A DNA stretch of 64,000 bases. Source: a bacterium. GTDB taxonomy: Bacteria; UBA4055. The first letter of the stretch is position 1, and the number at the start of each line of letters is the position of its first letter. The notes under the pieces are model-generated. The model saw only the letters and a list, made by a program, of their open reading frames with translations. It had not been told where the DNA came from and ran no database searches. Where the stretch lies: positions 105,849 through 169,848 of the forward strand of contig JAKQBN010000055.1 of the NCBI GenBank assembly GCA_029559475.1. The letters are read 5' to 3'. Shown in pieces: positions 1 through 64,000 of the stretch. The translations under genes and the position numbers were made by a program.

Positions 1-1
1 A

Positions 2-544
2 TTTGAGGATTACAGGAGCAAATATTTAGACATCCGCGACGAAACGAAAGACCCTGATAAGGAATCTATCTTAAAAGACCTCGATTTTGAGGTCGAACTT
101 GTGCGCAGGGACGATATCAATGTGGATTATATCTTAAAGCTGTTAAAAGACCTCGACATGAACGATTCCGGATTTGTTAAAGACGTGGAATTTATCTTAA
201 AGACCATGGAAGGCTCGGACGAACTCCGCAGCAAGCGCGAACTGATCGAAAGGTTCATTAAGGAAAACCTGCCGGAATTAGGCACAGACGCGAATGTGGA
301 GGAAGAATTCGACAAATTTATCTCGGTCGAAAAGGAAAAAGAGATAGGGGAGATGATAAGATCAGAAAAGCTGAACAAAGAACTCGTTTACGCAGTGGTC
401 GAGGAATATGAATTTTCGAACAAATTCCAGCGCGATAAGATCAAATCGGCACTCGTCGGCAACCTTAAACTCTCGGAACGGAAAAGAAAGATCGAACAAT
501 TGGAAAACAGCATAGAAAGCATCGTGAATAAATATAAATGGTAG
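2..544 (+). CDS. hsdR: Type I restriction enzyme R subunit, C-terminal part (5' end outside window)
   Basis: The frame is open from the first bases of the window to a TAG at 542-544, so this is the end of a longer gene and the internal GTG at 101 is not its start. The visible 180 residues are charged and helical, matching the C-terminal helical region by which HsdR binds the HsdM/HsdS core. None of the nuclease or helicase motifs is visible because they lie upstream. The identification rests mainly on hsdM starting 7 bp downstream, plus the general look of the tail. In the complex the subunit translocates and cleaves unmethylated DNA. Confidence 0.75.
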   Translation, partial: FEDYRSKYLDIRDETKDPDKESILKDLDFEVELVRRDDINVDYILKLLKDLDMNDSGFVKDVEFILKTMEGSDELRSKRELIERFIKENLPELGTDANVEEEFDKFISVEKEKEIGEMIRSEKLNKELVYAVVEEYEFSNKFQRDKIKSALVGNLKLSERKRKIEQLENSIESIVNKYKW

Positions 545-551
545 GCAATAA

Positions 552-2099
552 ATGACAAAGCAGAAGCTCGAACGGAAATTATGGGACATAGCGGACACTT
601 TACGCGGAAATATGGGTGCGGATGAATTCAGGGACTATATTCTCGGCTTTATTTTTTATAAATTCTTATCGGAAAAGATCGAAAAATTCGTTTCAGATGA
701 GCTTAAATCGGACAAATTGAGCTTTGAAGAGGCTATGAAGGATAAAGAGCTTTCGCATGACTTAAAAGAGGAATGTATCGAAGATATGGGCTTTTTTATC
801 GAACCGGCAAACTTATTCAGCAGGATAGCGGAAAGGGCAAAGAACAGAGAGTTTATTATTGAAGATCTCGGCCGCGCTTTAAAATCGGTAGAGGAAGCCA
901 CCATCGGGCATAAGAGCGAGGAGGATTTCGCGGGGCTTTTTGAGGATGTTGATCTTACTTCGACAAAGCTCGGAAGAACGGTTGAACAGAAGAACAAGCT
1001 CATTTCGGAAGTTATCAAGCACATAGCGGAAGTTGATTTCAGGCTTGAGGATACGGAGGCGGATGTTCTCGGCGACGCTTATGAATATCTGATCTCACAG
1101 TTCGCGAGCGGAGCGGGAAAGAAAGCGGGAGAGTTCTATACGCCCCAGCAGGTATCAAAAATACTGGCAAAGATCGTCACTACGGGCAAGACAAGGCTAA
1201 AATCTGCTTATGACCCAACATGCGGCTCGGGATCTTTACTTTTGAGGGTATCGAAGGAATGTAAAGTATCGGACTTCTACGGGCAGGAATTAAACACCAC
1301 CACTTTCAACCTGGCGAGAATGAATATGATTCTCCATTCGGTCAAATACAACGATTTTCACATAACGCAGGGAGACACTTTAGAAGAACCGCACGACCTC
1401 GACAAACGCTTTGAGGCAGTGGTAGCCAATCCGCCATTCTCCGCGCACTGGGCGGCAAACCAGACCTTCTTATCGGACGAAAGATTCAGCCCGTACGGAA
1501 AACTCGCGCCCAAAACAAAGGCGGACTTCGCATTCGTTCAGCACATGCTCTATCAGCTTGACGAAAACGGAACAATGGCAATAGTCTTACCTCACGGAGT
1601 ACTATTCAGAGGAGCAGCGGAAGGCGAGATCAGAAAATACATCATAGAGGAAAAAAACTGGCTCGATGCCGTCATCGGACTACCCGCGAACATCTTTTAC
1701 GGAACATCAATACCCACAGTCATACTAGTATTCAAAAAATGCAGAACAGAATCCGACAGCATACACTTCATAGATGCAAGCCGGTCTTACGAAAAAGCCA
1801 AAAATCAGAACAATTTACGCGATGAAGATGTCGAAAAGATCATAAGCACATACAGGAACAGAACTCAGGAAGAAAAATACTCGCACTCAGCCTCAATAGA
1901 ACAGATCAGGCAGAACGACTACAACCTAAACATTCCCAGATATGTCGATACATTCGAAGAGGAAGACGAAATTGACCTCGATAAGATCGCGCAGGAACTC
2001 AAAAACATCGAAGCTGACATAAAACTCACAGACAAAAAGATCATCGCGCAGTGCAAAGAACTCGGAATCACCCCGCCCGTGTTTGGAGGAGAAAAATGA
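552..2099 (+). CDS. hsdM: Type I restriction-modification DNA adenine methyltransferase (M subunit)
   Basis: This 515-residue protein transfers a methyl group from SAM to adenine N6 at the sequence chosen by HsdS. An HsdM N-terminal helical domain covers about residues 1-150. The SAM-binding motif I, DPTCGSGSLLL, is near residue 220 and the catalytic motif IV, NPPF, near residue 293. The C-terminus is a coiled, charged tail. The length is normal for the family and both key motifs are intact, so the methylase should be active. It lies 7 bp after hsdR, and its TGA overlaps the ATG of the next gene (ATGA), which points to a translationally coupled operon. Confidence 0.95.
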   Translation: MTKQKLERKLWDIADTLRGNMGADEFRDYILGFIFYKFLSEKIEKFVSDELKSDKLSFEEAMKDKELSHDLKEECIEDMGFFIEPANLFSRIAERAKNREFIIEDLGRALKSVEEATIGHKSEEDFAGLFEDVDLTSTKLGRTVEQKNKLISEVIKHIAEVDFRLEDTEADVLGDAYEYLISQFASGAGKKAGEFYTPQQVSKILAKIVTTGKTRLKSAYDPTCGSGSLLLRVSKECKVSDFYGQELNTTTFNLARMNMILHSVKYNDFHITQGDTLEEPHDLDKRFEAVVANPPFSAHWAANQTFLSDERFSPYGKLAPKTKADFAFVQHMLYQLDENGTMAIVLPHGVLFRGAAEGEIRKYIIEEKNWLDAVIGLPANIFYGTSIPTVILVFKKCRTESDSIHFIDASRSYEKAKNQNNLRDEDVEKIISTYRNRTQEEKYSHSASIEQIRQNDYNLNIPRYVDTFEEEDEIDLDKIAQELKNIEADIKLTDKKIIAQCKELGITPPVFGGEK

Positions 2100-3217
2100 A
2101 ATATGATAAACTTATAGAAATACTTGAGACAACTCATTCAGATATGCAGTATCAGGCTTTCAGATCCGTTGATATTGCGTTAATTATCCGTAACTGGCTG
2201 TTCGGATTTTATCTGGTCGAATATGAGCAGAACGGTGAAGACAGGGCTGAATACGGCGCAAGGCTGATTGAAAATATCTCCCAAGATTTAAGAAACAAAG
2301 GTGTCAAAGGCGTTTCACCCACAAATCTGAAAAAGGACAGAGAGTTTTATATTGAGTATAAACAAATTCGACAGACAGTGTCCGTCGAATCTTTGGTTCA
2401 GCCTCAAAAAAAAGCAACCTCAGGCACAAATATCCAAATTCGACAGTCAGTGACCGTCGAATTGGCAAAACAATTCAAATTAAGCTGGACGCATTATGTT
2501 AGTCTGTTGACCATTGACGATATAAATGAAAGAAAATTCTACGAGATAGAATCGATAAACAATTCGTGGGGCGTAAGAGAACTCAAAAGACAGATCGCTT
2601 CTTCGTTGTATCAGCGGCTTTCAGTCAGTAAGAATAAGGCTAAATTGAAACAGCTGTCTCAAAAAGGTCAGATCATTGAAAAACCTGAAGATTTCATAAA
2701 AGATCCGTTTATACTTGAATTTGCCGGAATAAAAGAAAAGAGCCGGTACTCAGAATATGATCTTGAAACAGCGCTTATAAACAAACTGGAAATGTTCCTT
2801 TTAGAGCTTGGCAAAGGCTTTTTATTCGAGGCAAGACAGAAAAGATTCACATTTGACGATGACCATTATTATGTTGATCTCGTATTTTACAACAGACTGC
2901 TTAAATGTTATGTTCTGATTGATCTCAAGCGCGATAAACTTACGCATCAGGATCTCGGTCAGATGCAGATGTATGTGAACTATTTTGACAGATATGTTAA
3001 GCTTAAAGATGAAAATCCGACAGTCGGGATCGTATTGTGCCACAGGAAAAATGACGCTTTAGTAGAACTCACACTCCCTGAAAATTCTAATATATTCGCT
3101 TCAAAATACAAATTATATTTACCGACAAAGGAAGAATTAAAACGGCAGCTTGTAAAAGAAATAGGTATGGTCAAAGAAGAAATGGCACTTTACGGAACTC
3201 AGCGGAAAGGAGAATAA
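2096..3217 (+). CDS. DUF1016/YhcG-family PDDEXK nuclease-like protein
   Basis: The ATG at 2096 overlaps the hsdM stop and has a GGAGGA ribosome site just upstream. The longer frame from 2051 would add 15 implausible residues. The N-terminal DUF1016 domain (about residues 1-170, containing NNSWGVRELKRQI) is followed by a PDDEXK-type domain (about residues 225-350). In that domain the D of YYVDLVF and the D and K of LIDLKRDK are the expected metal ligands and catalytic lysine. YhcG-type proteins recur in type I R-M loci, but their role is not firmly established. An accessory nuclease is an inference. The linker near residues 90-120 holds a duplicated RQxVxVE segment, encoded by two palindromes described separately. 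Confidence 0.85.
   Translation: MKYDKLIEILETTHSDMQYQAFRSVDIALIIRNWLFGFYLVEYEQNGEDRAEYGARLIENISQDLRNKGVKGVSPTNLKKDREFYIEYKQIRQTVSVESLVQPQKKATSGTNIQIRQSVTVELAKQFKLSWTHYVSLLTIDDINERKFYEIESINNSWGVRELKRQIASSLYQRLSVSKNKAKLKQLSQKGQIIEKPEDFIKDPFILEFAGIKEKSRYSEYDLETALINKLEMFLLELGKGFLFEARQKRFTFDDDHYYVDLVFYNRLLKCYVLIDLKRDKLTHQDLGQMQMYVNYFDRYVKLKDENPTVGIVLCHRKNDALVELTLPENSNIFASKYKLYLPTKEELKRQLVKEIGMVKEEMALYGTQRKGE
2366..2390. repeat. Imperfect 25-bp palindrome inside the yhcG-type gene, copy 1
   Basis: The arms ATTCGAC and GTCGAAT flank a centre that is also nearly symmetric (GACA/TGTC). It encodes RQTVSVE. A second copy lies 72 bp downstream. Confidence 0.6.
2438..2462. repeat. Imperfect 25-bp palindrome inside the yhcG-type gene, copy 2
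   Basis: The same ATTCGAC...GTCGAAT arms as copy 1, here around GTCA/TGAC, encode RQSVTVE. The pairing extends one more base pair on each side. The paired centre bases have changed together between the copies (GACA/TGTC versus GTCA/TGAC), so symmetry is kept although the sequence differs. Confidence 0.6.
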
Positions 3218-4069
3218 ATGAAATCAGATTTTCAGAAATACTTGAACAAACAGAACAGCGGAGCATTAAACGACTTTGACGGACTTTCACCCGACACAAT
3301 GCACAACATTCTGTATTCATCCTTCCAGAAAAACGGCCTGATCCGGATTAACGCGGACATATCGGCTGAAGCTATAAATCAGGTGCCTGTCTTCAAGCTC
3401 GTCAAACATTTTATGCGGATACTTGAGCGTGAAAAACAGATAAAGCTCACACAGGCCGAATACCTGCCTCCAAAGTATGTGAAGGAACTTTACGAAAGCA
3501 CCGTACTCAAAGATGACGCGGTTGAAAGTGGAATAGTAAAGCTTACAGGCGAAAAAGATGTCATTATCATATTTGTTGCCCGCATTCTGGCCAAGTTATG
3601 CGGATATACAAAATTGAGGAACAATGTTATAACTATAACAAAAGCAGGCGAACAGGCACTAACCGACGATCGGGAGCTATATTTCGGGTTAATGGACGCT
3701 CTCATATCTAAATTCAACTGGGGATTTGAATCCGTCAGACAGGACGACGGTTTCATCCAAAGGTCAGTCGGCTACACTTTATACCTTCTCAAAAAGTACG
3801 GGAACGAATACAGGGAATCAAGATATTACTACAACAAGTTCTTTAAAGCTTTCCCCGCCTCAATGAACGCGTTCGATTTCGATCCCGATCCAAAATATAA
3901 GACCATGTCTCACTGGTGGGCTTACCGTAACAGAATATTCAGAACATACCTGACATACATGGGCGCGGTCGAATACGAGATCATCTATAATAAAGAGGAA
4001 CACACCGAGACCGATCAGGTCAGAAAAACAAAATTGTTCGATGAAATATTCACAATAAACATAAAATAA
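3218..4069 (+). CDS. Conserved-looking protein of unknown function in the type I R-M operon
   Basis: This 283-residue soluble protein starts on the base after the yhcG stop, with GGAG upstream, and sits 11 bp before hsdS. I do not recognise a named family. It looks helical and two-part. Residues about 50-150 (hydrophobic core FKLVKHFMRIL, then LPPKYVKELY and a segment ending ITITKAGEQAL) read like a winged-helix region. Residues about 155-265 are rich in aromatics (ESRYYYNKFFKAF, MSHWWAYRNRIFRTYL). There is no signal peptide or membrane segment. Its place between hsdM and hsdS suggests a restriction-linked or phage-defence role, which is inference. Confidence 0.6.
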   Translation: MKSDFQKYLNKQNSGALNDFDGLSPDTMHNILYSSFQKNGLIRINADISAEAINQVPVFKLVKHFMRILEREKQIKLTQAEYLPPKYVKELYESTVLKDDAVESGIVKLTGEKDVIIIFVARILAKLCGYTKLRNNVITITKAGEQALTDDRELYFGLMDALISKFNWGFESVRQDDGFIQRSVGYTLYLLKKYGNEYRESRYYYNKFFKAFPASMNAFDFDPDPKYKTMSHWWAYRNRIFRTYLTYMGAVEYEIIYNKEEHTETDQVRKTKLFDEIFTINIK

Positions 4070-4080
4070 GAACAGAAATA

Positions 4081-5178
4081 ATGAAAAGCCATTCAGATAA
4101 AAACACAAAACAACCAAAACTCCGCTTCCCCGGTTTCACAGAAGAGTGGCAGGAAAAAAGACTGGGGGAAATTGGGAAAATAACTACGGGTAGCACTCCG
4201 AGCACTTTCGTAGAAAAATACTATAACGGGGAATACCTATTCGTATCTCCTTTCGATATTAGTGATAAGAAATATATTTTTACTACACAAAAAACGCTTA
4301 CTGAAGAGGGATTTAAGAAAACAAGAAATATCAAAAAATGCAGTGTATTATTTGTTTGTATAGGTTCGACAATAGGAAAAATTGCCGTAGCGGGTACGGA
4401 TTTAGCGACAAATCAACAAATCAATGCAATAACATGCGAGCATGAAGCCCAGAACGAATTTGTTTATTACTCGTTATTGAAGAAAGCAGATCAAATAAAA
4501 CTCATGGCTGGAGAGCAAGCCGTTCCGATAATAAATAAATCAAACTTTGAAACTGTTAAGTTACCAATGACTTCACCAGCAGAACAAAAGAAGATCTCAG
4601 AATTCCTTTCCGACATAGACACAAAGATCGAAAAACTCACCCGCAAAAAAGAACTCACCGAGCAGTACAAAAAAGGAGCAATGCAAAAAATCTTCTCGCA
4701 GAAAATCCGCTTCAAAGATGATAACGGAAAAAATTATCCTGACTGGCAAGAAAAGAGGCTGGGTGAGGTGGCTACGATAAAAAGAGGAGCAAGCTCTCAA
4801 TATTTAAAATATGTTAATAATTCTTCTGAAGGTGTAAGGCTGATTAGAATCACTGATTTCTTAGAAAGTGAACCAGTATTTATCAAGGAGAGTCTAGAAT
4901 TAGATAGGTTCAAACTAAAAAAAGATGATATCCTTATTGCAGGTACTGGAGCAACAGCAGGTATTACTTTCAAAGTACCAGATAAATTTATCGGTATGGT
5001 TTATAGCTATAACGTTCCTCAGATCACTCCTGTTTCATGTGATCCTAATTATTTAATTCAATTTCTCAAGTCCGATTCGATCTCTAAACAACAAGAAGGT
5101 TTATTTACAGGTAATGCACAGCATTTTTTAGACATAAAGGCAATTTCAAACTTGAAATTACCTTTACAATGTGCATAA
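4081..5178 (+). pseudogene. hsdS: Type I restriction specificity subunit, 5' part, interrupted by IS21
   Basis: HsdS recognises the target DNA through two target-recognition domains (TRDs). TRD1 begins at WQEKRLGEIGKITTG (about residue 20). The central conserved helix is AEQKKISEFLSDIDTKIE (about residues 165-185). TRD2 begins with the matching WQEKRLGEVATIKRG (about residue 222). The gene stops right after LKLPLQ, exactly where the second conserved helix should start. The last codons (Cys, Ala, stop) come from the IS21 left end, which begins at 5170. The missing 42 residues are found at 63736-63864 on the minus strand. Joined, they give a 405-residue protein of normal length. As it stands the subunit lacks its distal spacer helix and is probably inactive. 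Confidence 0.93.
5165..5169. repeat. Target-site duplication (tacaa), hsdS 5' side
   Basis: This is the 5-bp sequence next to the IS21 left end. The same 5 bp, in the matching orientation, abuts the right end of the second IS copy at 63865-63869. The uninterrupted hsdS codons read tta-caa-tgc across this point. Confidence 0.85.
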
Positions 5179-5297
5179 TTCTTGCGAAAGTGACCAGTCA
5201 ATTCCTGTCAAAGTGTTACAGATAATCTGATATAAAATAAAAGTTTTCCACTTCAAGAACTCCTATTATATTCGCTCCGAACAAAAGAGGAGCGGAT

Positions 5298-6929
5298 ATG
5301 TCAAACAGGAGGCTTGATATGATAAATGTTCAACACCTGATACGGCAACTGGCTGAAGGCAAGTCGTATCGGGTAATAGGCACAAATCTGGCGATATCGC
5401 CGACAACTGTCAAGAAATATGCGAAGTATATCAGAAAGAACGGTCTTAATGTCGAAGAGCTTAAGGGAAAACCGCCATCCGAGCTGGAGACTATTATAGA
5501 CATAGCGGATCCTGCAGAAAGGCAACGAGCGGAAGAAGCTTTAACATGTATCAGGAAACATGAAAGTTCTTTGGTTGCAAGGCGGCTGACACGAAAAGAT
5601 GTCTATGAAAAATATAGAATAGATATAGAATCTCCTCTAAGCTACAGCCGTTTCTGCGTAAAAGTAGAAGATGAACTTAAGAAAAGCGGCGCAACAATGC
5701 ACTTTAATCACAAGCCAGGCGACAAGCTGTTCGTTGACTTTGCCGGAGACAAGCTGTGTTATTATGAAAAAGAGACAGGCGAGAAGATATCTGTTGAGGT
5801 CTTTGTGGCTGTTCTCGGACACAGTCAGAAGACCTTTGTCTTTGCGGTACATAGCCAGTGTAAAAACGATTTTATAGAGTCACTTAAGCGTGCGTTCGAA
5901 TACTACGGAGGTATACCATGCGCGATAGTACCGGACAATCTGAAATCAGGCGTAAATAAAGCAAGCTTATATGAACCTGAAATGAACAGGAGCTTCAAAC
6001 ACTTTTGTGAACATTACGGCTGTTTTGCTTATCCCGCAAGGCCGCGTTCTCCAAAAGACAAGAGCCTTGTCGAGAATGCCGTAGGCAGAATGTACAGAGA
6101 CATTTACACGCACATAAAAGCCTGTAAATACTACTCGATGGAAGAGTTGAATGCGGCTATACTTGAAAAGCTTGAAGAATCGAACAATAAACCGTTCCAG
6201 CGTCGTGATTACAGCAGAAATGATCTTTTTGAAAGTAATGAAAAGGACTGCCTTAAGCCGTTGCCTTCAAACGAATATGAGACAGTAGATTTTTACAGTG
6301 CCACAGTCAGGCGCGATTATCATATCTGGTTCAGGCCTGACAAGCACCAGTACAGCGTACCTTATGAATACATAGGCAAAACATTAAAAGTTATTTACAA
6401 TACAGATACCGTAGAGATATTTTACGGATACACAAGAATAGCCTTGCATAAGAGAAACAGATCAAGATACGGCTTTACCACAAACCCTGAACATATGCCG
6501 GCAAATCATAAATACATGGCTGATCTTACTCCTGAAAATCTGATGAAGAAAGCTGAAGAAATAGGCGTTTATACATCATCTGTAATCGAAAAAATACTCG
6601 GATCAGGCAACTATTATGATCAGAGAATAAGAAGCTCAAGAGGAGTACTGTCGCTTGCAAATAAGCTCGGAAAAGAAATTATGGAACAGTGCTGTAAACG
6701 GGCTTTATCATACGGTATTTATAATTACAGACAGCTAAGAAACATAGCGGATATGAAGCTGTATCTTGAAGAAGATATAACCGTAACCGGCGGGTATATA
6801 GACAACCATCAAAACAAGAGAGGTGTTGAATATTATTTTGCGACACTTTTACAGGAATCGTGTGACACTTTGACAAGAATCAGCTACAATAATACAGAAA
6901 TACAAACGAAAACGGAGGCGGAATGTTAA
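5298..6929 (+). CDS. istA: IS21-family transposase IstA
   Basis: This is the DDE transposase that cuts and joins the element's ends together with IstB. An N-terminal helix-turn-helix (about residues 12-45, SYRVIGTNLAISPTTVKKYA) precedes a catalytic rve-type core. In the core D of VDFAGD, D of PDNLKSGV and E of LVENAVG form the D-D-E set (about residues 150-265). The length of 543 residues is normal. The first ATG has GAGGAG upstream, and a second ATG seven codons later also has a good AGGAGG site, so the exact start is open. The last 30 or so residues are encoded by DNA that resembles the element's own right end. Confidence 0.95.
   Translation: MSNRRLDMINVQHLIRQLAEGKSYRVIGTNLAISPTTVKKYAKYIRKNGLNVEELKGKPPSELETIIDIADPAERQRAEEALTCIRKHESSLVARRLTRKDVYEKYRIDIESPLSYSRFCVKVEDELKKSGATMHFNHKPGDKLFVDFAGDKLCYYEKETGEKISVEVFVAVLGHSQKTFVFAVHSQCKNDFIESLKRAFEYYGGIPCAIVPDNLKSGVNKASLYEPEMNRSFKHFCEHYGCFAYPARPRSPKDKSLVENAVGRMYRDIYTHIKACKYYSMEELNAAILEKLEESNNKPFQRRDYSRNDLFESNEKDCLKPLPSNEYETVDFYSATVRRDYHIWFRPDKHQYSVPYEYIGKTLKVIYNTDTVEIFYGYTRIALHKRNRSRYGFTTNPEHMPANHKYMADLTPENLMKKAEEIGVYTSSVIEKILGSGNYYDQRIRSSRGVLSLANKLGKEIMEQCCKRALSYGIYNYRQLRNIADMKLYLEEDITVTGGYIDNHQNKRGVEYYFATLLQESCDTLTRISYNNTEIQTKTEAEC
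6841..6887 (+). repeat. Internal copy of the IS21 right-end sequence within istA
   Basis: About 46 bp here match the outer right end at 7704-7751 with only a few differences. Shared blocks are GACACTTT, ACAGGAATC and GACACTTTGACAAGAATC. The copy lies in frame and encodes the istA tail (CDTLTRIS). Confidence 0.75.
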
Positions 6930-7675
6930 ACGAAAATACATTGTCAAAAATGAAAGAGATGAACCTGACAGGAATGTATGATGCATTTAAGCTAACTCTT
7001 AGCCTGAATGACTATAAGAAAATGACTTGCGATCAGCTAGCGGCATCTCTTGTTGACGCAGAATACGATAACAGGCGAAACAAAAGACTTGCCCAAAGGT
7101 TAAGTACAGCTAAGTTGCGTTATCCGGCATCAGCTGAACAGGTTGACTTTAATGCGGATAGAAAGCTCGATAGAAACCTGTTCATGAGACTTACAGACTG
7201 CAACTACATCAGACAGGCTGAGAATGTTATAATCAGCGGTATGACGGGCACAGGTAAAAGCTATATAGCCTGCGCATTAGGACATCAGGCTTGTATAGCA
7301 GGATATAAAGTTATATATCACAACTTCAACAAACTCATGGCTAAGCTAGTAATGTCAAGAGGAGACAACTCGTATCTAAAGGAAATAAATAAGATAGCCG
7401 GCTACGATCTTTTAATCATAGATGACTTCGGCCTACAAACAATGGATCATGCCTCAAACATATCACTCCTTGAAATACTCGAAGACCGCTACGGCTCGAA
7501 ATCTACGGTCATAGCTTCTCAGATCCCGCCTGAAAACTGGTATGCTCTCTTCAATAGCTCAACTATAGCTGATGCCTGCTTAGACAGAATAATACATAAT
7601 GCGCATAAAATGGATATTACAGGGGAATCTATGAGAAAGAATAAAAAGGTTGCAGCGAAGAAAAAGAATGGTTAA
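6923..7675 (+). CDS. istB: IS21-family ATP-binding helper protein IstB
   Basis: IstB is an AAA+ ATPase that bends target DNA and activates IstA. Walker A is GMTGTGKSY (about residue 106) and Walker B is LLIIDDFG (about residue 163). The N-terminal segment before them matches the IstB N-terminal domain. At 250 residues it is of normal length. It overlaps the end of istA by 7 bp, so translation is probably coupled. The lysine-rich tail (RKNKKVAAKKKNG) lies 76 bp from the element's end. Confidence 0.95.
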   Translation: MLNENTLSKMKEMNLTGMYDAFKLTLSLNDYKKMTCDQLAASLVDAEYDNRRNKRLAQRLSTAKLRYPASAEQVDFNADRKLDRNLFMRLTDCNYIRQAENVIISGMTGTGKSYIACALGHQACIAGYKVIYHNFNKLMAKLVMSRGDNSYLKEINKIAGYDLLIIDDFGLQTMDHASNISLLEILEDRYGSKSTVIASQIPPENWYALFNSSTIADACLDRIIHNAHKMDITGESMRKNKKVAAKKKNG

Positions 7676-7751
7676 ATTTTAACGGGTTCAGGAGGTGGAA
7701 ACTGTGACACTTTAAACAGGAATCAGTGGGACACTTTGACAAGAATCTACA

Positions 7752-9505
7752 CCTGTATAATTCTGGCTGGTTTGAGAAGTGCTAACATTTGAGTAGGATC
7801 GCTGGCTTGGGCTAAAAGTATAACTCGATTTACTCGGAGTTATAACTCCTGTCCAGATATCTGTTGGAACAGATAATGAATAATCACCGTTTGAATCTGT
7901 TGTTGTTGATACTATTCCATTGGTTCCTGATAACGTTACACCGCTTATTGTTGCGCCTGAGCTGTTTGTGATCCTGCCTGAAATTACATTTGATGATTCA
8001 CTAAAATTTAATTTAAAAGAATACGGAAAAGCGAATGTGTTTGCTGTGGCAGTTCCTATGATTTTTAAATAAATGTCACTGTTGTATAACAAAGAATATG
8101 AGAACTGAATGTTAGTGCTAAATGTACCGAATTTAACTTGAACTAGGCTGCCATTATTATTCTCATATAAATAGTACGTATTCACACCTGAAGCGTTTGG
8201 ATAAAGATTGACGGTGACACTACCTGGTTTGTTATTGATATATCTATACATATCTTGATCTGATGAACCGCCTCCTGATTGAATAGTTACTGATCCATTA
8301 TATTCTATATTGTTGCTTATCGTATATGCCAATTCTTTAGTTGATGGTTCATCCATTCCTCGGATTAAATGACGGTAAGCGTCACATTCATCATTATGCT
8401 CTAAATTTACATTTAAAGTGTCAGATATATTCAAAGGTACAATATTACCAGTTTCATTTCTTAAATACTGGCGACTATATAAAACACAGCCATCACCAGG
8501 ATCTTGAGGAATTGGATTCAACCAGTTCGCTGGGTTCTCACCATCATGTGAATTAGAAGCTATCCAAGTATACCGAATATTTGGTGGTAATGGCATATTA
8601 GTATTATAACTAAACGAAGCACTACTTAAGTTGAGACCGACAATGTTCGAATTAATAGCACTATCGCAGTTGATGTCCCTATTAAAATAATCATCCAATG
8701 AACTAGACCATTCTTTACCACCAAATAGATAAATTCCGTCTGCGCCAGCATCAAAAGAATATTTCAAATCTCGCATAGCTTCAGAATGTATATTTGGTGG
8801 TGTTTCAGATTTCTGATCGTAATACTTTGTATTAGAAGGATCGAATCCTGAGTTTGATCCAAGATGAGGTGTCCCTATAGTAACTACTCGTGCAACTTTG
8901 TGTCCGTTTATGTTATCAGAAGGATTTACCCACCACTTATGATTAGTGCTTGTTGTACCGTCTATTGTTCTTTGGAGATATTCTCTTATAGCAAGGCCAC
9001 CCATAGAATGCCCAACTAGTATTACTTTCTCCGAGTTCGTAAAATCGATTACTTCAGTTATCATTTTACTTAACGCATATCCCTGCTTAAAAATCGCCGA
9101 TTCATTGCTATGGTCAAACTGATCATTCCACCACCCATCTGCTGCCTTTATTCTTTCTTCTTTGAAATTGATCGCAAAAATATAAGAATCTGGATCCCAA
9201 TCATACAAACTATAATTAAATCTTCGTGGTCCAAGTATTATTGTTTTATCACCATATACTGTATCAGACCATTTGACATCGTTTTCGAGCACAGAAGTAT
9301 CGTTAGCATTATCGAAATTTAGTATAACATCATATGAATTTATGTTTCCCCAATCGTAATTACCACTATTCAAATAATTCATCGTTTCTTGAAATGACTC
9401 ATCGCTACCGACTAGTCCGTGAACGAAAATAATAGGATATGGAGGTTTTGCTCCATAAATTAATGTTGTTAACACGATAATGAGAATCAACAATATTTTC
9501 TTCAT
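7752..9505 (-). pseudogene. Secreted alpha/beta-hydrolase (lipase-like), C-terminus cut off by IS21
   Basis: A signal peptide (MKKILLILIIVLTTLIYG) leads into a lipase core. PIIFVHGLVG carries the oxyanion region, VGHSMGG (about residue 166) the serine nucleophile elbow, and VTIGTPHLGS follows as in PGAP1-like and triacylglycerol lipases. After about residue 380 comes a beta-rich region, then a carboxypeptidase-regulatory-like domain (SGRITNSSGATISGV...). The authentic sequence ends at QNYTG. The last residues before the stop at 7712 are read from IS21, whose right end is at 7751. The reading frame therefore continues 40 bp into the IS, and the true C-terminus is not in the window. The enzyme core is intact, so a shortened protein could still be made. 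Esterase or lipase activity is inferred from the motifs. Confidence 0.85.
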
Positions 9506-9680
9506 TTTCCCCTCTCCTTACTCTTGTATTTAATTTTTTTAATTTTTGATATATCAATGTTATAAAAAACTTGTGCTTATAATCCGTACTTCTTCTATAC
9601 ATTTCTTACTTTCTCAAACTTATAATAATTTAATTTAACATTTCTCAGTTATCTGTTTCAACTGTTTCCGTATTATTTTT

Positions 9681-9700
9681 TATTTTTTCCATTTTTAGCT
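9681..9700 (-). repeat. Conserved 20-bp element downstream of TPR paralogue 1
   Basis: Read on the minus strand this is AGCTAAAAATGGAAAAAATA, located 11-30 bp after the stop of the upstream gene. It matches the element at 11115-11134 in 19 of 20 positions. Confidence 0.5.
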
Positions 9701-9710
9701 TCGATTTTTG

Positions 9711-11036
9711 TTATATGAACTGATGTCTGTGTTCGGGATATACTAGAGATGGGGTACTGATCTGTCGGATCATCTGGTCGGCCTGAGCCTTTATTTCATG
9801 ATAGCCGTTCTTTTGTGCCAGCTCGATGGACTTTTTGTAACATTCAACAGCTTTTTCAGTATTATAAAGTTCTTTTACGATCAGTCCGCAGTTCAGGTAG
9901 AATAATGCTAAAGCTTTTTCGTCATTGAGCGATGATACAATGCTGTGCGCCTTATTTAAATGATAGATAGAATTTTTACTGTCCTTAATGATCCTGTGAC
10001 AGTCCGAATAGAGCATATATATCTGGTATCTGTACAGGTTCTGTCTGTCGGCCGGCAGAGAACGGATCCTGAGTAAAGCGGATTTTAAAAGGTATTTTGT
10101 CGTCTCGGAATTGCTTCGGATGATCGATATCTTTGATCTTTTGATTATGGCATTTATCAGCAGCTCATCATCGGATCCTGAACCTTCAAGAATGTGGATC
10201 AGTTTCTCGCAGATATTGTCTGAAGTCTCGTGATTTTTATTCTTTCTGTGCTGGACCGCGGCGCTGTACTTTGCTTTAAGATCGCTTATCGTTTTTTCAG
10301 TATCGAAAAAATTCCCGCAGTCATACACGATGTCTGAATGCATGGTCATGTTGACTTTTTTTATAAAACTTTTGAATTTATTTGATTTTAACGCGGATCT
10401 TTCCAGAATTATCTGATTGTTCAAAGAGACCGTAGCCAACGAATCGAAAAGGAAATCACAGATGTTCTCGTATCTTGTCCTTTCTTTTAAATAATTATAT
10501 TTTTTTAGGGAAAAATTAACATATTTTCTTATCTCTTTATAATGTTTCAGAATAAATTCTATATCTTTGTATCTGCTTCTATCAACATCGAATATTTCGC
10601 AGGATTTATCTATAAATAGCCTTTTTATTCTGATCCCCGATCTTTTGCAGTCTGAAATGAATTGAGCTATGAACTGACTTAGGATCCGTTTTTCTTTTAC
10701 GGGCGAATATGCGCAGAATACAAATCCGTGATTAATGTCTTTTATGAGATATCTGAATACAGGTTTTTCTTTTTGCAGCGGATACAGTTCCGATACTTTT
10801 AATACAAGTTCTGAAAGCGGACTGCCGTTAGCCTTATAATTATCGTTTCCGTCTTCTTTTTTCTTTTGACTTTTATTCTTTGAAAGAAGACCGTTCTTTT
10901 GTGAGTTGATCCAGTTTCTTATTGTTCGCGGAGTTATCCCGTGAATTTCTGCAAGTTTTTTTATTTTTTTTCTGCTCGTAGCCTGTTTTATAACTTTCAG
11001 CTTTTCCTCGACGGACTTACGCATAATAATGCTCAT
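9711..11036 (-). CDS. Transposase-like HTH/DDE-remnant protein with TPRs, paralogue 1
   Basis: The 441-residue protein opens with a transposase-type helix-turn-helix (about residues 5-50, KKIKKLAEIHGITPRTIRNW). A region follows that reads like a worn rve/DDE core. Possible triad residues are D of LIKDINHGFVFCAYS, D of LFIDKS and E of KERTRYEN, with the last two about 41 residues apart. From about residue 270 onward it is helical with TPR character, including KAVECYKKSIELAQKNG. It is a shorter sister of the next gene upstream and has the same domain order. No terminal inverted repeats or partner ORF mark it as a live IS. A domesticated transposase turned regulator is the favoured inference. 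A short alternative start at 11024 is possible. Confidence 0.6.
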   Translation of the reverse strand: MSIIMRKSVEEKLKVIKQATSRKKIKKLAEIHGITPRTIRNWINSQKNGLLSKNKSQKKKEDGNDNYKANGSPLSELVLKVSELYPLQKEKPVFRYLIKDINHGFVFCAYSPVKEKRILSQFIAQFISDCKRSGIRIKRLFIDKSCEIFDVDRSRYKDIEFILKHYKEIRKYVNFSLKKYNYLKERTRYENICDFLFDSLATVSLNNQIILERSALKSNKFKSFIKKVNMTMHSDIVYDCGNFFDTEKTISDLKAKYSAAVQHRKNKNHETSDNICEKLIHILEGSGSDDELLINAIIKRSKISIIRSNSETTKYLLKSALLRIRSLPADRQNLYRYQIYMLYSDCHRIIKDSKNSIYHLNKAHSIVSSLNDEKALALFYLNCGLIVKELYNTEKAVECYKKSIELAQKNGYHEIKAQADQMIRQISTPSLVYPEHRHQFI

Positions 11037-11114
11037 TTTAATTTTCGGTTAATGTTTTATAAGCAAAATTTAATGCATAAAAAAGCTGAATTCAATTATT
11101 GCCGGATATTTTTA

Positions 11115-11134
11115 TATTTTTTCCGTTTTTAGCT
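11115..11134 (-). repeat. Conserved 20-bp element downstream of TPR paralogue 2
   Basis: Read on the minus strand this is AGCTAAAAACGGAAAAAATA, located 27-46 bp after the paralogue 2 stop. It differs at one position from the element at 9681-9700. A looser similarity extends a further 25 bp or so to TTGAA. Confidence 0.5.
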
Positions 11135-11160
11135 ATGTTTTTAAAAATATGAAATAACTT

Positions 11161-13278
11161 TTATACCTGATGCAACTCTAATTGTTTTTTCACAAAGTAC
11201 ATCTGTTCTTCAGTATCGTATAATTTACTTTTTAGCAGTTCCTGCAGATAAATTTTATAAGCTTCTTTTTTGTTCGTCTTATAAAAATCAGACTTTTTTT
11301 CTAATATTACTGAAGAATAAGCATAGAATTCATTTGAATCTGAATCTGCTTTCTTATTAAGGATTTTTAAATTCGCTTTTGCCTTTTTAAAATCTCCGGA
11401 CTCTATGTGCAGTTCGATTAATACCGTCAAAGCTTTGAGATAAGGGAATGGATTTCCTTTTGTTGTCTTTGCTATTTCTATTGCTGATAATATTTCCGAT
11501 TCAGCCTTTACGAACTTTTTTTCAATTTTTGAGATCATTCCGTTATATAAAGGCAAATTATACTTCTGTGAAGTATTATCCGTATTCTCCAAGAGCAGAG
11601 AAACCTCGGACAATCTGCTTTTTACATCGGAAATTCGTCCTGATTCAATTTCAGACAGACACAAATTCAGCATATTATCTATAAGCGGTACTTTCAGGTT
11701 GTTTTTTTGCGATAATTCAATATTGTCTTCAAATATTTTCCCGGCTTTTAGAAATTCATTCATTTTTATATACGCCACGGCTTTGTTGCCCGATACAGGG
11801 ATTCGAATGGTGGTCAGCACAGCAGGATTATCTGATCTGTCAATAATTTCAACGGACTTATCATAAGCTTTAATGCTTTCCGATAATTTTCCCGCGATCT
11901 GAAGACAGTCTCCGTATTTTGCCCATAGAACTACTTTCTGAACGAACATGTTTTTATATAGATCATCGGCTATCATTTTTTCGTATAATTTTATTGCTTC
12001 TGAAGTATTACCTCTTTTTACGTTGTAATCAGCTTTATTCTCTTTTACCGCAAGAAGGATGTCGTCGAATTTATTCTTCTCGGCTAATACTTCGGACTTG
12101 AGTAAGAATTCTTCAGCTTTATCAAATGTACCTGTATTCTTATAAAATAGGGAATAATTTATGTAAAATATTGCCTTGTTCCTTTCATTGCTGTCTGCTT
12201 CAACTTGTCGTCTTGCTTTTTCAAAGAAATAAAGGCACTTTCTGTTTTCGTTTGTCAGTCTGTAAACATCCGCGTAAAGCATATAGCCTGCATACTTAAA
12301 CCCGCTTATTTTATCAGCCGGAAGTAATTTCGCCATTTTCATAGCCTTCGAAAAGTATTTTCTTGCATTAACCATATCTTTTTTTAATGCATAGACCTTC
12401 CCTATCTGGATCAGTATTTTTGCGTACAGTTCCGAATAAGATCCCGAATCTTTTAAGATCACTTCTATCCTTCTGTAACGGTCATCCGAATTCACAAGAT
12501 CGAATTTTTTATGGATTTCGAGAGCCTGATCGAACATTTTTGTCAGTATTTCGCCTGATCTGCTTTCGTCAAAGCTTTTAACTTCATCGGAAAGAATAGC
12601 CGAATGATACTTTATGTTCAGCTTTTTTACAGATTCGAAACATTTGGAAGATTTTACAGCCTTATATTTTTCTAATGCTGTATGATTGTTTTTTGCTGTC
12701 GTAGCCATAGAATCAAATAAAAATTCATTATTGTTTTCGTATTTTGTTCTTTCTTTCATAAAACTATTGTGCTTTGTTGTAAAAGTCAGATGTTTTTTGA
12801 TCGAAGTGTTGTTAACGCAGGTCAGTATTGTGCCTGTAGATTTTAGATCACTAACATGATTTCTTTTATCTGTAATAATTTTCTTTACTGTTATTCCTGA
12901 TTTTTTCAGGTCTGAAAGAAAGAGATTTAAAATTTCTTTGAAATATCCGTTAGAGTTGTCGGATGAATACGCGCATAGAATAAATCCGCGGTTTATATCT
13001 TTTAAAAGATGCCTGTAAACAGTTTGATCTTTCAGAACAGAATATACAAGTGAAACTTTATAAACCGATTCGCTGAAAGGTCCTGATATTTTTTTACTCT
13101 TTTGAGGACTTTTCGGATCAGGATCCTTTTTGCCGTTAAGTTCGCCTGCTTTGTAAAGCGCGATCCAGTTCTTTATGGTTTTTTCGGTAATCCCGTGCTG
13201 GATGGCGAGTTTCTTTATCAGCTTTTTACTTTTCGCCTGTTTTACGATCTCTAATTTCTCGATCAATGATCTGGTCAT
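11161..13278 (-). CDS. Transposase-like HTH/DDE-remnant protein with TPRs, paralogue 2
   Basis: This 705-residue protein has the same plan as its neighbour. The HTH is at about residues 5-48 (KLIKKLAIQHGITEKTIKNW). The DDE-like region is at about residues 80-230, with D of LLKDINRGFILCAYS, D of IITDKRNH and E of KERTKYEN as candidate triad residues. A long TPR array runs from about residue 265 to the end (e.g. ALKKDMVNARKYFSKAMKMA, KLSESIKAYDKSVEII). There is no signal peptide, so it should act in the cytoplasm. HTH plus TPR recalls peptide- or partner-sensing regulators, while the middle recalls IS3/IS481 transposases. The function is unknown. Confidence 0.6.
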   Translation of the reverse strand: MTRSLIEKLEIVKQAKSKKLIKKLAIQHGITEKTIKNWIALYKAGELNGKKDPDPKSPQKSKKISGPFSESVYKVSLVYSVLKDQTVYRHLLKDINRGFILCAYSSDNSNGYFKEILNLFLSDLKKSGITVKKIITDKRNHVSDLKSTGTILTCVNNTSIKKHLTFTTKHNSFMKERTKYENNNEFLFDSMATTAKNNHTALEKYKAVKSSKCFESVKKLNIKYHSAILSDEVKSFDESRSGEILTKMFDQALEIHKKFDLVNSDDRYRRIEVILKDSGSYSELYAKILIQIGKVYALKKDMVNARKYFSKAMKMAKLLPADKISGFKYAGYMLYADVYRLTNENRKCLYFFEKARRQVEADSNERNKAIFYINYSLFYKNTGTFDKAEEFLLKSEVLAEKNKFDDILLAVKENKADYNVKRGNTSEAIKLYEKMIADDLYKNMFVQKVVLWAKYGDCLQIAGKLSESIKAYDKSVEIIDRSDNPAVLTTIRIPVSGNKAVAYIKMNEFLKAGKIFEDNIELSQKNNLKVPLIDNMLNLCLSEIESGRISDVKSRLSEVSLLLENTDNTSQKYNLPLYNGMISKIEKKFVKAESEILSAIEIAKTTKGNPFPYLKALTVLIELHIESGDFKKAKANLKILNKKADSDSNEFYAYSSVILEKKSDFYKTNKKEAYKIYLQELLKSKLYDTEEQMYFVKKQLELHQV

Positions 13279-13416
13279 ACATAACCCCTCTTAATTTATT
13301 ACTTTTCGCCAATATCGTTTTACATCACTTTTAGTGATAATTTATAAAAGACTGAATGAATAATCAAGATATATTAAACGTGATCGATAAATCAGCGGAG
13401 TTGAAATAATCTTAAA

Positions 13417-13450
13417 ATAAAAAAGGCAGTACATAATTACTGCCTTTTTA
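13417..13450 (-). terminator. Rho-independent terminator after the VWA lipoprotein gene
   Basis: The stem GGCAGTA/TACTGCC with a 6-base loop is flanked by A-runs on one side and T-runs on the other, so it can work in both directions. It lies 36 bp past the stop of the minus-strand VWA gene. Confidence 0.75.
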
Positions 13451-13485
13451 TTCAAAACCGGAATACCCGGTCATGTTCTTCAGAT

Positions 13486-14664
13486 CTAGTAATTAGCTTT
13501 GACTGTTACTTCCCCGTCCGAAGTTCCTATATCGATCACTATACGAATATCTTTTTCCGTGCCGTCAGTTTTAGATGTTTCAAATTCAACAAGCGAAGAT
13601 GCTGCTGTGACTTCAACAATCGGAAGTGTAGTAAGATCAACATATCCTGTATAATCACCTGCTCCGAAAATATCGAACCACATTCCTCCTGTTCCGGCAG
13701 ATGTATATGAAATTTCATTCAGAATTAAATTTCCCGGTTGAGCCAGCCAGTGCATATCGTAAGCGCCATTTTCAAGATAAGTATAATCTGGTGTCGGGGA
13801 TACGACGTGGACGGTTGCATATCCTTCAAGAGCTGCCGCAAGTTCATCGGTTCGCCATGGAGAATGAGACGTTCCCGATCCGACAGGAGCGCCTTCACCC
13901 CATGTGGATACATCTGTAAGGACTATGAACATTTTCTGCGCGCCTTCTCTCCATGTAAAATTGTTGTAAGCCCACCATATAGCATCAAATCCGCCTTCGG
14001 GGCTATCACCACCGTCATATCCTTCATAACCTGCATACAAGCTGTCAACGAATTTGTAAACCGGTCCTGTTGTATCGATCTTGGTAGTAATATTTTCATA
14101 GTCTACAACTACATAAGCTCCTGGATCATTATCGTCGGGTATTCCATTAATTTCAACAGGAATTCTCGAATCGTAATTATCTGCATATGCTACTGCTCCT
14201 GCTGCGACATTTATTCCTTCTGATTTCATGTTTTTTAAGAAATCAGTAACGCTGGCTCTGACACCGTCTATTGTTCCGCTCATCGAACCTGTTACGTCGA
14301 TTATAAAAACGATATCCGTTCCCAAAGAGATAGTGCCGTCGTTATTTGTAATTTTTATACCCTGAACTACTCCGTCTTCAACCACTGTCAGGTTCTCGGT
14401 CGTGTAGATAATAGGATCACCTTTGCTTACATTTAAAAGTCCACCGACATTGAGTTTGACTCTTGTAGGATTAGACGGATCTACTTTAACCGCTACGTTC
14501 GGTTTGAGCGGTCCGCTTTTTACTGCCGGTGGAAGAGTCCCCGGATCTGCAGGTATATCGGAATTATCAACTACTATCGGTTCCGACGATTTTTCATCAC
14601 TACATGACCATATGAACATACCGGCTATGATAACTGCCAATGTTAAAAACTGCCATTTTTTCAT
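13486..14664 (-). CDS. VWA-domain lipoprotein
   Basis: This 392-residue exported protein has a signal segment ending at a lipobox-like IWSC (Cys about residue 21), so it is probably a lipid-anchored protein. A low-complexity spacer is followed by a von Willebrand factor A domain from about residue 115. Its MIDAS motif DVTGSMS supplies the D-x-S-x-S metal site, and LTDVSTWG supplies the distal aspartate. The C-terminal 50 residues form a small beta domain ending VTVKANY. VWA domains bind proteins or matrix in a metal-dependent way, and the ligand is unknown. It has its own terminator and appears to be monocistronic. Confidence 0.85.
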   Translation of the reverse strand: MKKWQFLTLAVIIAGMFIWSCSDEKSSEPIVVDNSDIPADPGTLPPAVKSGPLKPNVAVKVDPSNPTRVKLNVGGLLNVSKGDPIIYTTENLTVVEDGVVQGIKITNNDGTISLGTDIVFIIDVTGSMSGTIDGVRASVTDFLKNMKSEGINVAAGAVAYADNYDSRIPVEINGIPDDNDPGAYVVVDYENITTKIDTTGPVYKFVDSLYAGYEGYDGGDSPEGGFDAIWWAYNNFTWREGAQKMFIVLTDVSTWGEGAPVGSGTSHSPWRTDELAAALEGYATVHVVSPTPDYTYLENGAYDMHWLAQPGNLILNEISYTSAGTGGMWFDIFGAGDYTGYVDLTTLPIVEVTAASSLVEFETSKTDGTEKDIRIVIDIGTSDGEVTVKANY

Positions 14665-14819
14665 TTCGTTTCTCCATTTTTGTTTTTCTTAGGATATTTA
14701 CACTACTTTCCCAATTTAAAATAAACCAAAGTAATAATCAAGTAATAATTTACCTTATTATTCTGTAATTTATGCAGACATTTTTTTGGAGGATATCATG
14801 ACGTGTAATTTCAAAAGAT

Positions 14820-17168
14820 CTATTTAAGCTCGATAACGGTGACCCCGTAATCACCTTCGCCGTACTCGCCGAATTTCTTGCGCTTGATATACGGACATTT
14901 TTCAAGATAATCATTGATCAGCTTTGATAGGATCCCCTGCCCTTTACCGTGAACGATCTCGCAGTAATTCATATTATGGAGCATCATATTCTCGATATGC
15001 TTTTCAACAAGCATGACAGCCTCGTCTCCCCTCTTTCCTCTAAGATCGAGCCTTAATGAAACAGCGTTATCTTCAGACGGACTGAATTTTATATTGACGT
15101 TCACATCCTCTTTTCTTTCCAGAACGTCAATAATGTCTGCCAGCTTGATCTTCATCTTAATGCTGCCTACAGTTACTTCGGCGTTCTTGCCCGAAACGCT
15201 TTCCACTATGCCTGAAGTTGAAAATCCGCCGATCTTGACTTCCATACCGGGTTTAATTTCACCATTATAGGTTTCTTTTTTCTTTTCGGGTTCTCTGGCT
15301 ATCACTTCGATCTTCTTTTTTTCAGTCTCGATAGAACTTTTGACTTCCTTAACAACGGCTTTATCGGCTTTCGACGACCTGATCTCGGCGACCGCGCTCT
15401 CGATCGCTCTGTTCGAATTATCGATTATATCCTGAGCTTTACGTGCGGCTTCCTTCAATATCTTCTTTTCGTTTTTCGAGATCTCCTCGTACTTCCTGTT
15501 GTACATCTCCTTAAGTTCGTTAAGCTGCTGATTGACGCTCTTCGACTGCCTGAGAAGGTTATTGTAGCTGGTGATCTTTTCGTCAAGCTCGGATATCAAC
15601 CCTTCGAGATCCTCTTTTTCGTTCGATAGATGCTTCCTTGCATTATCTATAATATACTGCGGAAGCCCGTGCCGTTTAGCTATCTCGAAAGCATAGCTCG
15701 AACCCGGAACGCCCGATCTGAATTTATAAGTAGGAGTTATATTCTGCTTGTCGAACTCCATTGAGCCGTTCTCTACGCCCGGAGTTTTATAAGCGTAAGA
15801 TTTAAGTACTCCCTGATGCGTTGTAGCCAGAGTGATATACTTTCTTTTTGTCAGCTCGGAAAGTACAGCCATCGACAGACTCGAACCTTCTGCAGGATCT
15901 GTTGATGCTCCGATCTCATCGAAAAGCACGAGTGTGTTTTTGCTTTTCGCTTTGAGTACTTTGGATATCTTGCTTATATGCGAGCTGAATGTCGAAAGAT
16001 CGTTCTCTATCGACTGACCGTCACCGATATCTGTGAATATTTCATTGAACACCGCGACATTGGAATTACTCTGCGCGGGTATGTGCATTCCGGCCTTGAT
16101 CATAAGGCAGATAAGCCCGACGGTCTTTAATGCGACCGTTTTTCCACCCGCGTTCGGTCCCGTAATCACAAGAGTATTATACTTTTCCCCTATCTCGAGG
16201 TCCAGAGGCACAACACCTTTCTCTCCGTGCGTATCCAACAGCAGCGGATGCCTGCCGTAATATATGTTGACAATATTTTTGTCGTTCACTTTAGGATGAT
16301 GGCAATGATAATGAATGCTGAATTTAGCCTTGGAGTAAATCACATCGATCTCCGCGGAAATCTCAAGGTCGGTTAAAAGTTCATTCTTAATATTGAATAC
16401 TTTCGTCGAAAGCGCTCTTATTATCCTTTCAATCTCCTTTCTTTCCTGCCTGATCAGCTTCTCAAGCTCCGAATTAATCTCAATCGCCTCGTACGGCTCA
16501 ATAAAAACCGTACTCCCAGTCGCACTTTCGTCAATAACAACACCTCTGACCTTATTTCTTTTATCGGCTCTGACAGGTATGACGAACCTTCCGTCCCTGA
16601 TCGTGATCTCGCCGTCCCTCGTATATCCCGCCTGAGAATAAGCGTCGAGCATTTCAGAAGTCTTTTTCCTGAGTTTGTTCTGCGCAGTCTGTATCGAACT
16701 TCTTACCGATCTGAGTTCTTTCGATGCTGTATCAAGAACATTGCCTTCTTCACCGACCGCTTTAAAAATATCCTCTTCCACATCTTCGAAAACCTCTATA
16801 TCGCCGCAGATTTCATAAAGGAAAGGATATCTCTCCTTTTTTTCATGAAGATGAGAGAAAAGCCTTCTGAATACGGACATTGACTCGGCTATCCTGTAGA
16901 GATCGGCGGGATCCATAAGCTGTTCCGGAGCGCTCAGGTTCTCAAGCGCTTCTTCTATGTCCCTCACCCCGCGTAACGGAAGCTCCGACTCGCTTAGAAG
17001 TTTCTTCATCTCGGTGACGAGATCCAGTGAAGATAGTATCACAGGCATTTCTTCTGAAAGTTCGAGAGAATCTATATAACTTTTACCCTTTCCGGTTACG
17101 GCGAGATCAATAAGTTTTTCTCTGATTTTATTGAACCCTAATGTTCTTTCTGAATTTATTACGTTCAT
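14820..17168 (-). CDS. mutS2: Endonuclease MutS2
   Basis: MutS2 acts on recombination intermediates and collided ribosomes rather than in mismatch repair. The 782-residue protein has the MutS core and ATPase with Walker A GPNAGGKT (about residue 330), Walker B LFDEIGASTDP (about residue 410) and the ATTHQG motif. A long coiled coil spans about residues 510-610, then a KOW-like region. The C-terminal Smr nuclease domain has LDLRG near residue 704 and HGKGQG near residue 741. The N-terminal mismatch-recognition domain of MutS is absent, as expected for MutS2. The length is normal and no lesion is visible. Confidence 0.96.
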   Translation of the reverse strand: MNVINSERTLGFNKIREKLIDLAVTGKGKSYIDSLELSEEMPVILSSLDLVTEMKKLLSESELPLRGVRDIEEALENLSAPEQLMDPADLYRIAESMSVFRRLFSHLHEKKERYPFLYEICGDIEVFEDVEEDIFKAVGEEGNVLDTASKELRSVRSSIQTAQNKLRKKTSEMLDAYSQAGYTRDGEITIRDGRFVIPVRADKRNKVRGVVIDESATGSTVFIEPYEAIEINSELEKLIRQERKEIERIIRALSTKVFNIKNELLTDLEISAEIDVIYSKAKFSIHYHCHHPKVNDKNIVNIYYGRHPLLLDTHGEKGVVPLDLEIGEKYNTLVITGPNAGGKTVALKTVGLICLMIKAGMHIPAQSNSNVAVFNEIFTDIGDGQSIENDLSTFSSHISKISKVLKAKSKNTLVLFDEIGASTDPAEGSSLSMAVLSELTKRKYITLATTHQGVLKSYAYKTPGVENGSMEFDKQNITPTYKFRSGVPGSSYAFEIAKRHGLPQYIIDNARKHLSNEKEDLEGLISELDEKITSYNNLLRQSKSVNQQLNELKEMYNRKYEEISKNEKKILKEAARKAQDIIDNSNRAIESAVAEIRSSKADKAVVKEVKSSIETEKKKIEVIAREPEKKKETYNGEIKPGMEVKIGGFSTSGIVESVSGKNAEVTVGSIKMKIKLADIIDVLERKEDVNVNIKFSPSEDNAVSLRLDLRGKRGDEAVMLVEKHIENMMLHNMNYCEIVHGKGQGILSKLINDYLEKCPYIKRKKFGEYGEGDYGVTVIELK

Positions 17169-17244
17169 TTTTTTCTTCTCTATTTTAATGCTGAAATCTA
17201 AGTTTAAATGCGTGATTATGAAATGAAAAAATAATTTATTTTTC

Positions 17245-17273
17245 TTGATTTCGGGTTCGAAGGAATATAGATT
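17245..17273 (+). promoter_or_regulatory. Possible sigma70-type promoter for the FG-GAP gene
   Basis: TTGATT and TAGATT are separated by 17 bp, each matching the consensus in four of six positions, in the 157-bp gap upstream of the large gene. A strong GGGAGG ribosome site follows at 17313-17318. Confidence 0.4.
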
Positions 17274-17325
17274 TTAAAAGATATTATTAACTGACGCTTA
17301 ATAAAATACAAAGGGAGGATGTTTT

Positions 17326-20300
17326 ATGAAGAGAATATTAATTTGGGCTCTGTCGGTTATGTTATTCATCCCGGCAGCTGCGTTTTCGCAGTTCGCGGGA
17401 GGAGACGGATCGTCAGGGAATCCGTATCAGGTTTCTACTGCTGCTGAACTCAATAACGTAAGAAATTATCTCACATCTTACTTTATCCAGACAGCCGACA
17501 TTCAGCTTGGTGAATCACCCTGGAATCAGGGAGAGGGATGGAATCCTATAGGTACGAACTCTACGAGCTTTCAGGGTAACTATAACGGAGGCAATTACAA
17601 GATCCTGAACCTGACTATAAACAGGGGTCTTACTAACTATGTCGGCATTTTCGGATACTGCAGCAGCGCAACTCTGCAGAACATAGTCATTCAGTCTCCG
17701 AACATCACAGCGTACACAGCCATCGGGCCACTAGTGGGATACGCTTTAAACAGCTACATTTCGAACTGCGCGGTCATAGGAGGCGGCAGTATATCCGGTG
17801 AAAATTACGTCGGAGGTTTAGCAGGATGGATCGTTGGATCTAACATCTATTCAAGCTATACATACATAAACGTATTCGGTTTTGAAAGGATAGGCGGGAT
17901 GGTGGGAAGGTGCGATACTAATTCCAACATCGCGAACTCTTATTCCAGATCATATGTTTCGGCATCCAACGATTACGCCGGAGGTTTCGCGGGGTACTGC
18001 CTGCAGACAACTGTAGCGAACAGCTATTCCTCCGGTTATGTTGACTGCGTAGGGTCAGTCAAAGGCGGATTCATTGCGTATAATACTGTTACTGCTAACA
18101 TTACTGAATGCTATTGGGATACCGAAGCAAGCGGTCAGACTTCTTCTCCGGGCGGAGGTACAGGAAAAACAACAGCCGAAATGAAATCTCAGACAACTTT
18201 CTCAGCATGGGATTTTTCAACACCGGTATGGAAAATATATTCGTCCGTAAACGACGGATATCCTTATCTTGCATGGGGTGACTGGCCCGGCATACTAACT
18301 ACTATCGCCAGCCCGTCTGAGGGAGGTTCTGTTACCACCGGAGGAGCTTATGAAGAGGGGACGCCGGTATGGCTAGAAGCTTCACCGACAGCTCCCTATT
18401 ATCAGTTCAAAAACTGGACGGATAATACATCGGCCGTCATTTCGACCGATCCGAACTTCGTATATTATATGCCGGAAGGAGATATGACCCTGACGGCGAA
18501 ATTCGAAAAATATTTTTCTGAAGTCAGCGCCGGATTTAGAGATGTTGCGGAAAGCACAACAAGCTGGTGCGATTATGATAACGACGGCGATCTTGATGTT
18601 CTTGTTGTCGGCTGGAACGGCGCATCAAGCAAAGTTGCAGAAAGAGTTGCAAAAATTTACAGAAACGACGGCGGTGAAGTTTTTACAGATATAAATGCCG
18701 GTCTGATTCCGGTTAGATATTCATCTTGTGCCTGGGGTGATTATGATAACGACGGTCTTCTCGATCTGGTAGTTTCCGGTTGGGAGAGTTCGTTAGTAAG
18801 TACAAGAATTTATAAAAACTACGGTAGTGATCAATTCTATGATGTTGGTGCCGGATTACCCGGGATCAATTCAGGTTCTGTCGCATGGTCGGATTACGAT
18901 AATGACGGCGATCTCGATCTCACTCTAAGCGGATGGTGCCCTTCGCAGGGACATAATATTACGAACATTTATAAAAACACGAACGGCAGCTTTACCGATA
19001 TAAGCGCAGGTTTAACAGGGTTGCAGTACAGCTCGATAGCATGGGCGGATTACGACAATGACGGCGATCCTGATCTGCTGACAACAGGATTAACTGACGG
19101 TTCGACGACACTGACCGTTCTCTACAATAACAATAACGGTATTTTTACAGATGCCGGAATAGGCCTTCATAATCTTCATAACGGATCAGTTGCGTGGGGT
19201 GATTATGATAACGATGGCGATCCTGATATACTTCTGACGGGCCAGGAAACAGGTGGAAAACAATATACTGAGATATACAGGAACGATTTAACAGGTTTTA
19301 CAGATATAGACGCCGCTACCGATTATGCGTCATGGAGTTCTGCAGCATGGTGCGATATCGATAACGACGGAATACTTGATATCATTGTTACCGGAAAAAA
19401 TCCTGATGAAATTAAAATAGCGAAAGTTTATAACATTTTCAGTGATACAGTTTATGAAAAAACAAATATCGCATTCGAAGGAGTACACTGGGGATCTATT
19501 GGATGCGGTGATTATGACAATGACGGGGACTCAGATATTATTATTTCGGGGTACGACAGCATAGAACATGCTGTAACAAAACTTTACAGAAATAACCACC
19601 ACCCGGTTAATACTCCGCCTTCAGCTCCTGCCAATCTTGCTTGGACGCTGTTCGACAATGATGTTACTTTATCATGGGACAGGTCGACAGACAGCCAGAC
19701 TTATGATATGGGTCTGACATACAACATCTATGTCGGTTCATCGCCTGCGAACGGAAATACGAAAAGCTCAATGAGCGATAATTCTACCGGTTTCAGAAAA
19801 GTAGTGCAGCTCGGAAATGCGGGTCAGCTTAACTCTTATACAATTAAGGACCTTCCGCTGGGAACATACTACTGGAGCGTCCAGGCGATTGATCCGTCCT
19901 ATAAAGGCTCTCTTTTTGCGACCGAAGGTACATTTGTCGTAAGTTCATTCACCGAAATGACGACATCGCTCCCCGGTCTCGGGAATAGTTATAATTCATG
20001 GGGAGACTACGATAACGACGGCGATCTTGACGTTATTGTTTCCGGAACGACCGGAACAGCCAGACTTACTGAAATATTCAGGAATGACGGCGGAGGAACT
20101 TTTACCGATATCGACGCCGGTATTGTGAATGTATGGTACAGCGCTTCAGCCTGGGGCGATTATGATAACGACGGAGATCTAGACCTCGTAATTTCCGGAC
20201 ACACAGGCTCGGTAAGAACTGCTAATATCTACATGAATGATTCAGGCGTATTTACCGATATCGGCGCAGGACTTCCCGGAGTAAATGCCGGATCTTTAGC

Positions 20301-23300
20301 ATGGGGCGACTATGATAACGACGGCGACCTTGATCTTCTGCTGACAGGTTATAACGGTACTTCCGCTATTTCAGCATTGTACAGAAACGATTCGGGAGTT
20401 TTTACCGATACCTCAGCCGGTATAACAGGCGTCTATAAATCTTCAGGATCATGGGCGGATTACGATAACGACGGCGATCTCGATATTCTGATCACAGGAC
20501 TTGTTACAGGTGTGACAAGAGTAGCAAAAATTTACAGAAATGATTACGGTTATTTCTTTGAGATTTCAGCGGGGTTAACTGGAGTCCAGGACGGAACTTC
20601 GGCTTGGGGCGACTTTGATAACGACGGCGATCAGGATATACTTATGACCGGAAACGGTATTGCTAAGATATACCATAACAACGGTTTCGACAATTTCTCA
20701 GAATGGGATGCCGGATTTACCGGCGTAAATTTTTCTTCAGCTGCATGGGGAGATTACGATAGCGACGGTGATCTCGATGCAATTATATCCGGTTTAGCAG
20801 GCTCAGAGAAAACTGTAAAAATATACCGTAACGAAGGCTGGGGTTTTACGGATATCGGTGCCGGCCTACAGGGTATTCAGGACGGATCAGTTACATGGGC
20901 TGATTACGACAATGATAATGATCTTGATGTCTTTTACACCGGAACTGCGGGAACTACAAAAACATCGAAACTTTACAGGAACAATGCTGTTATAAAAAAT
21001 ACAACACCTTCAGATCCTGTAAATCTTTCTTCGGTAGTTCATACGGACGGATCGGTTACTTTCTCGTGGGATAGAGCGTCTGACAATGAAACACCTCAGT
21101 ACGGACTTTCCTATAACCTTTACATTTCTTCAACGAGCATGGGCCTGGATCAGATGACACCTATGAGCGACCTGACTAACGGATACAGAAGAATTGTAAA
21201 CACAGGAAATATGTGCCAGGCAACTTCTTGGACGATCAAAGACCTGCCGACCGGACATTTCTACTGGAGCGTACAGGCTGTTGACCATAACTTCGCCGGC
21301 TCAAATTTCTCCGGAGAACAGGAGTACAGCTCATTTACTAATATTAATGCCGGATTAGAAGGCATACATATCGGAGACGGCGACTGGGGTGACTTCGACA
21401 ACGACGGTGATCTCGATATTCTTTTGACAGGGTACGAGAGTTCATACGGTCCGTTCGCAGCGGTTTATCGTAATAATATTGGAACAAAGATGTCCGAGTT
21501 TTCAAACATATCAGCGGCATTAGAAGGAGTTTACGAAAGTGCTTCCGAATGGGCAGATTATGATAACGACGGAGACCTCGATATAGCTTTGTGCGGATAT
21601 TCATACACCTACGGTTACACAACAAGGATCTACCGTAACGATTCCGGTGTATTTACTGATATAAATGCTCCGCTTCAGGGTGTCCAAGATGGTTCTCTTA
21701 ATTGGGGCGACTACGATAATGACGGTGACCTGGATCTTCTTTTGACTGGACATAACGGTAGTTATTATGTGTCTAAGGTTTATCGCAATGATTCAGGTAC
21801 TTTTAGTGACATCTCAGCTCCGTTAGAAGGTGTTTACAACGGATCTGCGGAATGGGGCGATTATGATAATGACGGTGATCTCGACATTGTATTATGCGGA
21901 TATAACGGGTCATACACTATTTCCAAAATATACCGTAATGACTCTGGATCGTTTACAGATATTTCAGCCCAGATTATAGATGCATATTACGGCTCGATTG
22001 ACTGGGGAGATTATGACAACGACGGCGACCTCGATATTCTTTTAAGCGGATATTCATACACCTCTGGCATCATAACAAAAATCTACCGTAACGATTCTGG
22101 AACTTTTACAGATATAAACGCAGCTCTTGCCGTTGTACATGCCGGATCGGCTTACTGGGGCGATTATGATAATGACGGGGATCTTGATATCGCTTTAACC
22201 GGTCATAACGGATACGGGGGAACTTCAAAAATATACCGTAATGATAATGGTATCTTCACAGATACGAATGCTCCTATTATGAGCCTTTACTGGAGTGATT
22301 TGTCATGGGGTGACTATAACAATGACGGAGCACTTGACCTGCTTTTATGCGGTTATAACGATTACGACGGTTCATATTATTCCATAGTTTATGAGAACAA
22401 TTCTATCATTACTAATCCGGTCGTCAGCGCTCCGGCCGATCTTGTTATTTCAGGCAAACTGAACGATGCCGTATTCAGTTTTACTCCGCCTGCAACGAAA
22501 TCTCCTGCAGAAAGCTATACATACAATATGGATATTTCTATCGCTGGAATCAATGTTAAAACCTCTATGGCAGACATCACTACCGGGCAAAGAAAAGTCG
22601 CTGAGATCGGCAACCTGAATTTTGGTAATTCTGATTTTAAAAAAGGTCCGGTAGCATCTTCCTGGAATCTTCTGAAGAATATGCCTAACACAATACTGCC
22701 GCAGGAAGTTCTTCTTGTAGAAGCTGCTGTACAGTCAGTAGATCATTCTTATACAGGATCAGCTTTCACTTTTGCATTTGAACATCTTCCGAATAGAGAT
22801 CTTAAGACTCTGCCGAAAGAAGTAATGGTCCGCACAGATGAACTGCTCTGGGAATTATTCTGGTCGGACTCTCTGCAAAGCTATACTCTTCAAATGGATG
22901 AAGATCCTCTCTTTAACAGCCCGTTCGAAGAAACGCAGTATCTTGTCAAAAATGATCCTAAGATTATCTATGTAGCTGTTGAACTCCAGGATCTTTCTTT
23001 CTTCAGCAGCATGACCGACAACACGACCTATTACTGGAGAGTAAGACCGAATCATGTTAACCACAGTAAAGAGACCGTTTTCAATTCAGCTCCGGATTCT
23101 TTCATATATAATCCGGTTCTTTCTGCTCCTCTGAATGTAGCTGTCGCAAGCATTGACGGCAACAGCGTCGTTCTTACCTGGGATCCTGTACCGCTTCCGA
23201 ATGTTGAATACAGCGTTTACAGTGCGAACATGCCTTATGCGGTTTTCCCGGCAGAATGGACGCTCGAAGCCTCTAAACTCGGAAATACGACTTGTACGGT

Positions 23301-23394
23301 TAATTCGGGCGGTGCTGCAATGAAATTCTTCATCGTTACTGCTACAGATGGAATGAAGTCAGTAACTATTAAGAAAATTTCAGAAAGAAAATAG
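17326..23394 (+). CDS. Giant secreted FG-GAP/VCBS-repeat protein with three seven-repeat blocks
   Basis: This 2022-residue exported protein has a signal peptide ending near AAAFSQ (residue 22). Residues about 60-270 are GLUG-type repeats (YVGGLAGW, YAGGFAGY). Residues about 325-395 resemble a divergent InlB B-repeat (GGSVTTGGAYEEGTPV, MTLTAKF). Then come 21 repeats of the Ca2+-loop type DYDNDGDLD followed by a hydrophobic strand, in three groups of exactly seven (about residues 415-735, 890-1200 and 1353-1670). Fibronectin-III-like linkers (PSAPANLAWTLFDNDVTLSW) separate the groups. The tail has more Fn3-like sequence and no obvious sorting signal or anchor. The FG-GAP/VCBS family forms seven-bladed propellers that bind protein or sugar ligands, so a role in surface adhesion is likely. 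Frequent D-x-D-x-D loops predict heavy calcium binding. Confidence 0.92.
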   Translation: MKRILIWALSVMLFIPAAAFSQFAGGDGSSGNPYQVSTAAELNNVRNYLTSYFIQTADIQLGESPWNQGEGWNPIGTNSTSFQGNYNGGNYKILNLTINRGLTNYVGIFGYCSSATLQNIVIQSPNITAYTAIGPLVGYALNSYISNCAVIGGGSISGENYVGGLAGWIVGSNIYSSYTYINVFGFERIGGMVGRCDTNSNIANSYSRSYVSASNDYAGGFAGYCLQTTVANSYSSGYVDCVGSVKGGFIAYNTVTANITECYWDTEASGQTSSPGGGTGKTTAEMKSQTTFSAWDFSTPVWKIYSSVNDGYPYLAWGDWPGILTTIASPSEGGSVTTGGAYEEGTPVWLEASPTAPYYQFKNWTDNTSAVISTDPNFVYYMPEGDMTLTAKFEKYFSEVSAGFRDVAESTTSWCDYDNDGDLDVLVVGWNGASSKVAERVAKIYRNDGGEVFTDINAGLIPVRYSSCAWGDYDNDGLLDLVVSGWESSLVSTRIYKNYGSDQFYDVGAGLPGINSGSVAWSDYDNDGDLDLTLSGWCPSQGHNITNIYKNTNGSFTDISAGLTGLQYSSIAWADYDNDGDPDLLTTGLTDGSTTLTVLYNNNNGIFTDAGIGLHNLHNGSVAWGDYDNDGDPDILLTGQETGGKQYTEIYRNDLTGFTDIDAATDYASWSSAAWCDIDNDGILDIIVTGKNPDEIKIAKVYNIFSDTVYEKTNIAFEGVHWGSIGCGDYDNDGDSDIIISGYDSIEHAVTKLYRNNHHPVNTPPSAPANLAWTLFDNDVTLSWDRSTDSQTYDMGLTYNIYVGSSPANGNTKSSMSDNSTGFRKVVQLGNAGQLNSYTIKDLPLGTYYWSVQAIDPSYKGSLFATEGTFVVSSFTEMTTSLPGLGNSYNSWGDYDNDGDLDVIVSGTTGTARLTEIFRNDGGGTFTDIDAGIVNVWYSASAWGDYDNDGDLDLVISGHTGSVRTANIYMNDSGVFTDIGAGLPGVNAGSLAWGDYDNDGDLDLLLTGYNGTSAISALYRNDSGVFTDTSAGITGVYKSSGSWADYDNDGDLDILITGLVTGVTRVAKIYRNDYGYFFEISAGLTGVQDGTSAWGDFDNDGDQDILMTGNGIAKIYHNNGFDNFSEWDAGFTGVNFSSAAWGDYDSDGDLDAIISGLAGSEKTVKIYRNEGWGFTDIGAGLQGIQDGSVTWADYDNDNDLDVFYTGTAGTTKTSKLYRNNAVIKNTTPSDPVNLSSVVHTDGSVTFSWDRASDNETPQYGLSYNLYISSTSMGLDQMTPMSDLTNGYRRIVNTGNMCQATSWTIKDLPTGHFYWSVQAVDHNFAGSNFSGEQEYSSFTNINAGLEGIHIGDGDWGDFDNDGDLDILLTGYESSYGPFAAVYRNNIGTKMSEFSNISAALEGVYESASEWADYDNDGDLDIALCGYSYTYGYTTRIYRNDSGVFTDINAPLQGVQDGSLNWGDYDNDGDLDLLLTGHNGSYYVSKVYRNDSGTFSDISAPLEGVYNGSAEWGDYDNDGDLDIVLCGYNGSYTISKIYRNDSGSFTDISAQIIDAYYGSIDWGDYDNDGDLDILLSGYSYTSGIITKIYRNDSGTFTDINAALAVVHAGSAYWGDYDNDGDLDIALTGHNGYGGTSKIYRNDNGIFTDTNAPIMSLYWSDLSWGDYNNDGALDLLLCGYNDYDGSYYSIVYENNSIITNPVVSAPADLVISGKLNDAVFSFTPPATKSPAESYTYNMDISIAGINVKTSMADITTGQRKVAEIGNLNFGNSDFKKGPVASSWNLLKNMPNTILPQEVLLVEAAVQSVDHSYTGSAFTFAFEHLPNRDLKTLPKEVMVRTDELLWELFWSDSLQSYTLQMDEDPLFNSPFEETQYLVKNDPKIIYVAVELQDLSFFSSMTDNTTYYWRVRPNHVNHSKETVFNSAPDSFIYNPVLSAPLNVAVASIDGNSVVLTWDPVPLPNVEYSVYSANMPYAVFPAEWTLEASKLGNTTCTVNSGGAAMKFFIVTATDGMKSVTIKKISERK

Positions 23395-23411
23395 AACAGG
23401 TATCTTAAATG

Positions 23412-23444
23412 AAAAGGGCGGTTGAAAATTACCGCCCTTTTTTT
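23412..23444. terminator. Bidirectional terminator between converging genes
   Basis: The stem AAAGGGCGGT/ACCGCCCTTT with an 8-base loop is followed by a T-run on the plus strand and by T's on the minus strand. It serves the FG-GAP gene and the converging ChaN-like gene, whose stop lies at its edge. Confidence 0.85.
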
Positions 23445-24324
23445 ATTTATAGCTTTTAGGAGAGTTCTTCGGTATAACGATAAGATAATCGGCTTTCCCT
23501 TTGAACCCGGGTTCAGGTTTTGAAGGATCTTCAGCTTCCACTAAAGCGATATTGACTATCTTCAGATCTTTTCTTTCATAATTCAAATAAAGTATGATGC
23601 CTTCTTTGTTGTATGAATGATAGCTGCCGTTGAAATGAAAGAAAACATCTCCCTTTTTATAATTATTTAATATGAACTGAGCCATGGTCGCGTCCTTTAT
23701 CGCCTGTGCCTTCGCGAGATTTACAGGGTCGGTCTGCAACTTATGTCCCATTTTCCCCATTTCGCTCATCCCCTTTATCATAGTCTGATAACAGACAGCT
23801 TCGGGGTCGAATTTGACGGGGAGTTTCGCAATATATGACTTTGCCAGGGCTGATAATTTGTCGAGAGCCTGAAAACCACCGTAATTAACCATGCTCGCAT
23901 ACCTTCTGGGAATATTTGTCGCGATAAATTTCAGCTTCTTCTCTTTGGCATACTGTAGTATAGGTTTATAGTCCGTTTTATAATTCGGCCATAGTCTTGC
24001 GTCAGCTTCGAATTTGCTGTCGTCAAAGTATCCAGCCAGGTATTCGTCAATTATCAGCTGATTATCCGTTTCGAACATCTCTGCGCCAATTTTTAGATTA
24101 TCCCCTTTTGCCGCAAAAAGATCCTTTGCTATCTGAAGCTCAAGTTCGTGAGCAACGATGCTGTTGTGCGTTTCACCGAAGAACACCATATCCGACCCGG
24201 AAGCCTTTTTAATTATATCGGCATATCCGGCAGCTTTTAGCGAAGAGTTGTAAATTTTATAGCCGTTCTGAGCGTTCATAATTGTACTCCAGATAAAAAT
24301 TGCGCTTAATAAAATTTGTTTCAT
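23443..24324 (-). CDS. ChaN-family (haem-regulated/putative iron uptake) exported protein
   Basis: The 293-residue protein has a short signal-like N-terminus (MKQILLSAIFIWSTIMNA). Its body matches the ChaN/PhuW family: VFFGETHNSIVAHELELQ (about residues 49-66) with the family's E and H residues, then GAEMFETDNQ, and DARLWPNY. Family members are known to bind haem, and ChaN itself is a lipoprotein, whereas this protein shows no clear lipobox Cys. A link to iron acquisition is from the family, not from the neighbours, which are housekeeping genes. It lies 12 bp downstream of alr in the same direction and may be co-transcribed. Confidence 0.8.
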   Translation of the reverse strand: MKQILLSAIFIWSTIMNAQNGYKIYNSSLKAAGYADIIKKASGSDMVFFGETHNSIVAHELELQIAKDLFAAKGDNLKIGAEMFETDNQLIIDEYLAGYFDDSKFEADARLWPNYKTDYKPILQYAKEKKLKFIATNIPRRYASMVNYGGFQALDKLSALAKSYIAKLPVKFDPEAVCYQTMIKGMSEMGKMGHKLQTDPVNLAKAQAIKDATMAQFILNNYKKGDVFFHFNGSYHSYNKEGIILYLNYERKDLKIVNIALVEAEDPSKPEPGFKGKADYLIVIPKNSPKSYK

Positions 24325-24336
24325 TTATACCCCGTT

Positions 24337-25488
24337 TTATTTCCCGTCAATATAGATTCTCGGAACTCTGGAAGAAATCATAGTCAGAATTTCATAGGGT
24401 ATCGTGCCTATCTTCGCGCAGAGGTCTTCAAGTCTTATCTCATCTTTGCCGTTCCGCCCGAAAAGCAGCACATCATCCCCGTTATAAGCCTCGCCGTCAT
24501 GACCGATATCCGCCATAGTCTGATCCATACAGACATTGCCGGCTACTGTATACTTTCTGCCACGGATGATTACCTCTCCCCTGTTCGATAAAAGCCTGTT
24601 GTAACCGTCGCCGTAGCCGACAGGAAGCGTAACGATCCTCGTCTGGTTTTCGCTGACATAAGTGTGATTATAGCTGACACCTGTTCCGGGTGGTATAACC
24701 TTGAAATAAGATACTTTCGTTAAAAGCGTCATGACCGGCTTTAATTCTCCGGTAAAACCGTCCGGTAATTTTGAGTATCCGTATAGCATAATCCCCGGCC
24801 TTACCATATTGAAGTGAGATTCCGGATAATTTATTATGCCCGCTGAATTCGCGCAGTGGATGTGTTTTGCGTCAAAACCTTTATTAGCCATATATTCGAG
24901 TATCGAATCGAATCGTTTTGTCTGGGATCCGGTAAATTCCTTATCGCTTTCTTTTTTACCGTCAGATTTCGCGAAGTGAGTGAATATTCCTTCGACCTTA
25001 ATGTTCGGCGCGTTGAAGGTTTCGTCAATGAACTTTTCGGCATTATACCAGTGAACTCCAAGCCTTTCCATTCCCGTGTCGATCTTAATATGCACTTTCG
25101 CTGCTTTCTTCAGCCTCTGAGCTGTTTTACTTATCGCATAAGTTTTATCAAGTGATGAAGTCGTTATATCAATGTCATACTTAATAAAATCCGGTGTCTG
25201 TTCGACGTTGATTCCTCCCATGACGAGTATCGGTGTTTTGATCCCGCTTTTACGTAAATAAATCCCTTCTTCGAGAAAAGCCACACCGAAATAATTGACT
25301 CCAAGCTTTAACAGCCTGTTCGCGACCTCGAGCATCCCGTGCCCGTAAGCATTGGCCTTGATGATGCCCATAACTTTCACGTCAGAATTTATAAAAGACC
25401 TCATTATGCCGAAATTGTGCCTGAGATTATCAAGGTTTATAATAGCTCTGGTCGGCCTGTTTTTGTATGCTTGTATTTCCTTTAACAT
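24337..25488 (-). CDS. alr: Alanine racemase
   Basis: This PLP enzyme makes D-alanine for peptidoglycan. The PLP lysine lies in GIIKANAYGHG (about residue 44). The C-terminal catalytic tyrosine region is GVSYNHTY (about residue 265), and the partner motif GYGDGYNRLLSNRG is complete. At 383 residues the length is normal. It lies 1 bp downstream of mnmE, in a run with an aminotransferase upstream and the ChaN-like gene downstream, so all four may form one transcript. Confidence 0.97.
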   Translation of the reverse strand: MLKEIQAYKNRPTRAIINLDNLRHNFGIMRSFINSDVKVMGIIKANAYGHGMLEVANRLLKLGVNYFGVAFLEEGIYLRKSGIKTPILVMGGINVEQTPDFIKYDIDITTSSLDKTYAISKTAQRLKKAAKVHIKIDTGMERLGVHWYNAEKFIDETFNAPNIKVEGIFTHFAKSDGKKESDKEFTGSQTKRFDSILEYMANKGFDAKHIHCANSAGIINYPESHFNMVRPGIMLYGYSKLPDGFTGELKPVMTLLTKVSYFKVIPPGTGVSYNHTYVSENQTRIVTLPVGYGDGYNRLLSNRGEVIIRGRKYTVAGNVCMDQTMADIGHDGEAYNGDDVLLFGRNGKDEIRLEDLCAKIGTIPYEILTMISSRVPRIYIDGK

Positions 25489-25489
25489 T

Positions 25490-26806
25490 TCATTTCCCGA
25501 TGCAAAATTTACTGAATATGTTGTTTATAATGTCGAGACTTGTCGTTTCTCCTGTCAGTTCTCCAAGCGTATCAAGCGCCTGCCTGAGATCAAGAATTAT
25601 GACTTCGTTAGTATCAGATGAACTGACTGTGATTTTAGCCTGCTGAAGCTTTTCCGCGGTTTCTTTAAGAACGTTCAGATGCCTCAAATTAGATATATAA
25701 TAAGGCTGATACGACATATTCTCTTCGATGACGGTTTTTACCATAAGATCTTTAAGTTCTTCTATCCCCTGTCCTGTTTTACAGCTTATTTTTACTGATC
25801 CGGAGTGAACAGGTATGTCTTTCAGATCGCATTTATTATAAACTCTGATCACATTCTCTGCTTCTATTTCCGTCACGGAAGCCTCATTTGCCGAATCAAT
25901 GATCTGAAGTACGATGTCAGCCTCTTTTAAAAGTTTTTTTGACCTTGTAATTCCTTCGCTTTCGATAATATCGTCAGTCTCTCTAAGCCCGGCCGTATCG
26001 AAAAGCCTCAAAAGATATCCGTGAACCTCGATTTTTTCTTCGATCGTGTCTCTTGTCGTTCCGGCTATGTCAGTCACTATCACCCTGTCCGACTGCAGCA
26101 GTCTGTTCATTAATGACGATTTACCTACATTTACCTCACCGGCTAAGACTACCTTTATACCGTCCTTGTAGATGCGGCCTTTTTTATAGCCCTGAATAAA
26201 TTTATTGATCACTTCAATCGCATCGCCGATCTTATCGCATATTTCGCCTGCGGGAGTAAATTCAAGTTCTTCTTCGGAAAAATCGAGCTCGATCTCCAAT
26301 AGCGATATCAGATCTATAAGCATCTGATTAATCTTTTTAAGCTCAATTGAAAGACCTCCCTCAAGCTGCTCCTTTGAAGCAGTATAAGCCGCGTCGCTCT
26401 CCGAATTTATAAGATCTATTACTGCTTCGGCCTGAACAAGGTCGGTTTTACCGTTCATGAACCTTCTTTGAGTAAATTCTCCCGGCTGTGCCTTTCTGAC
26501 CTTTTTGCTTTCGTAAAGGGCTTCAAGGATCTTTTTTACGATCAGAGGTGAACCGTGACAGAATATCTCCGCGGATTCTTCGCCTGTATATGAGTGATCT
26601 TCTTTAAAAAATACAACTGTTACTTCGTCTATCAGCTCGCCTTCATTTACGAATTTAGTAAAATACAGCCTGTTGTATTCAAAATTGTTCCTGATGCGGG
26701 CGGATGTTAAAAATTCTTTCAGTATGCCGCAGGATCCTTTGCCTGACAGCCTTATTACCGATATTCCCGCTTTTCCCGGAGCGGATGCAAGAGCTGCGAT
26801 TATCAT
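25490..26806 (-). CDS. mnmE: tRNA modification GTPase MnmE
   Basis: With MnmG it installs the 5-carboxymethylaminomethyl (or taurine) group on U34 of certain tRNAs. It has an N-terminal folate-binding domain and a helical domain with an inserted GTPase. G1 is GEVNVGKSS (about residue 222), the G2/G3 region DIAGTTRDT and DTAGLRE, and G4 NKCD. It ends with the catalytic C-terminal motif FCIGK. The length of 438 residues is typical. Its ATG overlaps the upstream aminotransferase stop by 1 bp (TAATG). Confidence 0.97.
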   Translation of the reverse strand: MIIAALASAPGKAGISVIRLSGKGSCGILKEFLTSARIRNNFEYNRLYFTKFVNEGELIDEVTVVFFKEDHSYTGEESAEIFCHGSPLIVKKILEALYESKKVRKAQPGEFTQRRFMNGKTDLVQAEAVIDLINSESDAAYTASKEQLEGGLSIELKKINQMLIDLISLLEIELDFSEEELEFTPAGEICDKIGDAIEVINKFIQGYKKGRIYKDGIKVVLAGEVNVGKSSLMNRLLQSDRVIVTDIAGTTRDTIEEKIEVHGYLLRLFDTAGLRETDDIIESEGITRSKKLLKEADIVLQIIDSANEASVTEIEAENVIRVYNKCDLKDIPVHSGSVKISCKTGQGIEELKDLMVKTVIEENMSYQPYYISNLRHLNVLKETAEKLQQAKITVSSSDTNEVIILDLRQALDTLGELTGETTSLDIINNIFSKFCIGK

Positions 26807-27930
26807 TATTCGCCCTTCATAAATTGTTTTATTCTTTTCCCCGCTTCTCTGATCTCATCATCAGGCCTCGCTATATTGAATCTGACGTACTGTTTACCGT
26901 GATCTGAAAAATGTATACCCGGAACTGTCGCGACTTTCTTTTTGTCGTATAGATCCATCGAGAATTTGAGGCTGCTTTTAAAACTTTTCGGCATCTTTGC
27001 CCAGATGAAATAGCCGCCTTCTATCTCAGGCACATCGAAACCTGAGTCCTCAAGCGATTTTTTAAGCAGTCCGAAAGAGACTTTCATTTTTTTCCTCAAT
27101 ATGGCGGAATATTCTTTCCCGAAATCATATTTTTCTAGATAATTCGCGAGAGCCTCCTGCAAAACCGAAGGGGCGCACAGACCCGTGTAATCGTGGATAA
27201 GCCTGATCTTTTCCAGATGATCGGCGGAGGCGATATAATAACCGACGCGCCAGCCTGTAATTGACAGAAGTTTTGAAAAGCTGTTCACATAGAAAACATT
27301 ATCGCTTCTAAAAAGCGGTTCGAACGGTTTCTTGTTAAAATAAATTTCCGAATATACACAGTCGGCTATAATAAAAGCGCCGGACATTTCGGCAATCTCT
27401 AAGAGTTTCGTGAACTCTTTTTCTGTCCAGATCCTGCCGTAGGGATTTCCGGGCGAGTTGACAAAAATTATCCCGGCTTTATTGCCGGTGATAAATTTTT
27501 CAAGCTTGTTGAAATCTATCGAGAAGTCCTTTTCCGGAATAAAAGAAAAATACTTACTACCGAAGATTTCCGGAAGCCTTGTGTAGCTTTCGTAAGCAGG
27601 GTCGAAACCTATCGCCGCCCTATTTTTCGGCAGTATATTGTTCAGATAAGTAAAGATCAGCGAAACTGCTTCTGTCGCGCCGTTCGTGACCATTATGTTC
27701 TCTTTTGAAAAAAGACTGTATTTTTGTTCAAGAAGATCGAGAAGTTTCTGATTGCCGTTCGACGGCGCGTATTGATGGATATCTCTGCATGCAATGTTTC
27801 CGAGAATCTTCAGAAGTTCCTCGGGAGGCGGAAATCCGGGTATTCCCTGCGCGAGATTTATGCCTCCTTGCATTTTTACTTTATTGCTCATTACGCTTAT
27901 ATATGAAATTTTCTCCAGCGTGACCTCCAT
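26806..27930 (-). CDS. Class I/II pyridoxal-phosphate aminotransferase
   Basis: This 374-residue fold-type I aminotransferase shows GATEAVS near residue 83 (cofactor phosphate region), the NSPGNPYGRIW motif, DCVYSEIY, and the PLP lysine in SFSKLLSITGWRVGY (about residue 230). RFNIARPDDE near the end carries the substrate-carboxylate arginine. It belongs to the aspartate/methionine/kynurenine aminotransferase group. The exact substrate cannot be read from sequence. It is the first gene of the mnmE-alr run. Confidence 0.9.
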   Translation of the reverse strand: MEVTLEKISYISVMSNKVKMQGGINLAQGIPGFPPPEELLKILGNIACRDIHQYAPSNGNQKLLDLLEQKYSLFSKENIMVTNGATEAVSLIFTYLNNILPKNRAAIGFDPAYESYTRLPEIFGSKYFSFIPEKDFSIDFNKLEKFITGNKAGIIFVNSPGNPYGRIWTEKEFTKLLEIAEMSGAFIIADCVYSEIYFNKKPFEPLFRSDNVFYVNSFSKLLSITGWRVGYYIASADHLEKIRLIHDYTGLCAPSVLQEALANYLEKYDFGKEYSAILRKKMKVSFGLLKKSLEDSGFDVPEIEGGYFIWAKMPKSFKSSLKFSMDLYDKKKVATVPGIHFSDHGKQYVRFNIARPDDEIREAGKRIKQFMKGE

Positions 27931-28040
27931 TTATACTCTGATTCTGCGATTTCATGGTAATAATATAACAAATCGGCAGCGTTATTCAAATATCTAAAGT
28001 TATATTTTGATTTTATATGAAAAATTATCAGTTAATTTTC

Positions 28041-28069
28041 TTGACTTAGCTTTTGAATATAATTATTTT
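28041..28069 (+). promoter_or_regulatory. Possible promoter for the EF-G paralogue
   Basis: TTGACT and TATTTT are 17 bp apart in the AT-rich gap between two divergent genes. The -10 match is weak. GGAGG lies 8 bp before the ATG at 28121. Confidence 0.3.
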
Positions 28070-28120
28070 TACCGCGCTTTTAATTTAATTAAATTATTAA
28101 TATAAATTAATGGAGGAAAA

Positions 28121-30199
28121 ATGAAAGCGTATCACGCCAAGGAAATCAGAAATATCGCACTCGTCGGGCACAATTCCGTGGGAAAAACGATACTGGCTGA
28201 GAGCATAGCTTTCCACACAGGTAAGATCACCCGTATGGGATCGATCGAGGACGGAACGACATTATCCGATTACTCTGCGAACGAGATCGAGAAAAAATAT
28301 TCCATCAGGTCGTCTTTGATAGCTATAGACAACAAAGATGTAAAATATAACATCATAGACTGCCCGGGCTACGTCGATTTTATCGGCGAGACCCACAGCG
28401 CTATAAAAGTCGCCGACACAGTTGTTGTTGCGGTATCCGCAGCAAGTACACAGGGAACGGAAGTAGGAACAGAACAGGGTTTTGAGATCGCCCGTCACAA
28501 TCATAAACCTACAGCTTTTTTTATAAATAAATGCGACTATGAAAACGCGGATTACGATAAAGTGATATCAGATCTTCAGACCGCCTTTTCATCTTCTGTT
28601 ACAGAAGTTCAGTTCCCGATCGGAAAAGGAGACACTTTTCACGGGATAGTCGATATCTTCGACATGAAAATGTACACAATGGAGAACGGAAAACCCGTAG
28701 CAAAAGACATACCGGCGGATGTAAAATCGAAAGCCGAAGAGATAAAAAACGCTCTCGCTGAGAACATAGCCGGCTCTGACGAAGAACTGATGAATAAATA
28801 CCTTGAAGCCGGCGAACTTACTCCGGAAGAATTCAATACAGGTTTTAAGAAAGCTTTTACCGAAGGCTCGATATTCCCCGTCTTCTGCGGAAGCGCGATC
28901 AAAGGCATCGGAATCCATTCTCTGATGGATAAATTCAATACTATTTTCCTTTCGCCGGCAGATGTAAAGACTCCTGCTATCGAAAAAAACCTGACCGAAG
29001 AACTGACGGCGGACGAAAATAAACCGTTCAGCGCTTTCGTATTCAAAACAGTCGCCGAATCCCATGTGGGCGATATGACTTTCTTCAAAGTTATAACAGG
29101 AAAACTTACACCCGGAACAGATCTTAAGAACGGCGACAAGATCGAAAGGGTCGGTCTTATAAATATAGTTACAGGAAAGACAAGACACGAGACCAACGAG
29201 ATTTTTGCCGGGGACATCGGCGCGGTTGTAAAGCTGAAATACACAAAAACCAACGACACTCTTACGGACAAATCTCTAAATTACATAATCAAGCCGATGG
29301 ATATTCCCAAACCGCTTGTATGGGAAGCTGTTAACACAAAAGACAAGAAAGACGATGCCAAGATCGGTCAGGCGCTGACAGCTCTGTCGAATGAAGATCC
29401 TACTTTCGGTTATACTATTGAGCCTGAACTCCACCAGACGATCATCCACGGGCAGGGTCAGAAACATATAGAGACTATGATCGAAAAACTGAAAGAAAGA
29501 TTCAGCATAGAAATAGATGTAACAGAACCGAAAATACCTTACAGGGAAACCATAACTTCGAATGCAGAAGGCTCTTACAGACATAAAAAGCAGTCAGGTG
29601 GCAAAGGCCAGTTCGGCGAAGTTCATATGAGAGTAAGACCGAAAGGAAGAGGTGAAGGCTATAATTTCGTTGATTCTATCGTCGGCGGTTCTATACCCGC
29701 AAGGTTTATACCTGCAGTTGAGAAAGGTGTCAATGAGACTCTTGTAACAGGCGTAATTTCCGGTTCTCTTGTAGTTGACCTTGAAGTAGAACTTTTCTTC
29801 GGTAAATTCCACGATGTCGACTCATCGGAGATGGCATTTAAGATCGCATCCAGAACATGTTTTAAAGACCTGTTCAAAAAAGCTAATCCGATACTTCTTG
29901 AGCCTATATATACAGTAAAAGTGTCGGTTCCCGAAGAATATACGGGCGATATAATGGGCGATATTTCGACAAAAAGAGGAAGACCTGAGGGAATGGAATC
30001 AAAAGCCGGTAAGCAGGTAATTACGGCAAAAGTGCCTCTGAGCGAAATGTACAGATACGCTACGACTTTAAGAACAATGACACAGGGAAAAGGCTGGTTC
30101 GAGCAGGAATTCAGCCATTATGAAGTCGTTCCGCGCGAGGTTCAGCAGAAGATCGTTGAGAAATACGAAGCCAGCAAAGGTCAGGAAGAGGAAGAATAA
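28121..30199 (+). CDS. Elongation factor G paralogue (EF-G-like GTPase)
   Basis: The 692-residue protein has the full EF-G domain set. G1 is GHNSVGKT (about residue 16), G3 DCPGYVDF and G4 NKCDYEN, then domains II-V to a short acidic tail. Switch I reads EKKYSIRSSL where translating EF-G has the near-invariant RGITI, a difference typical of the second, non-canonical EF-G group. The neighbours are not ribosomal genes (canonical fusA normally sits with rpsL/rpsG/tuf). It is therefore probably not the main EF-G but a paralogue with a specialised or unknown ribosomal role. Start chosen at the ATG with GGAGG upstream. Confidence 0.9.
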   Translation: MKAYHAKEIRNIALVGHNSVGKTILAESIAFHTGKITRMGSIEDGTTLSDYSANEIEKKYSIRSSLIAIDNKDVKYNIIDCPGYVDFIGETHSAIKVADTVVVAVSAASTQGTEVGTEQGFEIARHNHKPTAFFINKCDYENADYDKVISDLQTAFSSSVTEVQFPIGKGDTFHGIVDIFDMKMYTMENGKPVAKDIPADVKSKAEEIKNALAENIAGSDEELMNKYLEAGELTPEEFNTGFKKAFTEGSIFPVFCGSAIKGIGIHSLMDKFNTIFLSPADVKTPAIEKNLTEELTADENKPFSAFVFKTVAESHVGDMTFFKVITGKLTPGTDLKNGDKIERVGLINIVTGKTRHETNEIFAGDIGAVVKLKYTKTNDTLTDKSLNYIIKPMDIPKPLVWEAVNTKDKKDDAKIGQALTALSNEDPTFGYTIEPELHQTIIHGQGQKHIETMIEKLKERFSIEIDVTEPKIPYRETITSNAEGSYRHKKQSGGKGQFGEVHMRVRPKGRGEGYNFVDSIVGGSIPARFIPAVEKGVNETLVTGVISGSLVVDLEVELFFGKFHDVDSSEMAFKIASRTCFKDLFKKANPILLEPIYTVKVSVPEEYTGDIMGDISTKRGRPEGMESKAGKQVITAKVPLSEMYRYATTLRTMTQGKGWFEQEFSHYEVVPREVQQKIVEKYEASKGQEEEE

Positions 30200-30200
30200 A

Positions 30201-31298
30201 ATGAACATTCAGATGGTCGACATGAAAAAGCAGTATGACGAGATCAGATCCCGTCTTGAACCTAAAGTGATCGAAGTCCTGTCCGGCGGTTATTATATTG
30301 GAGGTCCGGAGCTTAAAGCATTCGAGGACAAAGCCGCTTCATATATCGGGGTGAAACATGCTATAGGCTGCGCTAACGGAACTGACGCTCTTCAGATATC
30401 TATGATGGCGCTCGGCCTTAAAAGAGGTGATGAAGTTATAACAACGCCCTTTACATTTATAGCTACAGCAGAAACGATTAACATTCTCGGGCTGAAACCT
30501 GTTTTCGTTGATATTAAACAAGATACTTATAATATTGATCCTGATTTGATCGAAGCCGTCATTACAAATAAAACGAAAGCGATAATCCCCGTTCATTTAT
30601 ACGGTCAGGCTTCTGATATGGATAAGATCAATAAGATCGCTAAGAAACATAAGCTGTTCGTGATAGAAGACAACTGCCAGGGATTCGGAGCAAAATATAA
30701 GAATAAAATGCTCGGTTCATTGTCCGATATAGCTACTATCAGCTTCTATCCCGCAAAAAATCTCGGAGCTGCAGGCGACGGCGGTCTGATGCTGACGGAT
30801 CATGACGAGCTTGCTGCGAAAGTAAGAATGATCGCGAATCACGGCCAGAACGAAAGGTATAAACATCAGGTGGTCGGTGTGAATTCAAGGCTTGACGCGA
30901 TCCAGGCCGCGATCCTGAATATCAAGCTCGATTTTTTAGACGGATGGAACGAAAAGAGAAGAACCGCGGCCGAAAGGTATAAAAAGAACCTGAAAGATAT
31001 TGCAGTTGTTCCTTTTGAGCACAAAGATAATTATCATATCTATCACCAGTTCTCAATACAGGTTAAGAAAAGAGACGAGCTGCAGAAGTTTTTGAGCGAA
31101 AATAAAATACCTACAGCTATCCATTACCCGATTCCGCTTCACCTTCAGGTCGCATTCGAAGATCTGAAGCTGGGTAAAGGATCTTTCCCTGTCTCTGAGA
31201 AAGTCGCAGAAGGAATCATATCGTTGCCAATGCATCCGCATATAACAAATGAAGAGATAGATTTCATCTCTGACACAATAAAAAAATTCTATAAGTAG
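30201..31298 (+). CDS. DegT/DnrJ/EryC1/StrS-family sugar aminotransferase
   Basis: This 365-residue PLP enzyme transaminates nucleotide-linked keto-sugars. Motifs: GTDALQISMMAL for the phosphate group, TPFTFIATAE, IEDNCQGFGAKY, and the PLP lysine in ISFYPAKNLGAAGDGG (about residue 185). The ATG at 30201 follows the EF-G stop by 1 bp. The longer frame starting at 30120 lies inside the EF-G gene and is not credible. It probably supplies an amino sugar for a surface glycan. Its coupling to an EF-G paralogue has no obvious functional logic. Confidence 0.93.
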   Translation: MNIQMVDMKKQYDEIRSRLEPKVIEVLSGGYYIGGPELKAFEDKAASYIGVKHAIGCANGTDALQISMMALGLKRGDEVITTPFTFIATAETINILGLKPVFVDIKQDTYNIDPDLIEAVITNKTKAIIPVHLYGQASDMDKINKIAKKHKLFVIEDNCQGFGAKYKNKMLGSLSDIATISFYPAKNLGAAGDGGLMLTDHDELAAKVRMIANHGQNERYKHQVVGVNSRLDAIQAAILNIKLDFLDGWNEKRRTAAERYKKNLKDIAVVPFEHKDNYHIYHQFSIQVKKRDELQKFLSENKIPTAIHYPIPLHLQVAFEDLKLGKGSFPVSEKVAEGIISLPMHPHITNEEIDFISDTIKKFYK

Positions 31299-31310
31299 TG
31301 ACTTTTAAAG

Positions 31311-31335
31311 GGGGCAAAAGCCCCCCTTTTTTATT
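31311..31335. terminator. Bidirectional terminator between converging genes
   Basis: The stem GGGGGC/GCCCCC with an AAAA loop is followed by a T6 run on the plus strand. It ends the EF-G/aminotransferase transcript and faces the end of the minus-strand lipoprotein gene. Confidence 0.85.
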
Positions 31336-31885
31336 GAAGAACTTTGTTCTCAAAACCGTTAATTAAGGCATCCACGCAATCTTCATTCGTTACAGGCTCT
31401 TCTTTGATAAATTCTTCGTTATGCGAATTAAGAATTCCTTTTATTGCTATTCTGCCTACATTATCTACAAGATAGTAATGAATGCCTACGATTTTGGAAT
31501 TTTTTCCGCCTCTTAAAATTTCGCAGTAAAAAATATACGTTCCGTTCGGAAATTTATGATAACGCACAAATTCTATCAATAGCCCGAGACTTTCATCAGC
31601 CATTTCTGACTGATCCGGCATCCAGTTGCCGTTTGGCGGAGGATAAAGATCTATAACTTCAGCTTCCGAAATTTTCTTTTCATTAAAATAATCAGCGATC
31701 ATCTCAGCGAGTGTTCTGTCAAAAGAACTGCTTTCTCTGTCCAGCAGATGAACGGGACATACTATCATTTTATAGCCTCCGGAAATGAATTTTTCCCTCA
31801 GAAGCTTATTCTCTGATGAGCAGCCGGATATTATTATCATTAAAATTATAACTGCTGTCGCATATAATATTTTTCCTGTTCTCAT
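31331..31885 (-). CDS. Small lipoprotein of unknown function
   Basis: The ATG at 31885 is preferred to the upstream GTG because GGGGG lies at a proper distance before it. The signal segment ends in IISGC, a clear lipobox, so the mature protein should be a membrane-anchored lipoprotein of about 165 residues. The body is a mixed alpha/beta sequence without a family I recognise. It begins with ISGGYKMIVCPVHLLDRE, which is a little like proteins that assess GNA1162/LPS-assembly lipoprotein folds, but this is not firm. It stands alone between two other transcription units. Confidence 0.7.
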   Translation of the reverse strand: MRTGKILYATAVIILMIIISGCSSENKLLREKFISGGYKMIVCPVHLLDRESSSFDRTLAEMIADYFNEKKISEAEVIDLYPPPNGNWMPDQSEMADESLGLLIEFVRYHKFPNGTYIFYCEILRGGKNSKIVGIHYYLVDNVGRIAIKGILNSHNEEFIKEEPVTNEDCVDALINGFENKVLQ

Positions 31886-31959
31886 AAACACCCCCGTAAT
31901 TTTCAGTTAGTATTATAAATAATAACCGTTATATAAGTCAAGTCAGAAATTTTAATAAT

Positions 31960-33228
31960 CTAATTATCTACAGTTGTTTTAAAAATCTCCTTTTTGCTTC
32001 TCAAGAACATCCAGCATAAACCAATGAGAACAACTACTACACCAGCACTGACGATAAAGCCTGCCCTTCCGCCCCAGGCTCCCGAAACAGATCCGGCAAA
32101 CAGATTTCCGATCGGAGTTACCCCTCCGAAGACCATAGTGTAAACGCTCATAACTCTTCCTCTGAACTGAGGATCAGAATTCAGTTGAAGCGTGGAATTT
32201 ACTGATGTAAAGAACATTATATTGGATATTCCCAAGAGTATAAGAAATGACGAAGCTGTATAGAAATTCGAAGATAAACCTATAAGGATCATCGCAAAAC
32301 TTATTGAATAAGGCATGGCTGCTATCAGAAATTTCTGATTCAGTTTATGGGAATAAACAGCAACGGTTAATGCGCCGATGACGGATCCGATTCCCAGAGC
32401 GGACAATAAAAAACCGAACCCTTGTGCTTCGGTTTTAAGGACGGTTTTTGCAAAAACAGGTATTATAACATTAAAATTTATCGCAAAAGTTGATACTATC
32501 GCCACGAAAAGAAGAGGCCGGAAAAGAATCGCTTTACTTCTTATATAGGCCAGGCCTTCCTTAATCTCTTTCATCACGGTTTGCCTTACTACGGCTGTTT
32601 CCTCTTTCCTGATCTTCAGATTTTTGATCATGTGAACCGTTACTATAACAGCCATAAAAGACAGCGCATTGAACAGAAAGCAGAATCCTATTCCGAAATT
32701 AGCTATCAGTATCCCTCCGACTGCCGGCCCGATGATCCTGGCCAGGTTAAAAGTGACCGAATTAAGCGCGATTGCGCTTGTCAGGTGGGTTTTACCTACT
32801 AGTTCTATCATAAATGACTGCCGCGTGGGCATATCGAGCGTATTAACGAAACCTAGTATGATCACGATCACCGCTATATGCCAGAACTGAACGGCTCCGC
32901 TGAGAACAAGTATAGTAAGCAGAAGCGCAAGTACCATTGATACCGTCTGTGTAACAAGTATTATCTTTTTTTTAGGGAACCTGTCCAGATAAACTCCCGC
33001 CACCAGCGAAAAAAGCATTACAGGTGTGAACTGAAGCGCTCCGATAAGTCCCAGTAGAAAGGGAGACTTCGTGAGTTCATAAACAAGCCATGCCTGAGCT
33101 GTGGTCTGCATCCATGTGCCGGAAAGAGAAATGCCCTGTCCATACCAGAAAAGTCTGTAATTCCTGTGCCTGAAAGCAGGAAATGTTTTCTTGATAAAAT
33201 ATGGTATTGCTTTTAAGCGGTACTTCAT
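31960..33228 (-). CDS. MFS transporter (MFS_3/enterobactin-exporter-like)
   Basis: The 422-residue polytopic membrane protein has about 12 hydrophobic segments. The N-terminus is NYRLFWYGQGISLSGTWMQ, with the family's typical TAQAWLVYELT in helix 1. The loop 2-3 signature is GVYLDRFPKKKI (about residue 85). This subgroup exports siderophores or drugs. The substrate cannot be told here, and there is no regulator or siderophore gene nearby. Confidence 0.9.
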   Translation of the reverse strand: MKYRLKAIPYFIKKTFPAFRHRNYRLFWYGQGISLSGTWMQTTAQAWLVYELTKSPFLLGLIGALQFTPVMLFSLVAGVYLDRFPKKKIILVTQTVSMVLALLLTILVLSGAVQFWHIAVIVIILGFVNTLDMPTRQSFMIELVGKTHLTSAIALNSVTFNLARIIGPAVGGILIANFGIGFCFLFNALSFMAVIVTVHMIKNLKIRKEETAVVRQTVMKEIKEGLAYIRSKAILFRPLLFVAIVSTFAINFNVIIPVFAKTVLKTEAQGFGFLLSALGIGSVIGALTVAVYSHKLNQKFLIAAMPYSISFAMILIGLSSNFYTASSFLILLGISNIMFFTSVNSTLQLNSDPQFRGRVMSVYTMVFGGVTPIGNLFAGSVSGAWGGRAGFIVSAGVVVVLIGLCWMFLRSKKEIFKTTVDN

Positions 33229-33320
33229 GAACTCTCGCTTTTATTCGCTCTGCCTAAAAATAAACCTATGTTTAAATATAAGTCAAATCAAATTTTATTA
33301 AACTTTGATGCAGAAATAAA

Positions 33321-33665
33321 CTATTTATCTTCGTCAATCCATTTACTCCAGATTTCGGGTCTATCTCCTGCAGCGGACTTTTTCCCGTTCCTGACGACCG
33401 GAAGTTTTATCAATTCCTGATTTGCGAGAAGTTCAGTAAACAGATCGAATTTAAGATATGCGAATTTTGATTTATACAGCTTTGATTCTTTATCTATAAG
33501 TTCTTCTTTATCATCCAGCCCTGATAGAATGCTCTCAAGCTCTCCCCTGCTCATCTGCTTATCGTCAAGGTCAACAGAATGGAATTTTATCCTTCGCTCG
33601 GAAAAATATCTTTCGGCTTTCTTTGTGGCGCTGCTTTTTTTTCGTCCGAATATCTGTATATTCAT
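33321..33665 (-). CDS. ArsC/Spx-family protein lacking the redox cysteine
   Basis: The start at 33665 (MNIQIFG) has AAGGAGA upstream. The longer frame reads through a terminator. The 114-residue protein fits the ArsC/Spx thioredoxin-like family: N-terminal strand MNIQIFGRKK, helix KKAERYFSERRI, then FHSVDL and KLPVVRNGKKSAAGDRPEIW at the end. Where arsenate reductases and YffB-type proteins have a catalytic Cys after the first strand, this protein has SS (RKKSSATKK). There is no Cys anywhere in it, so thiol chemistry is excluded. A Spx-like binding role or a different substrate is possible. Confidence 0.8.
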   Translation of the reverse strand: MNIQIFGRKKSSATKKAERYFSERRIKFHSVDLDDKQMSRGELESILSGLDDKEELIDKESKLYKSKFAYLKFDLFTELLANQELIKLPVVRNGKKSAAGDRPEIWSKWIDEDK

Positions 33666-33677
33666 GACTGTCTCCTT

Positions 33678-33705
33678 AAAAAAAAAGTCCCGCATTAAGC
33701 GGGAC
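33678..33705 (-). terminator. Rho-independent terminator after the tldD/tldE pair
   Basis: On the minus strand a GTCCCGC/GCGGGAC stem with a 5-base loop is followed by a run of nine T's. It starts 7 bp after the TldE-like stop and just before the ribosome site of the ArsC-like gene. Confidence 0.9.
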
Positions 33706-33711
33706 ATTTGA

Positions 33712-34998
33712 TTAGAATGATGTTGTATCCGCAAAAGTGAAATCTTTTATGAGCATCGTAGGAACTTTGGTGCCTGCAGCGATATTGTCTTCTTTTCCTA
33801 AGAGAAGGATATTCTTCGCTGCATCATGAAGAACTTCGTTGAACCTCAGGTTGTTGACGGAATGTTTGATCTTTCCGTTCTCGAAGTAATAGATACCGTC
33901 CCTTGTAAGGCCAGTTACCTCGTTCTTTCTCATGCTGACTGTTCTGATGTACCAGAAATTGTTTATGATGAGTCCGTTTTTAACTTTCTTCATCATTTCC
34001 TCTTCTGTCGCATTTCCGCCCCTGATGATCACATTCGGGATAAAATTTGGTTCTGCTTTTATCTTATGAGCATAAGACCTGTTTGTGAACAGCTCTTTAA
34101 CCACACCGTTCTTTATCCAGTCTATGTTCCTGGCTGCAAGACCGTCACCGCTGAACGCACTGGCGGTAAGGTCTTTCTCGTCAAGACTTGATATAAGCGA
34201 AAAATTCTTTCCGAACATGTTTTTTCCGATCGAATTATGAAAAGCAGATACTCCGTAATCAGCGTTCTTTCTGTCAAAAAAATACAACAGAAAGCTGAAG
34301 AAATTAATTACAGCCTGAGGCCGGAGAATTACATTATACTGACCTGCTTCGATCTTTTTAGGTTCAGTAAGAGCATCGAACCTTGAATTAAGCTGGTCGA
34401 TCTCTTTCTTTATTGAATAATCATTAACATCTTTTACGCTTCTTTCAACCTTGGCTTCCCTTGTTTTATTGTCTGCCATGGTCATTGAGTTCTCAAATTC
34501 TGATGAGGAGTCGAAGCCTTCGAAACCGTTTTTGTTCTTGAGATATGAATCAGTTACTCTTTTCGTAACTATACCGGAAACAAAAGCCTTTTTCTTCTCC
34601 GCATTGTCAACAGTCTTCTTAATAACATCCACCATCTCTTTCATCGAGAATTTAACCGTGTTCTCCGAAAGATTGTCCGTCTTCGGAATCTTAGCTTTGG
34701 ATGTACTGGGAACGAATTCAGGGTCGGGTTTGTTTAATTTAGCTATATTCTGAGCTGTTTCGACCATTTTTTTCAGTTCGCATTCGTCAAGAGAATTTAT
34801 TCTGGCACTGCCTGTTTGTGTTCCGTAAGCTACATTCAGCCTGACGCCGTATTTTACTCCGGTCATATTCTGTGTGATCATATTCTGTGCATATCTTGTA
34901 GCAGTTTCGTCAGACCTGTACATAAAAAGCGAGAAATCATCGGCAGAGCAATTATTCTCAATAAATTTTGCGGCTTTCTGAAATTGTTTGTCTGTCAT
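33712..34998 (-). CDS. TldE/PmbA-like metalloprotease partner subunit
   Basis: This 428-residue protein pairs with the TldD-like protein encoded just upstream, whose stop its start overlaps by 4 bp (ATGA). TldD and TldE together form a protease that degrades or matures small peptides (microcin B17, CcdA). TldE carries no metal site, and none is visible here. The N-terminal part (ETATRYAQNMITQNM) and the C-terminal beta-rich half (e.g. FLLYFFDRKNADYG) match the PmbA/TldA fold. The small peptide substrate is unknown. Confidence 0.85.
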   Translation of the reverse strand: MTDKQFQKAAKFIENNCSADDFSLFMYRSDETATRYAQNMITQNMTGVKYGVRLNVAYGTQTGSARINSLDECELKKMVETAQNIAKLNKPDPEFVPSTSKAKIPKTDNLSENTVKFSMKEMVDVIKKTVDNAEKKKAFVSGIVTKRVTDSYLKNKNGFEGFDSSSEFENSMTMADNKTREAKVERSVKDVNDYSIKKEIDQLNSRFDALTEPKKIEAGQYNVILRPQAVINFFSFLLYFFDRKNADYGVSAFHNSIGKNMFGKNFSLISSLDEKDLTASAFSGDGLAARNIDWIKNGVVKELFTNRSYAHKIKAEPNFIPNVIIRGGNATEEEMMKKVKNGLIINNFWYIRTVSMRKNEVTGLTRDGIYYFENGKIKHSVNNLRFNEVLHDAAKNILLLGKEDNIAAGTKVPTMLIKDFTFADTTSF

Positions 34999-36437
34999 TT
35001 TGAACCTCCGACTCTGATTTTTTTGAACCTTGCCGTTGCAGCTCCGTGCGTCATCCTCGCTGTTTGAGGAGGCTGTCCCTTTCCGCAGTTCGTAACTCCG
35101 AAATCCTTCCAGTACCTTGCGTCACAGATAGCGTCGCATGAATTCCAGAATTCAGGATTGCATGATTTGTACAGAACATCCTTTAGAGGCCTTACTTTCT
35201 TTCCGTTCTTTATCTCCCAGAACATATCGCCGCCGAACTGGAAATTCACCCTGTGCTGATCTATCGAAAAAGATCCTCTTCCTTCAATGTAAATACCGTC
35301 TTCGGTATCTGCTATAAGCTCCTGCGGAGAAAGCAGTTTTTTACCGGGTTCTAGATAAAGGTTGGGTATTCTGTTTATAGGAAAATCATAATAATATGTA
35401 GCCCTGTTACAGCCTCTGCTCATGTTCTCGCCAATAAAAGGTGCGGTGTCTCTTGTTGTTCCGTATTCATTAAGTATCCCGTCCTTTATAATATACCATT
35501 TCTGGCCTGGAACACCGTCGTCATCGTATCCTGCCGTAGCAAGTCCGAAAGAAAGAGTGTTGTCGCCCACAAAATTTACTATCTCTGAGCCGTAGCGGTA
35601 TTTTTTGAGTTTTTCGGGAGTCGCGAACGATACACCTGCGTAATCAGCTTCCCATTTTAACACCCTGTCAAGCTCGGTAGGATGCCCGACACTTTCGTGC
35701 ATGGTAAGTCCGAGGTGGTTCGGATCAAGAATTAAGTCTCTTCTTCTGATCTCTCCCGGTTCATCAGCTTCAAGTTTGATGATAGCTTCTTCTGCTATCT
35801 GAACCGCTTTCTGTACAAGATTCATTTTGAGCACATGTTCCCATCCTGCTCCATATCCGCCTTCGTCAAATGATCTCGTCTGAGAATCTTTATCGTTAAC
35901 AGCGGTTGCAGATATCATTGGATTAATATAATAAGTATTCGAATGAATAACCGAACCGAGTGTTGATGCGAAATACTTATCGTCGTTCAGCATGTCAAGC
36001 ATGAAAAATGCTCTTTTGATCTTAGAATAATTCAGAAGTGTTTTATTAACTTCCAGCATAAGATCAACTTTTTCGGAAAGCGGAACCTTAAAAGGGTCAA
36101 TCTGTATCTTTGTAGAATAAGAATCGATATAGCCCCTTTCATGTGCAAGTGTTAACCCTTTGCCTTTTTTTATCTTTGCTGAAAGCTCCGCCACTTTTAC
36201 CGCTTTTTCTACGGTCTTCTTTACTTCGTCATTTGAAAAAATGTTTGAATGTGCAAAACCCCATGCTCCATTCTTCATTACTCTGATCCCGTAGCCGTGC
36301 TCGACATTCCTGCTGGTGTTCTTCAGGCTCAGGTCCATAAGAAAAATAGTCTCCCTTGTGGTTTTCTGAATTCTGATGTCCGCATATTCGGCTCCCATAC
36401 TCTGCGCGTGATTCAAAGCTGTTGAGAGATGATCCAT
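34995..36437 (-). CDS. TldD-like zinc metalloprotease
   Basis: This is the catalytic partner of the TldE-like protein. The 480-residue protein has the family's zinc motif in MHESVGHPTELDR (about residue 262), with HExxxH as metal ligands and base, and ends in a glycine-rich C-terminal segment. In other bacteria TldD/E cleaves unfolded peptides and matures modified peptides. The gene pair is closed by its own terminator. There is no RiPP precursor next to it. Confidence 0.9.
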   Translation of the reverse strand: MDHLSTALNHAQSMGAEYADIRIQKTTRETIFLMDLSLKNTSRNVEHGYGIRVMKNGAWGFAHSNIFSNDEVKKTVEKAVKVAELSAKIKKGKGLTLAHERGYIDSYSTKIQIDPFKVPLSEKVDLMLEVNKTLLNYSKIKRAFFMLDMLNDDKYFASTLGSVIHSNTYYINPMISATAVNDKDSQTRSFDEGGYGAGWEHVLKMNLVQKAVQIAEEAIIKLEADEPGEIRRRDLILDPNHLGLTMHESVGHPTELDRVLKWEADYAGVSFATPEKLKKYRYGSEIVNFVGDNTLSFGLATAGYDDDGVPGQKWYIIKDGILNEYGTTRDTAPFIGENMSRGCNRATYYYDFPINRIPNLYLEPGKKLLSPQELIADTEDGIYIEGRGSFSIDQHRVNFQFGGDMFWEIKNGKKVRPLKDVLYKSCNPEFWNSCDAICDARYWKDFGVTNCGKGQPPQTARMTHGAATARFKKIRVGGSK

Positions 36438-36540
36438 TTATGCCTCCGCATAGTTTTTTTTAACTAAAATTAAAAATACACAATAAAACGAATTATATCA
36501 AACAATTAATGATAAAAGGCATTAAAACAGAGATGAAATA

Positions 36541-36562
36541 AAAAAAGCCCGGATGAACGGGC
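36541..36562 (-). terminator. Rho-independent terminator of the V-ATPase operon
   Basis: On the minus strand AGCCCG/CGGGCT with a short loop is followed by a run of T's, 23 bp after the stop of the K subunit gene. Confidence 0.85.
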
Positions 36563-36584
36563 TTTAGAAATGAAATAATTGTTT

Positions 36585-37100
<516 letters not shown>

Positions 37101-38900
37101 TTATGCATTCTTTTTAAACGGTTTATACTCTTTTCCTCCGCCTGTCCATCCGGCGTTCTTATAAAATTCCACGAAAGTCAGCCTCATCGGATGAACGAAA
37201 GATCCCAGACTGCATAGCAGAAGGTTTCCCGTATGACCCACAAGCAGAAAGATCAGCCATACCAGCCAGCCTACATACGGAATGTCCAGGAATATCTCCC
37301 CGATGTTATTTATAACTAATCCTAAAATCGATCCGGACAGCCCGAGCGCGAACAGCCTGATATAAGATAATGTATCGCCGAATACTCCTGTTATGTTGTT
37401 GTACATATCCCATATTCCGAGACCGAGTCTTTTGAAAATATTTCCGGTAGTGCTGAAAAGCATGGCTGCAGCAAGACCGATCCATACAAAGATCATTGCA
37501 ATGGATTTTATTTCAGGAAAAGCTCCTGCAGTTATTCCGGCTATGATCATCATAACCCAGCCCAGTGTCGGCAGAGCTGCTATAAAGCTGTTTTGCTTTG
37601 TAATGTTGAAAGCTTTGATCAGCAGACCGAATATTATCTGTATAAGTCCTATTGCGATCGAAAGATTGAACATTTCGTCCGCTGTCAGGAAAAGCCCTTT
37701 TGTTTCAGCTGATTTTATAATACTGGATTCTGCAAGAGTTACGCCGAAAATAGTTCCGGTTATCGCACCCGCTATCACAGTAGCTAATCCCAGGAACTGA
37801 ACGAGCGTCAGTATCGCCCTCATGTCAGCTTTTTTGATCTTGAATTTAGCAGCAGTGGCTGCGACAATCATTACGACTCCGTAACCCGCATCGCCCAGGC
37901 ATAAACCGAAGAACATCATATAGAATGGAGCGAAGAATGCGGTCAGATCTATCTCTGTGTAGGAAGGCAGCGAGAACAGCCTGGCTATAGGTTCGAATAA
38001 CTTTGCGAATCCGTTGTTTTTCAGTAGGATCGGCACTTTACCCATCTCTTCGGAGGAAGGTTTGTCCGCAATATAAACAAGTCCTTCTTCATCAAGATAC
38101 TCAAGCAGCGTCTGTTCCTTTTCCTCAGGTATCCACCCCTGAACTATCTTAACGAGATCCTCAGAAACGGACACGGAGTTCATTCCGGCTTTTTCCAGCA
38201 TGGTTTCATTTATAAGGTCGTTCATAGCCTTCTCCACTTCTCCGGAAGAATGCCATGCAAAACCGTCGAGAAGATCATCTATCTCTTTCTTCCTTACAAG
38301 CTCGGATTCCCTTTCTTTTATCAGCGAACCCAGAGTACTTTCAGGCAGTTTGATATCCTCTAATTCAGGAAAATTATTCACGTCTTTTCTGCTAAGAACT
38401 ATGAAATTGGCGGTGTTACCTGAAGTAGAAATTATTTCGCATATATATTTTTCTTTGAAATCTTCAGTCAGTTTATCGATTCCGAGCCTGTAGAATCTTA
38501 TGTTCAGGCCTGACATCTCGAGCTTTTTCTTATCTTCCTGTCCGAATTCGCCCCACGGTTCAAGAGCTTTAATATCCCTGTTAACTGATATTAAATGCTG
38601 ATTAATCTGCTCGTACTCGGTCTGAAGCTTAACTATGGCATCATAAACCGATTTTCCTTTGCCTTGATGATCCGGTTCTTCCGGAACGATTCCGGACGCT
38701 TTCAGTGTTTTTATCCTTCTTCTCAAAAATTTCAGTACAGCTTCTTTCTGAGATATTCTCAAAAGATTTGTCTTCTGGATGTCGTTCGTCTCCGCTGTTT
38801 CAATTATGTGCAGAAGTCCCAGATCCTGAAGTTTTGACAGAAACGGTGTCAGATCTTTGTGATAAAGAAGTATCGAGTATTTTTTCATAGGCACTATCAT
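37101..38900 (-). CDS. ntpI: V-type ATPase subunit I (stator/ion channel subunit)
   Basis: The 599-residue protein has a long soluble coiled-coil N-terminal half (about residues 1-300) and about eight membrane segments in the C-terminal half. A conserved arginine-bearing segment is FGDTLSYIRLFALGLSGS (about residue 510), needed for ion passage between the two half-channels. It connects the peripheral stalk with the K ring. Its start overlaps the D-subunit stop by 4 bp (38897-38900). Confidence 0.95.
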   Translation of the reverse strand: MIVPMKKYSILLYHKDLTPFLSKLQDLGLLHIIETAETNDIQKTNLLRISQKEAVLKFLRRRIKTLKASGIVPEEPDHQGKGKSVYDAIVKLQTEYEQINQHLISVNRDIKALEPWGEFGQEDKKKLEMSGLNIRFYRLGIDKLTEDFKEKYICEIISTSGNTANFIVLSRKDVNNFPELEDIKLPESTLGSLIKERESELVRKKEIDDLLDGFAWHSSGEVEKAMNDLINETMLEKAGMNSVSVSEDLVKIVQGWIPEEKEQTLLEYLDEEGLVYIADKPSSEEMGKVPILLKNNGFAKLFEPIARLFSLPSYTEIDLTAFFAPFYMMFFGLCLGDAGYGVVMIVAATAAKFKIKKADMRAILTLVQFLGLATVIAGAITGTIFGVTLAESSIIKSAETKGLFLTADEMFNLSIAIGLIQIIFGLLIKAFNITKQNSFIAALPTLGWVMMIIAGITAGAFPEIKSIAMIFVWIGLAAAMLFSTTGNIFKRLGLGIWDMYNNITGVFGDTLSYIRLFALGLSGSILGLVINNIGEIFLDIPYVGWLVWLIFLLVGHTGNLLLCSLGSFVHPMRLTFVEFYKNAGWTGGGKEYKPFKKNA

Positions 38901-39496
38901 GCGCTTGCCTCCATCATCTGCCGGTTCTTAACGATCTTCTGGGATGATTTGGACAGATTGTCCTCATCCTCCATAAACCTTTTGATCTTCAGAATCGCTT
39001 CCTGGAATCCGGGTATCTGAACTTTTTCGTACAGATTTACTTTCTGAGTGGTCTTTCTTCTCGCTTTTTCAAGGAGCTCCATTTTTTTGGTAAATACTTC
39101 TCTTTCAACGGCGATCTTAACCAGCTCTTTCAAGATCTCTATTCCGTCATAATACCACACCGGCGATTCGAACATACTGAATTCCTTAACTGTAAACTCG
39201 ATATTTTGAAGTAAAGGCGTCGATACTCCGGCTATCTTTTTCTGGCTGAGGACTACATTTTCCACCCTGATAAGCGAAGGTTTAAATTCGTTCCAAAGTC
39301 CCGACATCCCGGAATATTTCAGCATTTCCGCTTCTAAAAGCGAATCCAGCTCCTGCACTTTGTCTTTAGCCTTCTTGACCTCCATCCTCAAAGCTGACTC
39401 CTTGTTCTTGATGGTCGGCAGGGCTCTCTGTCTTATCTTGAGCTGTTTACCCAAAAGCTGCATCGAGATCTTGTTATATTGAAATTTTATAGCCAT
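38897..39496 (-). CDS. ntpD: V-type ATPase subunit D (central stalk)
   Basis: The 199-residue, strongly helical protein begins IKFQYNKISMQLLGKQLKI and forms a long antiparallel coiled coil, the rotating shaft inside the A3B3 head. The length fits. It lies 14 bp after the B gene. Confidence 0.92.
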   Translation of the reverse strand: MAIKFQYNKISMQLLGKQLKIRQRALPTIKNKESALRMEVKKAKDKVQELDSLLEAEMLKYSGMSGLWNEFKPSLIRVENVVLSQKKIAGVSTPLLQNIEFTVKEFSMFESPVWYYDGIEILKELVKIAVEREVFTKKMELLEKARRKTTQKVNLYEKVQIPGFQEAILKIKRFMEDEDNLSKSSQKIVKNRQMMEASA

Positions 39497-39510
39497 TTTG
39501 ACTCTCGGAT

Positions 39511-40833
39511 TTAGTTTTTGGGCCAGTATTTAGCTACCAGAGCTTCTTTTATTCCTATCTCTGACTTATTGAAGTATTTAGCGAACAGCCTCCATCCTGT
39601 ATCAAGCATGGCATCTATCTCGATGTTGATATCAATAGCAAGCAGTTCTCTCGAATATTCCTTTGCGTATTTAAGTGTCCTTTCGTCATAATCGTTCAGG
39701 TCGAAACCGTTCTCGAGCTTAGTTTTCGCGTTTGCCGCGTCTGCGAAAAGTCTGATAGCGGCGTTCATAACCTGAGGATGATCTTCTCTTGTCTGTTTTC
39801 CGATCACAAGTTGTTTCAGCCTTGAAAGTGATCTGAAGGGATCGATAATGACCTTTCCTATGTCCGTATCTCTTCTTAAGAACAGCTGCCCTTCGGTAAT
39901 ATATCCTGTGTTGTCGGGTATTGCGTGAGTGATATCTCCGCCTGACAGAGTTGCAACAGCTATGATAGTGATAGATCCGCCTTCAGGGAACTGAACCGCT
40001 TTTTCATAAAGCTTGGCGAGATCAGAATATAAAGATCCGGGCATACTGTCCTTTGACGGTATCTGGTCCATCCTGTTAGAAACTATACTTAAAGCGTCGG
40101 CATAGAGCGTCATGTCGGTAAGAAGTACGAGCACCTTCTGATGTTTTTCGTGAGCGAAGTATTCAGCTGTGGTAAGAGCCATATCCGGAACGAGAAGCCT
40201 TTCCACCGGCGGGTTCTCTGTAGTGTTGATAAAGCTGATGATCCTGTCGAGTGCGCCTGCATTTTCAAATATATGCTTAAAGAAAAGATAATCGTCGTTG
40301 GAAAGTCCCATACCGCCCAGAATGATCTTGTCGGCTTTCGCTCTTAAAGCGACCATGGCCATAACCTGATTGAAAGGCTGGTCCGGATCGGCGAAGAAAG
40401 GTATCTTCTGTCCTGTAACAAGCGTGTTGTTAAGGTCGATCCCGGCTATTCCCGTGGGTATAAGTTCCGAAGGCTGCTGTCTTCTCACGGGATTTACCGA
40501 AGGGCCGCCTATCTCTATTTCTTTTCCTTCTACAGACGGACCGCCGTCTATAGGATCGCCGTAGGCGTTGAAAAACCTTCCGGCAAGTTCGTCGGATACT
40601 TTGATCGTCGGCGCTTTTCCCATAAAAACGACTTCAGCGTTCGTAGGAATACCTTCCGTTCCGGAGAATATCTGGAGAGTTACGGTATCGCCCTGTATCT
40701 TGACCACCTGAGCTAGTTTTCCGTTAACTGTGGCTATCTCTTCGTTGCCCACACCTTCCGCTTTGAGAGAACAGGTGGCTTTTGTGATCTGAGTTATCTT
40801 TGTATATATTTTCTGAAAAGCCGTAGTTTCCAT
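39511..40833 (-). CDS. ntpB: V-type ATPase subunit B (non-catalytic head subunit)
   Basis: The 440-residue protein has the V/A-ATPase B fold without a functional P-loop. GDPIDGGPS, PVRRQQPSELIPTGIAGID and the C-terminal ELLAIDINIEIDAMLDTGWRLF are characteristic. It forms the A3B3 head with subunit A and contributes the arginine side of each ATP site. It starts on the base next to the A stop codon. Confidence 0.96.
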   Translation of the reverse strand: METTAFQKIYTKITQITKATCSLKAEGVGNEEIATVNGKLAQVVKIQGDTVTLQIFSGTEGIPTNAEVVFMGKAPTIKVSDELAGRFFNAYGDPIDGGPSVEGKEIEIGGPSVNPVRRQQPSELIPTGIAGIDLNNTLVTGQKIPFFADPDQPFNQVMAMVALRAKADKIILGGMGLSNDDYLFFKHIFENAGALDRIISFINTTENPPVERLLVPDMALTTAEYFAHEKHQKVLVLLTDMTLYADALSIVSNRMDQIPSKDSMPGSLYSDLAKLYEKAVQFPEGGSITIIAVATLSGGDITHAIPDNTGYITEGQLFLRRDTDIGKVIIDPFRSLSRLKQLVIGKQTREDHPQVMNAAIRLFADAANAKTKLENGFDLNDYDERTLKYAKEYSRELLAIDINIEIDAMLDTGWRLFAKYFNKSEIGIKEALVAKYWPKN

Positions 40834-42591
40834 TTAAACCGCCTTTCTTTCGTTTAATTTATTGTTGAGCTGCTGTAGATAATTATTGAATTTTTCAGAT
40901 TTGAACTCAGAATAGTTCATCTGCTTGAAAATATTTATTACGGCCTTAAAGAAAGGGTTGATCTCTTCGAAGGATGTGAATTTATATTTCATATTATAAA
41001 CTTTGAGCACTTCATCAAGCATAAACTCCTGCCTTTCAAAAGGTGTAGATTTGTCGATCTTATCGAAAGCATCCTGCTGAAGTATCACAAAATCGAGCAC
41101 TTCGGCTTTCCAGTACCTTTCATGATAATCGATAGGAACACCGTCATCTCCGAGAATATTGATCTGCTCGGAAGCCTCTTTTCCTCTAAGAAGGATATCT
41201 TTCGCTAAAGTGACCTTTTCCACCCAGTCAGGAGCGATAGTTTTCTTAAGATATTCCTGTATCTCAGGATATTCAAGATATTTTGAATACGAATCGATCG
41301 GGTCGATCGCCGGATATCTTTTGCTGTCAGCCCTTTCCTGATTCAGCGCGTAAAAACATCTCGCCGCTTTTTTCGTGGATTCGGTAACCGGCTCTTTTAA
41401 GTTTCCTCCTGCAGGTGAAACCGTTCCTAAAAAAGTTATCGAACCTGTTGCGCCGTTGTTTAAATAAACAGAACCGGCTCTCGAGTAGAAATTCGATATG
41501 ATCGCGGGAAGGTCCATCGGGAACGCGTCCGGTCCCGGAAGCTCTTCCATCCTGTTCGACATCTCCCTAAGAGCCTGAGCCCATCTGGAAGTTGAATCTG
41601 CAAGAAGCAGAACTTTAAGTCCCATTGACCTGTAATATTCTGCAAGGGTCATTCCTGTATATACTGATGCTTCCCTCGCTGCTACGGGCATGTTGGATGT
41701 GTTACAGATGATGGTAGTTCTTTCCATCAGCTTTCTACCCGTTCTCGGGTCTTCAAGCTCCGGGAACTCTGTGAAGATCTCTACTACCTCATTAGCCCTT
41801 TCTCCGCATGCCGTGACGATGATCATATCAGCTTCGGCCTGCTGGGAAACAGCGTGCTGCAGAACTGTCTTTCCGCATCCGAAAGGCCCCGGAATAAATC
41901 CGGTACCGCCTTCTGCCAGAGGATTCAGTGTGTCTATAGTTCTTACGCCGGTTTCCATTATTTTGAAAGGCCTCGGTTTTTCTTTATATGCTCTGATCGG
42001 GATCTTTACCGGCCATTTCTGCATCATGGTAACGTTATGGTCCTTGCCTTTTTCATCTGTAACTACAGCGACAGTATCTTTCGTTCTGTACTTGCCTTTT
42101 AGGGCAACGCTTTTTACGATGAACTGTCCTTCGAATTTGAACGGAAGCATAATTTTGTGCGGCATCCATCCTTCTGTGACTTCTCCGAGCCAGCTTCCCG
42201 CTTCGACTTTATCCCCCGCCTTCGCGATCGGAGTAAAATCCCATTCAGCGTCAGGATCAAGAGCTTCCGTGTATTCGCCTTTCTTTAGAAATACGCCCTT
42301 CATTTTGTTCAGATCGTTCTGAAGCCCGTCGTAATTCTTCGACAGGATACCCGGCCCGAGCGTCACTTCGAGCATGTGGTCTTTAAATTCGGCTTCTGTT
42401 CCTACCTTAAGACCTCTCGTGCTTTCGAAAACCTGAGTGAATGCTTTGTTCCCGAGCACTTTTATGACTTCAGCCATCAGATCTACGCCTTTATGCCTGA
42501 TAAAACAAATCTCGTTTTGTGAAACAGGCCCGTCGGCTTCGATGACGACCATGTTGGCTATAATACCGGTGACTTTTCCTTTTGTAGCCAT
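40834..42591 (-). CDS. ntpA: V-type ATPase subunit A (catalytic head subunit)
   Basis: The 585-residue protein hydrolyses or makes ATP. The P-loop GPFGCGKT (about residue 235) has the V/A-type sequence rather than the F-type GGAGVGKT. The large non-homologous insertion before it (about residues 110-190) is present. LLADSTSRWAQALREMS and NFYSRAGSVYLNNG follow in the usual places. The length is typical. Confidence 0.97.
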   Translation of the reverse strand: MATKGKVTGIIANMVVIEADGPVSQNEICFIRHKGVDLMAEVIKVLGNKAFTQVFESTRGLKVGTEAEFKDHMLEVTLGPGILSKNYDGLQNDLNKMKGVFLKKGEYTEALDPDAEWDFTPIAKAGDKVEAGSWLGEVTEGWMPHKIMLPFKFEGQFIVKSVALKGKYRTKDTVAVVTDEKGKDHNVTMMQKWPVKIPIRAYKEKPRPFKIMETGVRTIDTLNPLAEGGTGFIPGPFGCGKTVLQHAVSQQAEADMIIVTACGERANEVVEIFTEFPELEDPRTGRKLMERTTIICNTSNMPVAAREASVYTGMTLAEYYRSMGLKVLLLADSTSRWAQALREMSNRMEELPGPDAFPMDLPAIISNFYSRAGSVYLNNGATGSITFLGTVSPAGGNLKEPVTESTKKAARCFYALNQERADSKRYPAIDPIDSYSKYLEYPEIQEYLKKTIAPDWVEKVTLAKDILLRGKEASEQINILGDDGVPIDYHERYWKAEVLDFVILQQDAFDKIDKSTPFERQEFMLDEVLKVYNMKYKFTSFEEINPFFKAVINIFKQMNYSEFKSEKFNNYLQQLNNKLNERKAV

Positions 42592-42594
42592 CTT

Positions 42595-43440
42595 TTACCC
42601 TTCTATTCTATTTTTTTCTTTTTCTTCATCTGTGATACCCGACTCTTTTCCCTGCTTTTCAAGTTCTCTGATGAACCTTTCGAAAAGTTCCTTTCCGGTC
42701 TCGGGATCGAGCTTGATCCATCTTTCGATGATCGTTACCTTAATGAAATGCACAAGCAGTTTTTCTATCGTAAAATAATTCCATACGGTCTTTTCATCTA
42801 ACCAGTCCCACTTAAAAAGATCTATCGCTTTTTCCCTTGCGAGAAGATCTTTTATTTCGAATATTGAACTCAGCCTGTCTATGTATTCAACGCTGTCAGA
42901 AAGTCCGAAATCCTTTAAACTGCTTGATTTTAGGGCGGATGATACTTCGTTTATTTTAAGAATGTATTTTTCTGCATCCAGACCGTGCTTTCTGACATTT
43001 AAGGCCGCAAGAATGTTCCTCATGTTTATTTCGAGCTCGAAATAGCTTTTGAGAAACTCATTGTCGCATTCGAGCAGGTGATCGATATAGGAAGTTACAA
43101 GTTTCTGCTTTAATTCATCTCTTTTTTCGATGTCCTTTTCAAAAGCTTCTATAAATTCCCGAATGTAAGAGACCGCCTCATCCGGCTCTTCGATCATTTG
43201 TTCGATCTGGGCGCGGGTGTAGTTGCCGCTCTCGAATGCTTTCACATCGAAACCGCAAAGGATCTTATACAGATTACGATTATCCTGCTTCAGCCTGAAA
43301 AGCTCGAAATAAGAGTAATCCTTTTTGTGAAGGAACTCTTTCATGTCCGAAAGCATCTCCGCCGAACCGTAAGACAGCTTTGAGTCCTCGATCGTTATAT
43401 TAGGCAGCCCTGCGACAAGAAAGTAATAATTCCTGGCCAT
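42595..43440 (-). CDS. DUF2764 protein of V-ATPase operon, probable subunit C equivalent
   Basis: The 281-residue, mostly helical protein starts ARNYYFLVAGLPNITIED and lies between subunits E and A, as DUF2764 genes do in Bacteroidetes and spirochaete V-ATPase operons. The order and the lack of any other C gene suggest that it replaces subunit C (the collar that joins the central stalk to the K ring). That is inference. It touches the E stop (shared base 43440) and is 3 bp before A. The C-terminal third is acidic and likely flexible. Confidence 0.85.
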   Translation of the reverse strand: MARNYYFLVAGLPNITIEDSKLSYGSAEMLSDMKEFLHKKDYSYFELFRLKQDNRNLYKILCGFDVKAFESGNYTRAQIEQMIEEPDEAVSYIREFIEAFEKDIEKRDELKQKLVTSYIDHLLECDNEFLKSYFELEINMRNILAALNVRKHGLDAEKYILKINEVSSALKSSSLKDFGLSDSVEYIDRLSSIFEIKDLLAREKAIDLFKWDWLDEKTVWNYFTIEKLLVHFIKVTIIERWIKLDPETGKELFERFIRELEKQGKESGITDEEKEKNRIEG

Positions 43441-44057
43441 TATTTTCCTCCGAACAGCATTTCGGCCGTCTTCGGTCTCATATATTTTTTAAAGAAGTTC
43501 TCGAAATCTTTTTCAGTAAAACTCAGTTTGTAGCTTCCGTCAGCCGGCCCTATTTTGAATCCGTTTTCCATGTTCGCGTCGGGAACTATGTTCAAACCGC
43601 CGTTAAGCAGCGTTCTTACTCCTGATTTAAGATGATTTTCAAGCTCTGTTCTGTGCTCGGCCGGTATCGACACTTCGAGATCCATTCCTTTCGAAGGGTC
43701 GGAAAAGAAATTCTTTACAGATATTTCAATTATCTTTTTCATAAAATCTTTATCTGAAAGCGTGTTCTTGACCGCTTCAGAAACGACTTTTGTTGTGATC
43801 AGATCGGTAATTTTCTGTTTTACATCGCTTACCGACTGATTCACTGACATTTTCATTTCCGTTCTGCCGTTATTTATTATCTCCGCAGCGCTGTTTTTTG
43901 CGTCAGATATGATCTTTTCCGCATCAGCTTTTGCTTTTGAAAGTGTTTCCTCAGCCGTTTTCTTTGCTGTACCGATTATCGAATCCGCTTCGATCTTTGC
44001 TTTTTCGACGCCTTCTGAATAGATCTTTCCTGTCAGTTCCTGGAGTTTGTTGTCCAT
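43440..44057 (-). CDS. ntpE: V-type ATPase subunit E (peripheral stalk)
   Basis: The 205-residue protein opens with a long charged coiled coil (about residues 1-95, AEETLSKAKADAEKIISDAK) and ends in a globular domain that holds the A3B3 head. It is the first gene of the operon. No F or G subunit gene is visible in the operon. A TTGACA-like box lies at 44150-44155 on the minus strand, but I cannot find a convincing -10. Confidence 0.9.
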   Translation of the reverse strand: MDNKLQELTGKIYSEGVEKAKIEADSIIGTAKKTAEETLSKAKADAEKIISDAKNSAAEIINNGRTEMKMSVNQSVSDVKQKITDLITTKVVSEAVKNTLSDKDFMKKIIEISVKNFFSDPSKGMDLEVSIPAEHRTELENHLKSGVRTLLNGGLNIVPDANMENGFKIGPADGSYKLSFTEKDFENFFKKYMRPKTAEMLFGGK

Positions 44058-44162
44058 TATCTGTCTCCGGTATGTTTTATATTAAATATTATATTCAAAT
44101 TGATCATATCCTGTTTTTAACTTTGGAAATTTATCCTTTTTAATATGATTGTCAAGTTGTTT

Positions 44163-44870
44163 TTATTCTAAAAAATCATAATTAAAATATGCTTCGAACA
44201 GATCTCTGAAAGAAGAGAGGGATGTGCTTATATGAATCGGTACTGTCTTGGCAAAAATGTCGAGAGTTACTATCGCATTGATCGCGGAATCCGTTTCCGA
44301 AGCCGCTCTCAGCCTGTCTGCGACCGCAGAATTAACGATACTTAAATTTTTGTATATCTTATTAAGTCCCTGCAGATCGATCTCGTATTTTTTACCTTCT
44401 TTCGCCAGAAAATACTGGGCCAGAAGATACATCGATGTAGCTCTGAATATAGTATTCTCTTTATCAGCCAGCGGAAGATGAAAATATGCCATCGGTTTAA
44501 AAAAGGCAAGGTGAGGACAGCCTGAAGCTGCGTTGACGAGACCCATCATTGCGCCGACAGCCTTTTGTACAGTTGTATCCTGCGATATTTTTTTGCCGTC
44601 GATCACGACTTCGAGATATACTTTTTCAAATGACTTTAAACCGTCAAAGTATTTTACCAGGTTAACGAGCGAAACGGCAAGGGGACAGTGTCTTGTAAAG
44701 GCGGATTTTAAGGGGCAGTTCGGGCATTTGCAGAAATCGAGCTCTGTCCAATCCGGCAGGTGATCTTCGGTTCTGTTTTCTGTCAGCCTGATCTTGTCTT
44801 TATCCCACTGAAAACTGAAATCTTTTTCTTTACCGTCTGCGAATATGAATTTGTAATCAATTGTTTTCAA
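44163..44870 (-). CDS. Uncharacterised cysteine-motif protein (resembles DUF6901)
   Basis: The 235-residue soluble protein has a Cys cluster CKCPNCPL...HCP near residues 47-65 and another SGCPHLAFFKPMAYFHLP (about residues 136-153). The arrangement resembles a family I know as DUF6901, with no assigned function. The cluster suggests a bound metal. It lies upstream of the V-ATPase operon, separated by about 105 bp, and may be transcribed with it. No functional link is evident. Confidence 0.6.
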   Translation of the reverse strand: MKTIDYKFIFADGKEKDFSFQWDKDKIRLTENRTEDHLPDWTELDFCKCPNCPLKSAFTRHCPLAVSLVNLVKYFDGLKSFEKVYLEVVIDGKKISQDTTVQKAVGAMMGLVNAASGCPHLAFFKPMAYFHLPLADKENTIFRATSMYLLAQYFLAKEGKKYEIDLQGLNKIYKNLSIVNSAVADRLRAASETDSAINAIVTLDIFAKTVPIHISTSLSSFRDLFEAYFNYDFLE

Positions 44871-44918
44871 CTTATTTCTTCCCGGGCTGAAAATTTCCTG
44901 CCCCAGTATTCCGAATAA

Positions 44919-45554
44919 TTATAAATGAGCCCTGCACTGCATCGAGAACAGATCCTGGCTCGGTTTGTGCCCTTTTACCTTCGGATCGAACCTTTTATCG
45001 AACTCCTCTGCCGCAGCTTTGTCGAATTCATAAGCCGGGCTGTTGTAGAACTTCCAGCTGTGTCCTTCAAAAAAGCCCTTTTTCAGTTCAAGCACGAGAA
45101 GTCCCAGCGGAAAGCTTCCGTCATTAGAGCTTATGTTGTAATCCTTACCGTTCTTAAAACCATGCTTGCAGTAATTGTGCGGATCTCCGTAAATTATAAC
45201 AGCCGGATATCCTTTTTCCCTCGCCAGCCTGACCGTATGCCTGATAAGCATTGCTCCCACTCCGTTCCTCTGATATCCGGGAAGAACGCTTACCGGGCCG
45301 AAAGTCGCCGTTTCTGTCTTTTCGCCTTTTTCATTCTCGACATAAGATCTTGTGTACATTATGTTCCCGATTACCTTACCCGAGCATTCAACGACGAAAT
45401 CGAATTCTTTGATAAAATCGGGATGATCCCTTAATATATGCGCCAGATAATGTTCGTCGCAGCCGGGAACATAAAGGTTCCAGAAAGCCTCGCGAGTCAG
45501 CTCCTCTACAGCTCTGTAGTCAGATTCGGTTTCCGTTCTTAAAGTTGTTATCAA
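44919..45554 (-). CDS. GNAT-family N-acetyltransferase
   Basis: The 211-residue protein has an N-terminal acceptor region, then the acetyl-CoA binding motif A VSVLPGYQRNGVGAMLIRHT (about residues 92-111; R/Q-x-x-G-x-G/A as in the family) and GYPAVIIYGDPHNY. This subfamily (YhbS-like) acts on small molecules or peptides. The substrate is unknown. Stand-alone gene. Confidence 0.9.
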   Translation of the reverse strand: MITTLRTETESDYRAVEELTREAFWNLYVPGCDEHYLAHILRDHPDFIKEFDFVVECSGKVIGNIMYTRSYVENEKGEKTETATFGPVSVLPGYQRNGVGAMLIRHTVRLAREKGYPAVIIYGDPHNYCKHGFKNGKDYNISSNDGSFPLGLLVLELKKGFFEGHSWKFYNSPAYEFDKAAAEEFDKRFDPKVKGHKPSQDLFSMQCRAHL

Positions 45555-45679
45555 TAGTTTCCCCCATGTTTTTCAAAACGGATGCAATATACGAATAATG
45601 TCCGGTCTTTTCAATTTATATTTCTTGCATTTGTTCTTCAGCTCTGTTATTTTGCCTATAAGTTAAAAAAGGAGCGTAA

Positions 45680-46414
45680 ATGAAGTATCTGATATTCTTT
45701 GTCGTCTTAGCTGCAGCTGCGACCCAAAGTCTTTTTTCGCAATTCGGTGTAGACGCGGAAACAGGCATACTCGCTACCACTTACAATAACGTGAGAATAG
45801 CCGGATATACGGGAACAAAGTTCTCGCTCTGCGACGATCTGGAGGATGATCCCGTTTTCTTTTACCGTATCAGGCTTAATTACCTTTTAAAAGAAAAACA
45901 CTTCTTTTCTCTCCTATACGCGCCTCTGACAATTAAGTCAGAAGGTTCTCTTGATAGAAACATTTATTTTATGGAAACATCATATCCGGCCGGAACTGAG
46001 CTGGACGCCAGCTTCAGATTCAATTCATACAGGCTGACCTACCGCTATGAATGGATAAACAGTGAAAATATAGAATTCGGAATAGGCTTTACCGCAAAGA
46101 TAAGAGATGCGGAGATCAAACTTAAGAGCGAACATATCTCCAGAAGCAAAAAGAATGTCGGTTTCGTGCCTATCATCAATTTCAGGTTCCTCTGGAAGAT
46201 CACAGATAAGATCGGATTTCTTACAGAAGGTGACGCTCTCGCTGCTCCTCAGGGCCGTGCTGAAGATGTTCTTGCCGCAGTTACTTACAGAACCGGAGAT
46301 CATCTGACCGTCAAGGGCGGCTACAGGATCCTTGAAGGCGGCGCTGACAACGATGAAGTATATACTTTCTCGCTTATAAATTACGCTGTACTGGGATTTA
46401 TATACAATTTCTGA
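45680..46414 (+). CDS. Probable outer-membrane beta-barrel protein
   Basis: The 244-residue protein has a signal peptide (cleavage near LFSQ, residue 21). The mature part alternates polar and hydrophobic residues in strands and ends in an aromatic residue (FIYNF), as outer-membrane barrels do. I cannot name a family. It is followed 23 bp later by another exported protein, and the two are probably co-transcribed. Confidence 0.6.
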   Translation: MKYLIFFVVLAAAATQSLFSQFGVDAETGILATTYNNVRIAGYTGTKFSLCDDLEDDPVFFYRIRLNYLLKEKHFFSLLYAPLTIKSEGSLDRNIYFMETSYPAGTELDASFRFNSYRLTYRYEWINSENIEFGIGFTAKIRDAEIKLKSEHISRSKKNVGFVPIINFRFLWKITDKIGFLTEGDALAAPQGRAEDVLAAVTYRTGDHLTVKGGYRILEGGADNDEVYTFSLINYAVLGFIYNF

Positions 46415-46437
46415 ACATAATTAACACGGAGCGTAAA

Positions 46438-47532
46438 TTGAAAAAATATTTAATTATGCTGATCCTTTTGAGTTTAATAGCAGCATCCGGAAGTGCAATT
46501 GTCACAAAAAACGAAATTAAGGCAGGTCTGTCCGGAACAGCCAGTTTCGACCTGCCGGGAGACCGTTCCGGTTATCTAAGCTTTAACTCGCCGGAATTAT
46601 CGTATCAGTTCGAACTTAAACTGAATAATAATTTTTTCTTTTTAGTTAATGCTAAAGCCGGTTACTTCAGAAATCCCGATAAAAGAGCTGAATTCAGTTC
46701 CTTCGAGTGGCTAAATTTTTCTGTACTAAGATGGCCTGAACAAGATACAGACAGGTTTAGCTTTGAAGCAGCACCCGGACTGAAGGCGAGATTCGGTGAT
46801 TTTTCTGCCGGTTTTCATTTCAGACACATTTATGACCATGAAATATGGTATGCGGCGATAGACGAAACAACTCCCTTATATCCTGCAGGTACAGGAAGAA
46901 CTCTTGATGTCATAACGGATTATGAATACTTTGATTACGGTTTTAATCTCAGCTATGGAAAAGATAATTATTTTATTGAAGCATATTTAAAGGACAGGTA
47001 CAAGAGCGATTACGATACAGATTTTGAAAACAGCGACAAAAAAGAAACAAAACAGGATAAACCTAATTCTACTGAGCGCACCGATTATCCTTTTATTTAC
47101 GGGATAAGAGGGTCATATTCGATGCGTGTCAGCGAAAATTCAGAAATGAACGCTTCGGTGATGTTCGAAATGTTCGAAGACAACAGTGACAATTATAATA
47201 ACAAGCTCGACACGGGATTAAATTACACAGCATCATTAAGCCCCGTTTTCAGTTTTTCGCTTGGCGGTACATACGAGCAGTACTTCTATCAGTATGGCAA
47301 AGTAACTTTCCCTGAAAATGCCGATCCTGAAGATCCTGAACTTGAAGTATTAGAAGGAGAAGATTCTTTTACCTGTGTAAAAACGTTTGGTAATATCACA
47401 TATACACCGTTTACCAATTTTGATGTATATTTATACTCAGGCTATGATGCATATTTTAATACCGATGATATTTCCGACAAAATAAGTATCGGTCTCGGAT
47501 GCGATTACACATTTGATTTTGCATCTCGATAA
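46438..47532 (+). CDS. Probable outer-membrane beta-barrel protein, second of pair
   Basis: A TTG start is used, preceded by GGAG at a suitable distance, and gives a good signal peptide (KKYLIMLILLSLIAASGSA). The 364-residue product alternates like a barrel with long acidic loops (e.g. NADPEDPELEVLEGED near 290). I recognise no family. The final strand ends YTFDFASR. Function unknown. Confidence 0.6.
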   Translation: MKKYLIMLILLSLIAASGSAIVTKNEIKAGLSGTASFDLPGDRSGYLSFNSPELSYQFELKLNNNFFFLVNAKAGYFRNPDKRAEFSSFEWLNFSVLRWPEQDTDRFSFEAAPGLKARFGDFSAGFHFRHIYDHEIWYAAIDETTPLYPAGTGRTLDVITDYEYFDYGFNLSYGKDNYFIEAYLKDRYKSDYDTDFENSDKKETKQDKPNSTERTDYPFIYGIRGSYSMRVSENSEMNASVMFEMFEDNSDNYNNKLDTGLNYTASLSPVFSFSLGGTYEQYFYQYGKVTFPENADPEDPELEVLEGEDSFTCVKTFGNITYTPFTNFDVYLYSGYDAYFNTDDISDKISIGLGCDYTFDFASR

Positions 47533-47540
47533 TTTCTTAC

Positions 47541-47593
47541 TTAATACTCTCTATCAGCTTCAATCCGGCTTTATCCATTTTCTGCCTGATCAC
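47541..47593 (-). pseudogene. Remnant of the 3' end of an ORF6N-type gene
   Basis: The minus strand reads QKMDKAGLKLIESIK and a stop, close to the end of the intact ORF6N protein encoded from 49112 (KMDKAGLKLLDKINF). Nothing else of the gene is present. It marks a past duplication or deletion. Confidence 0.65.
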
Positions 47594-47596
47594 TTA

Positions 47597-47967
47597 TCAA
47601 CTGCCCATGTGTGCTTCGAGCCAGTCCAGTGTACGTCTGACGGTCTCCTGTCGGCATAGACTTAGAGCGTGATCGCCATCCGGGAACTCATACCATTCAA
47701 CAGTCGGTACGGCTTCTATTAAAGGCGGATAATGGTGTGTCGGAAAAATATCGTCTTTTCTGCCGGTCAGCATAAGTATTGGACGGTTTAAGAGGTGCTC
47801 CCCTACCGATTCTATCGAAGGAAGCGCTTCATACTGCAATTTCAGCTCCTCGCCTGACACGCCGTAGGGCGCGGTCCCTGCCCTGATGCCCTATAAAATC
47901 CGCCGAGGATCTTACAGCCTTTGGAAGTAAGTGTAATTCCATCAAGTCCGGCTTCATATATGCTCAT
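47597..47967 (-). pseudogene. Gutted alpha/beta-hydrolase gene (middle deleted)
   Basis: The ATG at 47965-47967, with a GGAAGGG ribosome site, begins MSIYEAGLDGITLTSKG and reads to GFYRASGQGPRPT, the usual N-terminus of a serine hydrolase. The frame then shifts to sequence that is the C-terminal part of such an enzyme: LNRPILMLTGRKDD holds the acid-residue region and FPDGDHALS the catalytic histidine. The nucleophile elbow and roughly 150 residues between the two are missing. The gene is therefore a deletion remnant, not a small 87-residue protein. Confidence 0.75.
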
Positions 47968-48164
47968 ATTGTTCCCTTCCTTTTTACTCTTAGCAATTTG
48001 TTATAGGGTTAGTTTAATTCATCTGTTCTTCCATTAACCGGAATTTACTCTTTACACTGTTTAAAATCAAGAGTTTTACAAACATTCTACTTAAGACCTC
48101 GACAATGCTGCTTAATTACCTTTCTTCAATCACTCAATCCGAATTTAAATAACATACCGTACAA

Positions 48165-49112
48165 TTAAAAGTTTATCTTATCCAACAGCTTCAAACCAGC
48201 TTTATCCATTTTCGTGAATCCGAACAGCTTTCTACCCAAATCCTTCAACGATGCCCCGAAGTGGTAAACAATCTCACCGTCAATAATAATAAACCTGTCG
48301 TGAATATCCTTTGTCTCTTTGACCTCGATCGGAAAATACTGTTCACCAAACTTCTTTAAATCGAGCCTGAACTGATCTGATATCGATTTCGTAACGATCC
48401 TAACCTGCACACCCTTCTTTATTTTCGTCAGATGAATCAGCACTGTATCATCAACATAATTATCTAGGATAACGATAGATCTTTCCGCGCTTCTGAACAG
48501 ATCGGAAACGAACTTGTATGCATCGAAAATCTGACCTTCAAAGAATATTCCCTGCTCCGGTACGCTATTCTTACTTTCCATGATCTCAAAAACCTGATCG
48601 ATCCTCTTGTCGGTTTCTATCTGCTTCAACTCTACCTTGTCCAGCCTCTGAAATATCAGCCCGTTAATCTGAATGAATTTCCGCATTGCTACAAATGCAT
48701 TAATGATCCTGATACTTGTTTGTATTGCTGTTGAGCTTCTTAATACCGCGGAAAGCATAGAGACACCCTGTTCTGTGAAAGCATAAGGCAAATACGTCCT
48801 TCCTCCTTTTATCATCTTTATTGAATTATGCTTTGCCAATATCGAGGTCACAATTTGTGACCTCGATATTAAACTTTCATTTTTTTCGTGATCGATAGAT
48901 AAGACCAATATTTCATATTCTTCATATGATAATTGAAAACAGAAATTTTCGGGAAACCTTTCAAAATTTCTTTTAACAGCCTGATTCAGAACTTTCGTCT
49001 CTACCCCATACAACTCAGCCAGATCTCTGTCCAGCATCACCTGAAATCCCCTTACAGAAAATATCCTGTCCCTTATACTCTCCTCGAACTTCACTAACTC
49101 ACCTTTCGACAT
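48165..49112 (-). CDS. ORF6N-domain protein with PLD-like C-terminal domain
   Basis: The ATG at 49112 has GGAG upstream. A TTG nine codons earlier lacks one. The 315-residue protein has an N-terminal ORF6N DNA-binding domain (about residues 10-95; QVMLDRDLAELYGVETKVLNQAVKRN), known from phage antirepressors. A predicted coiled middle leads to a C-terminal domain with RSIVILDNYVDD and HDRFIIIDGEIVYHFGASLKDLG, resembling a phospholipase-D-type fold with an incomplete HKD motif. Such genes are common in mobile and defence regions. Function unknown. Confidence 0.8.
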   Translation of the reverse strand: MSKGELVKFEESIRDRIFSVRGFQVMLDRDLAELYGVETKVLNQAVKRNFERFPENFCFQLSYEEYEILVLSIDHEKNESLISRSQIVTSILAKHNSIKMIKGGRTYLPYAFTEQGVSMLSAVLRSSTAIQTSIRIINAFVAMRKFIQINGLIFQRLDKVELKQIETDKRIDQVFEIMESKNSVPEQGIFFEGQIFDAYKFVSDLFRSAERSIVILDNYVDDTVLIHLTKIKKGVQVRIVTKSISDQFRLDLKKFGEQYFPIEVKETKDIHDRFIIIDGEIVYHFGASLKDLGRKLFGFTKMDKAGLKLLDKINF

Positions 49113-49227
49113 ACGCACTCCGCCATTACTTTTACGCAATATACGAAAAGATGGCGTTCATCTAATGACACTCATCTATTTTTTATAAAAATATTCTAAA
49201 AATTAATAAATAAAGATCAGATCATAT

Positions 49228-50118
49228 TTAATCAGATTTGCTCTTAAACAGCATGAACTCGGAAATAGCCACAGATGACTTCCAATCATCAGGAACATCT
49301 GCTTCCCAGTGCGCCTCCAGCAGCCTTACTTTGACAAATCGCCCCCGGGAAGGACTGATTTCAAATACCGTCGGTTCAGCTCTGTCAATATATGTGCAGA
49401 CCTGTCCGCCGGCTGTTTTGAAACACATCGGCGAAGGACCTTCAACTTCACCAGTCTCAACCTCCTGCCATGGACCGACGGAAGACTCACTCACTGCGAC
49501 TCCGAGCCTTCGCACAGAATTATTACCTCCGCCTGTACCGCGATTGTCAGTATGCGGCGCGAATACTACGATACGGTCAAATATCACAGAATTACCAAGA
49601 TCGATAACCGCTTCGGGCACCGTACCCGTTAGCGGAGCTGCCCAGGACTTAAATCCGTCACCGTCAATAAGAGCTTCACTTCCCTGCTTTGCGGAATCAG
49701 GCAGTACCGAAATTATCGTACTCCCCGCACATAAATTCTGACTCCATTCAGTAGGCTGAACAAAATGAAAATCCTCAGGCTTCGGCTGAAGCTGAACGAT
49801 CCGTGCTTCGATCTCATCAATCGAAAGTTCGTTTGAAGCTTCATTGTCAATTGATGTCATATTACCTCCTTCTTTACTGATAATCAGCAATGCTAAATAC
49901 GGTATAGCGAAGAAAACGATTATCATTATTTTAAAGATTCCGAGAAAACCGTACATAACAAGACTTATCTGTTCTCTATTCAGCTCAGGAAAGAAAATCT
50001 TCTGACTTTTTATTACAAGCTCCGGAGCCGATTTCCAAGCAAGAGTTATAAAAATCATCAGCCCGAAACCAATAACGGTTCCCCACAAAAAGAATTCTCT
50101 GAGTATGCTTAAATCCAT
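49228..50118 (-). CDS. DUF6868-like membrane segment joined to a discoidin-like domain
   Basis: The 296-residue protein starts with two hydrophobic helices (MDLSILREFFLWGTVIGFGL and a second at about residues 58-82), which together look like the small DUF6868 family. After a short spacer (EGGNMTSIDNE) comes a beta-rich domain (about residues 115-290; ALIDGDGFKSWAA, FDRIVVFAPHTDN) resembling the F5/8 type C (discoidin) fold that binds sugars or lipids. This could be a genuine membrane-anchored binding protein or a fusion of two once-separate genes. The neighbouring genes do not decide. Confidence 0.55.
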   Translation of the reverse strand: MDLSILREFFLWGTVIGFGLMIFITLAWKSAPELVIKSQKIFFPELNREQISLVMYGFLGIFKIMIIVFFAIPYLALLIISKEGGNMTSIDNEASNELSIDEIEARIVQLQPKPEDFHFVQPTEWSQNLCAGSTIISVLPDSAKQGSEALIDGDGFKSWAAPLTGTVPEAVIDLGNSVIFDRIVVFAPHTDNRGTGGGNNSVRRLGVAVSESSVGPWQEVETGEVEGPSPMCFKTAGGQVCTYIDRAEPTVFEISPSRGRFVKVRLLEAHWEADVPDDWKSSVAISEFMLFKSKSD

Positions 50119-50193
50119 AATATCCTCCGCTTATTTATTGTAATATACAAAATTTATCGACAATTTCACAATTCAACCTCAGTATCATACTAA

Positions 50194-50628
50194 TCATTCT
50201 TTGCCGTACTTAGCCTTATTCTCAGCTACCCGAAGTTTTGTAACATCATTTTCAAGAATTTTATAATAATCTGTGTCCTTGATCAGAACTTCAACCGGAA
50301 TACCCAGTTTGGCGTTCAGAGATTTGATCATATTCAGGCTTAATTTGACCTTGCCGTTCAGAACTTCCGAAACTTTACTCTTTGAACCAATTATCCCAAC
50401 AAGATCTTTGTTCTTCAATCCCATCTGATCCATCCTGAATTTGATCGCATCAATCGGGTCGGGCAAATCTATCTTATAATTTTTTTCTTCATAATCTTCA
50501 ATTAGTAACGCTAAAAGGTCATAATTATCATTTTCTTCAGTACCTTCGTCAGGATCAAGTTCCATGAGTTTCTCGAATTCATCAAGGTATTCTAAATACT
50601 GCTTTTCGTCTTTTATTACTTTATACAT
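50194..50628 (-). CDS. HigA-type HTH regulator/antitoxin
   Basis: The ATG at 50628 overlaps the stop of the upstream HTH gene (TGATG). The 144-residue protein has an N-terminal HigA-like region (LALLIEDYEEKNY) followed by an HTH (about residues 65-120; MGLKNKDLVGIIGSKSKVSEVLNGK). HigA antitoxins repress their own operon and neutralise HigB RNases. No HigB toxin gene is adjacent, and the gene upstream is another HTH protein. It ends ENKAKYGKE, nearly the same as its neighbour. Confidence 0.8.
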   Translation of the reverse strand: MYKVIKDEKQYLEYLDEFEKLMELDPDEGTEENDNYDLLALLIEDYEEKNYKIDLPDPIDAIKFRMDQMGLKNKDLVGIIGSKSKVSEVLNGKVKLSLNMIKSLNAKLGIPVEVLIKDTDYYKILENDVTKLRVAENKAKYGKE

Positions 50629-50981
50629 CACTCTTTCCCGTACTTAGCCTTATCTTCTGCGACCATCATACTTTTCGGCTTTGTTTTATACATATCTTTT
50701 CTGACAGGAGTTATCACAAGATCCAGGCCGACACTATCTGCAAGCTCCACCATTTTCCTCAGAGAGATATTCGGAGTTTTATTCAGAAGCTTGGAAACAG
50801 CTGCAGGTGATATATTAAGTTTTTTTGCAAGATCAACCTGCCTGATCCCTTTTTTCTCCATTTCAGTTAATACAAGATGATAGAAATCGTGGATCATATC
50901 CCATGCTTTACCTTCAGCATCGGGTTCTTCTAAAAAGAAGTCCTCAATTTCCTTGTATATATTTTTCGAATTCTTTTTCAT
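50628..50981 (-). CDS. XRE-family HTH regulator
   Basis: The ATG at 50981 is preferred to a TTG start at 51008 that lies inside the operator-like repeat. The 117-residue protein has a helix-turn-helix at about residues 47-95 (IRQVDLAKKLNISPAAVSKLLNK, RKMVELADSVGLDLVI), typical of XRE repressors and antitoxins. It ends DKAKYGKE, matching the tail of the downstream HTH protein. The pair may be a regulator couple or an antitoxin pair whose toxin is lost. Confidence 0.8.
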   Translation of the reverse strand: MKKNSKNIYKEIEDFFLEEPDAEGKAWDMIHDFYHLVLTEMEKKGIRQVDLAKKLNISPAAVSKLLNKTPNISLRKMVELADSVGLDLVITPVRKDMYKTKPKSMMVAEDKAKYGKE

Positions 50982-50988
50982 GCCCAAA

Positions 50989-51006
50989 GTTAACCTATAA
51001 GTTAAC
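50989..51006. promoter_or_regulatory. Operator-like GTTAAC repeat upstream of the HTH gene pair
   Basis: GTTAAC occurs twice, separated by CTATAA, 8 bp before the ATG of the XRE gene. A TTGACT box lies on the minus strand at 51010-51015. The arrangement suggests a self-repressed promoter, probably read as a leaderless or very short-leader transcript. Confidence 0.45.
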
Positions 51007-51035
51007 AAAAGTCAAGGATTATTTCGTAAAACTAT

Positions 51036-51908
51036 TTACGTAAAACAATTCCTGACTTCATTTATAACAAGTTCAGGATTCTCCCAATGCATCATGTGCG
51101 TAAGAGGTATTTTTTTTACAACTCCGCCTGTTTCCGATCGAAACTTTTCTGCCAAAATATCTCTATACAAAAGATTTTCAGGAATGGCAGCCTGCAATAG
51201 AAGAATATTATTCCCTGCTTTAGAAGATTTTATCTTAGCATATATAATATCCGGCGGGCACTCATAAATACCGGTCAGGCATTTTTCAGCAATATTCCCC
51301 GGCACATGCCAACAATATTTGTTGTCTTTAATTACAGCTAAATCCATAGTTGCGGCATTTAATAATTCAGACCAGCGCGGATAATTTATTTTTTCCGCCC
51401 CGATAAAATTTTCCATCGTATCAAAAATATAGCCGTCAAAATCTCTCCGATAAAATTCCAGATTTTCTTCAAGAGAAGTCAATCCAGTCCCGTTAGCCAG
51501 ATTATAACTGTCAACAAAAGAAGGAATATGGTAACCGCCGTCTATAAGTAACATTTTTTTTACATTCTCAAAGTATTTGCTATAATAAAACATTGCGATC
51601 TGACCGCCCCACGAGTGCGCAAGTAAATAAAAATCCTTAATATCCAACACAATACAAAGATCATTTACCCATTCGGCAATCCTATCGATCCTATAATCAT
51701 CCTCAGACTCAAACGGAGCTGTTTTTCCATGAGCCGGCAAATCAATACTGATAAAGTAAAAATCATTTTTTAAAGCTTCCGCCACCTCTATAAAACTCAA
51801 TTGCGTACTACCTAATCCATGCAGGCATAAAACTACCGGATTGTTTGCATTACCCCATTCGGCTATTCTTGTCCTAGTGCCTGATACTTCAACAAAACTA
51901 TGTTTCAT
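51036..51908 (-). CDS. Alpha/beta-hydrolase
   Basis: This 290-residue protein opens EVSGTRTRIAEWG, has the LCLHGLGSTQLS oxyanion region (about residue 29) and the serine nucleophile in AHSWGGQIAMF (about residue 97), then DLPAHGKTAPFESEDDY. The aspartate/histidine pair would be DGGYHIPS and TH-MMHWENPE. There is no signal peptide, so it is cytoplasmic. The substrate is unknown. It lies 4 bp downstream of the DUF488 gene, probably in the same operon. Confidence 0.88.
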   Translation of the reverse strand: MKHSFVEVSGTRTRIAEWGNANNPVVLCLHGLGSTQLSFIEVAEALKNDFYFISIDLPAHGKTAPFESEDDYRIDRIAEWVNDLCIVLDIKDFYLLAHSWGGQIAMFYYSKYFENVKKMLLIDGGYHIPSFVDSYNLANGTGLTSLEENLEFYRRDFDGYIFDTMENFIGAEKINYPRWSELLNAATMDLAVIKDNKYCWHVPGNIAEKCLTGIYECPPDIIYAKIKSSKAGNNILLLQAAIPENLLYRDILAEKFRSETGGVVKKIPLTHMMHWENPELVINEVRNCFT

Positions 51909-51912
51909 ATTT

Positions 51913-52797
51913 TTATATATGCTTTACTTCGTAATTAAAACCTTTGAGCCGGGATATGGCTTCCGCAAGATGCTTTCGGTGACAATAATCGGGATCAGCT
52001 TCAAAACAGGTCAGTGCGATACGCTTTTTCTTAACCAGAAGTTCAAGTATCTTTAATTGTGTCTCTAAAGTCCTGCTCAGATTATTCTTCTTATACTCTT
52101 CAAAAAGCTTCCGGTAATCCTCAAAACCATTCAATTCCTGACGACGGTCACTGTCAATTCCGACTTCCGGCAAATGGATATATTCGATCTTGAGACTTTC
52201 GCATAACTGTAATAGTTTTGATTTACTAAAACCGTATTTCATGCTCAAAGCATTCTTCCGCACATCAACAAGCAGTTTAATGTCATTTATCAAAAGACGG
52301 TTCAGGTATTCTTCAAGAGATATCCCCTCATAACCAATAGTAAACAGAACAGTCTTATCACCCGCAGTCTTGACCGACCTGACAATTTCAAGCTCATCAG
52401 ACGACAATTTCTTCTCAGCAACTTCGCTGTTTATCGCATAATACGGATACTCAAGATAAGTATGCTTCATAACCGCATTAACACTCATAACTCCATACAC
52501 AGCTTTGATCTCAAGCATAATATTAAGATCAGCAGGCTTTAACTGCTTTAAAAAATCAGTTTCGTCAGTCTTTTTAATTATTGTTTCAGTTTCAATCAAT
52601 AATTCATCCCTTTCCATCGCCACAATATCCGCATTCGCAGAAAAAGAAAAACATCCGAATTTATAAGGCACGAAATCATATTCCGGTTTTACCTGCTTAC
52701 GGGTAAATAAAAACAAAAGCTTCTGAAAGTGAATCTTATCCAGTTCATCCTCAAAAACCTGCAGCAGCGCCAATATTACCTTTCTTCTATAAAACAT
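51913..52797 (-). CDS. DUF488 protein with an N-terminal extension
   Basis: This 294-residue protein carries a DUF488 domain from about residue 150 (TIGYEGISLEEYLNRL, then LVDVRKNALSMKYGFS and the conserved CFEADPDYCHRKHLAEA). The preceding 140 residues include FQKLLFLFTRKQVKPEYDFVPYKFGCFSF, which I read as weakly like the Panacea/SocA-type module found with toxin-antitoxin systems. DUF488 proteins are of unknown function and often sit in accessory regions. A stress- or defence-linked role is inference. Confidence 0.7.
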   Translation of the reverse strand: MFYRRKVILALLQVFEDELDKIHFQKLLFLFTRKQVKPEYDFVPYKFGCFSFSANADIVAMERDELLIETETIIKKTDETDFLKQLKPADLNIMLEIKAVYGVMSVNAVMKHTYLEYPYYAINSEVAEKKLSSDELEIVRSVKTAGDKTVLFTIGYEGISLEEYLNRLLINDIKLLVDVRKNALSMKYGFSKSKLLQLCESLKIEYIHLPEVGIDSDRRQELNGFEDYRKLFEEYKKNNLSRTLETQLKILELLVKKKRIALTCFEADPDYCHRKHLAEAISRLKGFNYEVKHI

Positions 52798-52925
52798 ACT
52801 TGAAATCTACCATTTCCAACATTCATTTACAAGATAATTATATCAACAAAGTCAATCAATTCAACTCAATAATCTCCCTGCTTTTTTATTTGACATTCCG
52901 CACTAATCAGGTTAATTTTCCGAAT

Positions 52926-53927
52926 ATGGGAAAAAAACGGACCGTAAATTCAGGAATACTAAAGCTCGCTTTCAGGATCAACATTGAGCCTTTGGATAAT
53001 TTTATGCATGCCGCTAAAGCGGAAACTCTTTTAAAAGTGCTCAAGAATATTACAGAATCATACAACAATTTTATCGAAGCTGAACTATCTAAAAATCCTG
53101 AATATAAAAAAACTAAAGAAAACAACGACAGCCACCTTAACAAGATCAGAGAAGAAATGACTTTACTCGTAGTTGACCTTAATTTTGGAAGCGCTGAAAT
53201 TGCACTTGCGCCTGCTCTGACGGATAAAAACGAAATGTTCTATAATCCTGCCGATAAATGGGAGAAAAACACATTCAGAAGATATAAAAAAGATGTAATG
53301 TTCTCAGACTACAGCGATCCCAAATTTATTAAGAAAGTCGTAAAACGATACAGCGATGAGCAGCGTAAAGGTATATACTCCCCCGTAATAGCAAGCATAG
53401 ACGAAAACGGTGAATATAGGCTTAATATAAAGAAAACTAAAAGAAAGATCGTCCGCACATTCTGGAAACCGGATGAGAATATAATGCATATACTTACGCC
53501 TAAGAAAAAACCTCAGCCCACTCATCAGTACCTGAAAACAATGAATATTGTAGCTCAGGTCGCAGAAACTCCTAACGCTTATAATCTGCCCATAAGCGCG
53601 ATAAAGAAAGTGATCTCTTTTGAGGAACTTCATATAGATACATCTCCTTACAATACGGATTTGATCCTATACGATGACCGCATTTATGTATTGAACAAAA
53701 AACTCAATTCAGAAGTCACTTACGAAGAAAATAATTTCATAATAAGAAACGATGAATTCGACATTACAGCTTGGGGACAAACTCGCGACAAAGCTCTGGA
53801 AGCTTTCGCCTTTACCTTTGACGCACTATACAAAAATTATGCGTTAGAAAAAGATGAAAACCTTTCAGATAAAGCTATTACATTAAAAAACAAACTCAAG
53901 TCTATCATAAAGAAAATCACGCAGTAA
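52926..53927 (+). CDS. Long HicB-like antitoxin candidate
   Basis: The frame is open from 52800, but the first 42 residues are low-complexity, so the ATG at 52926 (MGKKRTVNSG) is the likelier start, although it lacks a clear ribosome site. The 333-residue product has a large unknown N-terminal part (about 1-245) and a C-terminal 85 residues that read like a HicB fold: FIIRNDEFDITAWGQTRDKALEAF, then a helical tail. Its TAA overlaps the HicA start by one base (TAATG), as in hicBA-type operons. An antitoxin role is inferred from the position and the C-terminal part only. Confidence 0.6.
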   Translation: MGKKRTVNSGILKLAFRINIEPLDNFMHAAKAETLLKVLKNITESYNNFIEAELSKNPEYKKTKENNDSHLNKIREEMTLLVVDLNFGSAEIALAPALTDKNEMFYNPADKWEKNTFRRYKKDVMFSDYSDPKFIKKVVKRYSDEQRKGIYSPVIASIDENGEYRLNIKKTKRKIVRTFWKPDENIMHILTPKKKPQPTHQYLKTMNIVAQVAETPNAYNLPISAIKKVISFEELHIDTSPYNTDLILYDDRIYVLNKKLNSEVTYEENNFIIRNDEFDITAWGQTRDKALEAFAFTFDALYKNYALEKDENLSDKAITLKNKLKSIIKKITQ

Positions 53928-54214
53928 TGAGAGTAAGAAAAGTAAAAGACATCCAGAAAGTATTAAAGAAAAAAGGATTCATCCTCAATCCCGACAAAAA
54001 AGACCATAAATTCTATTACCTTCACATAAACGGCAAAAAACAAAGCATATTCACATACATCAGCCACGGAAAACAGGAATACGACAAGACCCTAATGAAT
54101 CAAATTAAAAATCAACTCAAATTCCCCGACCAGAACTCCGCCGAAGACTTCTTCAACTGCCCCATGACAGATGAGCAGTACGTAGCTATGCTACAGAAAG
54201 CCGGAAACATCTAA
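53927..54214 (+). CDS. HicA-family toxin
   Basis: The 95-residue protein has the HicA double-stranded-RNA-binding fold pattern: KVLKKKGFILNPDKKDHKF, where the family has a Gly/His pair, then YISHGKQEYDKTLMNQIKNQL. HicA toxins cleave mRNA. In most HicA proteins the catalytic His lies in a G-S-H segment, and here the nearest is DHKF. The C-terminal 25 residues (EDFFNCPMTDEQYVAMLQ) extend beyond the classical family. It is translationally coupled to the upstream gene. Confidence 0.7.
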   Translation: MRVRKVKDIQKVLKKKGFILNPDKKDHKFYYLHINGKKQSIFTYISHGKQEYDKTLMNQIKNQLKFPDQNSAEDFFNCPMTDEQYVAMLQKAGNI

Positions 54215-54327
54215 AACAAATCCAAACATCAAATCAGCTTAAACAAACCCTTTTCCGAACTACTTTACCGATCAGCATAAGTAGCCATATCGAAATAGCT
54301 TACCGGAACCGATACATATGCCTGTCA

Positions 54328-55305
54328 TCAAGCATCATAAGAACTAATTTCTTCCGTATTGTTGAAATATGAATAATAGTCTGGTATTTGTTCTAGCAGA
54401 ATTTTTTCGCCTTTCGCGTATTTTCTGAACTGATTCGTAAACATCTTCAGATTTTGAATAGGTCTGAACCTTTTATAACCGTAATCGTGGCGAATCACAG
54501 CTTTGCGGGAGTGTCTAATATTGAAGCCTTTTTTAATTGCATTGTAGCAGAAATCTATATCTTCCCCTGCTGCATTCGGAAAGTGTTCATTAAATCTTAA
54601 CTCAAGTACTGCATTTCTTGAAATTGACAGATTGCATGTCGGTCCGTAAAGAAGCAAGTCTGAATCTTTGAATTTTCTGCCGTTAAGAGTTCCATTTATT
54701 TCATGGTATATCCCAAGCCAGTTCCGGTTATAAGACTTCGCATTACCCGAGACGATGTGAGTGTTTATTTTTGATCTGAATTCTTTTACTATATTCTGCG
54801 TCCAGTCAATATCCGGAACACAATCAACATCAGTAAATATTGTAATATCTGAGCCTACTTCAAGTGATTTTTCAATCCCTTTGTTTCTGGCTTTAGCAGG
54901 CCCCTGATTAATATTCTGCTTTATTATGGAGATTCTTTCTGATTTTTCAACTTCGTACTCCACCGGGGAATTGTCATCCACGACTAAAATGGTATTTATC
55001 GGATAATTCTGATTCAAAAGAAGCCTGATCAGCCTTTTCATACATTCTTTATCAAATTCAGTTCTTATGTAAGTAGGCACAACAACAGAAAGTTTAGGCT
55101 CACTCGGAATATTATTCGGCTTCTCCGATTCTGTAATGCGGCCTTCTGATTGCAGTATCTTTTTTGGCATCTCTTTACTCTTGGTAAAAGCACGTATTTC
55201 AATTATTTTTGTTAAGACGAATTTGATCCTGTGCTTACGGCCCTTGAGCCTTTCATTCCAGTATTCAAGGATCTTGCCGTATGGTAGATTTGAAAGTGAA
55301 CTCAT
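54328..55305 (-). CDS. Family 2 glycosyltransferase
   Basis: The 325-residue protein has the GT2 core from about residue 72: LSVVVPTYIRTE, LVVDDNSPVE, GPAKARNKGIE and the metal-binding DVD of IFTDVDCVPDID. AAGEDIDFCYNAIKKG carries the catalytic base region. It transfers a sugar from a nucleotide donor, and the acceptor is unknown. It is the last gene of a four-gene run with two radical SAM proteins and an epimerase, which points to a surface-glycan or glycopeptide locus. Confidence 0.9.
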   Translation of the reverse strand: MSSLSNLPYGKILEYWNERLKGRKHRIKFVLTKIIEIRAFTKSKEMPKKILQSEGRITESEKPNNIPSEPKLSVVVPTYIRTEFDKECMKRLIRLLLNQNYPINTILVVDDNSPVEYEVEKSERISIIKQNINQGPAKARNKGIEKSLEVGSDITIFTDVDCVPDIDWTQNIVKEFRSKINTHIVSGNAKSYNRNWLGIYHEINGTLNGRKFKDSDLLLYGPTCNLSISRNAVLELRFNEHFPNAAGEDIDFCYNAIKKGFNIRHSRKAVIRHDYGYKRFRPIQNLKMFTNQFRKYAKGEKILLEQIPDYYSYFNNTEEISSYDA

Positions 55306-55341
55306 TTTATTATCCCAAGAATATTATTTTTATCGTTTCCA

Positions 55342-56262
55342 TTATTCTATGCCCAGACATGCGCAATTTATACAGTAATAATTACTTTTGTAATCTTTTA
55401 TAAAATCCAGCCTCTTGCGGCTGTTCATTATCGTTTTTATATCTGAATTTATGATATTGCCGTAAATATAAGGATTGAACATGTTGCAGGGAGTTACATC
55501 GCCGTTGTATAGGATACAAAGCTCTGTTTCTAATGCGGGACATATGCTGTACTCTCCGTAAGTTATAGTGTTGTTCAATTCTAAATCAATACCCGATATC
55601 TGATTTGGTATGCTGCACTTTAGATCCTCATCTTCCAACAGTTTTTTAGCTTTTTGAAATTCTATTTTTATTTTATCGCGATTCGATTCTACTAGTTGTA
55701 TAAATGGTTCCATTCCCTCATCCCTTCTCACTGTATTATATATCAGATTCATCCTATATTTCTTAGCAAACTCAGCTATGTCAAAGATTCTGTGATAATT
55801 ATCTTCCTGTAGAGTGAATACTATGAACGGTCTTTTTTTTAATTGTTGTACCTTATTTAAATTCCCGATTATCAGTTCGTAATTGCAACCTCTTCTAATC
55901 TCTTCTAATTCATTCTTTTCCGGGCTGTCAATAGAGATGAACAGCATATAGTCAGAATCTATCAGGCATTCAGTAATCTTGTCACTATTAAAACATAAGT
56001 TAGTAAAAAGATTTAAAGATTTTTCCGCATACTTTTCTTTAACATACCCCGTCATTTGAATGAATTCAGGATGAATCGTACTTTCGCCTCTTCCATTAAG
56101 CCTGATATTTTCGGCATATCCGCCTAGTTGATCGATGATCTTCTTAAAAGTATCGAAATCCATGAATTTATTTTTATTGAACCCTAGTCTTCCGAATCCG
56201 CACATTTTACATTCAAGATTGCAATTGTGACTTATTTCGACTATTAACTCTTTCAGGCGCAT
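55342..56262 (-). CDS. Radical SAM protein with SPASM-like tail (2)
   Basis: The 306-residue enzyme has the [4Fe-4S] motif CNLECKMC (about residues 14-21, C-x3-C-x2-C) and the GxGE-type strand NGRGEST. At the C-terminus, cysteines in CPALETELCILYNGDVTPCN and CINCACLG indicate an auxiliary cluster (SPASM-like). Family members modify peptides or sugars. It follows the other radical SAM gene by 5 bp. Substrate unknown. Confidence 0.88.
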   Translation of the reverse strand: MRLKELIVEISHNCNLECKMCGFGRLGFNKNKFMDFDTFKKIIDQLGGYAENIRLNGRGESTIHPEFIQMTGYVKEKYAEKSLNLFTNLCFNSDKITECLIDSDYMLFISIDSPEKNELEEIRRGCNYELIIGNLNKVQQLKKRPFIVFTLQEDNYHRIFDIAEFAKKYRMNLIYNTVRRDEGMEPFIQLVESNRDKIKIEFQKAKKLLEDEDLKCSIPNQISGIDLELNNTITYGEYSICPALETELCILYNGDVTPCNMFNPYIYGNIINSDIKTIMNSRKRLDFIKDYKSNYYCINCACLGIE

Positions 56263-56267
56263 CCCGA

Positions 56268-57098
56268 TTAAATCTCCTTTATGTTACACTTCAGAACTTT
56301 GCAGGGCATATCACAATTCTCCATTAACTCAATAACCTTATTTATGTAATTATTTTCGAGTATTTTTTTGATCCGATCTTCTTTCAAATTCCCCAAAGGC
56401 ATCTCACACCCACCGATCAGATTTTGCTGGAAACAGGTGAAAACGTCACCATTCGGCATTATGGAAAGGTTCCTGCCTACTGCGTAGCACTTTTCTGACG
56501 ATGTTCCACAATTTATATCTTTCTTAATCGCAGTCCAACACCCGTTGAAGCCTTCTTCTAAATAATCCTGAACCGAATAGTATATTTTGTTCTTTTTACA
56601 AAATTCAGCTATGACGGGTATATCCATTTTGGTTTCTTCTGAAAGTACCGACTGAATACTTATCTGTTCAGGAAGCAGTTCTTTTATAGCTGATTTCAAA
56701 TTGTACATTACCTGATCATACGAATCATCTCCTCTTACGAATTTCCAAAACTCTTTTTCAAGTGTATCCACTGATACTACGACATGTATGTTGTAATTCT
56801 TTATCTCAGAAATAAACTGAGGTGTCATTTCCAGACCGTTCGTAATTATTGTTGTGCGGGTTTTTCCTAGCCTGATGCCTTTGAGGATATCTAAGATTGC
56901 ATTTTTATAGATTAGAGGTTCTCCACCTACAATACAAAATTCCCGCGGATAATTCAGATCAGAAATGCATTTGACGATTACTTCAGGTCGTAAAATGTTC
57001 CCTTCAAACTTCATTTTCCAATGTGAACATTTGGAACATCTCTGATTGCATTTTAAGTTTATCAGATAGTAAATATGAGTGGGTTTAAAACTAATCAT
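56268..57098 (-). CDS. Radical SAM protein with SPASM-like tail (1)
   Basis: The 276-residue enzyme has CNQRCSKC (about residues 17-24) and the conserved VGGEPLIY strand. A C-terminal Cys cluster (MPNGDVFTCFQQNLIGGCE and CDMPCKVLKC) implies an auxiliary iron-sulfur cluster. It overlaps the end of the epimerase gene by 8 bp and precedes the second radical SAM gene by 5 bp, so translation is coupled. The pair probably acts on one product, e.g. a sugar or a short peptide, but no precursor peptide gene is apparent. Confidence 0.88.
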   Translation of the reverse strand: MISFKPTHIYYLINLKCNQRCSKCSHWKMKFEGNILRPEVIVKCISDLNYPREFCIVGGEPLIYKNAILDILKGIRLGKTRTTIITNGLEMTPQFISEIKNYNIHVVVSVDTLEKEFWKFVRGDDSYDQVMYNLKSAIKELLPEQISIQSVLSEETKMDIPVIAEFCKKNKIYYSVQDYLEEGFNGCWTAIKKDINCGTSSEKCYAVGRNLSIMPNGDVFTCFQQNLIGGCEMPLGNLKEDRIKKILENNYINKVIELMENCDMPCKVLKCNIKEI

Positions 57099-58047
57099 TT
57101 ATCTTCTCAGCATCCGCGATCATTTTCAAACCTTCTCTAAGGCTGACTTTGGCTTTCCAGCCCGTAAGAGCGCTTATGAGATCGGTATTCGGAATTCTCC
57201 ACTGCGGATCGTCTTCATCTCCGGGGAGAAATGAAGTTTTATAGCTAACTCCCAGCACATTCGAGATCGTTTCAGCAAGATCAATAATTGAAATAGATTC
57301 GTTCCTTCCAATATTCACAGCAGACGGCAACTCGCCTTCATAAAAAAACAGACCAAGAATTGCGTCAACCGCGTCGTCGATCCATAAAAAGCTTCTGGAC
57401 TGCCGGCCGGTACCGAATATTTGAACAGGCTCGCCCTTCTTCATCTGATTAAAGAAATTCGGGATAACTCTACCGTAACCAACATGTTTTAAATCCATAT
57501 TTTTACCGTAAACATTGAAAAGTCTGAAATTACCTGCATCACCACCCTGCCGCTTGAAATTTACTATCAATTCTTCACCGAGCCTTTTAGCAGAAGCATA
57601 ACAGCTTCTTTCTGTAAGTAATTTCGTAACAGAGAACTCATTCTCTTTTATTCCTGTACCTTTCGTAATCTGATCATTAAGCTGACCGTAAATCTCACTT
57701 GTGGATGCATACAGTATCCTGACTTTGTCTCTTTTGGCAATATCTATCAGGTTTCTAGTACCGAGCGTATTTGAATCAATAACCAACGAGGGATTGTCTT
57801 TGTAAACAAGCGGGGATGCAATAGAAGCGAGATGAATGACCCCAGAGACTTTAGGAACATCGTTTACATCAATATGTGAAATATCCTTTTCAAAAATGCA
57901 ATAATTTGAATTTTTAGTATCCTTCCTTGGAAAACTGGAAATATGATTATCAATAACAAGTATGCTGTAGCCAGCAAAAAGAAGCCTGTCGACAATACTC
58001 CTGCCGATAAAACCGTCACCGCCGGAGACTAGAATAGGCATATTCAT
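57091..58047 (-). CDS. NAD-dependent sugar epimerase/dehydratase
   Basis: The start at 58047 (ATG, with AGGGAG upstream) is preferred to 58086, whose first 13 residues are read from an hsdS remnant. The 318-residue SDR protein has the Rossmann motif GGDGFIG (about residue 8), ASTSEIYG with the catalytic Ser/Thr, and YASAK with the catalytic Tyr and Lys (about residue 144). It fits the UDP-glucuronate decarboxylase/UDP-glucose epimerase group. The substrate is not certain. It heads the glycosylation run. Confidence 0.9.
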   Translation of the reverse strand: MNMPILVSGGDGFIGRSIVDRLLFAGYSILVIDNHISSFPRKDTKNSNYCIFEKDISHIDVNDVPKVSGVIHLASIASPLVYKDNPSLVIDSNTLGTRNLIDIAKRDKVRILYASTSEIYGQLNDQITKGTGIKENEFSVTKLLTERSCYASAKRLGEELIVNFKRQGGDAGNFRLFNVYGKNMDLKHVGYGRVIPNFFNQMKKGEPVQIFGTGRQSRSFLWIDDAVDAILGLFFYEGELPSAVNIGRNESISIIDLAETISNVLGVSYKTSFLPGDEDDPQWRIPNTDLISALTGWKAKVSLREGLKMIADAEKIND

Positions 58048-58071
58048 TAATCTCTTATCTCCCTTTACTTG

Positions 58072-58097
58072 TACACAAACATTCACTGCAGCTATCC
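58072..58097 (-). repeat. hsdS 3'-end footprint, copy 3
   Basis: Read on the minus strand this matches the last 26 bp of hsdS (copy 1) at 22 of 26 positions, including GAATGTTTGTGTA. It starts 1 bp after the NADAR stop and ends 25 bp before the epimerase start. Confidence 0.7.
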
Positions 58098-58098
58098 A

Positions 58099-58827
58099 TT
58101 AATTCTCAAACAACTTTTTCTGAACATCTTGATGGCAGGTTGCATATTCTGTTGATTCTATCCAATCAGGGTAATCTCTAAGCATGTCTATGAATTTGTT
58201 TCGATCCTCTAAAACTTGTTTAAGTAATCCACGGCGACTAAGCGACACGAACAATGCTACCGAATAGGCTTGGCAGTTTACAGATTTCTTAGGATTGAAC
58301 TCTATATCAGTGAAGCAATCATATTCCAATACTTGTTTTGCTACAGCAGGATTTTTGGATACACTATTGAGATATAACCAATCATAGAAAATCGTCATTG
58401 GTTTGATTGGCCAATGCTGACCGTATAAATCGAATCCTACTAATGCACCTAATTTTTTATCGTGAAAAAACTTTTTCGCTTCATTTGCTGACTTAGTATA
58501 AAGCTCATGAAAAGGTCCTGATAATTCAAAAATCTTGCTCCCTTGAAAAGCGGATTCAACAGATAAAAATTTTTTGCTCTTCGGGTGCGTGAACCCAAGA
58601 TTAAAAGCACTAAGTTTTATTCCCAATTCAGAAGGTGATTTACTCGATATTTCAAGAATTCTACATGGTCTTTTCTTCTTTACGGCATAATGTAACGAAT
58701 CTATAGATTTTTGCTTTTGAGATATTGCCATACCAGGGTACCAGTCAAAGTCCACAAGTACTACTTCTACTGCTGGTAACTCCAGACTAGAAGATTGCTG
58801 TACAAAAAATACCGGTCGCTTAGCCAT
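58099..58827 (-). CDS. NADAR-domain antitoxin partner of DarT
   Basis: The ATG at 58827 has AGGA upstream. A GTG 12 bp earlier is possible. It overlaps the DarT stop by 8 bp. The 242-residue protein resembles the DarT-associated NADAR antitoxins: VESAFQGSKIFELSGPFHELY (about residues 90-110), then EAKKFFHDKKLGALVGFDLYG and the PIKPMTIFYDWLYLNS segment. NADAR enzymes remove ADP-ribose from guanine in DNA and counter DarT1-type toxins. The assignment rests on these motifs plus the DarT gene directly upstream. Confidence 0.75.
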   Translation of the reverse strand: MAKRPVFFVQQSSSLELPAVEVVLVDFDWYPGMAISQKQKSIDSLHYAVKKKRPCRILEISSKSPSELGIKLSAFNLGFTHPKSKKFLSVESAFQGSKIFELSGPFHELYTKSANEAKKFFHDKKLGALVGFDLYGQHWPIKPMTIFYDWLYLNSVSKNPAVAKQVLEYDCFTDIEFNPKKSVNCQAYSVALFVSLSRRGLLKQVLEDRNKFIDMLRDYPDWIESTEYATCHQDVQKKLFEN

Positions 58828-59524
58828 TGTTCCTATCACCTATGAATAAATTAGAATTAACAGTGAACGGAGGAAGTTTAGTGTTCACAGTAAGAGAAAT
58901 TGCGGCACGAAACCGACTTGCTTCCTCCTGTGTTTCAAAGAAAACCTCCGAAATACATTCCGTAGATATTTGTCCTTTTACTAGTACCTCAGCCTGTACA
59001 TCTGTAGGATGGTAATCTTTAATACCTTTTCTTGATAAAACCGTCTGATGGTTTATATTGCCGGAGATTAGATTGTCTTGAAATAGAGACAAAAAAGTTG
59101 TGTATTTCCCGTTTATGCCGAATTCTTTCGATACTGATGAGGCAGCATTTCCAATAGAAAATAAAGTGCTTTCGTACCAAAGACATTCCGGATTGAGAGA
59201 GATAACGCACCAACTGTCGCACCAGTTTTTGCATGAATTTCTGAATTTCTTAAAAAGATAATAATTAGGATGTTGTATGGAAAGATTGATGTAGTCATTA
59301 AGATTGTCTAGACGGAGGCGATCGTTTACTTCCACATAATCTTCAAGATGAAGTTGAGGATATTCTACGGTCAATTTTTTTAGCTGTTCCCGTGACAAAA
59401 TTGAACCTTGTTCGTAAATACTGATTAAATTGATAGCAGGCGTAAAATGCACAACACGATTAATTCCGCGTCTTTCGACTTCGTCTTTAAATGCTTCAAT
59501 ATCACTCTTGAAAACTACTGGCAT
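58820..59524 (-). CDS. darT: DarT-like DNA ADP-ribosyltransferase toxin (DUF4433)
   Basis: The 234-residue protein has DarT features: VVHFTPAINLISIYEQGSIL (NAD-binding start, about residues 20-40), a central Trp/Cys-rich region, and DVQAEVLVKGQIS (about residue 180), whose Glu is the catalytic residue in DarT. DarT transfers ADP-ribose from NAD+ to single-stranded DNA bases. The NADAR partner points to the guanine-modifying DarT1 branch (established for that branch, inferred here). It starts 1 bp after the UvrD-like gene, so toxin, antitoxin and helicase share one transcript. Confidence 0.8.
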   Translation of the reverse strand: MPVVFKSDIEAFKDEVERRGINRVVHFTPAINLISIYEQGSILSREQLKKLTVEYPQLHLEDYVEVNDRLRLDNLNDYINLSIQHPNYYLFKKFRNSCKNWCDSWCVISLNPECLWYESTLFSIGNAASSVSKEFGINGKYTTFLSLFQDNLISGNINHQTVLSRKGIKDYHPTDVQAEVLVKGQISTECISEVFFETQEEASRFRAAISLTVNTKLPPFTVNSNLFIGDRNNG

Positions 59525-59525
59525 T

Positions 59526-60944
59526 TTATTCCCTCTCCACAGTAACAGGATCTATTTCTGAAAGATAACGACTGGGCTGCCCAGTGTAAATTATGTGAAG
59601 AGTCTCACGAGCCCTTGTCATACAGGTATAAACCAATCTGCGCTCTGTTGAAATATGAAGCTCATCGTTCTCGTCACTAAAACCCTGCGGATATGGAATA
59701 AGATCATCATTCATATCACAAAGGAACACATGGTCGAACTCAAGACCTTTAACAGAAGGCATGGTACATGTATATAAACCAACAGAATGAATTTCTCTAA
59801 CTTGCGGTTCTATAATATTTAAAGGATTAAATCCAGCTGATTTTAGATCAAAAGACAAATTTGTATTGCCTTGGCGGTTACGGTGTAGAATTGCAGCTGA
59901 TTGCTTTGTAAAATCGATTTCTTTTAATTTTTTTATAAGAAATTTTTTCTGCTCGCCGTTCGGCAGAAACAATATTTTTGGCTTTGGGCCATCCCTTTCA
60001 GGCAGTACATGTTCTGAAAAATCAGACTGCTGAGGATCATGTAACAGAAGCGAAACAGCCGCATCTGCAACTTGACGGGTATTACGGTAATTGTGTTTAA
60101 GCTCAACAGTACGCCCGCCCCTAATGTTTATTCCCAGTCCTGACCAAGTAAAACCGCTCTTGTAGATCCTTTGTGCTGCATCTGCGATTATGGTTAGACT
60201 ATTAGTTTCAGAATTAACAAGCTTTGTAATGACAACGAGTTGAGCAGGAGTCAGATCTTGAGCTTCATCTACCACGATATGGCTAAAAGGTGGTTTAAAA
60301 TTTGTATCTTTTTCAAGGTATTCAATAACCAGCAAAGCATAATCGTCAAAGTCAACACAATTCCTTTCTTTGAGTTTACGGCAGTAGTCGGAATAGAGTT
60401 TCCATAACAGCTCTTTGTCTTGTGAAGTTACCCTGTCTGCAGTTCCCCTACCTACTCTTTTGGCTTCAAGATACTCCTCTTGTGATGTTGTCTGCCGTCC
60501 TTTTAACCAGGAAATTTCTTCTTTGTAGAACTCAGGCGTTTTAGAAAGAATTGCTCTTTTTGGGTAGATCGCTCGTAACTCAGTAAGGCAGGCTGAAATG
60601 ATGTCACAAATTAAATTATCCTTTGCTACACTATGATTCAACCAGAAATTTTTATTCCAAAGAAAACTATAAGCCCATTTATGGAAAGTCGCGACTTGAA
60701 TACGATTCTGGTAATTTACATCGTTTCCCATTATACAACGAACATATTTAATCAAGCTGTTAGAATATGAAAAAATGCATACCCTTGTTACTCGAAATAA
60801 ATCATCTGTGTTAGCTAAAAGATGTTTCGCCCTGTATATTGCAACTGTCGTTTTTCCACTACCGGCAACTCCCTTTAATTGAATAGGATTAACTAGAGGA
60901 AGAGTTAGTATCCGTTTCTGTTCGCCAGTTAAAGTTATAGACAT
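59526..60944 (-). CDS. UvrD/Rep-like superfamily 1 helicase
   Basis: The 472-residue protein has Walker A GVAGSGKTT (about residue 25), Walker B VVDEAQDLT (about residue 228), LKHNYRNTRQVADAA (motif IV region), VKGLEFDHVFL and RRLVYTCMTRARETLH (motifs V-VI). It is shorter than UvrD (about 720 residues), lacking much of the 1B/2B insertions. Short SF1 helicases of this kind occur in defence loci such as nuclease/helicase pairs. There is no nuclease motif. It lies between a SIR2 gene and darT. Confidence 0.88.
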   Translation of the reverse strand: MSITLTGEQKRILTLPLVNPIQLKGVAGSGKTTVAIYRAKHLLANTDDLFRVTRVCIFSYSNSLIKYVRCIMGNDVNYQNRIQVATFHKWAYSFLWNKNFWLNHSVAKDNLICDIISACLTELRAIYPKRAILSKTPEFYKEEISWLKGRQTTSQEEYLEAKRVGRGTADRVTSQDKELLWKLYSDYCRKLKERNCVDFDDYALLVIEYLEKDTNFKPPFSHIVVDEAQDLTPAQLVVITKLVNSETNSLTIIADAAQRIYKSGFTWSGLGINIRGGRTVELKHNYRNTRQVADAAVSLLLHDPQQSDFSEHVLPERDGPKPKILFLPNGEQKKFLIKKLKEIDFTKQSAAILHRNRQGNTNLSFDLKSAGFNPLNIIEPQVREIHSVGLYTCTMPSVKGLEFDHVFLCDMNDDLIPYPQGFSDENDELHISTERRLVYTCMTRARETLHIIYTGQPSRYLSEIDPVTVERE

Positions 60945-61006
60945 TCAATCTCCGTCAATTTCATAAAAATAATCATTACAATTCTCCATTATATAGTTCT
61001 TATTCA

Positions 61007-62194
61007 TTAAGAAACTACGTTATCATCATGAAATATTCTTTCAATTGACTCAAGATTAAATCCATCCATGCATAATTCAGCTTTATTGTAATCAACGAAT
61101 CGGTAGTGTTCTTTGTATTTTTCAATATCCTCTAGTGATTTTTGATAATCAACTAGTATCAAAGGTGTTTTTTTATGTCCACATACATCTTTATTCCAGT
61201 AAGCCTCTTGGTAATTCTTTACAAGAGAATAAATAATCTGACTTGCATAGACATCATGCGCTGGTAGCGAGTAACCAATAATTGACATCCCAAAGTTCAG
61301 GTATCCTGTATCGCCAAGACCTCTCCAAAAATCTCCTATTCGATTCGCATAAATAATTTTATTTATTGAAGGTGTCAGAAGATATGGTGTAGCCTGAAAC
61401 ATTATATTCTGACCATATAAATGTTCAATTTCAGAGACACGATATATATCATTGAGTGGATCGTCTTCAAATCTAGGACCATCAACTAATTTTGACAATC
61501 TCAATTTAGCATCAATCCCAAAAATCACATCATCCGGAGTTTTATCATATCCTTGCTCTTTCCAAGCCTGAATTGTGCTTTTATAATTTTTCTTGCTGAA
61601 CCAGTCTATAGAACCATGATATTTTAAAATCACTACTTCCTCTTTACTTGAATCGATAGTACCACCATATTTATTTATTGATTCGTAACGATATGGAAAA
61701 AGACGATATGATTTTCCAATTTCATCTAATGCCCTTTCTAATAAGGTATCGTAATTAAAAGTAAATATGTAATCATTCGGCTCGAGTCTCTTTGCAAATT
61801 CAATATATTCCTGAGGAATTTTACCCGGTTTTGGCATGTAACCGCTAAGAAATTCACCAATTAGAGTCTTCACAACGACTTGTCCTTCATTCCCATCTTC
61901 GCTCCATGTGTCTTTACCTCGCAATCCAAGAAAATGCTCAATATCTAAATAGCCTAGAAACTCTTCAAAATTGATAGTATCCCTCTTTAATTTAACTCCC
62001 TTGCAATCATAACAGTATTTAAGATAAGCTTCAATATCGTCATTTAGCTTACTTGCTCGTCCAGTTAAGTGATCACATCTTTTAAGAATTACCTTCCAAA
62101 GTTCATCAGCTAAAGGAATGCCCGCTGCTTTCGAGAATCCTGCACCGAGAATAAATATTCGATATTTGTTATCTGCAGTCAATCTTCGCCTCAT
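61007..62194 (-). CDS. SIR2-like NAD+-binding protein
   Basis: The 395-residue protein has the SIR2 signature FILGAGFSKAAGIP (about residues 13-26), TFNYDTLLERA (about residue 145) and KYHGSIDWFS with the catalytic His. The rest of the Rossmann-like domain extends to about residue 310. In defence systems (Thoeris ThsA, DSR, SIR2-HerA) SIR2 domains degrade NAD+ after infection is sensed. Here its ATG overlaps the upstream unknown gene's TGA by 4 bp, so the two are likely a working pair. Confidence 0.88.
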   Translation of the reverse strand: MRRRLTADNKYRIFILGAGFSKAAGIPLADELWKVILKRCDHLTGRASKLNDDIEAYLKYCYDCKGVKLKRDTINFEEFLGYLDIEHFLGLRGKDTWSEDGNEGQVVVKTLIGEFLSGYMPKPGKIPQEYIEFAKRLEPNDYIFTFNYDTLLERALDEIGKSYRLFPYRYESINKYGGTIDSSKEEVVILKYHGSIDWFSKKNYKSTIQAWKEQGYDKTPDDVIFGIDAKLRLSKLVDGPRFEDDPLNDIYRVSEIEHLYGQNIMFQATPYLLTPSINKIIYANRIGDFWRGLGDTGYLNFGMSIIGYSLPAHDVYASQIIYSLVKNYQEAYWNKDVCGHKKTPLILVDYQKSLEDIEKYKEHYRFVDYNKAELCMDGFNLESIERIFHDDNVVS

Positions 62195-62772
62195 TCTACT
62201 TCTTCATAAATATCATGATGATTCTCTTTCATATACTTAATTAAATTTCCCGGCTCATTTTTCAAATCATATTGACAGAAATTTAAGAATTTTATCCAAC
62301 CACCAAAACGATCTGAATATTTTCTAGAAACAATTGATTTTATAGCATTCGATTTGTGTTCAGGAGTTTGCACATATTGAATTTGTCTATGAGCATTCAA
62401 TTCCCAATATTCTTTTCTGTTAATAACATTTTTGCGACTCCAGCGATCAGGACAATTTCCGATCAATTGGAAGGATAACTGTGCCAATGTGGCAATCATA
62501 CGCTGATCAATATCATCAAATGATTTACAAGCTTTTATCTGCTTTATTCCATATTCGAGAAGTTCAATTAATTCATTAATTTGTCTTTTATCAGAAACCG
62601 TGATTGTTTCTGATATTGATATAATCAAAGATTTGAGAATTTTTGTATAATATTTCTTTGCATCAGGTATATCCTTATAGTTTTTCACAAGTGAATAATC
62701 CTTCTGACCATAAAGCCTTTGTATTAAAAGAGTGACTGCCATATTCGTTTTACGATCTTTTTCTATTTCCAT
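62191..62772 (-). CDS. Unknown helical partner of the SIR2 protein
   Basis: The 193-residue protein has no family I recognise and is predicted mainly helical (ISISETITVSDKRQINELIELL, KYYTKILKSLII). The ATG at 62772 is 10 bp past an hsdS-end footprint and has GGGGGC upstream. Overlap with the SIR2 start suggests a sensor or regulator for SIR2, which is inference. Confidence 0.6.
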   Translation of the reverse strand: MEIEKDRKTNMAVTLLIQRLYGQKDYSLVKNYKDIPDAKKYYTKILKSLIISISETITVSDKRQINELIELLEYGIKQIKACKSFDDIDQRMIATLAQLSFQLIGNCPDRWSRKNVINRKEYWELNAHRQIQYVQTPEHKSNAIKSIVSRKYSDRFGGWIKFLNFCQYDLKNEPGNLIKYMKENHHDIYEEVE

Positions 62773-62782
62773 GTTGCCCCCT

Positions 62783-62808
62783 TAAACAAACATTCCATGC
62801 TCCATTCC
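62783..62808 (-). repeat. hsdS 3'-end footprint, copy 2
   Basis: On the minus strand this resembles the last 26 bp of hsdS at 20 of 26 positions, encoding KGMEHGMFV and a stop, where hsdS itself ends KGLLQGMFV. A stop codon lies just upstream in that frame, so it is a non-coding remnant. Confidence 0.75.
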
Positions 62809-62862
62809 TTTCTTATTTTACTTTCAAAAAATTTCAAATAAAAGAACAAAGGATAAGCTTCG

Positions 62863-62976
62863 CTACTTAGTCCGCGATAGCCGAAAGCCGAAGTCGTTGT
62901 TGACGCTGTTCGGGTAGGGGCTGCCACGATAGGCGCATCGTATGAAGTCGTTGATGCTGAACCACGACCCCCCGCG
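62863..62976 (-). other. GC-rich C-terminal coding segment resembling a variable region
   Basis: These 37 codons plus stop are about 59% GC by hand count, while the surrounding DNA is AT-rich. They encode RGGSWFSIND...GFRLSRTK, the C-terminal ligand face of the FGE-fold protein. That face is the usual location of the variable region in diversity-generating retroelements. No template repeat or reverse transcriptase is seen in the window. Confidence 0.4.
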
Positions 62977-63705
62977 CAAAACACGGCCAAGGCCCGAACT
63001 TGGGCCTTTAGGATCAATCTGAGTACCACTGGGATAGTCTCCATACCAGTCAGAGCACCACTCCCAGACATTACCGCTCATATCGTAAATGCCAAGTTCG
63101 TTCGGCTTTTTTGTCGCTACAGTATGTGTCTTACTTTCAAAATTTGAACGATACCACGCGACCGCGTCAGGATCATCACTTCCGCTGTACTTATAACCCA
63201 TGCTTGCGTTGCCTCCCTTTGCTGCATATTCCCATTCTGCCTCTGTCGGCAGTCTGTATGTAACTCCCTCTTTCTGGCTTAGCCTCTTGCAGAATTCTAC
63301 CGCATCATACCAGCTAACTTGCTCAACAGGTAGGTCATCGCCTTTAAAATAGCTCGGATTGGTACCCATTACGGCTTTCCATTGCGCTTGAGTAACTTCG
63401 GTCTTTCCGATGTAAAAATCGCTTATTGTTACACTGTGAACAGGCTTTTCATTAACCAATCCATTTTCCCTTTCATTGCTCCCCATCTCGAAAGTTCCAC
63501 CTTCTACTAACACCATTTCAATTCCACTCGGTGTAATGTAATTACCGGGTTGTGGTTTGAAATTTTCTCGCAGTTTCAAAATTTCGTCATTGAATTTTTC
63601 CTGTGTTAGAATTCCTAATTCGTACAGGGGAATCAGATCTTGTAATTTTGAGAAATATGGTAAGACCTTTAAATATTCCAACTGTTCTTCAGTTAATTTA
63701 GGCAT
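62863..63705 (-). CDS. FGE-sulfatase-fold (SUMF1-like) protein without the catalytic cysteines
   Basis: The 280-residue protein has an N-terminal helical segment (about residues 1-55) and a formylglycine-generating-enzyme domain: VEGGTFEMGSNERENG, VEVTQAQWKAVMG-type helix, RLPTEAEWEYAA, DMSGNVWEWCSDWYG and RVLRGGSW, ending NNDFGFRLSRTK. In active FGE two cysteines follow the GGS motif, and here the matching positions are Ser and Ile, so oxidase activity is unlikely. Non-enzymatic members act as C-type-lectin-like binding scaffolds. It lies 30 bp after the hsdS stop, and an hsdS-end footprint follows it. Confidence 0.85.
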   Translation of the reverse strand: MPKLTEEQLEYLKVLPYFSKLQDLIPLYELGILTQEKFNDEILKLRENFKPQPGNYITPSGIEMVLVEGGTFEMGSNERENGLVNEKPVHSVTISDFYIGKTEVTQAQWKAVMGTNPSYFKGDDLPVEQVSWYDAVEFCKRLSQKEGVTYRLPTEAEWEYAAKGGNASMGYKYSGSDDPDAVAWYRSNFESKTHTVATKKPNELGIYDMSGNVWEWCSDWYGDYPSGTQIDPKGPSSGLGRVLRGGSWFSINDFIRCAYRGSPYPNSVNNDFGFRLSRTK

Positions 63706-63735
63706 ATCTAATTATCCTCCGTCAGTTATTTTATT

Positions 63736-63864
63736 TTACACAAACATTCCTTGAAGCAATCCTTTCTTAAATTCTTTAAGCATAGCTAATTCTTTTTCAA
63801 TCTGCTCTGACTTGCTTTCTATATTTGTTAAAAAATTCGCTATCTTTTTTTGTTCTTCTAAGCA
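63736..63864 (-). pseudogene. hsdS: Type I restriction specificity subunit, 3' part, separated by IS21
   Basis: The minus strand reads CLEEQKKIANFLTNIESKSE and on to KGLLQGMFV with a stop at 63736-63738. This is the C-terminal conserved helix of HsdS, with the same AEQKKI-type motif as the central helix of the 5' part. It begins right after the IS target duplication (63865-63869), in frame with LKLPLQ of the 5' half. The two halves give 363 + 42 = 405 residues. Confidence 0.93.
63737..63762 (-). repeat. hsdS 3'-end footprint, copy 1 (genuine gene end)
   Basis: These are the last 26 bp of hsdS itself, the source sequence for the two degenerate copies at 62783-62808 and 58072-58097, all in the same direction. 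Confidence 0.75.
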
Positions 63865-63869
63865 TTGTA
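63865..63869. repeat. Target-site duplication (tacaa on the minus strand), hsdS 3' side
   Basis: The plus strand reads ttgta next to the IS21 right end at 63870. It pairs with 5165-5169 as the duplication made when IS21 entered hsdS. Confidence 0.85.
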
Positions 63870-64000
63870 TGTAGATTCTTGTCAAAGTGTCCCACTGATT
63901 CCTGTTTAAAGTGTCACAGTTTCCACCTCCTGAACCCGTTAAAATTTAACCATTCTTTTTCTTCGCTGCAACCTTTTTATTCTTTCTCATAGATTCCCCT
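63870..64000 (-). mobile_element. IS21-family insertion sequence, second copy, right end only
   Basis: The 131 bp visible are the reverse complement of 7621-7751 without a difference. The element continues beyond the window and should extend to about 66,450. It is inverted with respect to the first copy. Confidence 0.95.
63946..64000 (-). CDS. istB: IS21-family IstB, C-terminal end (second copy, partial)
   Basis: These are the last codons of istB (ending RKNKKVAAKKKNG and a stop at 63946-63948), identical to the first copy. The 5' part lies outside the window. Confidence 0.9.
   Translation of the reverse strand, partial: GESMRKNKKVAAKKKNG

Follow-up and report, generated by a model that had tools for sequence, protein, structure and literature searches.

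An IS21-family insertion in hsdS, and a 56-kb segment probably joined backwards at a collapsed repeat

In the window analyzed here, a stretch of 64,000 nucleotides (G000:C37:105849-169848) from a draft genome of 83 contigs, the two parts of a type I restriction-modification (RM) specificity gene, hsdS, lie at opposite ends of a 56-kb segment, and each part abuts an end of the same IS21-family element. Was this segment inverted in the cell, or was it turned around during assembly? An earlier note had proposed that IS21 entered an intact hsdS, that recombination with a second copy then flipped the interval, and that the flip might be a large reversible phase switch, with assembly error as the alternative.

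One hsdS gene interrupted by an IS21-family element

The hsdS 5' part (4081-5178, + strand) encodes the two target-recognition domains, with two Methylase_S stretches in Pfam, as well as the central repeat. It is preceded by the C-terminal part of hsdR (2-544, +; EcoR124_C, PF12008), a gene that starts upstream of the window (C37:103549-106389), by hsdM (552-2099, +; N6_Mtase and HsdM_N), by a DUF1016/YhcG nuclease-like gene (2051-3217, +; PF06250 and PF17761) and by an RM-associated gene of 283 aa that lacks a Pfam match and has a relative in genome G005 (3218-4069, +). The DUF1016/YhcG gene appears to be exchanged among relatives; on L107, a Ca. Delongbacteria contig, the segment after hsdM (L107:2118-2951) matches a copy located upstream of hsdR in G005.

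The hsdS frame ends with LKLPLQ-CA* at the left end of the element, its stop codon lying inside the IS after 365 codons. The 3' part (CLEEQKKIANFL...GMFV) is found at 63738-63869 on the - strand. Joined at the shared duplication, the two parts give an uninterrupted in-frame HsdS of 405 aa, which reproduces the earlier result, and only in this joined form is the C-terminal conserved region of the protein present.

The element itself (5172-7751, +) is the sole complete IS21 copy in the assembly. Its genes istA (5298-6929) and istB (6923-7675) overlap at 6923-6929 in the manner of the IS21 family, and their products match rve (1.6e-10) and Mu-transpos_C_2 (6e-15) in the transposase and IstB_IS21 (3e-58). 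The ends are likewise those of the family, with TG...CA termini, terminal repeats (TGCATAATTCTTG.../...CAAGAATCTACA) and, on the hsdS sides, a target duplication (TACAATG) within the 4-8 bp range. An independent IS left end on contig C19, where the flank ...CTGCAGC is followed by TGCATAATTC, shows that the element starts at TGCATAATTC, about position 5172, and not at 5170 as first suggested. The duplication is thus probably TACAATG (7 bp) and not tacaa; the shorter motif does occur at both junctions, within TACAATG at 5165-5171 (+, from the junction and the C19 comparison) and at 63863-63869. On C19 (L034, 100-200), the IS left end may also provide the ATG start of the neighboring gene (ATGCAGCTGCAGAACGGAGAATC..., MQLQNGESYLVEFKED).

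The 7-bp duplication, the 405-aa joined frame and an intact relative with an FGE-like gene directly downstream establish that one IS21 inserted into one formerly intact hsdS, and this part of the original account is secure. The remaining 365-aa HsdS, which lacks the distal C-terminal conserved helix, is predicted from its sequence to be probably inactive. Such a disruption is ordinary: the istA/istB organization, the TG...CA ends, the similar terminal sequences, the short target duplication and the truncated host gene all resemble known IS21 insertions into type I RM hsdS genes, from which the present case, with a duplication that looks 7 bp long, does not differ in kind. Among the papers searched, none combined IS21, target site duplication and hsdS.

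Gene order in related genomes

The comparison with related genomes proposed in the earlier note bears on the ancestral order. In the family-level relative G005, the order hsdR-hsdM-orf-hsdS-FGE is kept and hsdS is intact (428 aa), with identities of 94.6% for hsdR, 97.5% for hsdM, 86% for the 283-aa gene and 55.7% for the FGE-like gene. The gene next to hsdS in G005 is FGE-like, and a gene of the same family (FGE/sulfatase-modifying-factor-like, 62863-63705, -; PF03781) immediately follows the hsdS 3' part in our window. Moreover, the joined HsdS and the intact G005 HsdS share the tail ELAxLKEFKKGLLQGMFV. A full copy of the IS21 was not found in close relatives, G005 having weak pieces only.

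In two genomes of the same genus (G002, contig C152; G001, contig C293), the genes for an RlmI-like methyltransferase and for a core protein, here called X, are directly adjacent on one strand, in the order RlmI(-)-X(-). In the present genome, the RlmI-like gene immediately precedes the RM locus, and X (45680-46414, +) is about 48 kb away, on the opposite strand as assembled. Flipping 7752-63869 returns X to the RlmI strand and places the whole defence island (taken as RM, FGE, SIR2-like, UvrD-like and DarT/NADAR genes) between RlmI and X. On these comparative grounds, hsdS5'-IS-hsdS3' is the ancestral order, since the same-genus adjacency of RlmI and X is matched by the orientation that flipping restores. 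A defence-like cluster at 58099-62194, made up of DarT and its NADAR antitoxin together with a UvrD/Rep-like helicase and a SIR2_2 protein, sits downstream of hsdS in this order. The neighborhoods of MutS2 and V-ATPase in the relatives, whose contigs are short, gave no link to the RlmI side. Synteny cannot separate a misassembly from a recent inversion because both start from the same ancestor.

One assembled IS copy and several competing flanks

The last base of the window (64000) is the last base of contig C37 (C37:169848; 169,848 bases), so that the contig end falls inside the IS and the sequence past 64000 is absent from the assembly. The second, inverted IS21 of the earlier note is therefore confirmed as to its right end at 63870 but not as a copy: the 131 nt at 63870-64000 (-) are inverted and 100% identical to the right end of the complete IS, and they represent a shared overlap and not an assembled copy. 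Unique DNA is joined through a full IS at one border only. The IS21 stubs at contig ends measure 131, 137, 138 and 140 bp (the C37 end together with C19, C62 and C20), and at the other end of C37, 137-141 bp are common to five other contig ends. The contig thus starts (L028:1-141) in another multicopy repeat, where six contigs of this genome have an end. We infer from these contig ends that the uniform overlap of about 140 bp was left by a de Bruijn assembly with k ~141, in which a multicopy IS of 2.6 kb could not be crossed. The C37 end (63855-64000) carries 131 bp of IS, compared with 137-140 at the other ends. Should the overlap be a single k-mer of fixed length, some 9-10 bases flanking the IS on the hsdS3' side (TACAATGCT) would also occur in a further sequence of the data set, a hint that this junction exists in strain variants.

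A pattern search of the genome recovered two left-end junctions, hsdS5' (TACAATG) and C19 (CTGCAGC), and four right-end junctions, those with the lipase gene (CCTGTAT), with C62 and C20 (TATCCTA and ATCTTAT) and with hsdS3' (TACAATG). A single full copy (5172-7751), probably a collapsed repeat, serves all of them, and no pair of flanks other than hsdS5' and hsdS3' carries a matching duplication. With four right and two left flanks for one assembled 2.6-kb IS, the link between hsdS5' and the lipase gene is the assembler's choice. This lipase-like alpha/beta hydrolase ORF (7752-9505, -; Pfam) adjoins the IS right end, and its frame extends 13 codons into the IS. The earlier placement of a second IS copy within it finds no support in the data: the matching left junction, CCTGTAT before an IS left end, was not found in the genome, and a search for relatives that would locate the missing part of the lipase gene returned none in 20 genomes.

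Hence, we favor, with a probability of roughly two in three, the reading that the IS21-broken hsdS is at its true site and that the assembler joined the 56-kb piece backwards. The element entered the C-terminal conserved region of hsdS and duplicated TACAATG, a step that the junctions document, within a defence island that would read hsdR-hsdM-DUF1016-orf-hsdS-FGE-SIR2-UvrD-DarT/NADAR. The real local order would most likely still be hsdS5'-IS-hsdS3'-FGE, and the same IS is present at several other sites. A short-read assembler may then have passed from hsdS5' into the collapsed IS and left it by a wrong right flank, that of the lipase gene. Since the lipase flank and the hsdS3' flank are the two ends of one 56-kb piece, that piece would have been joined backwards, and the contig would halt at the true hsdS3' junction. 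Against this reading stands a modest coincidence, given that there are three other right exits and that the one mimicking an inversion would be taken in about 1 in 3 cases of a wrong exit. The pattern otherwise resembles IS collapse in short-read metagenome assemblies, where contigs stop about one k-mer into a multicopy IS and one full copy stands in for several; it differs from the usual false joins in that the exit happens to be the same piece's other end, hence the look of an inversion. Repeats limit the contiguity of MAGs (PMC7283042), and the relation of genomic repeats to misassembly has also been treated (PMC5771137).

Inversion, phase variation and their consequences

The main competitor is a real 56-kb inversion by homologous recombination between the hsdS copy of IS21 and an inverted copy beside the lipase gene, either fixed or mixed in the population. 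Inversions mediated by IS elements are common; moreover, identical IS ends lie in inverted orientation at both borders, and the assembled and inferred ancestral orders differ in exactly this way. However, the sole link between hsdS5' and the lipase gene runs through an unresolved 2.6-kb repeat at a contig break, and the predicted lipase-side left junction (CCTGTAT plus IS left end) is missing from the genome; these two points make misassembly the likelier explanation, so that recombination, as put forward in the earlier note, retains a minority share of the probability and assembly error, its alternative, is now favored. GC skew along C37 is -0.08 in the 56-kb piece and +0.02 in the rest, but it tracks the strand of the genes and also switches sign inside the left part.

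A reversible switch of HsdS activity through the 56-kb flip is rejected as very improbable. Its geometry, with inverted repeats and hsdS parts at both ends, recalls phase-variable hsdS inversion loci, in which hsdS genes recombine with one another under an invertase to give alternative complete genes. In the pneumococcal cod locus, for example, hsdS inversions are driven by PsrA (PMC11709252). Here, in contrast, the repeats are whole ISs, and after recombination both borders still carry an entire IS; every product retains a complete IS at hsdS, and flipping thus cannot restore or change HsdS. The junction frame reads LQCA* irrespective of the sequence past the IS, so that the gene stays broken at the same stop codon in either orientation and no alternative complete hsdS results, unless flipping were coupled to precise IS excision. 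Furthermore, the surroundings of the locus showed neither an invertase gene nor a second hsdS cassette, and no recombinase is encoded among the genes adjoining either hsdS part. That the two parts are unrelated hsdS remnants lying at the two ends by chance can be dismissed: conserved regions are similar among hsdS genes, but the shared 7-bp TACAATG, the in-frame 405-aa join, the G005-like tail and an FGE gene next in both genomes speak against it.

Another observation in the 56-kb segment concerns an FG-GAP repeat protein of 2022 aa (17326-23394), whose gene holds about 18 repeat copies encoding a DYDNDGD-like motif, mostly spaced by about 150 nt.

The locus is a warning case: matching duplications at inverted IS ends that lie far apart can pass for proof of inversion, but an identical pattern results if a short-read assembler exits a collapsed IS through the wrong flank. 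If instead an IS21-mediated inversion did split the defence island, be it in every cell or in a fraction of the population, which we consider the less likely case, the FGE, SIR2-like, UvrD-like and DarT/NADAR genes would have been moved away from the RM operon. This would be an ordinary, neutral IS-mediated rearrangement leaving the HsdS product unchanged.

What the first reader, a model, noticed from the sequence alone, without database searches (positions are those of the whole stretch)
9711..13278. Tandem paralogues that fuse a transposase-like HTH/DDE region to TPR repeats
Both proteins start with a transposase HTH, continue with a region retaining D...D...E spacing in worn form (LxKDINxGF, IDK/TDK, KERTxYEN), and end with TPRs (about 5 and 14 units by eye). 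The same LPAD and CAYS phrases recur in both. Transposase-to-regulator conversion joined to TPRs is unusual. Neither has inverted repeats or an accompanying IS ORF.
Basis: partly seen in the sequence, partly recalled or inferred. Interest (0 to 1): 0.7.

Follow-up and report, generated by a model that had tools for sequence, protein, structure and literature searches.

The report
Dead transposases fused to TPR repeats
In a little-known bacterial phylum (Candidatus Delongbacteria), an ancient jumping-gene enzyme lost its cutting site, was joined to a long protein-binding superhelix, and spread into a phylum-wide family of probable DNA-binding regulators; the two window genes are a tandem pair of this family.

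Summary
The two genes are real: 11161-13278 (705 aa) and 9711-11036 (441 aa), both on the minus strand, tandem paralogues (43% identical over the N-terminal 231 aa). Each is HTH + RNase H-like core + TPR superhelix. The core is a dead DDE transposase core. AlphaFold gives the RNase H order of strands and helices, matching retroviral integrases (Z about 12) and IstA. A family profile hits stand-alone IS481-like transposases in other phyla across HTH and core, and one such transposase finds family members at E 8e-25. The true first catalytic Asp is Lys in both window proteins and absent in all 45 members with a scorable core. The family occurs in all 13 Delongbacteria genomes (1-15 places each). 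In the sample searched, no TPR fusion was found outside the phylum. In a tree the fusions fall on one side of a 100/99 branch, and 18 retain the transposase's C-terminal PPxxxD tail just before the TPRs, so a TPR array was probably added once to a whole transposase. dN/dS of 0.07-0.15 in related subfamilies shows constraint. Best reading: domesticated DNA-binding regulators with a TPR sensing or docking arm. Origin shown; regulatory role inferred.

The parts
11161..13278 (-). HTH - dead RNase H/DDE core - TPR superhelix protein, 705 aa (paralogue 1)
9711..11036 (-). HTH - dead RNase H/DDE core - short TPR array protein, 441 aa (paralogue 2)
13135..13278 (-). transposase-type HTH of paralogue 1 (residues 1-48)
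   Evidence: Pfam HTH_28; three helices, pLDDT about 97
12667..13086 (-). RNase H-like, rve-derived core of paralogue 1 (residues 65-204): b1-b2-b3-a-b4-b5-a
   Evidence: AF2 plus PDB comparison
13057..13059 (-). codon of K74, at the place of the first catalytic Asp of DDE transposases (lost)
   Evidence: joint alignment with intact transposases
12868..12870 (-). codon of D137 (TDK), at the second catalytic Asp (kept here; not kept in L060 and L061)
12751..12753 (-). codon of E176 (KERT), probable place of the catalytic Glu; E/E/D/N/E among the five close members
   Evidence: placement by eye, low model confidence at residues 168-173
11164..12567 (-). TPR superhelix of paralogue 1 (residues 238-705), 23 helices
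   Evidence: Foldseek to LGN and OGT TPR superhelices
10875..11036 (-). HTH of paralogue 2 (residues 1-54)
10398..10823 (-). RNase H-like core of paralogue 2 (residues 72-213), K80 at the first Asp position
   Evidence: by alignment
9747..10304 (-). TPR array of paralogue 2 (about 5 units, by alignment to paralogue 1)
   Evidence: TPR_12 339-409
13420..13449 (-). intrinsic-terminator-like hairpin between the vWA gene and paralogue 1: the pair probably forms its own transcription unit
   Evidence: 3 found against 2.5 expected in the region, but 12-bp stem, intergenic
11091..11153 (-). 3' flank of paralogue 1, 76% identical to the 3' flank of paralogue 2 (9657-9719); trace of local duplication

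Best explanation
These are domesticated, catalytically dead IS481-like transposases. A whole transposase (HTH, RNase H core, PPxxxD tail) became fused at its C-terminus to a TPR superhelix early in the Delongbacteria, and the fusion then duplicated and diverged. Shown: the fold, the homology to transposases, loss of the first catalytic Asp, phylum-wide occurrence, and constraint in sister subfamilies. Inferred: the HTH still binds DNA at chosen host sites, the dead core works as a dimerisation or DNA-holding scaffold, and the TPR superhelix binds a protein or peptide and passes on its state, as in other HTH-TPR regulators. The window pair would be two such regulators with a long and a short sensing arm, in their own transcription unit. 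Origin as a dead transposase: about 0.95; DNA-binding regulator: about 0.65.
For: Fold: strands 70-82, 85-94, 100-105, helix 110-126, strands 133-137 and 151-155, helix 183-204, pLDDT 84; Foldseek top hits are IstA (E 2e-5) and retroviral integrases; VIA Z 12.1, rmsd 2.6, 129 aligned to the ASV integrase core. Homology: the family profile hits stand-alone transposases in other phyla over HTH and core, E down to 1.6e-27; one of them, present in near-identical copies in its genome, finds family members at E 8e-25, 30-32% identity; the relatives score as IS481 at E about 1e-36; core-only profile comparison, window clade against transposases, E 2.4e-5. Dead site: first Asp absent in all 45 members with a scorable core, present in all 8 transposases. 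One fusion: 45 fusions against 8 transposases split at a 100/99 branch; PPxxxD tail kept in 18 members just before the TPRs and present at the C-terminus of L152, L153, L157 and L158. Constraint: dN/dS 0.067-0.147 for most whole orthologue pairs with usable dS, 0.04-0.11 in the core of those pairs. Vertical descent: the C55 copy and the G008 copy share seven neighbour gene families (mltD, PBP2, mreB and others).
Against: No DNA target, ligand or expression data. Some members lack the HTH (L041, L045, L048, L049) and some lack the core (L141, L145), so neither part is needed in every member. The window clade itself is too diverged for dN/dS, is found in only 3 of 13 genomes, and its third copy (C55) carries an in-frame stop at the core/TPR boundary. 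The third catalytic residue cannot be placed firmly.
Confidence: 0.65

Rival explanations
1. The proteins are anti-transposition factors: dead transposases that bind the ends of related IS481-like elements, or join their complexes, and so block transposition.
For: They derive from the transposase and keep its HTH; a degenerate stand-alone relative exists in G005:C36. Intact rve transposases are few in the phylum.
Against: No intact target element of this subfamily was seen in the 13 genomes; the family is strongly diversified and long-lived without the element; a TPR arm is not needed for this role.
Confidence: 0.12
2. They are not DNA regulators but scaffold proteins: the HTH and dead core are a dimerising base for a TPR adaptor that assembles other proteins.
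For: Several members have lost the HTH yet keep core plus TPR; TPR superhelix resembles LGN and OGT.
Against: Most members keep the HTH, and it is under constraint where tested (dN/dS 0.07-0.12 in two orthologue pairs).
Confidence: 0.17
3. They are still active transposases or nucleases using a rearranged active site.
For: Second Asp and a possible Glu are kept in the window proteins.
Against: First Asp is Lys, and is absent in all 45 scorable members; no inverted repeats; paralogues are diverged, not near-identical mobile copies; conserved synteny across genera.
Confidence: 0.02
4. They are decaying pseudogenes of a fused transposase.
For: One of the three close copies in this genome is split by a stop; the shorter paralogue has lost most TPRs.
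Against: Long open frames in nearly all members across the 13 genomes and dN/dS far below 1 in sister subfamilies.
Confidence: 0.04

Closest known systems
IS481-family and related (IS3/IS21) rve-type DDE transposases
   Same: HTH and RNase H-like core; sequence homology over both; C-terminal PPxxxD tail shared with the nearest stand-alone relatives
   Different: first catalytic Asp lost; no inverted repeats; single diverged host genes; TPR superhelix added
TldR (TnpB-like nuclease-dead repressors; PMC13418256)
   Same: transposon-encoded enzyme that lost catalysis and serves the host as a DNA-binding regulator (the role here is inferred)
   Different: TldR comes from the RuvC-type, RNA-guided TnpB; this family comes from a DDE transposase, shows no sign of a guide RNA and carries TPRs
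HTH-TPR regulators (RRNPP group such as NprR and PlcR; MalT/AfsR-type TPR regions) - from general knowledge
   Same: HTH plus TPR arrangement, with TPR as a possible sensor; weak TPR_MalT match
   Different: HTH is of transposase type rather than XRE or LuxR, and an RNase H-like domain sits between
Eukaryotic transposase-derived transcription factors - from general knowledge
   Same: host domain fused to a transposase, which supplies DNA binding
   Different: bacterial; whole transposase with dead core retained; one phylum-wide expansion

Membership tests
IS481-like / rve DDE transposase (mobile element) | transposase HTH at the N-terminus | tested here: met
   HTH_28/HTH_Tnp_1; IS481 profile over the HTH
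IS481-like / rve DDE transposase (mobile element) | RNase H-like core | tested here: met
IS481-like / rve DDE transposase (mobile element) | intact D-D-E triad | tested here: not met
   first Asp is Lys in both window proteins, absent in all 45 scorable members
IS481-like / rve DDE transposase (mobile element) | terminal inverted repeats around the gene | tested here: not met
   only weak, misplaced arms in 9300-13600
IS481-like / rve DDE transposase (mobile element) | near-identical copies in the genome | tested here: not met
   best other copies 43% and 36% identical
HTH-TPR one-component regulators (RRNPP-like) | TPR superhelix C-terminal to an HTH | tested here: met
HTH-TPR one-component regulators (RRNPP-like) | XRE-type HTH directly joined to the TPRs | tested here: not met
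   HTH is transposase type, and an RNase H-like domain intervenes
HTH-TPR one-component regulators (RRNPP-like) | binds a signalling peptide and regulates promoters | not testable with these tools
   needs biochemistry
TldR | derived from TnpB with guide RNA | tested here: not met
   derived from a DDE transposase instead
known anti-phage defence proteins | match to PADLOC models beyond the TPRs | tested here: inconclusive
   no match for either window protein; only generic TPR models for relatives

The most novel reading that the evidence does not exclude
One transposase captured near the root of a bacterial phylum founded that phylum's own class of sensor-regulators: DNA-binding HTH, dead DDE core as dimerising or DNA-pairing module, TPR superhelix as input, later shedding either the HTH or the core in sub-branches.
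Probability: 0.5. Interest if true: 0.8.

Novelty: new variant of a known kind. Interest (0 to 1): 0.66.

Why it matters
Transposon enzymes turned host regulators are known in eukaryotes and, in bacteria, from the RNA-guided TnpB line (TldR). A DDE transposase kept whole, catalytically dead and fused to a TPR arm as a phylum-wide, multi-copy family was not found in the papers searched. It provides a traceable series: intact transposases, a member (L131) that branches first on the fusion side and seems by eye to keep a transposase insert, full fusions, then loss of HTH or core. What a dead DDE core does once catalysis is gone becomes directly testable.

Tried and rejected
Single-protein scan of genome contigs gave nothing. 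Pfam and NCBIfam see only the HTH and the TPRs with confidence, not the middle. The only frames of 450 aa or more outside the phylum hit by the profile were unrelated transposases (G374, a TnsB-like protein next to an ATPase; G098), not TPR fusions. Viral contigs: none for the window clade. Empty-site comparison at mutS2: neighbours are not conserved, so no conclusion. Defence role: no PADLOC support. The second broad genome sample largely repeated the first, so it adds little.

Full report
Observation. The two ORFs exist as described, both on the minus strand: 11161-13278 (705 aa) and 9711-11036 (441 aa). Their first 231 residues are 43% identical, and they share LPAD and CAYS. Pfam sees a transposase-type HTH and TPRs, and nothing between. 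A hairpin terminator-like site (13420-13449) separates the pair from the vWA gene upstream. The 3' flanks of the two genes share a 63-nt, 76% repeat found nowhere else in the genome at meaningful scores, as expected from local duplication.

Relatives. In this genome a third close copy lies on contig C55. Close orthologues lie in G006 and G008, of the same family. The phylum has 13 genomes in the collection; named relatives show it to be Candidatus Delongbacteria. A profile of the first six sequences (A3) reaches 10 of 13 genomes at E <= 1. The 22-sequence profile A5 reaches all 13, with 57 places, 1 to 15 per genome (2 is the lowest count seen); most of the open frames are 450-900 aa. Most members examined have HTH, core and TPR; some lack the HTH (L041, L045, L048, L049), and some lack the core (L141, L145).

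Fold. AlphaFold on the 236-residue N-terminal part with A5 gives pLDDT 84: three HTH helices, then strand-strand-strand-helix-strand-strand-helix, the RNase H order. Foldseek's best PDB matches are the IS21 transposase IstA and retroviral integrases. VIA-align gives Z 12.1, rmsd 2.6 over 129 residues with the ASV integrase core, residues 62-200 of the model. The full-length model (pLDDT 88, pTM 0.75) shows 23 helices after residue 237, about 11 TPR-like hairpins, matching TPR superhelices such as LGN and OGT. This model was folded without the initiator Met.

Origin. Outside the phylum A5 hits stand-alone proteins of about 200-390 aa over HTH and core. They carry an intact D-D-E and score as IS481-like at E about 1e-36, below the curated cut-off of that model. 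The G152 element is present in near-identical copies, so it is mobile. That transposase as a single query finds family members at E 8e-25 with 30-32% identity over both domains. With the HTH left out and each side aligned on its own, the window clade still matches the transposase core at E 2.4e-5, and the rest of the family at E 2e-13; the core bounds were taken from a joint alignment.

Active site. In the joint alignment the first catalytic Asp of the transposases (FQIDIKYL) falls on K74 of the 705-aa protein and K80 of the 441-aa protein (residue numbers counted from the sequences). None of the 45 members with a scorable core has Asp there. The second Asp is kept in both window proteins and the C55 copy but is Asn or Cys in the orthologues. 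The Glu position is uncertain; KERT is E/E/D/N/E in the five close members.

History. A maximum-likelihood tree puts 45 fusions and 8 transposases on two sides of a 100/99 branch; the window clade of five is 100/100 with a long stem; L131 branches first among the fusions. L131 also seems, by eye, to keep a transposase insert that the others lack. The tree is rooted on the transposases by assumption, only eight were used, and some branches are long. The transposase tail PP[ILV]xxD is present in 18 fusions just before the TPRs (one locus appears twice in that list and was counted once), so the TPR array was added to the end of a whole transposase. Orthologue pairs of sister subfamilies with usable dS mostly have dN/dS of 0.067-0.147 overall (one within-genome pair, L044/L058, 0.27); dS is high in several, so these are rough. 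The C55 copy and the G008 orthologue share a block of seven neighbour families including mltD, PBP2 and mreB, so this copy descends vertically across genera. The C55 copy is split by an in-frame TAA at the core/TPR boundary, whereas the G008 copy is open over 714 aa.

Function. What is shown is a conserved, dead transposase with an added TPR superhelix. The inferred role is a DNA-binding regulator with a TPR input arm, by analogy with HTH-TPR regulators and with TldR, the nuclease-dead TnpB-derived regulators (PMC13418256). The review of mobile-element recruitment in prokaryotes describes regulators taken from HTH proteins of phages and toxin-antitoxin pairs; the passages read name no DDE transposase (PMC8987985). 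Anti-transposition, scaffold and pseudogene readings are kept as rivals.

Limits. The sampling outside the phylum is about 370 genomes, and the library holds open-licence papers only. The claim that TPR fusions are confined to Delongbacteria therefore stands for that sample alone.

Noticed in passing
window 4081-7675: An IS21 element (istA 5298-6929, istB 6923-7675) begins 120 nt after a type I restriction specificity gene (hsdS, 4081-5178), which may be cut short by it.
   Followed up: partly
L059 9891-12050 (G000:C55): Third close copy is split by an in-frame TAA at the boundary between the HTH-core part and the TPR part; the syntenic G008 copy is open over 714 aa.
   Followed up: partly
L045:7064-7384, L048:3625-3960, L050:7718-8056, L057:3843-4160, L058:1893-2249: A small ORF of about 110 aa without Pfam match (one member tested) recurs beside one subfamily of the fusion proteins, possibly a partner.
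   Followed up: partly
G005:C36:4214-4727: Broken remnant of a stand-alone IS481-like transposase inside the phylum, a trace of the ancestral element.
   Followed up: no
window 17326-23394: A 2022-aa protein with many repeats of the form 'WGDYDNDGDLDI', apparently secreted (FG-GAP/VCBS-like by eye).
   Followed up: no
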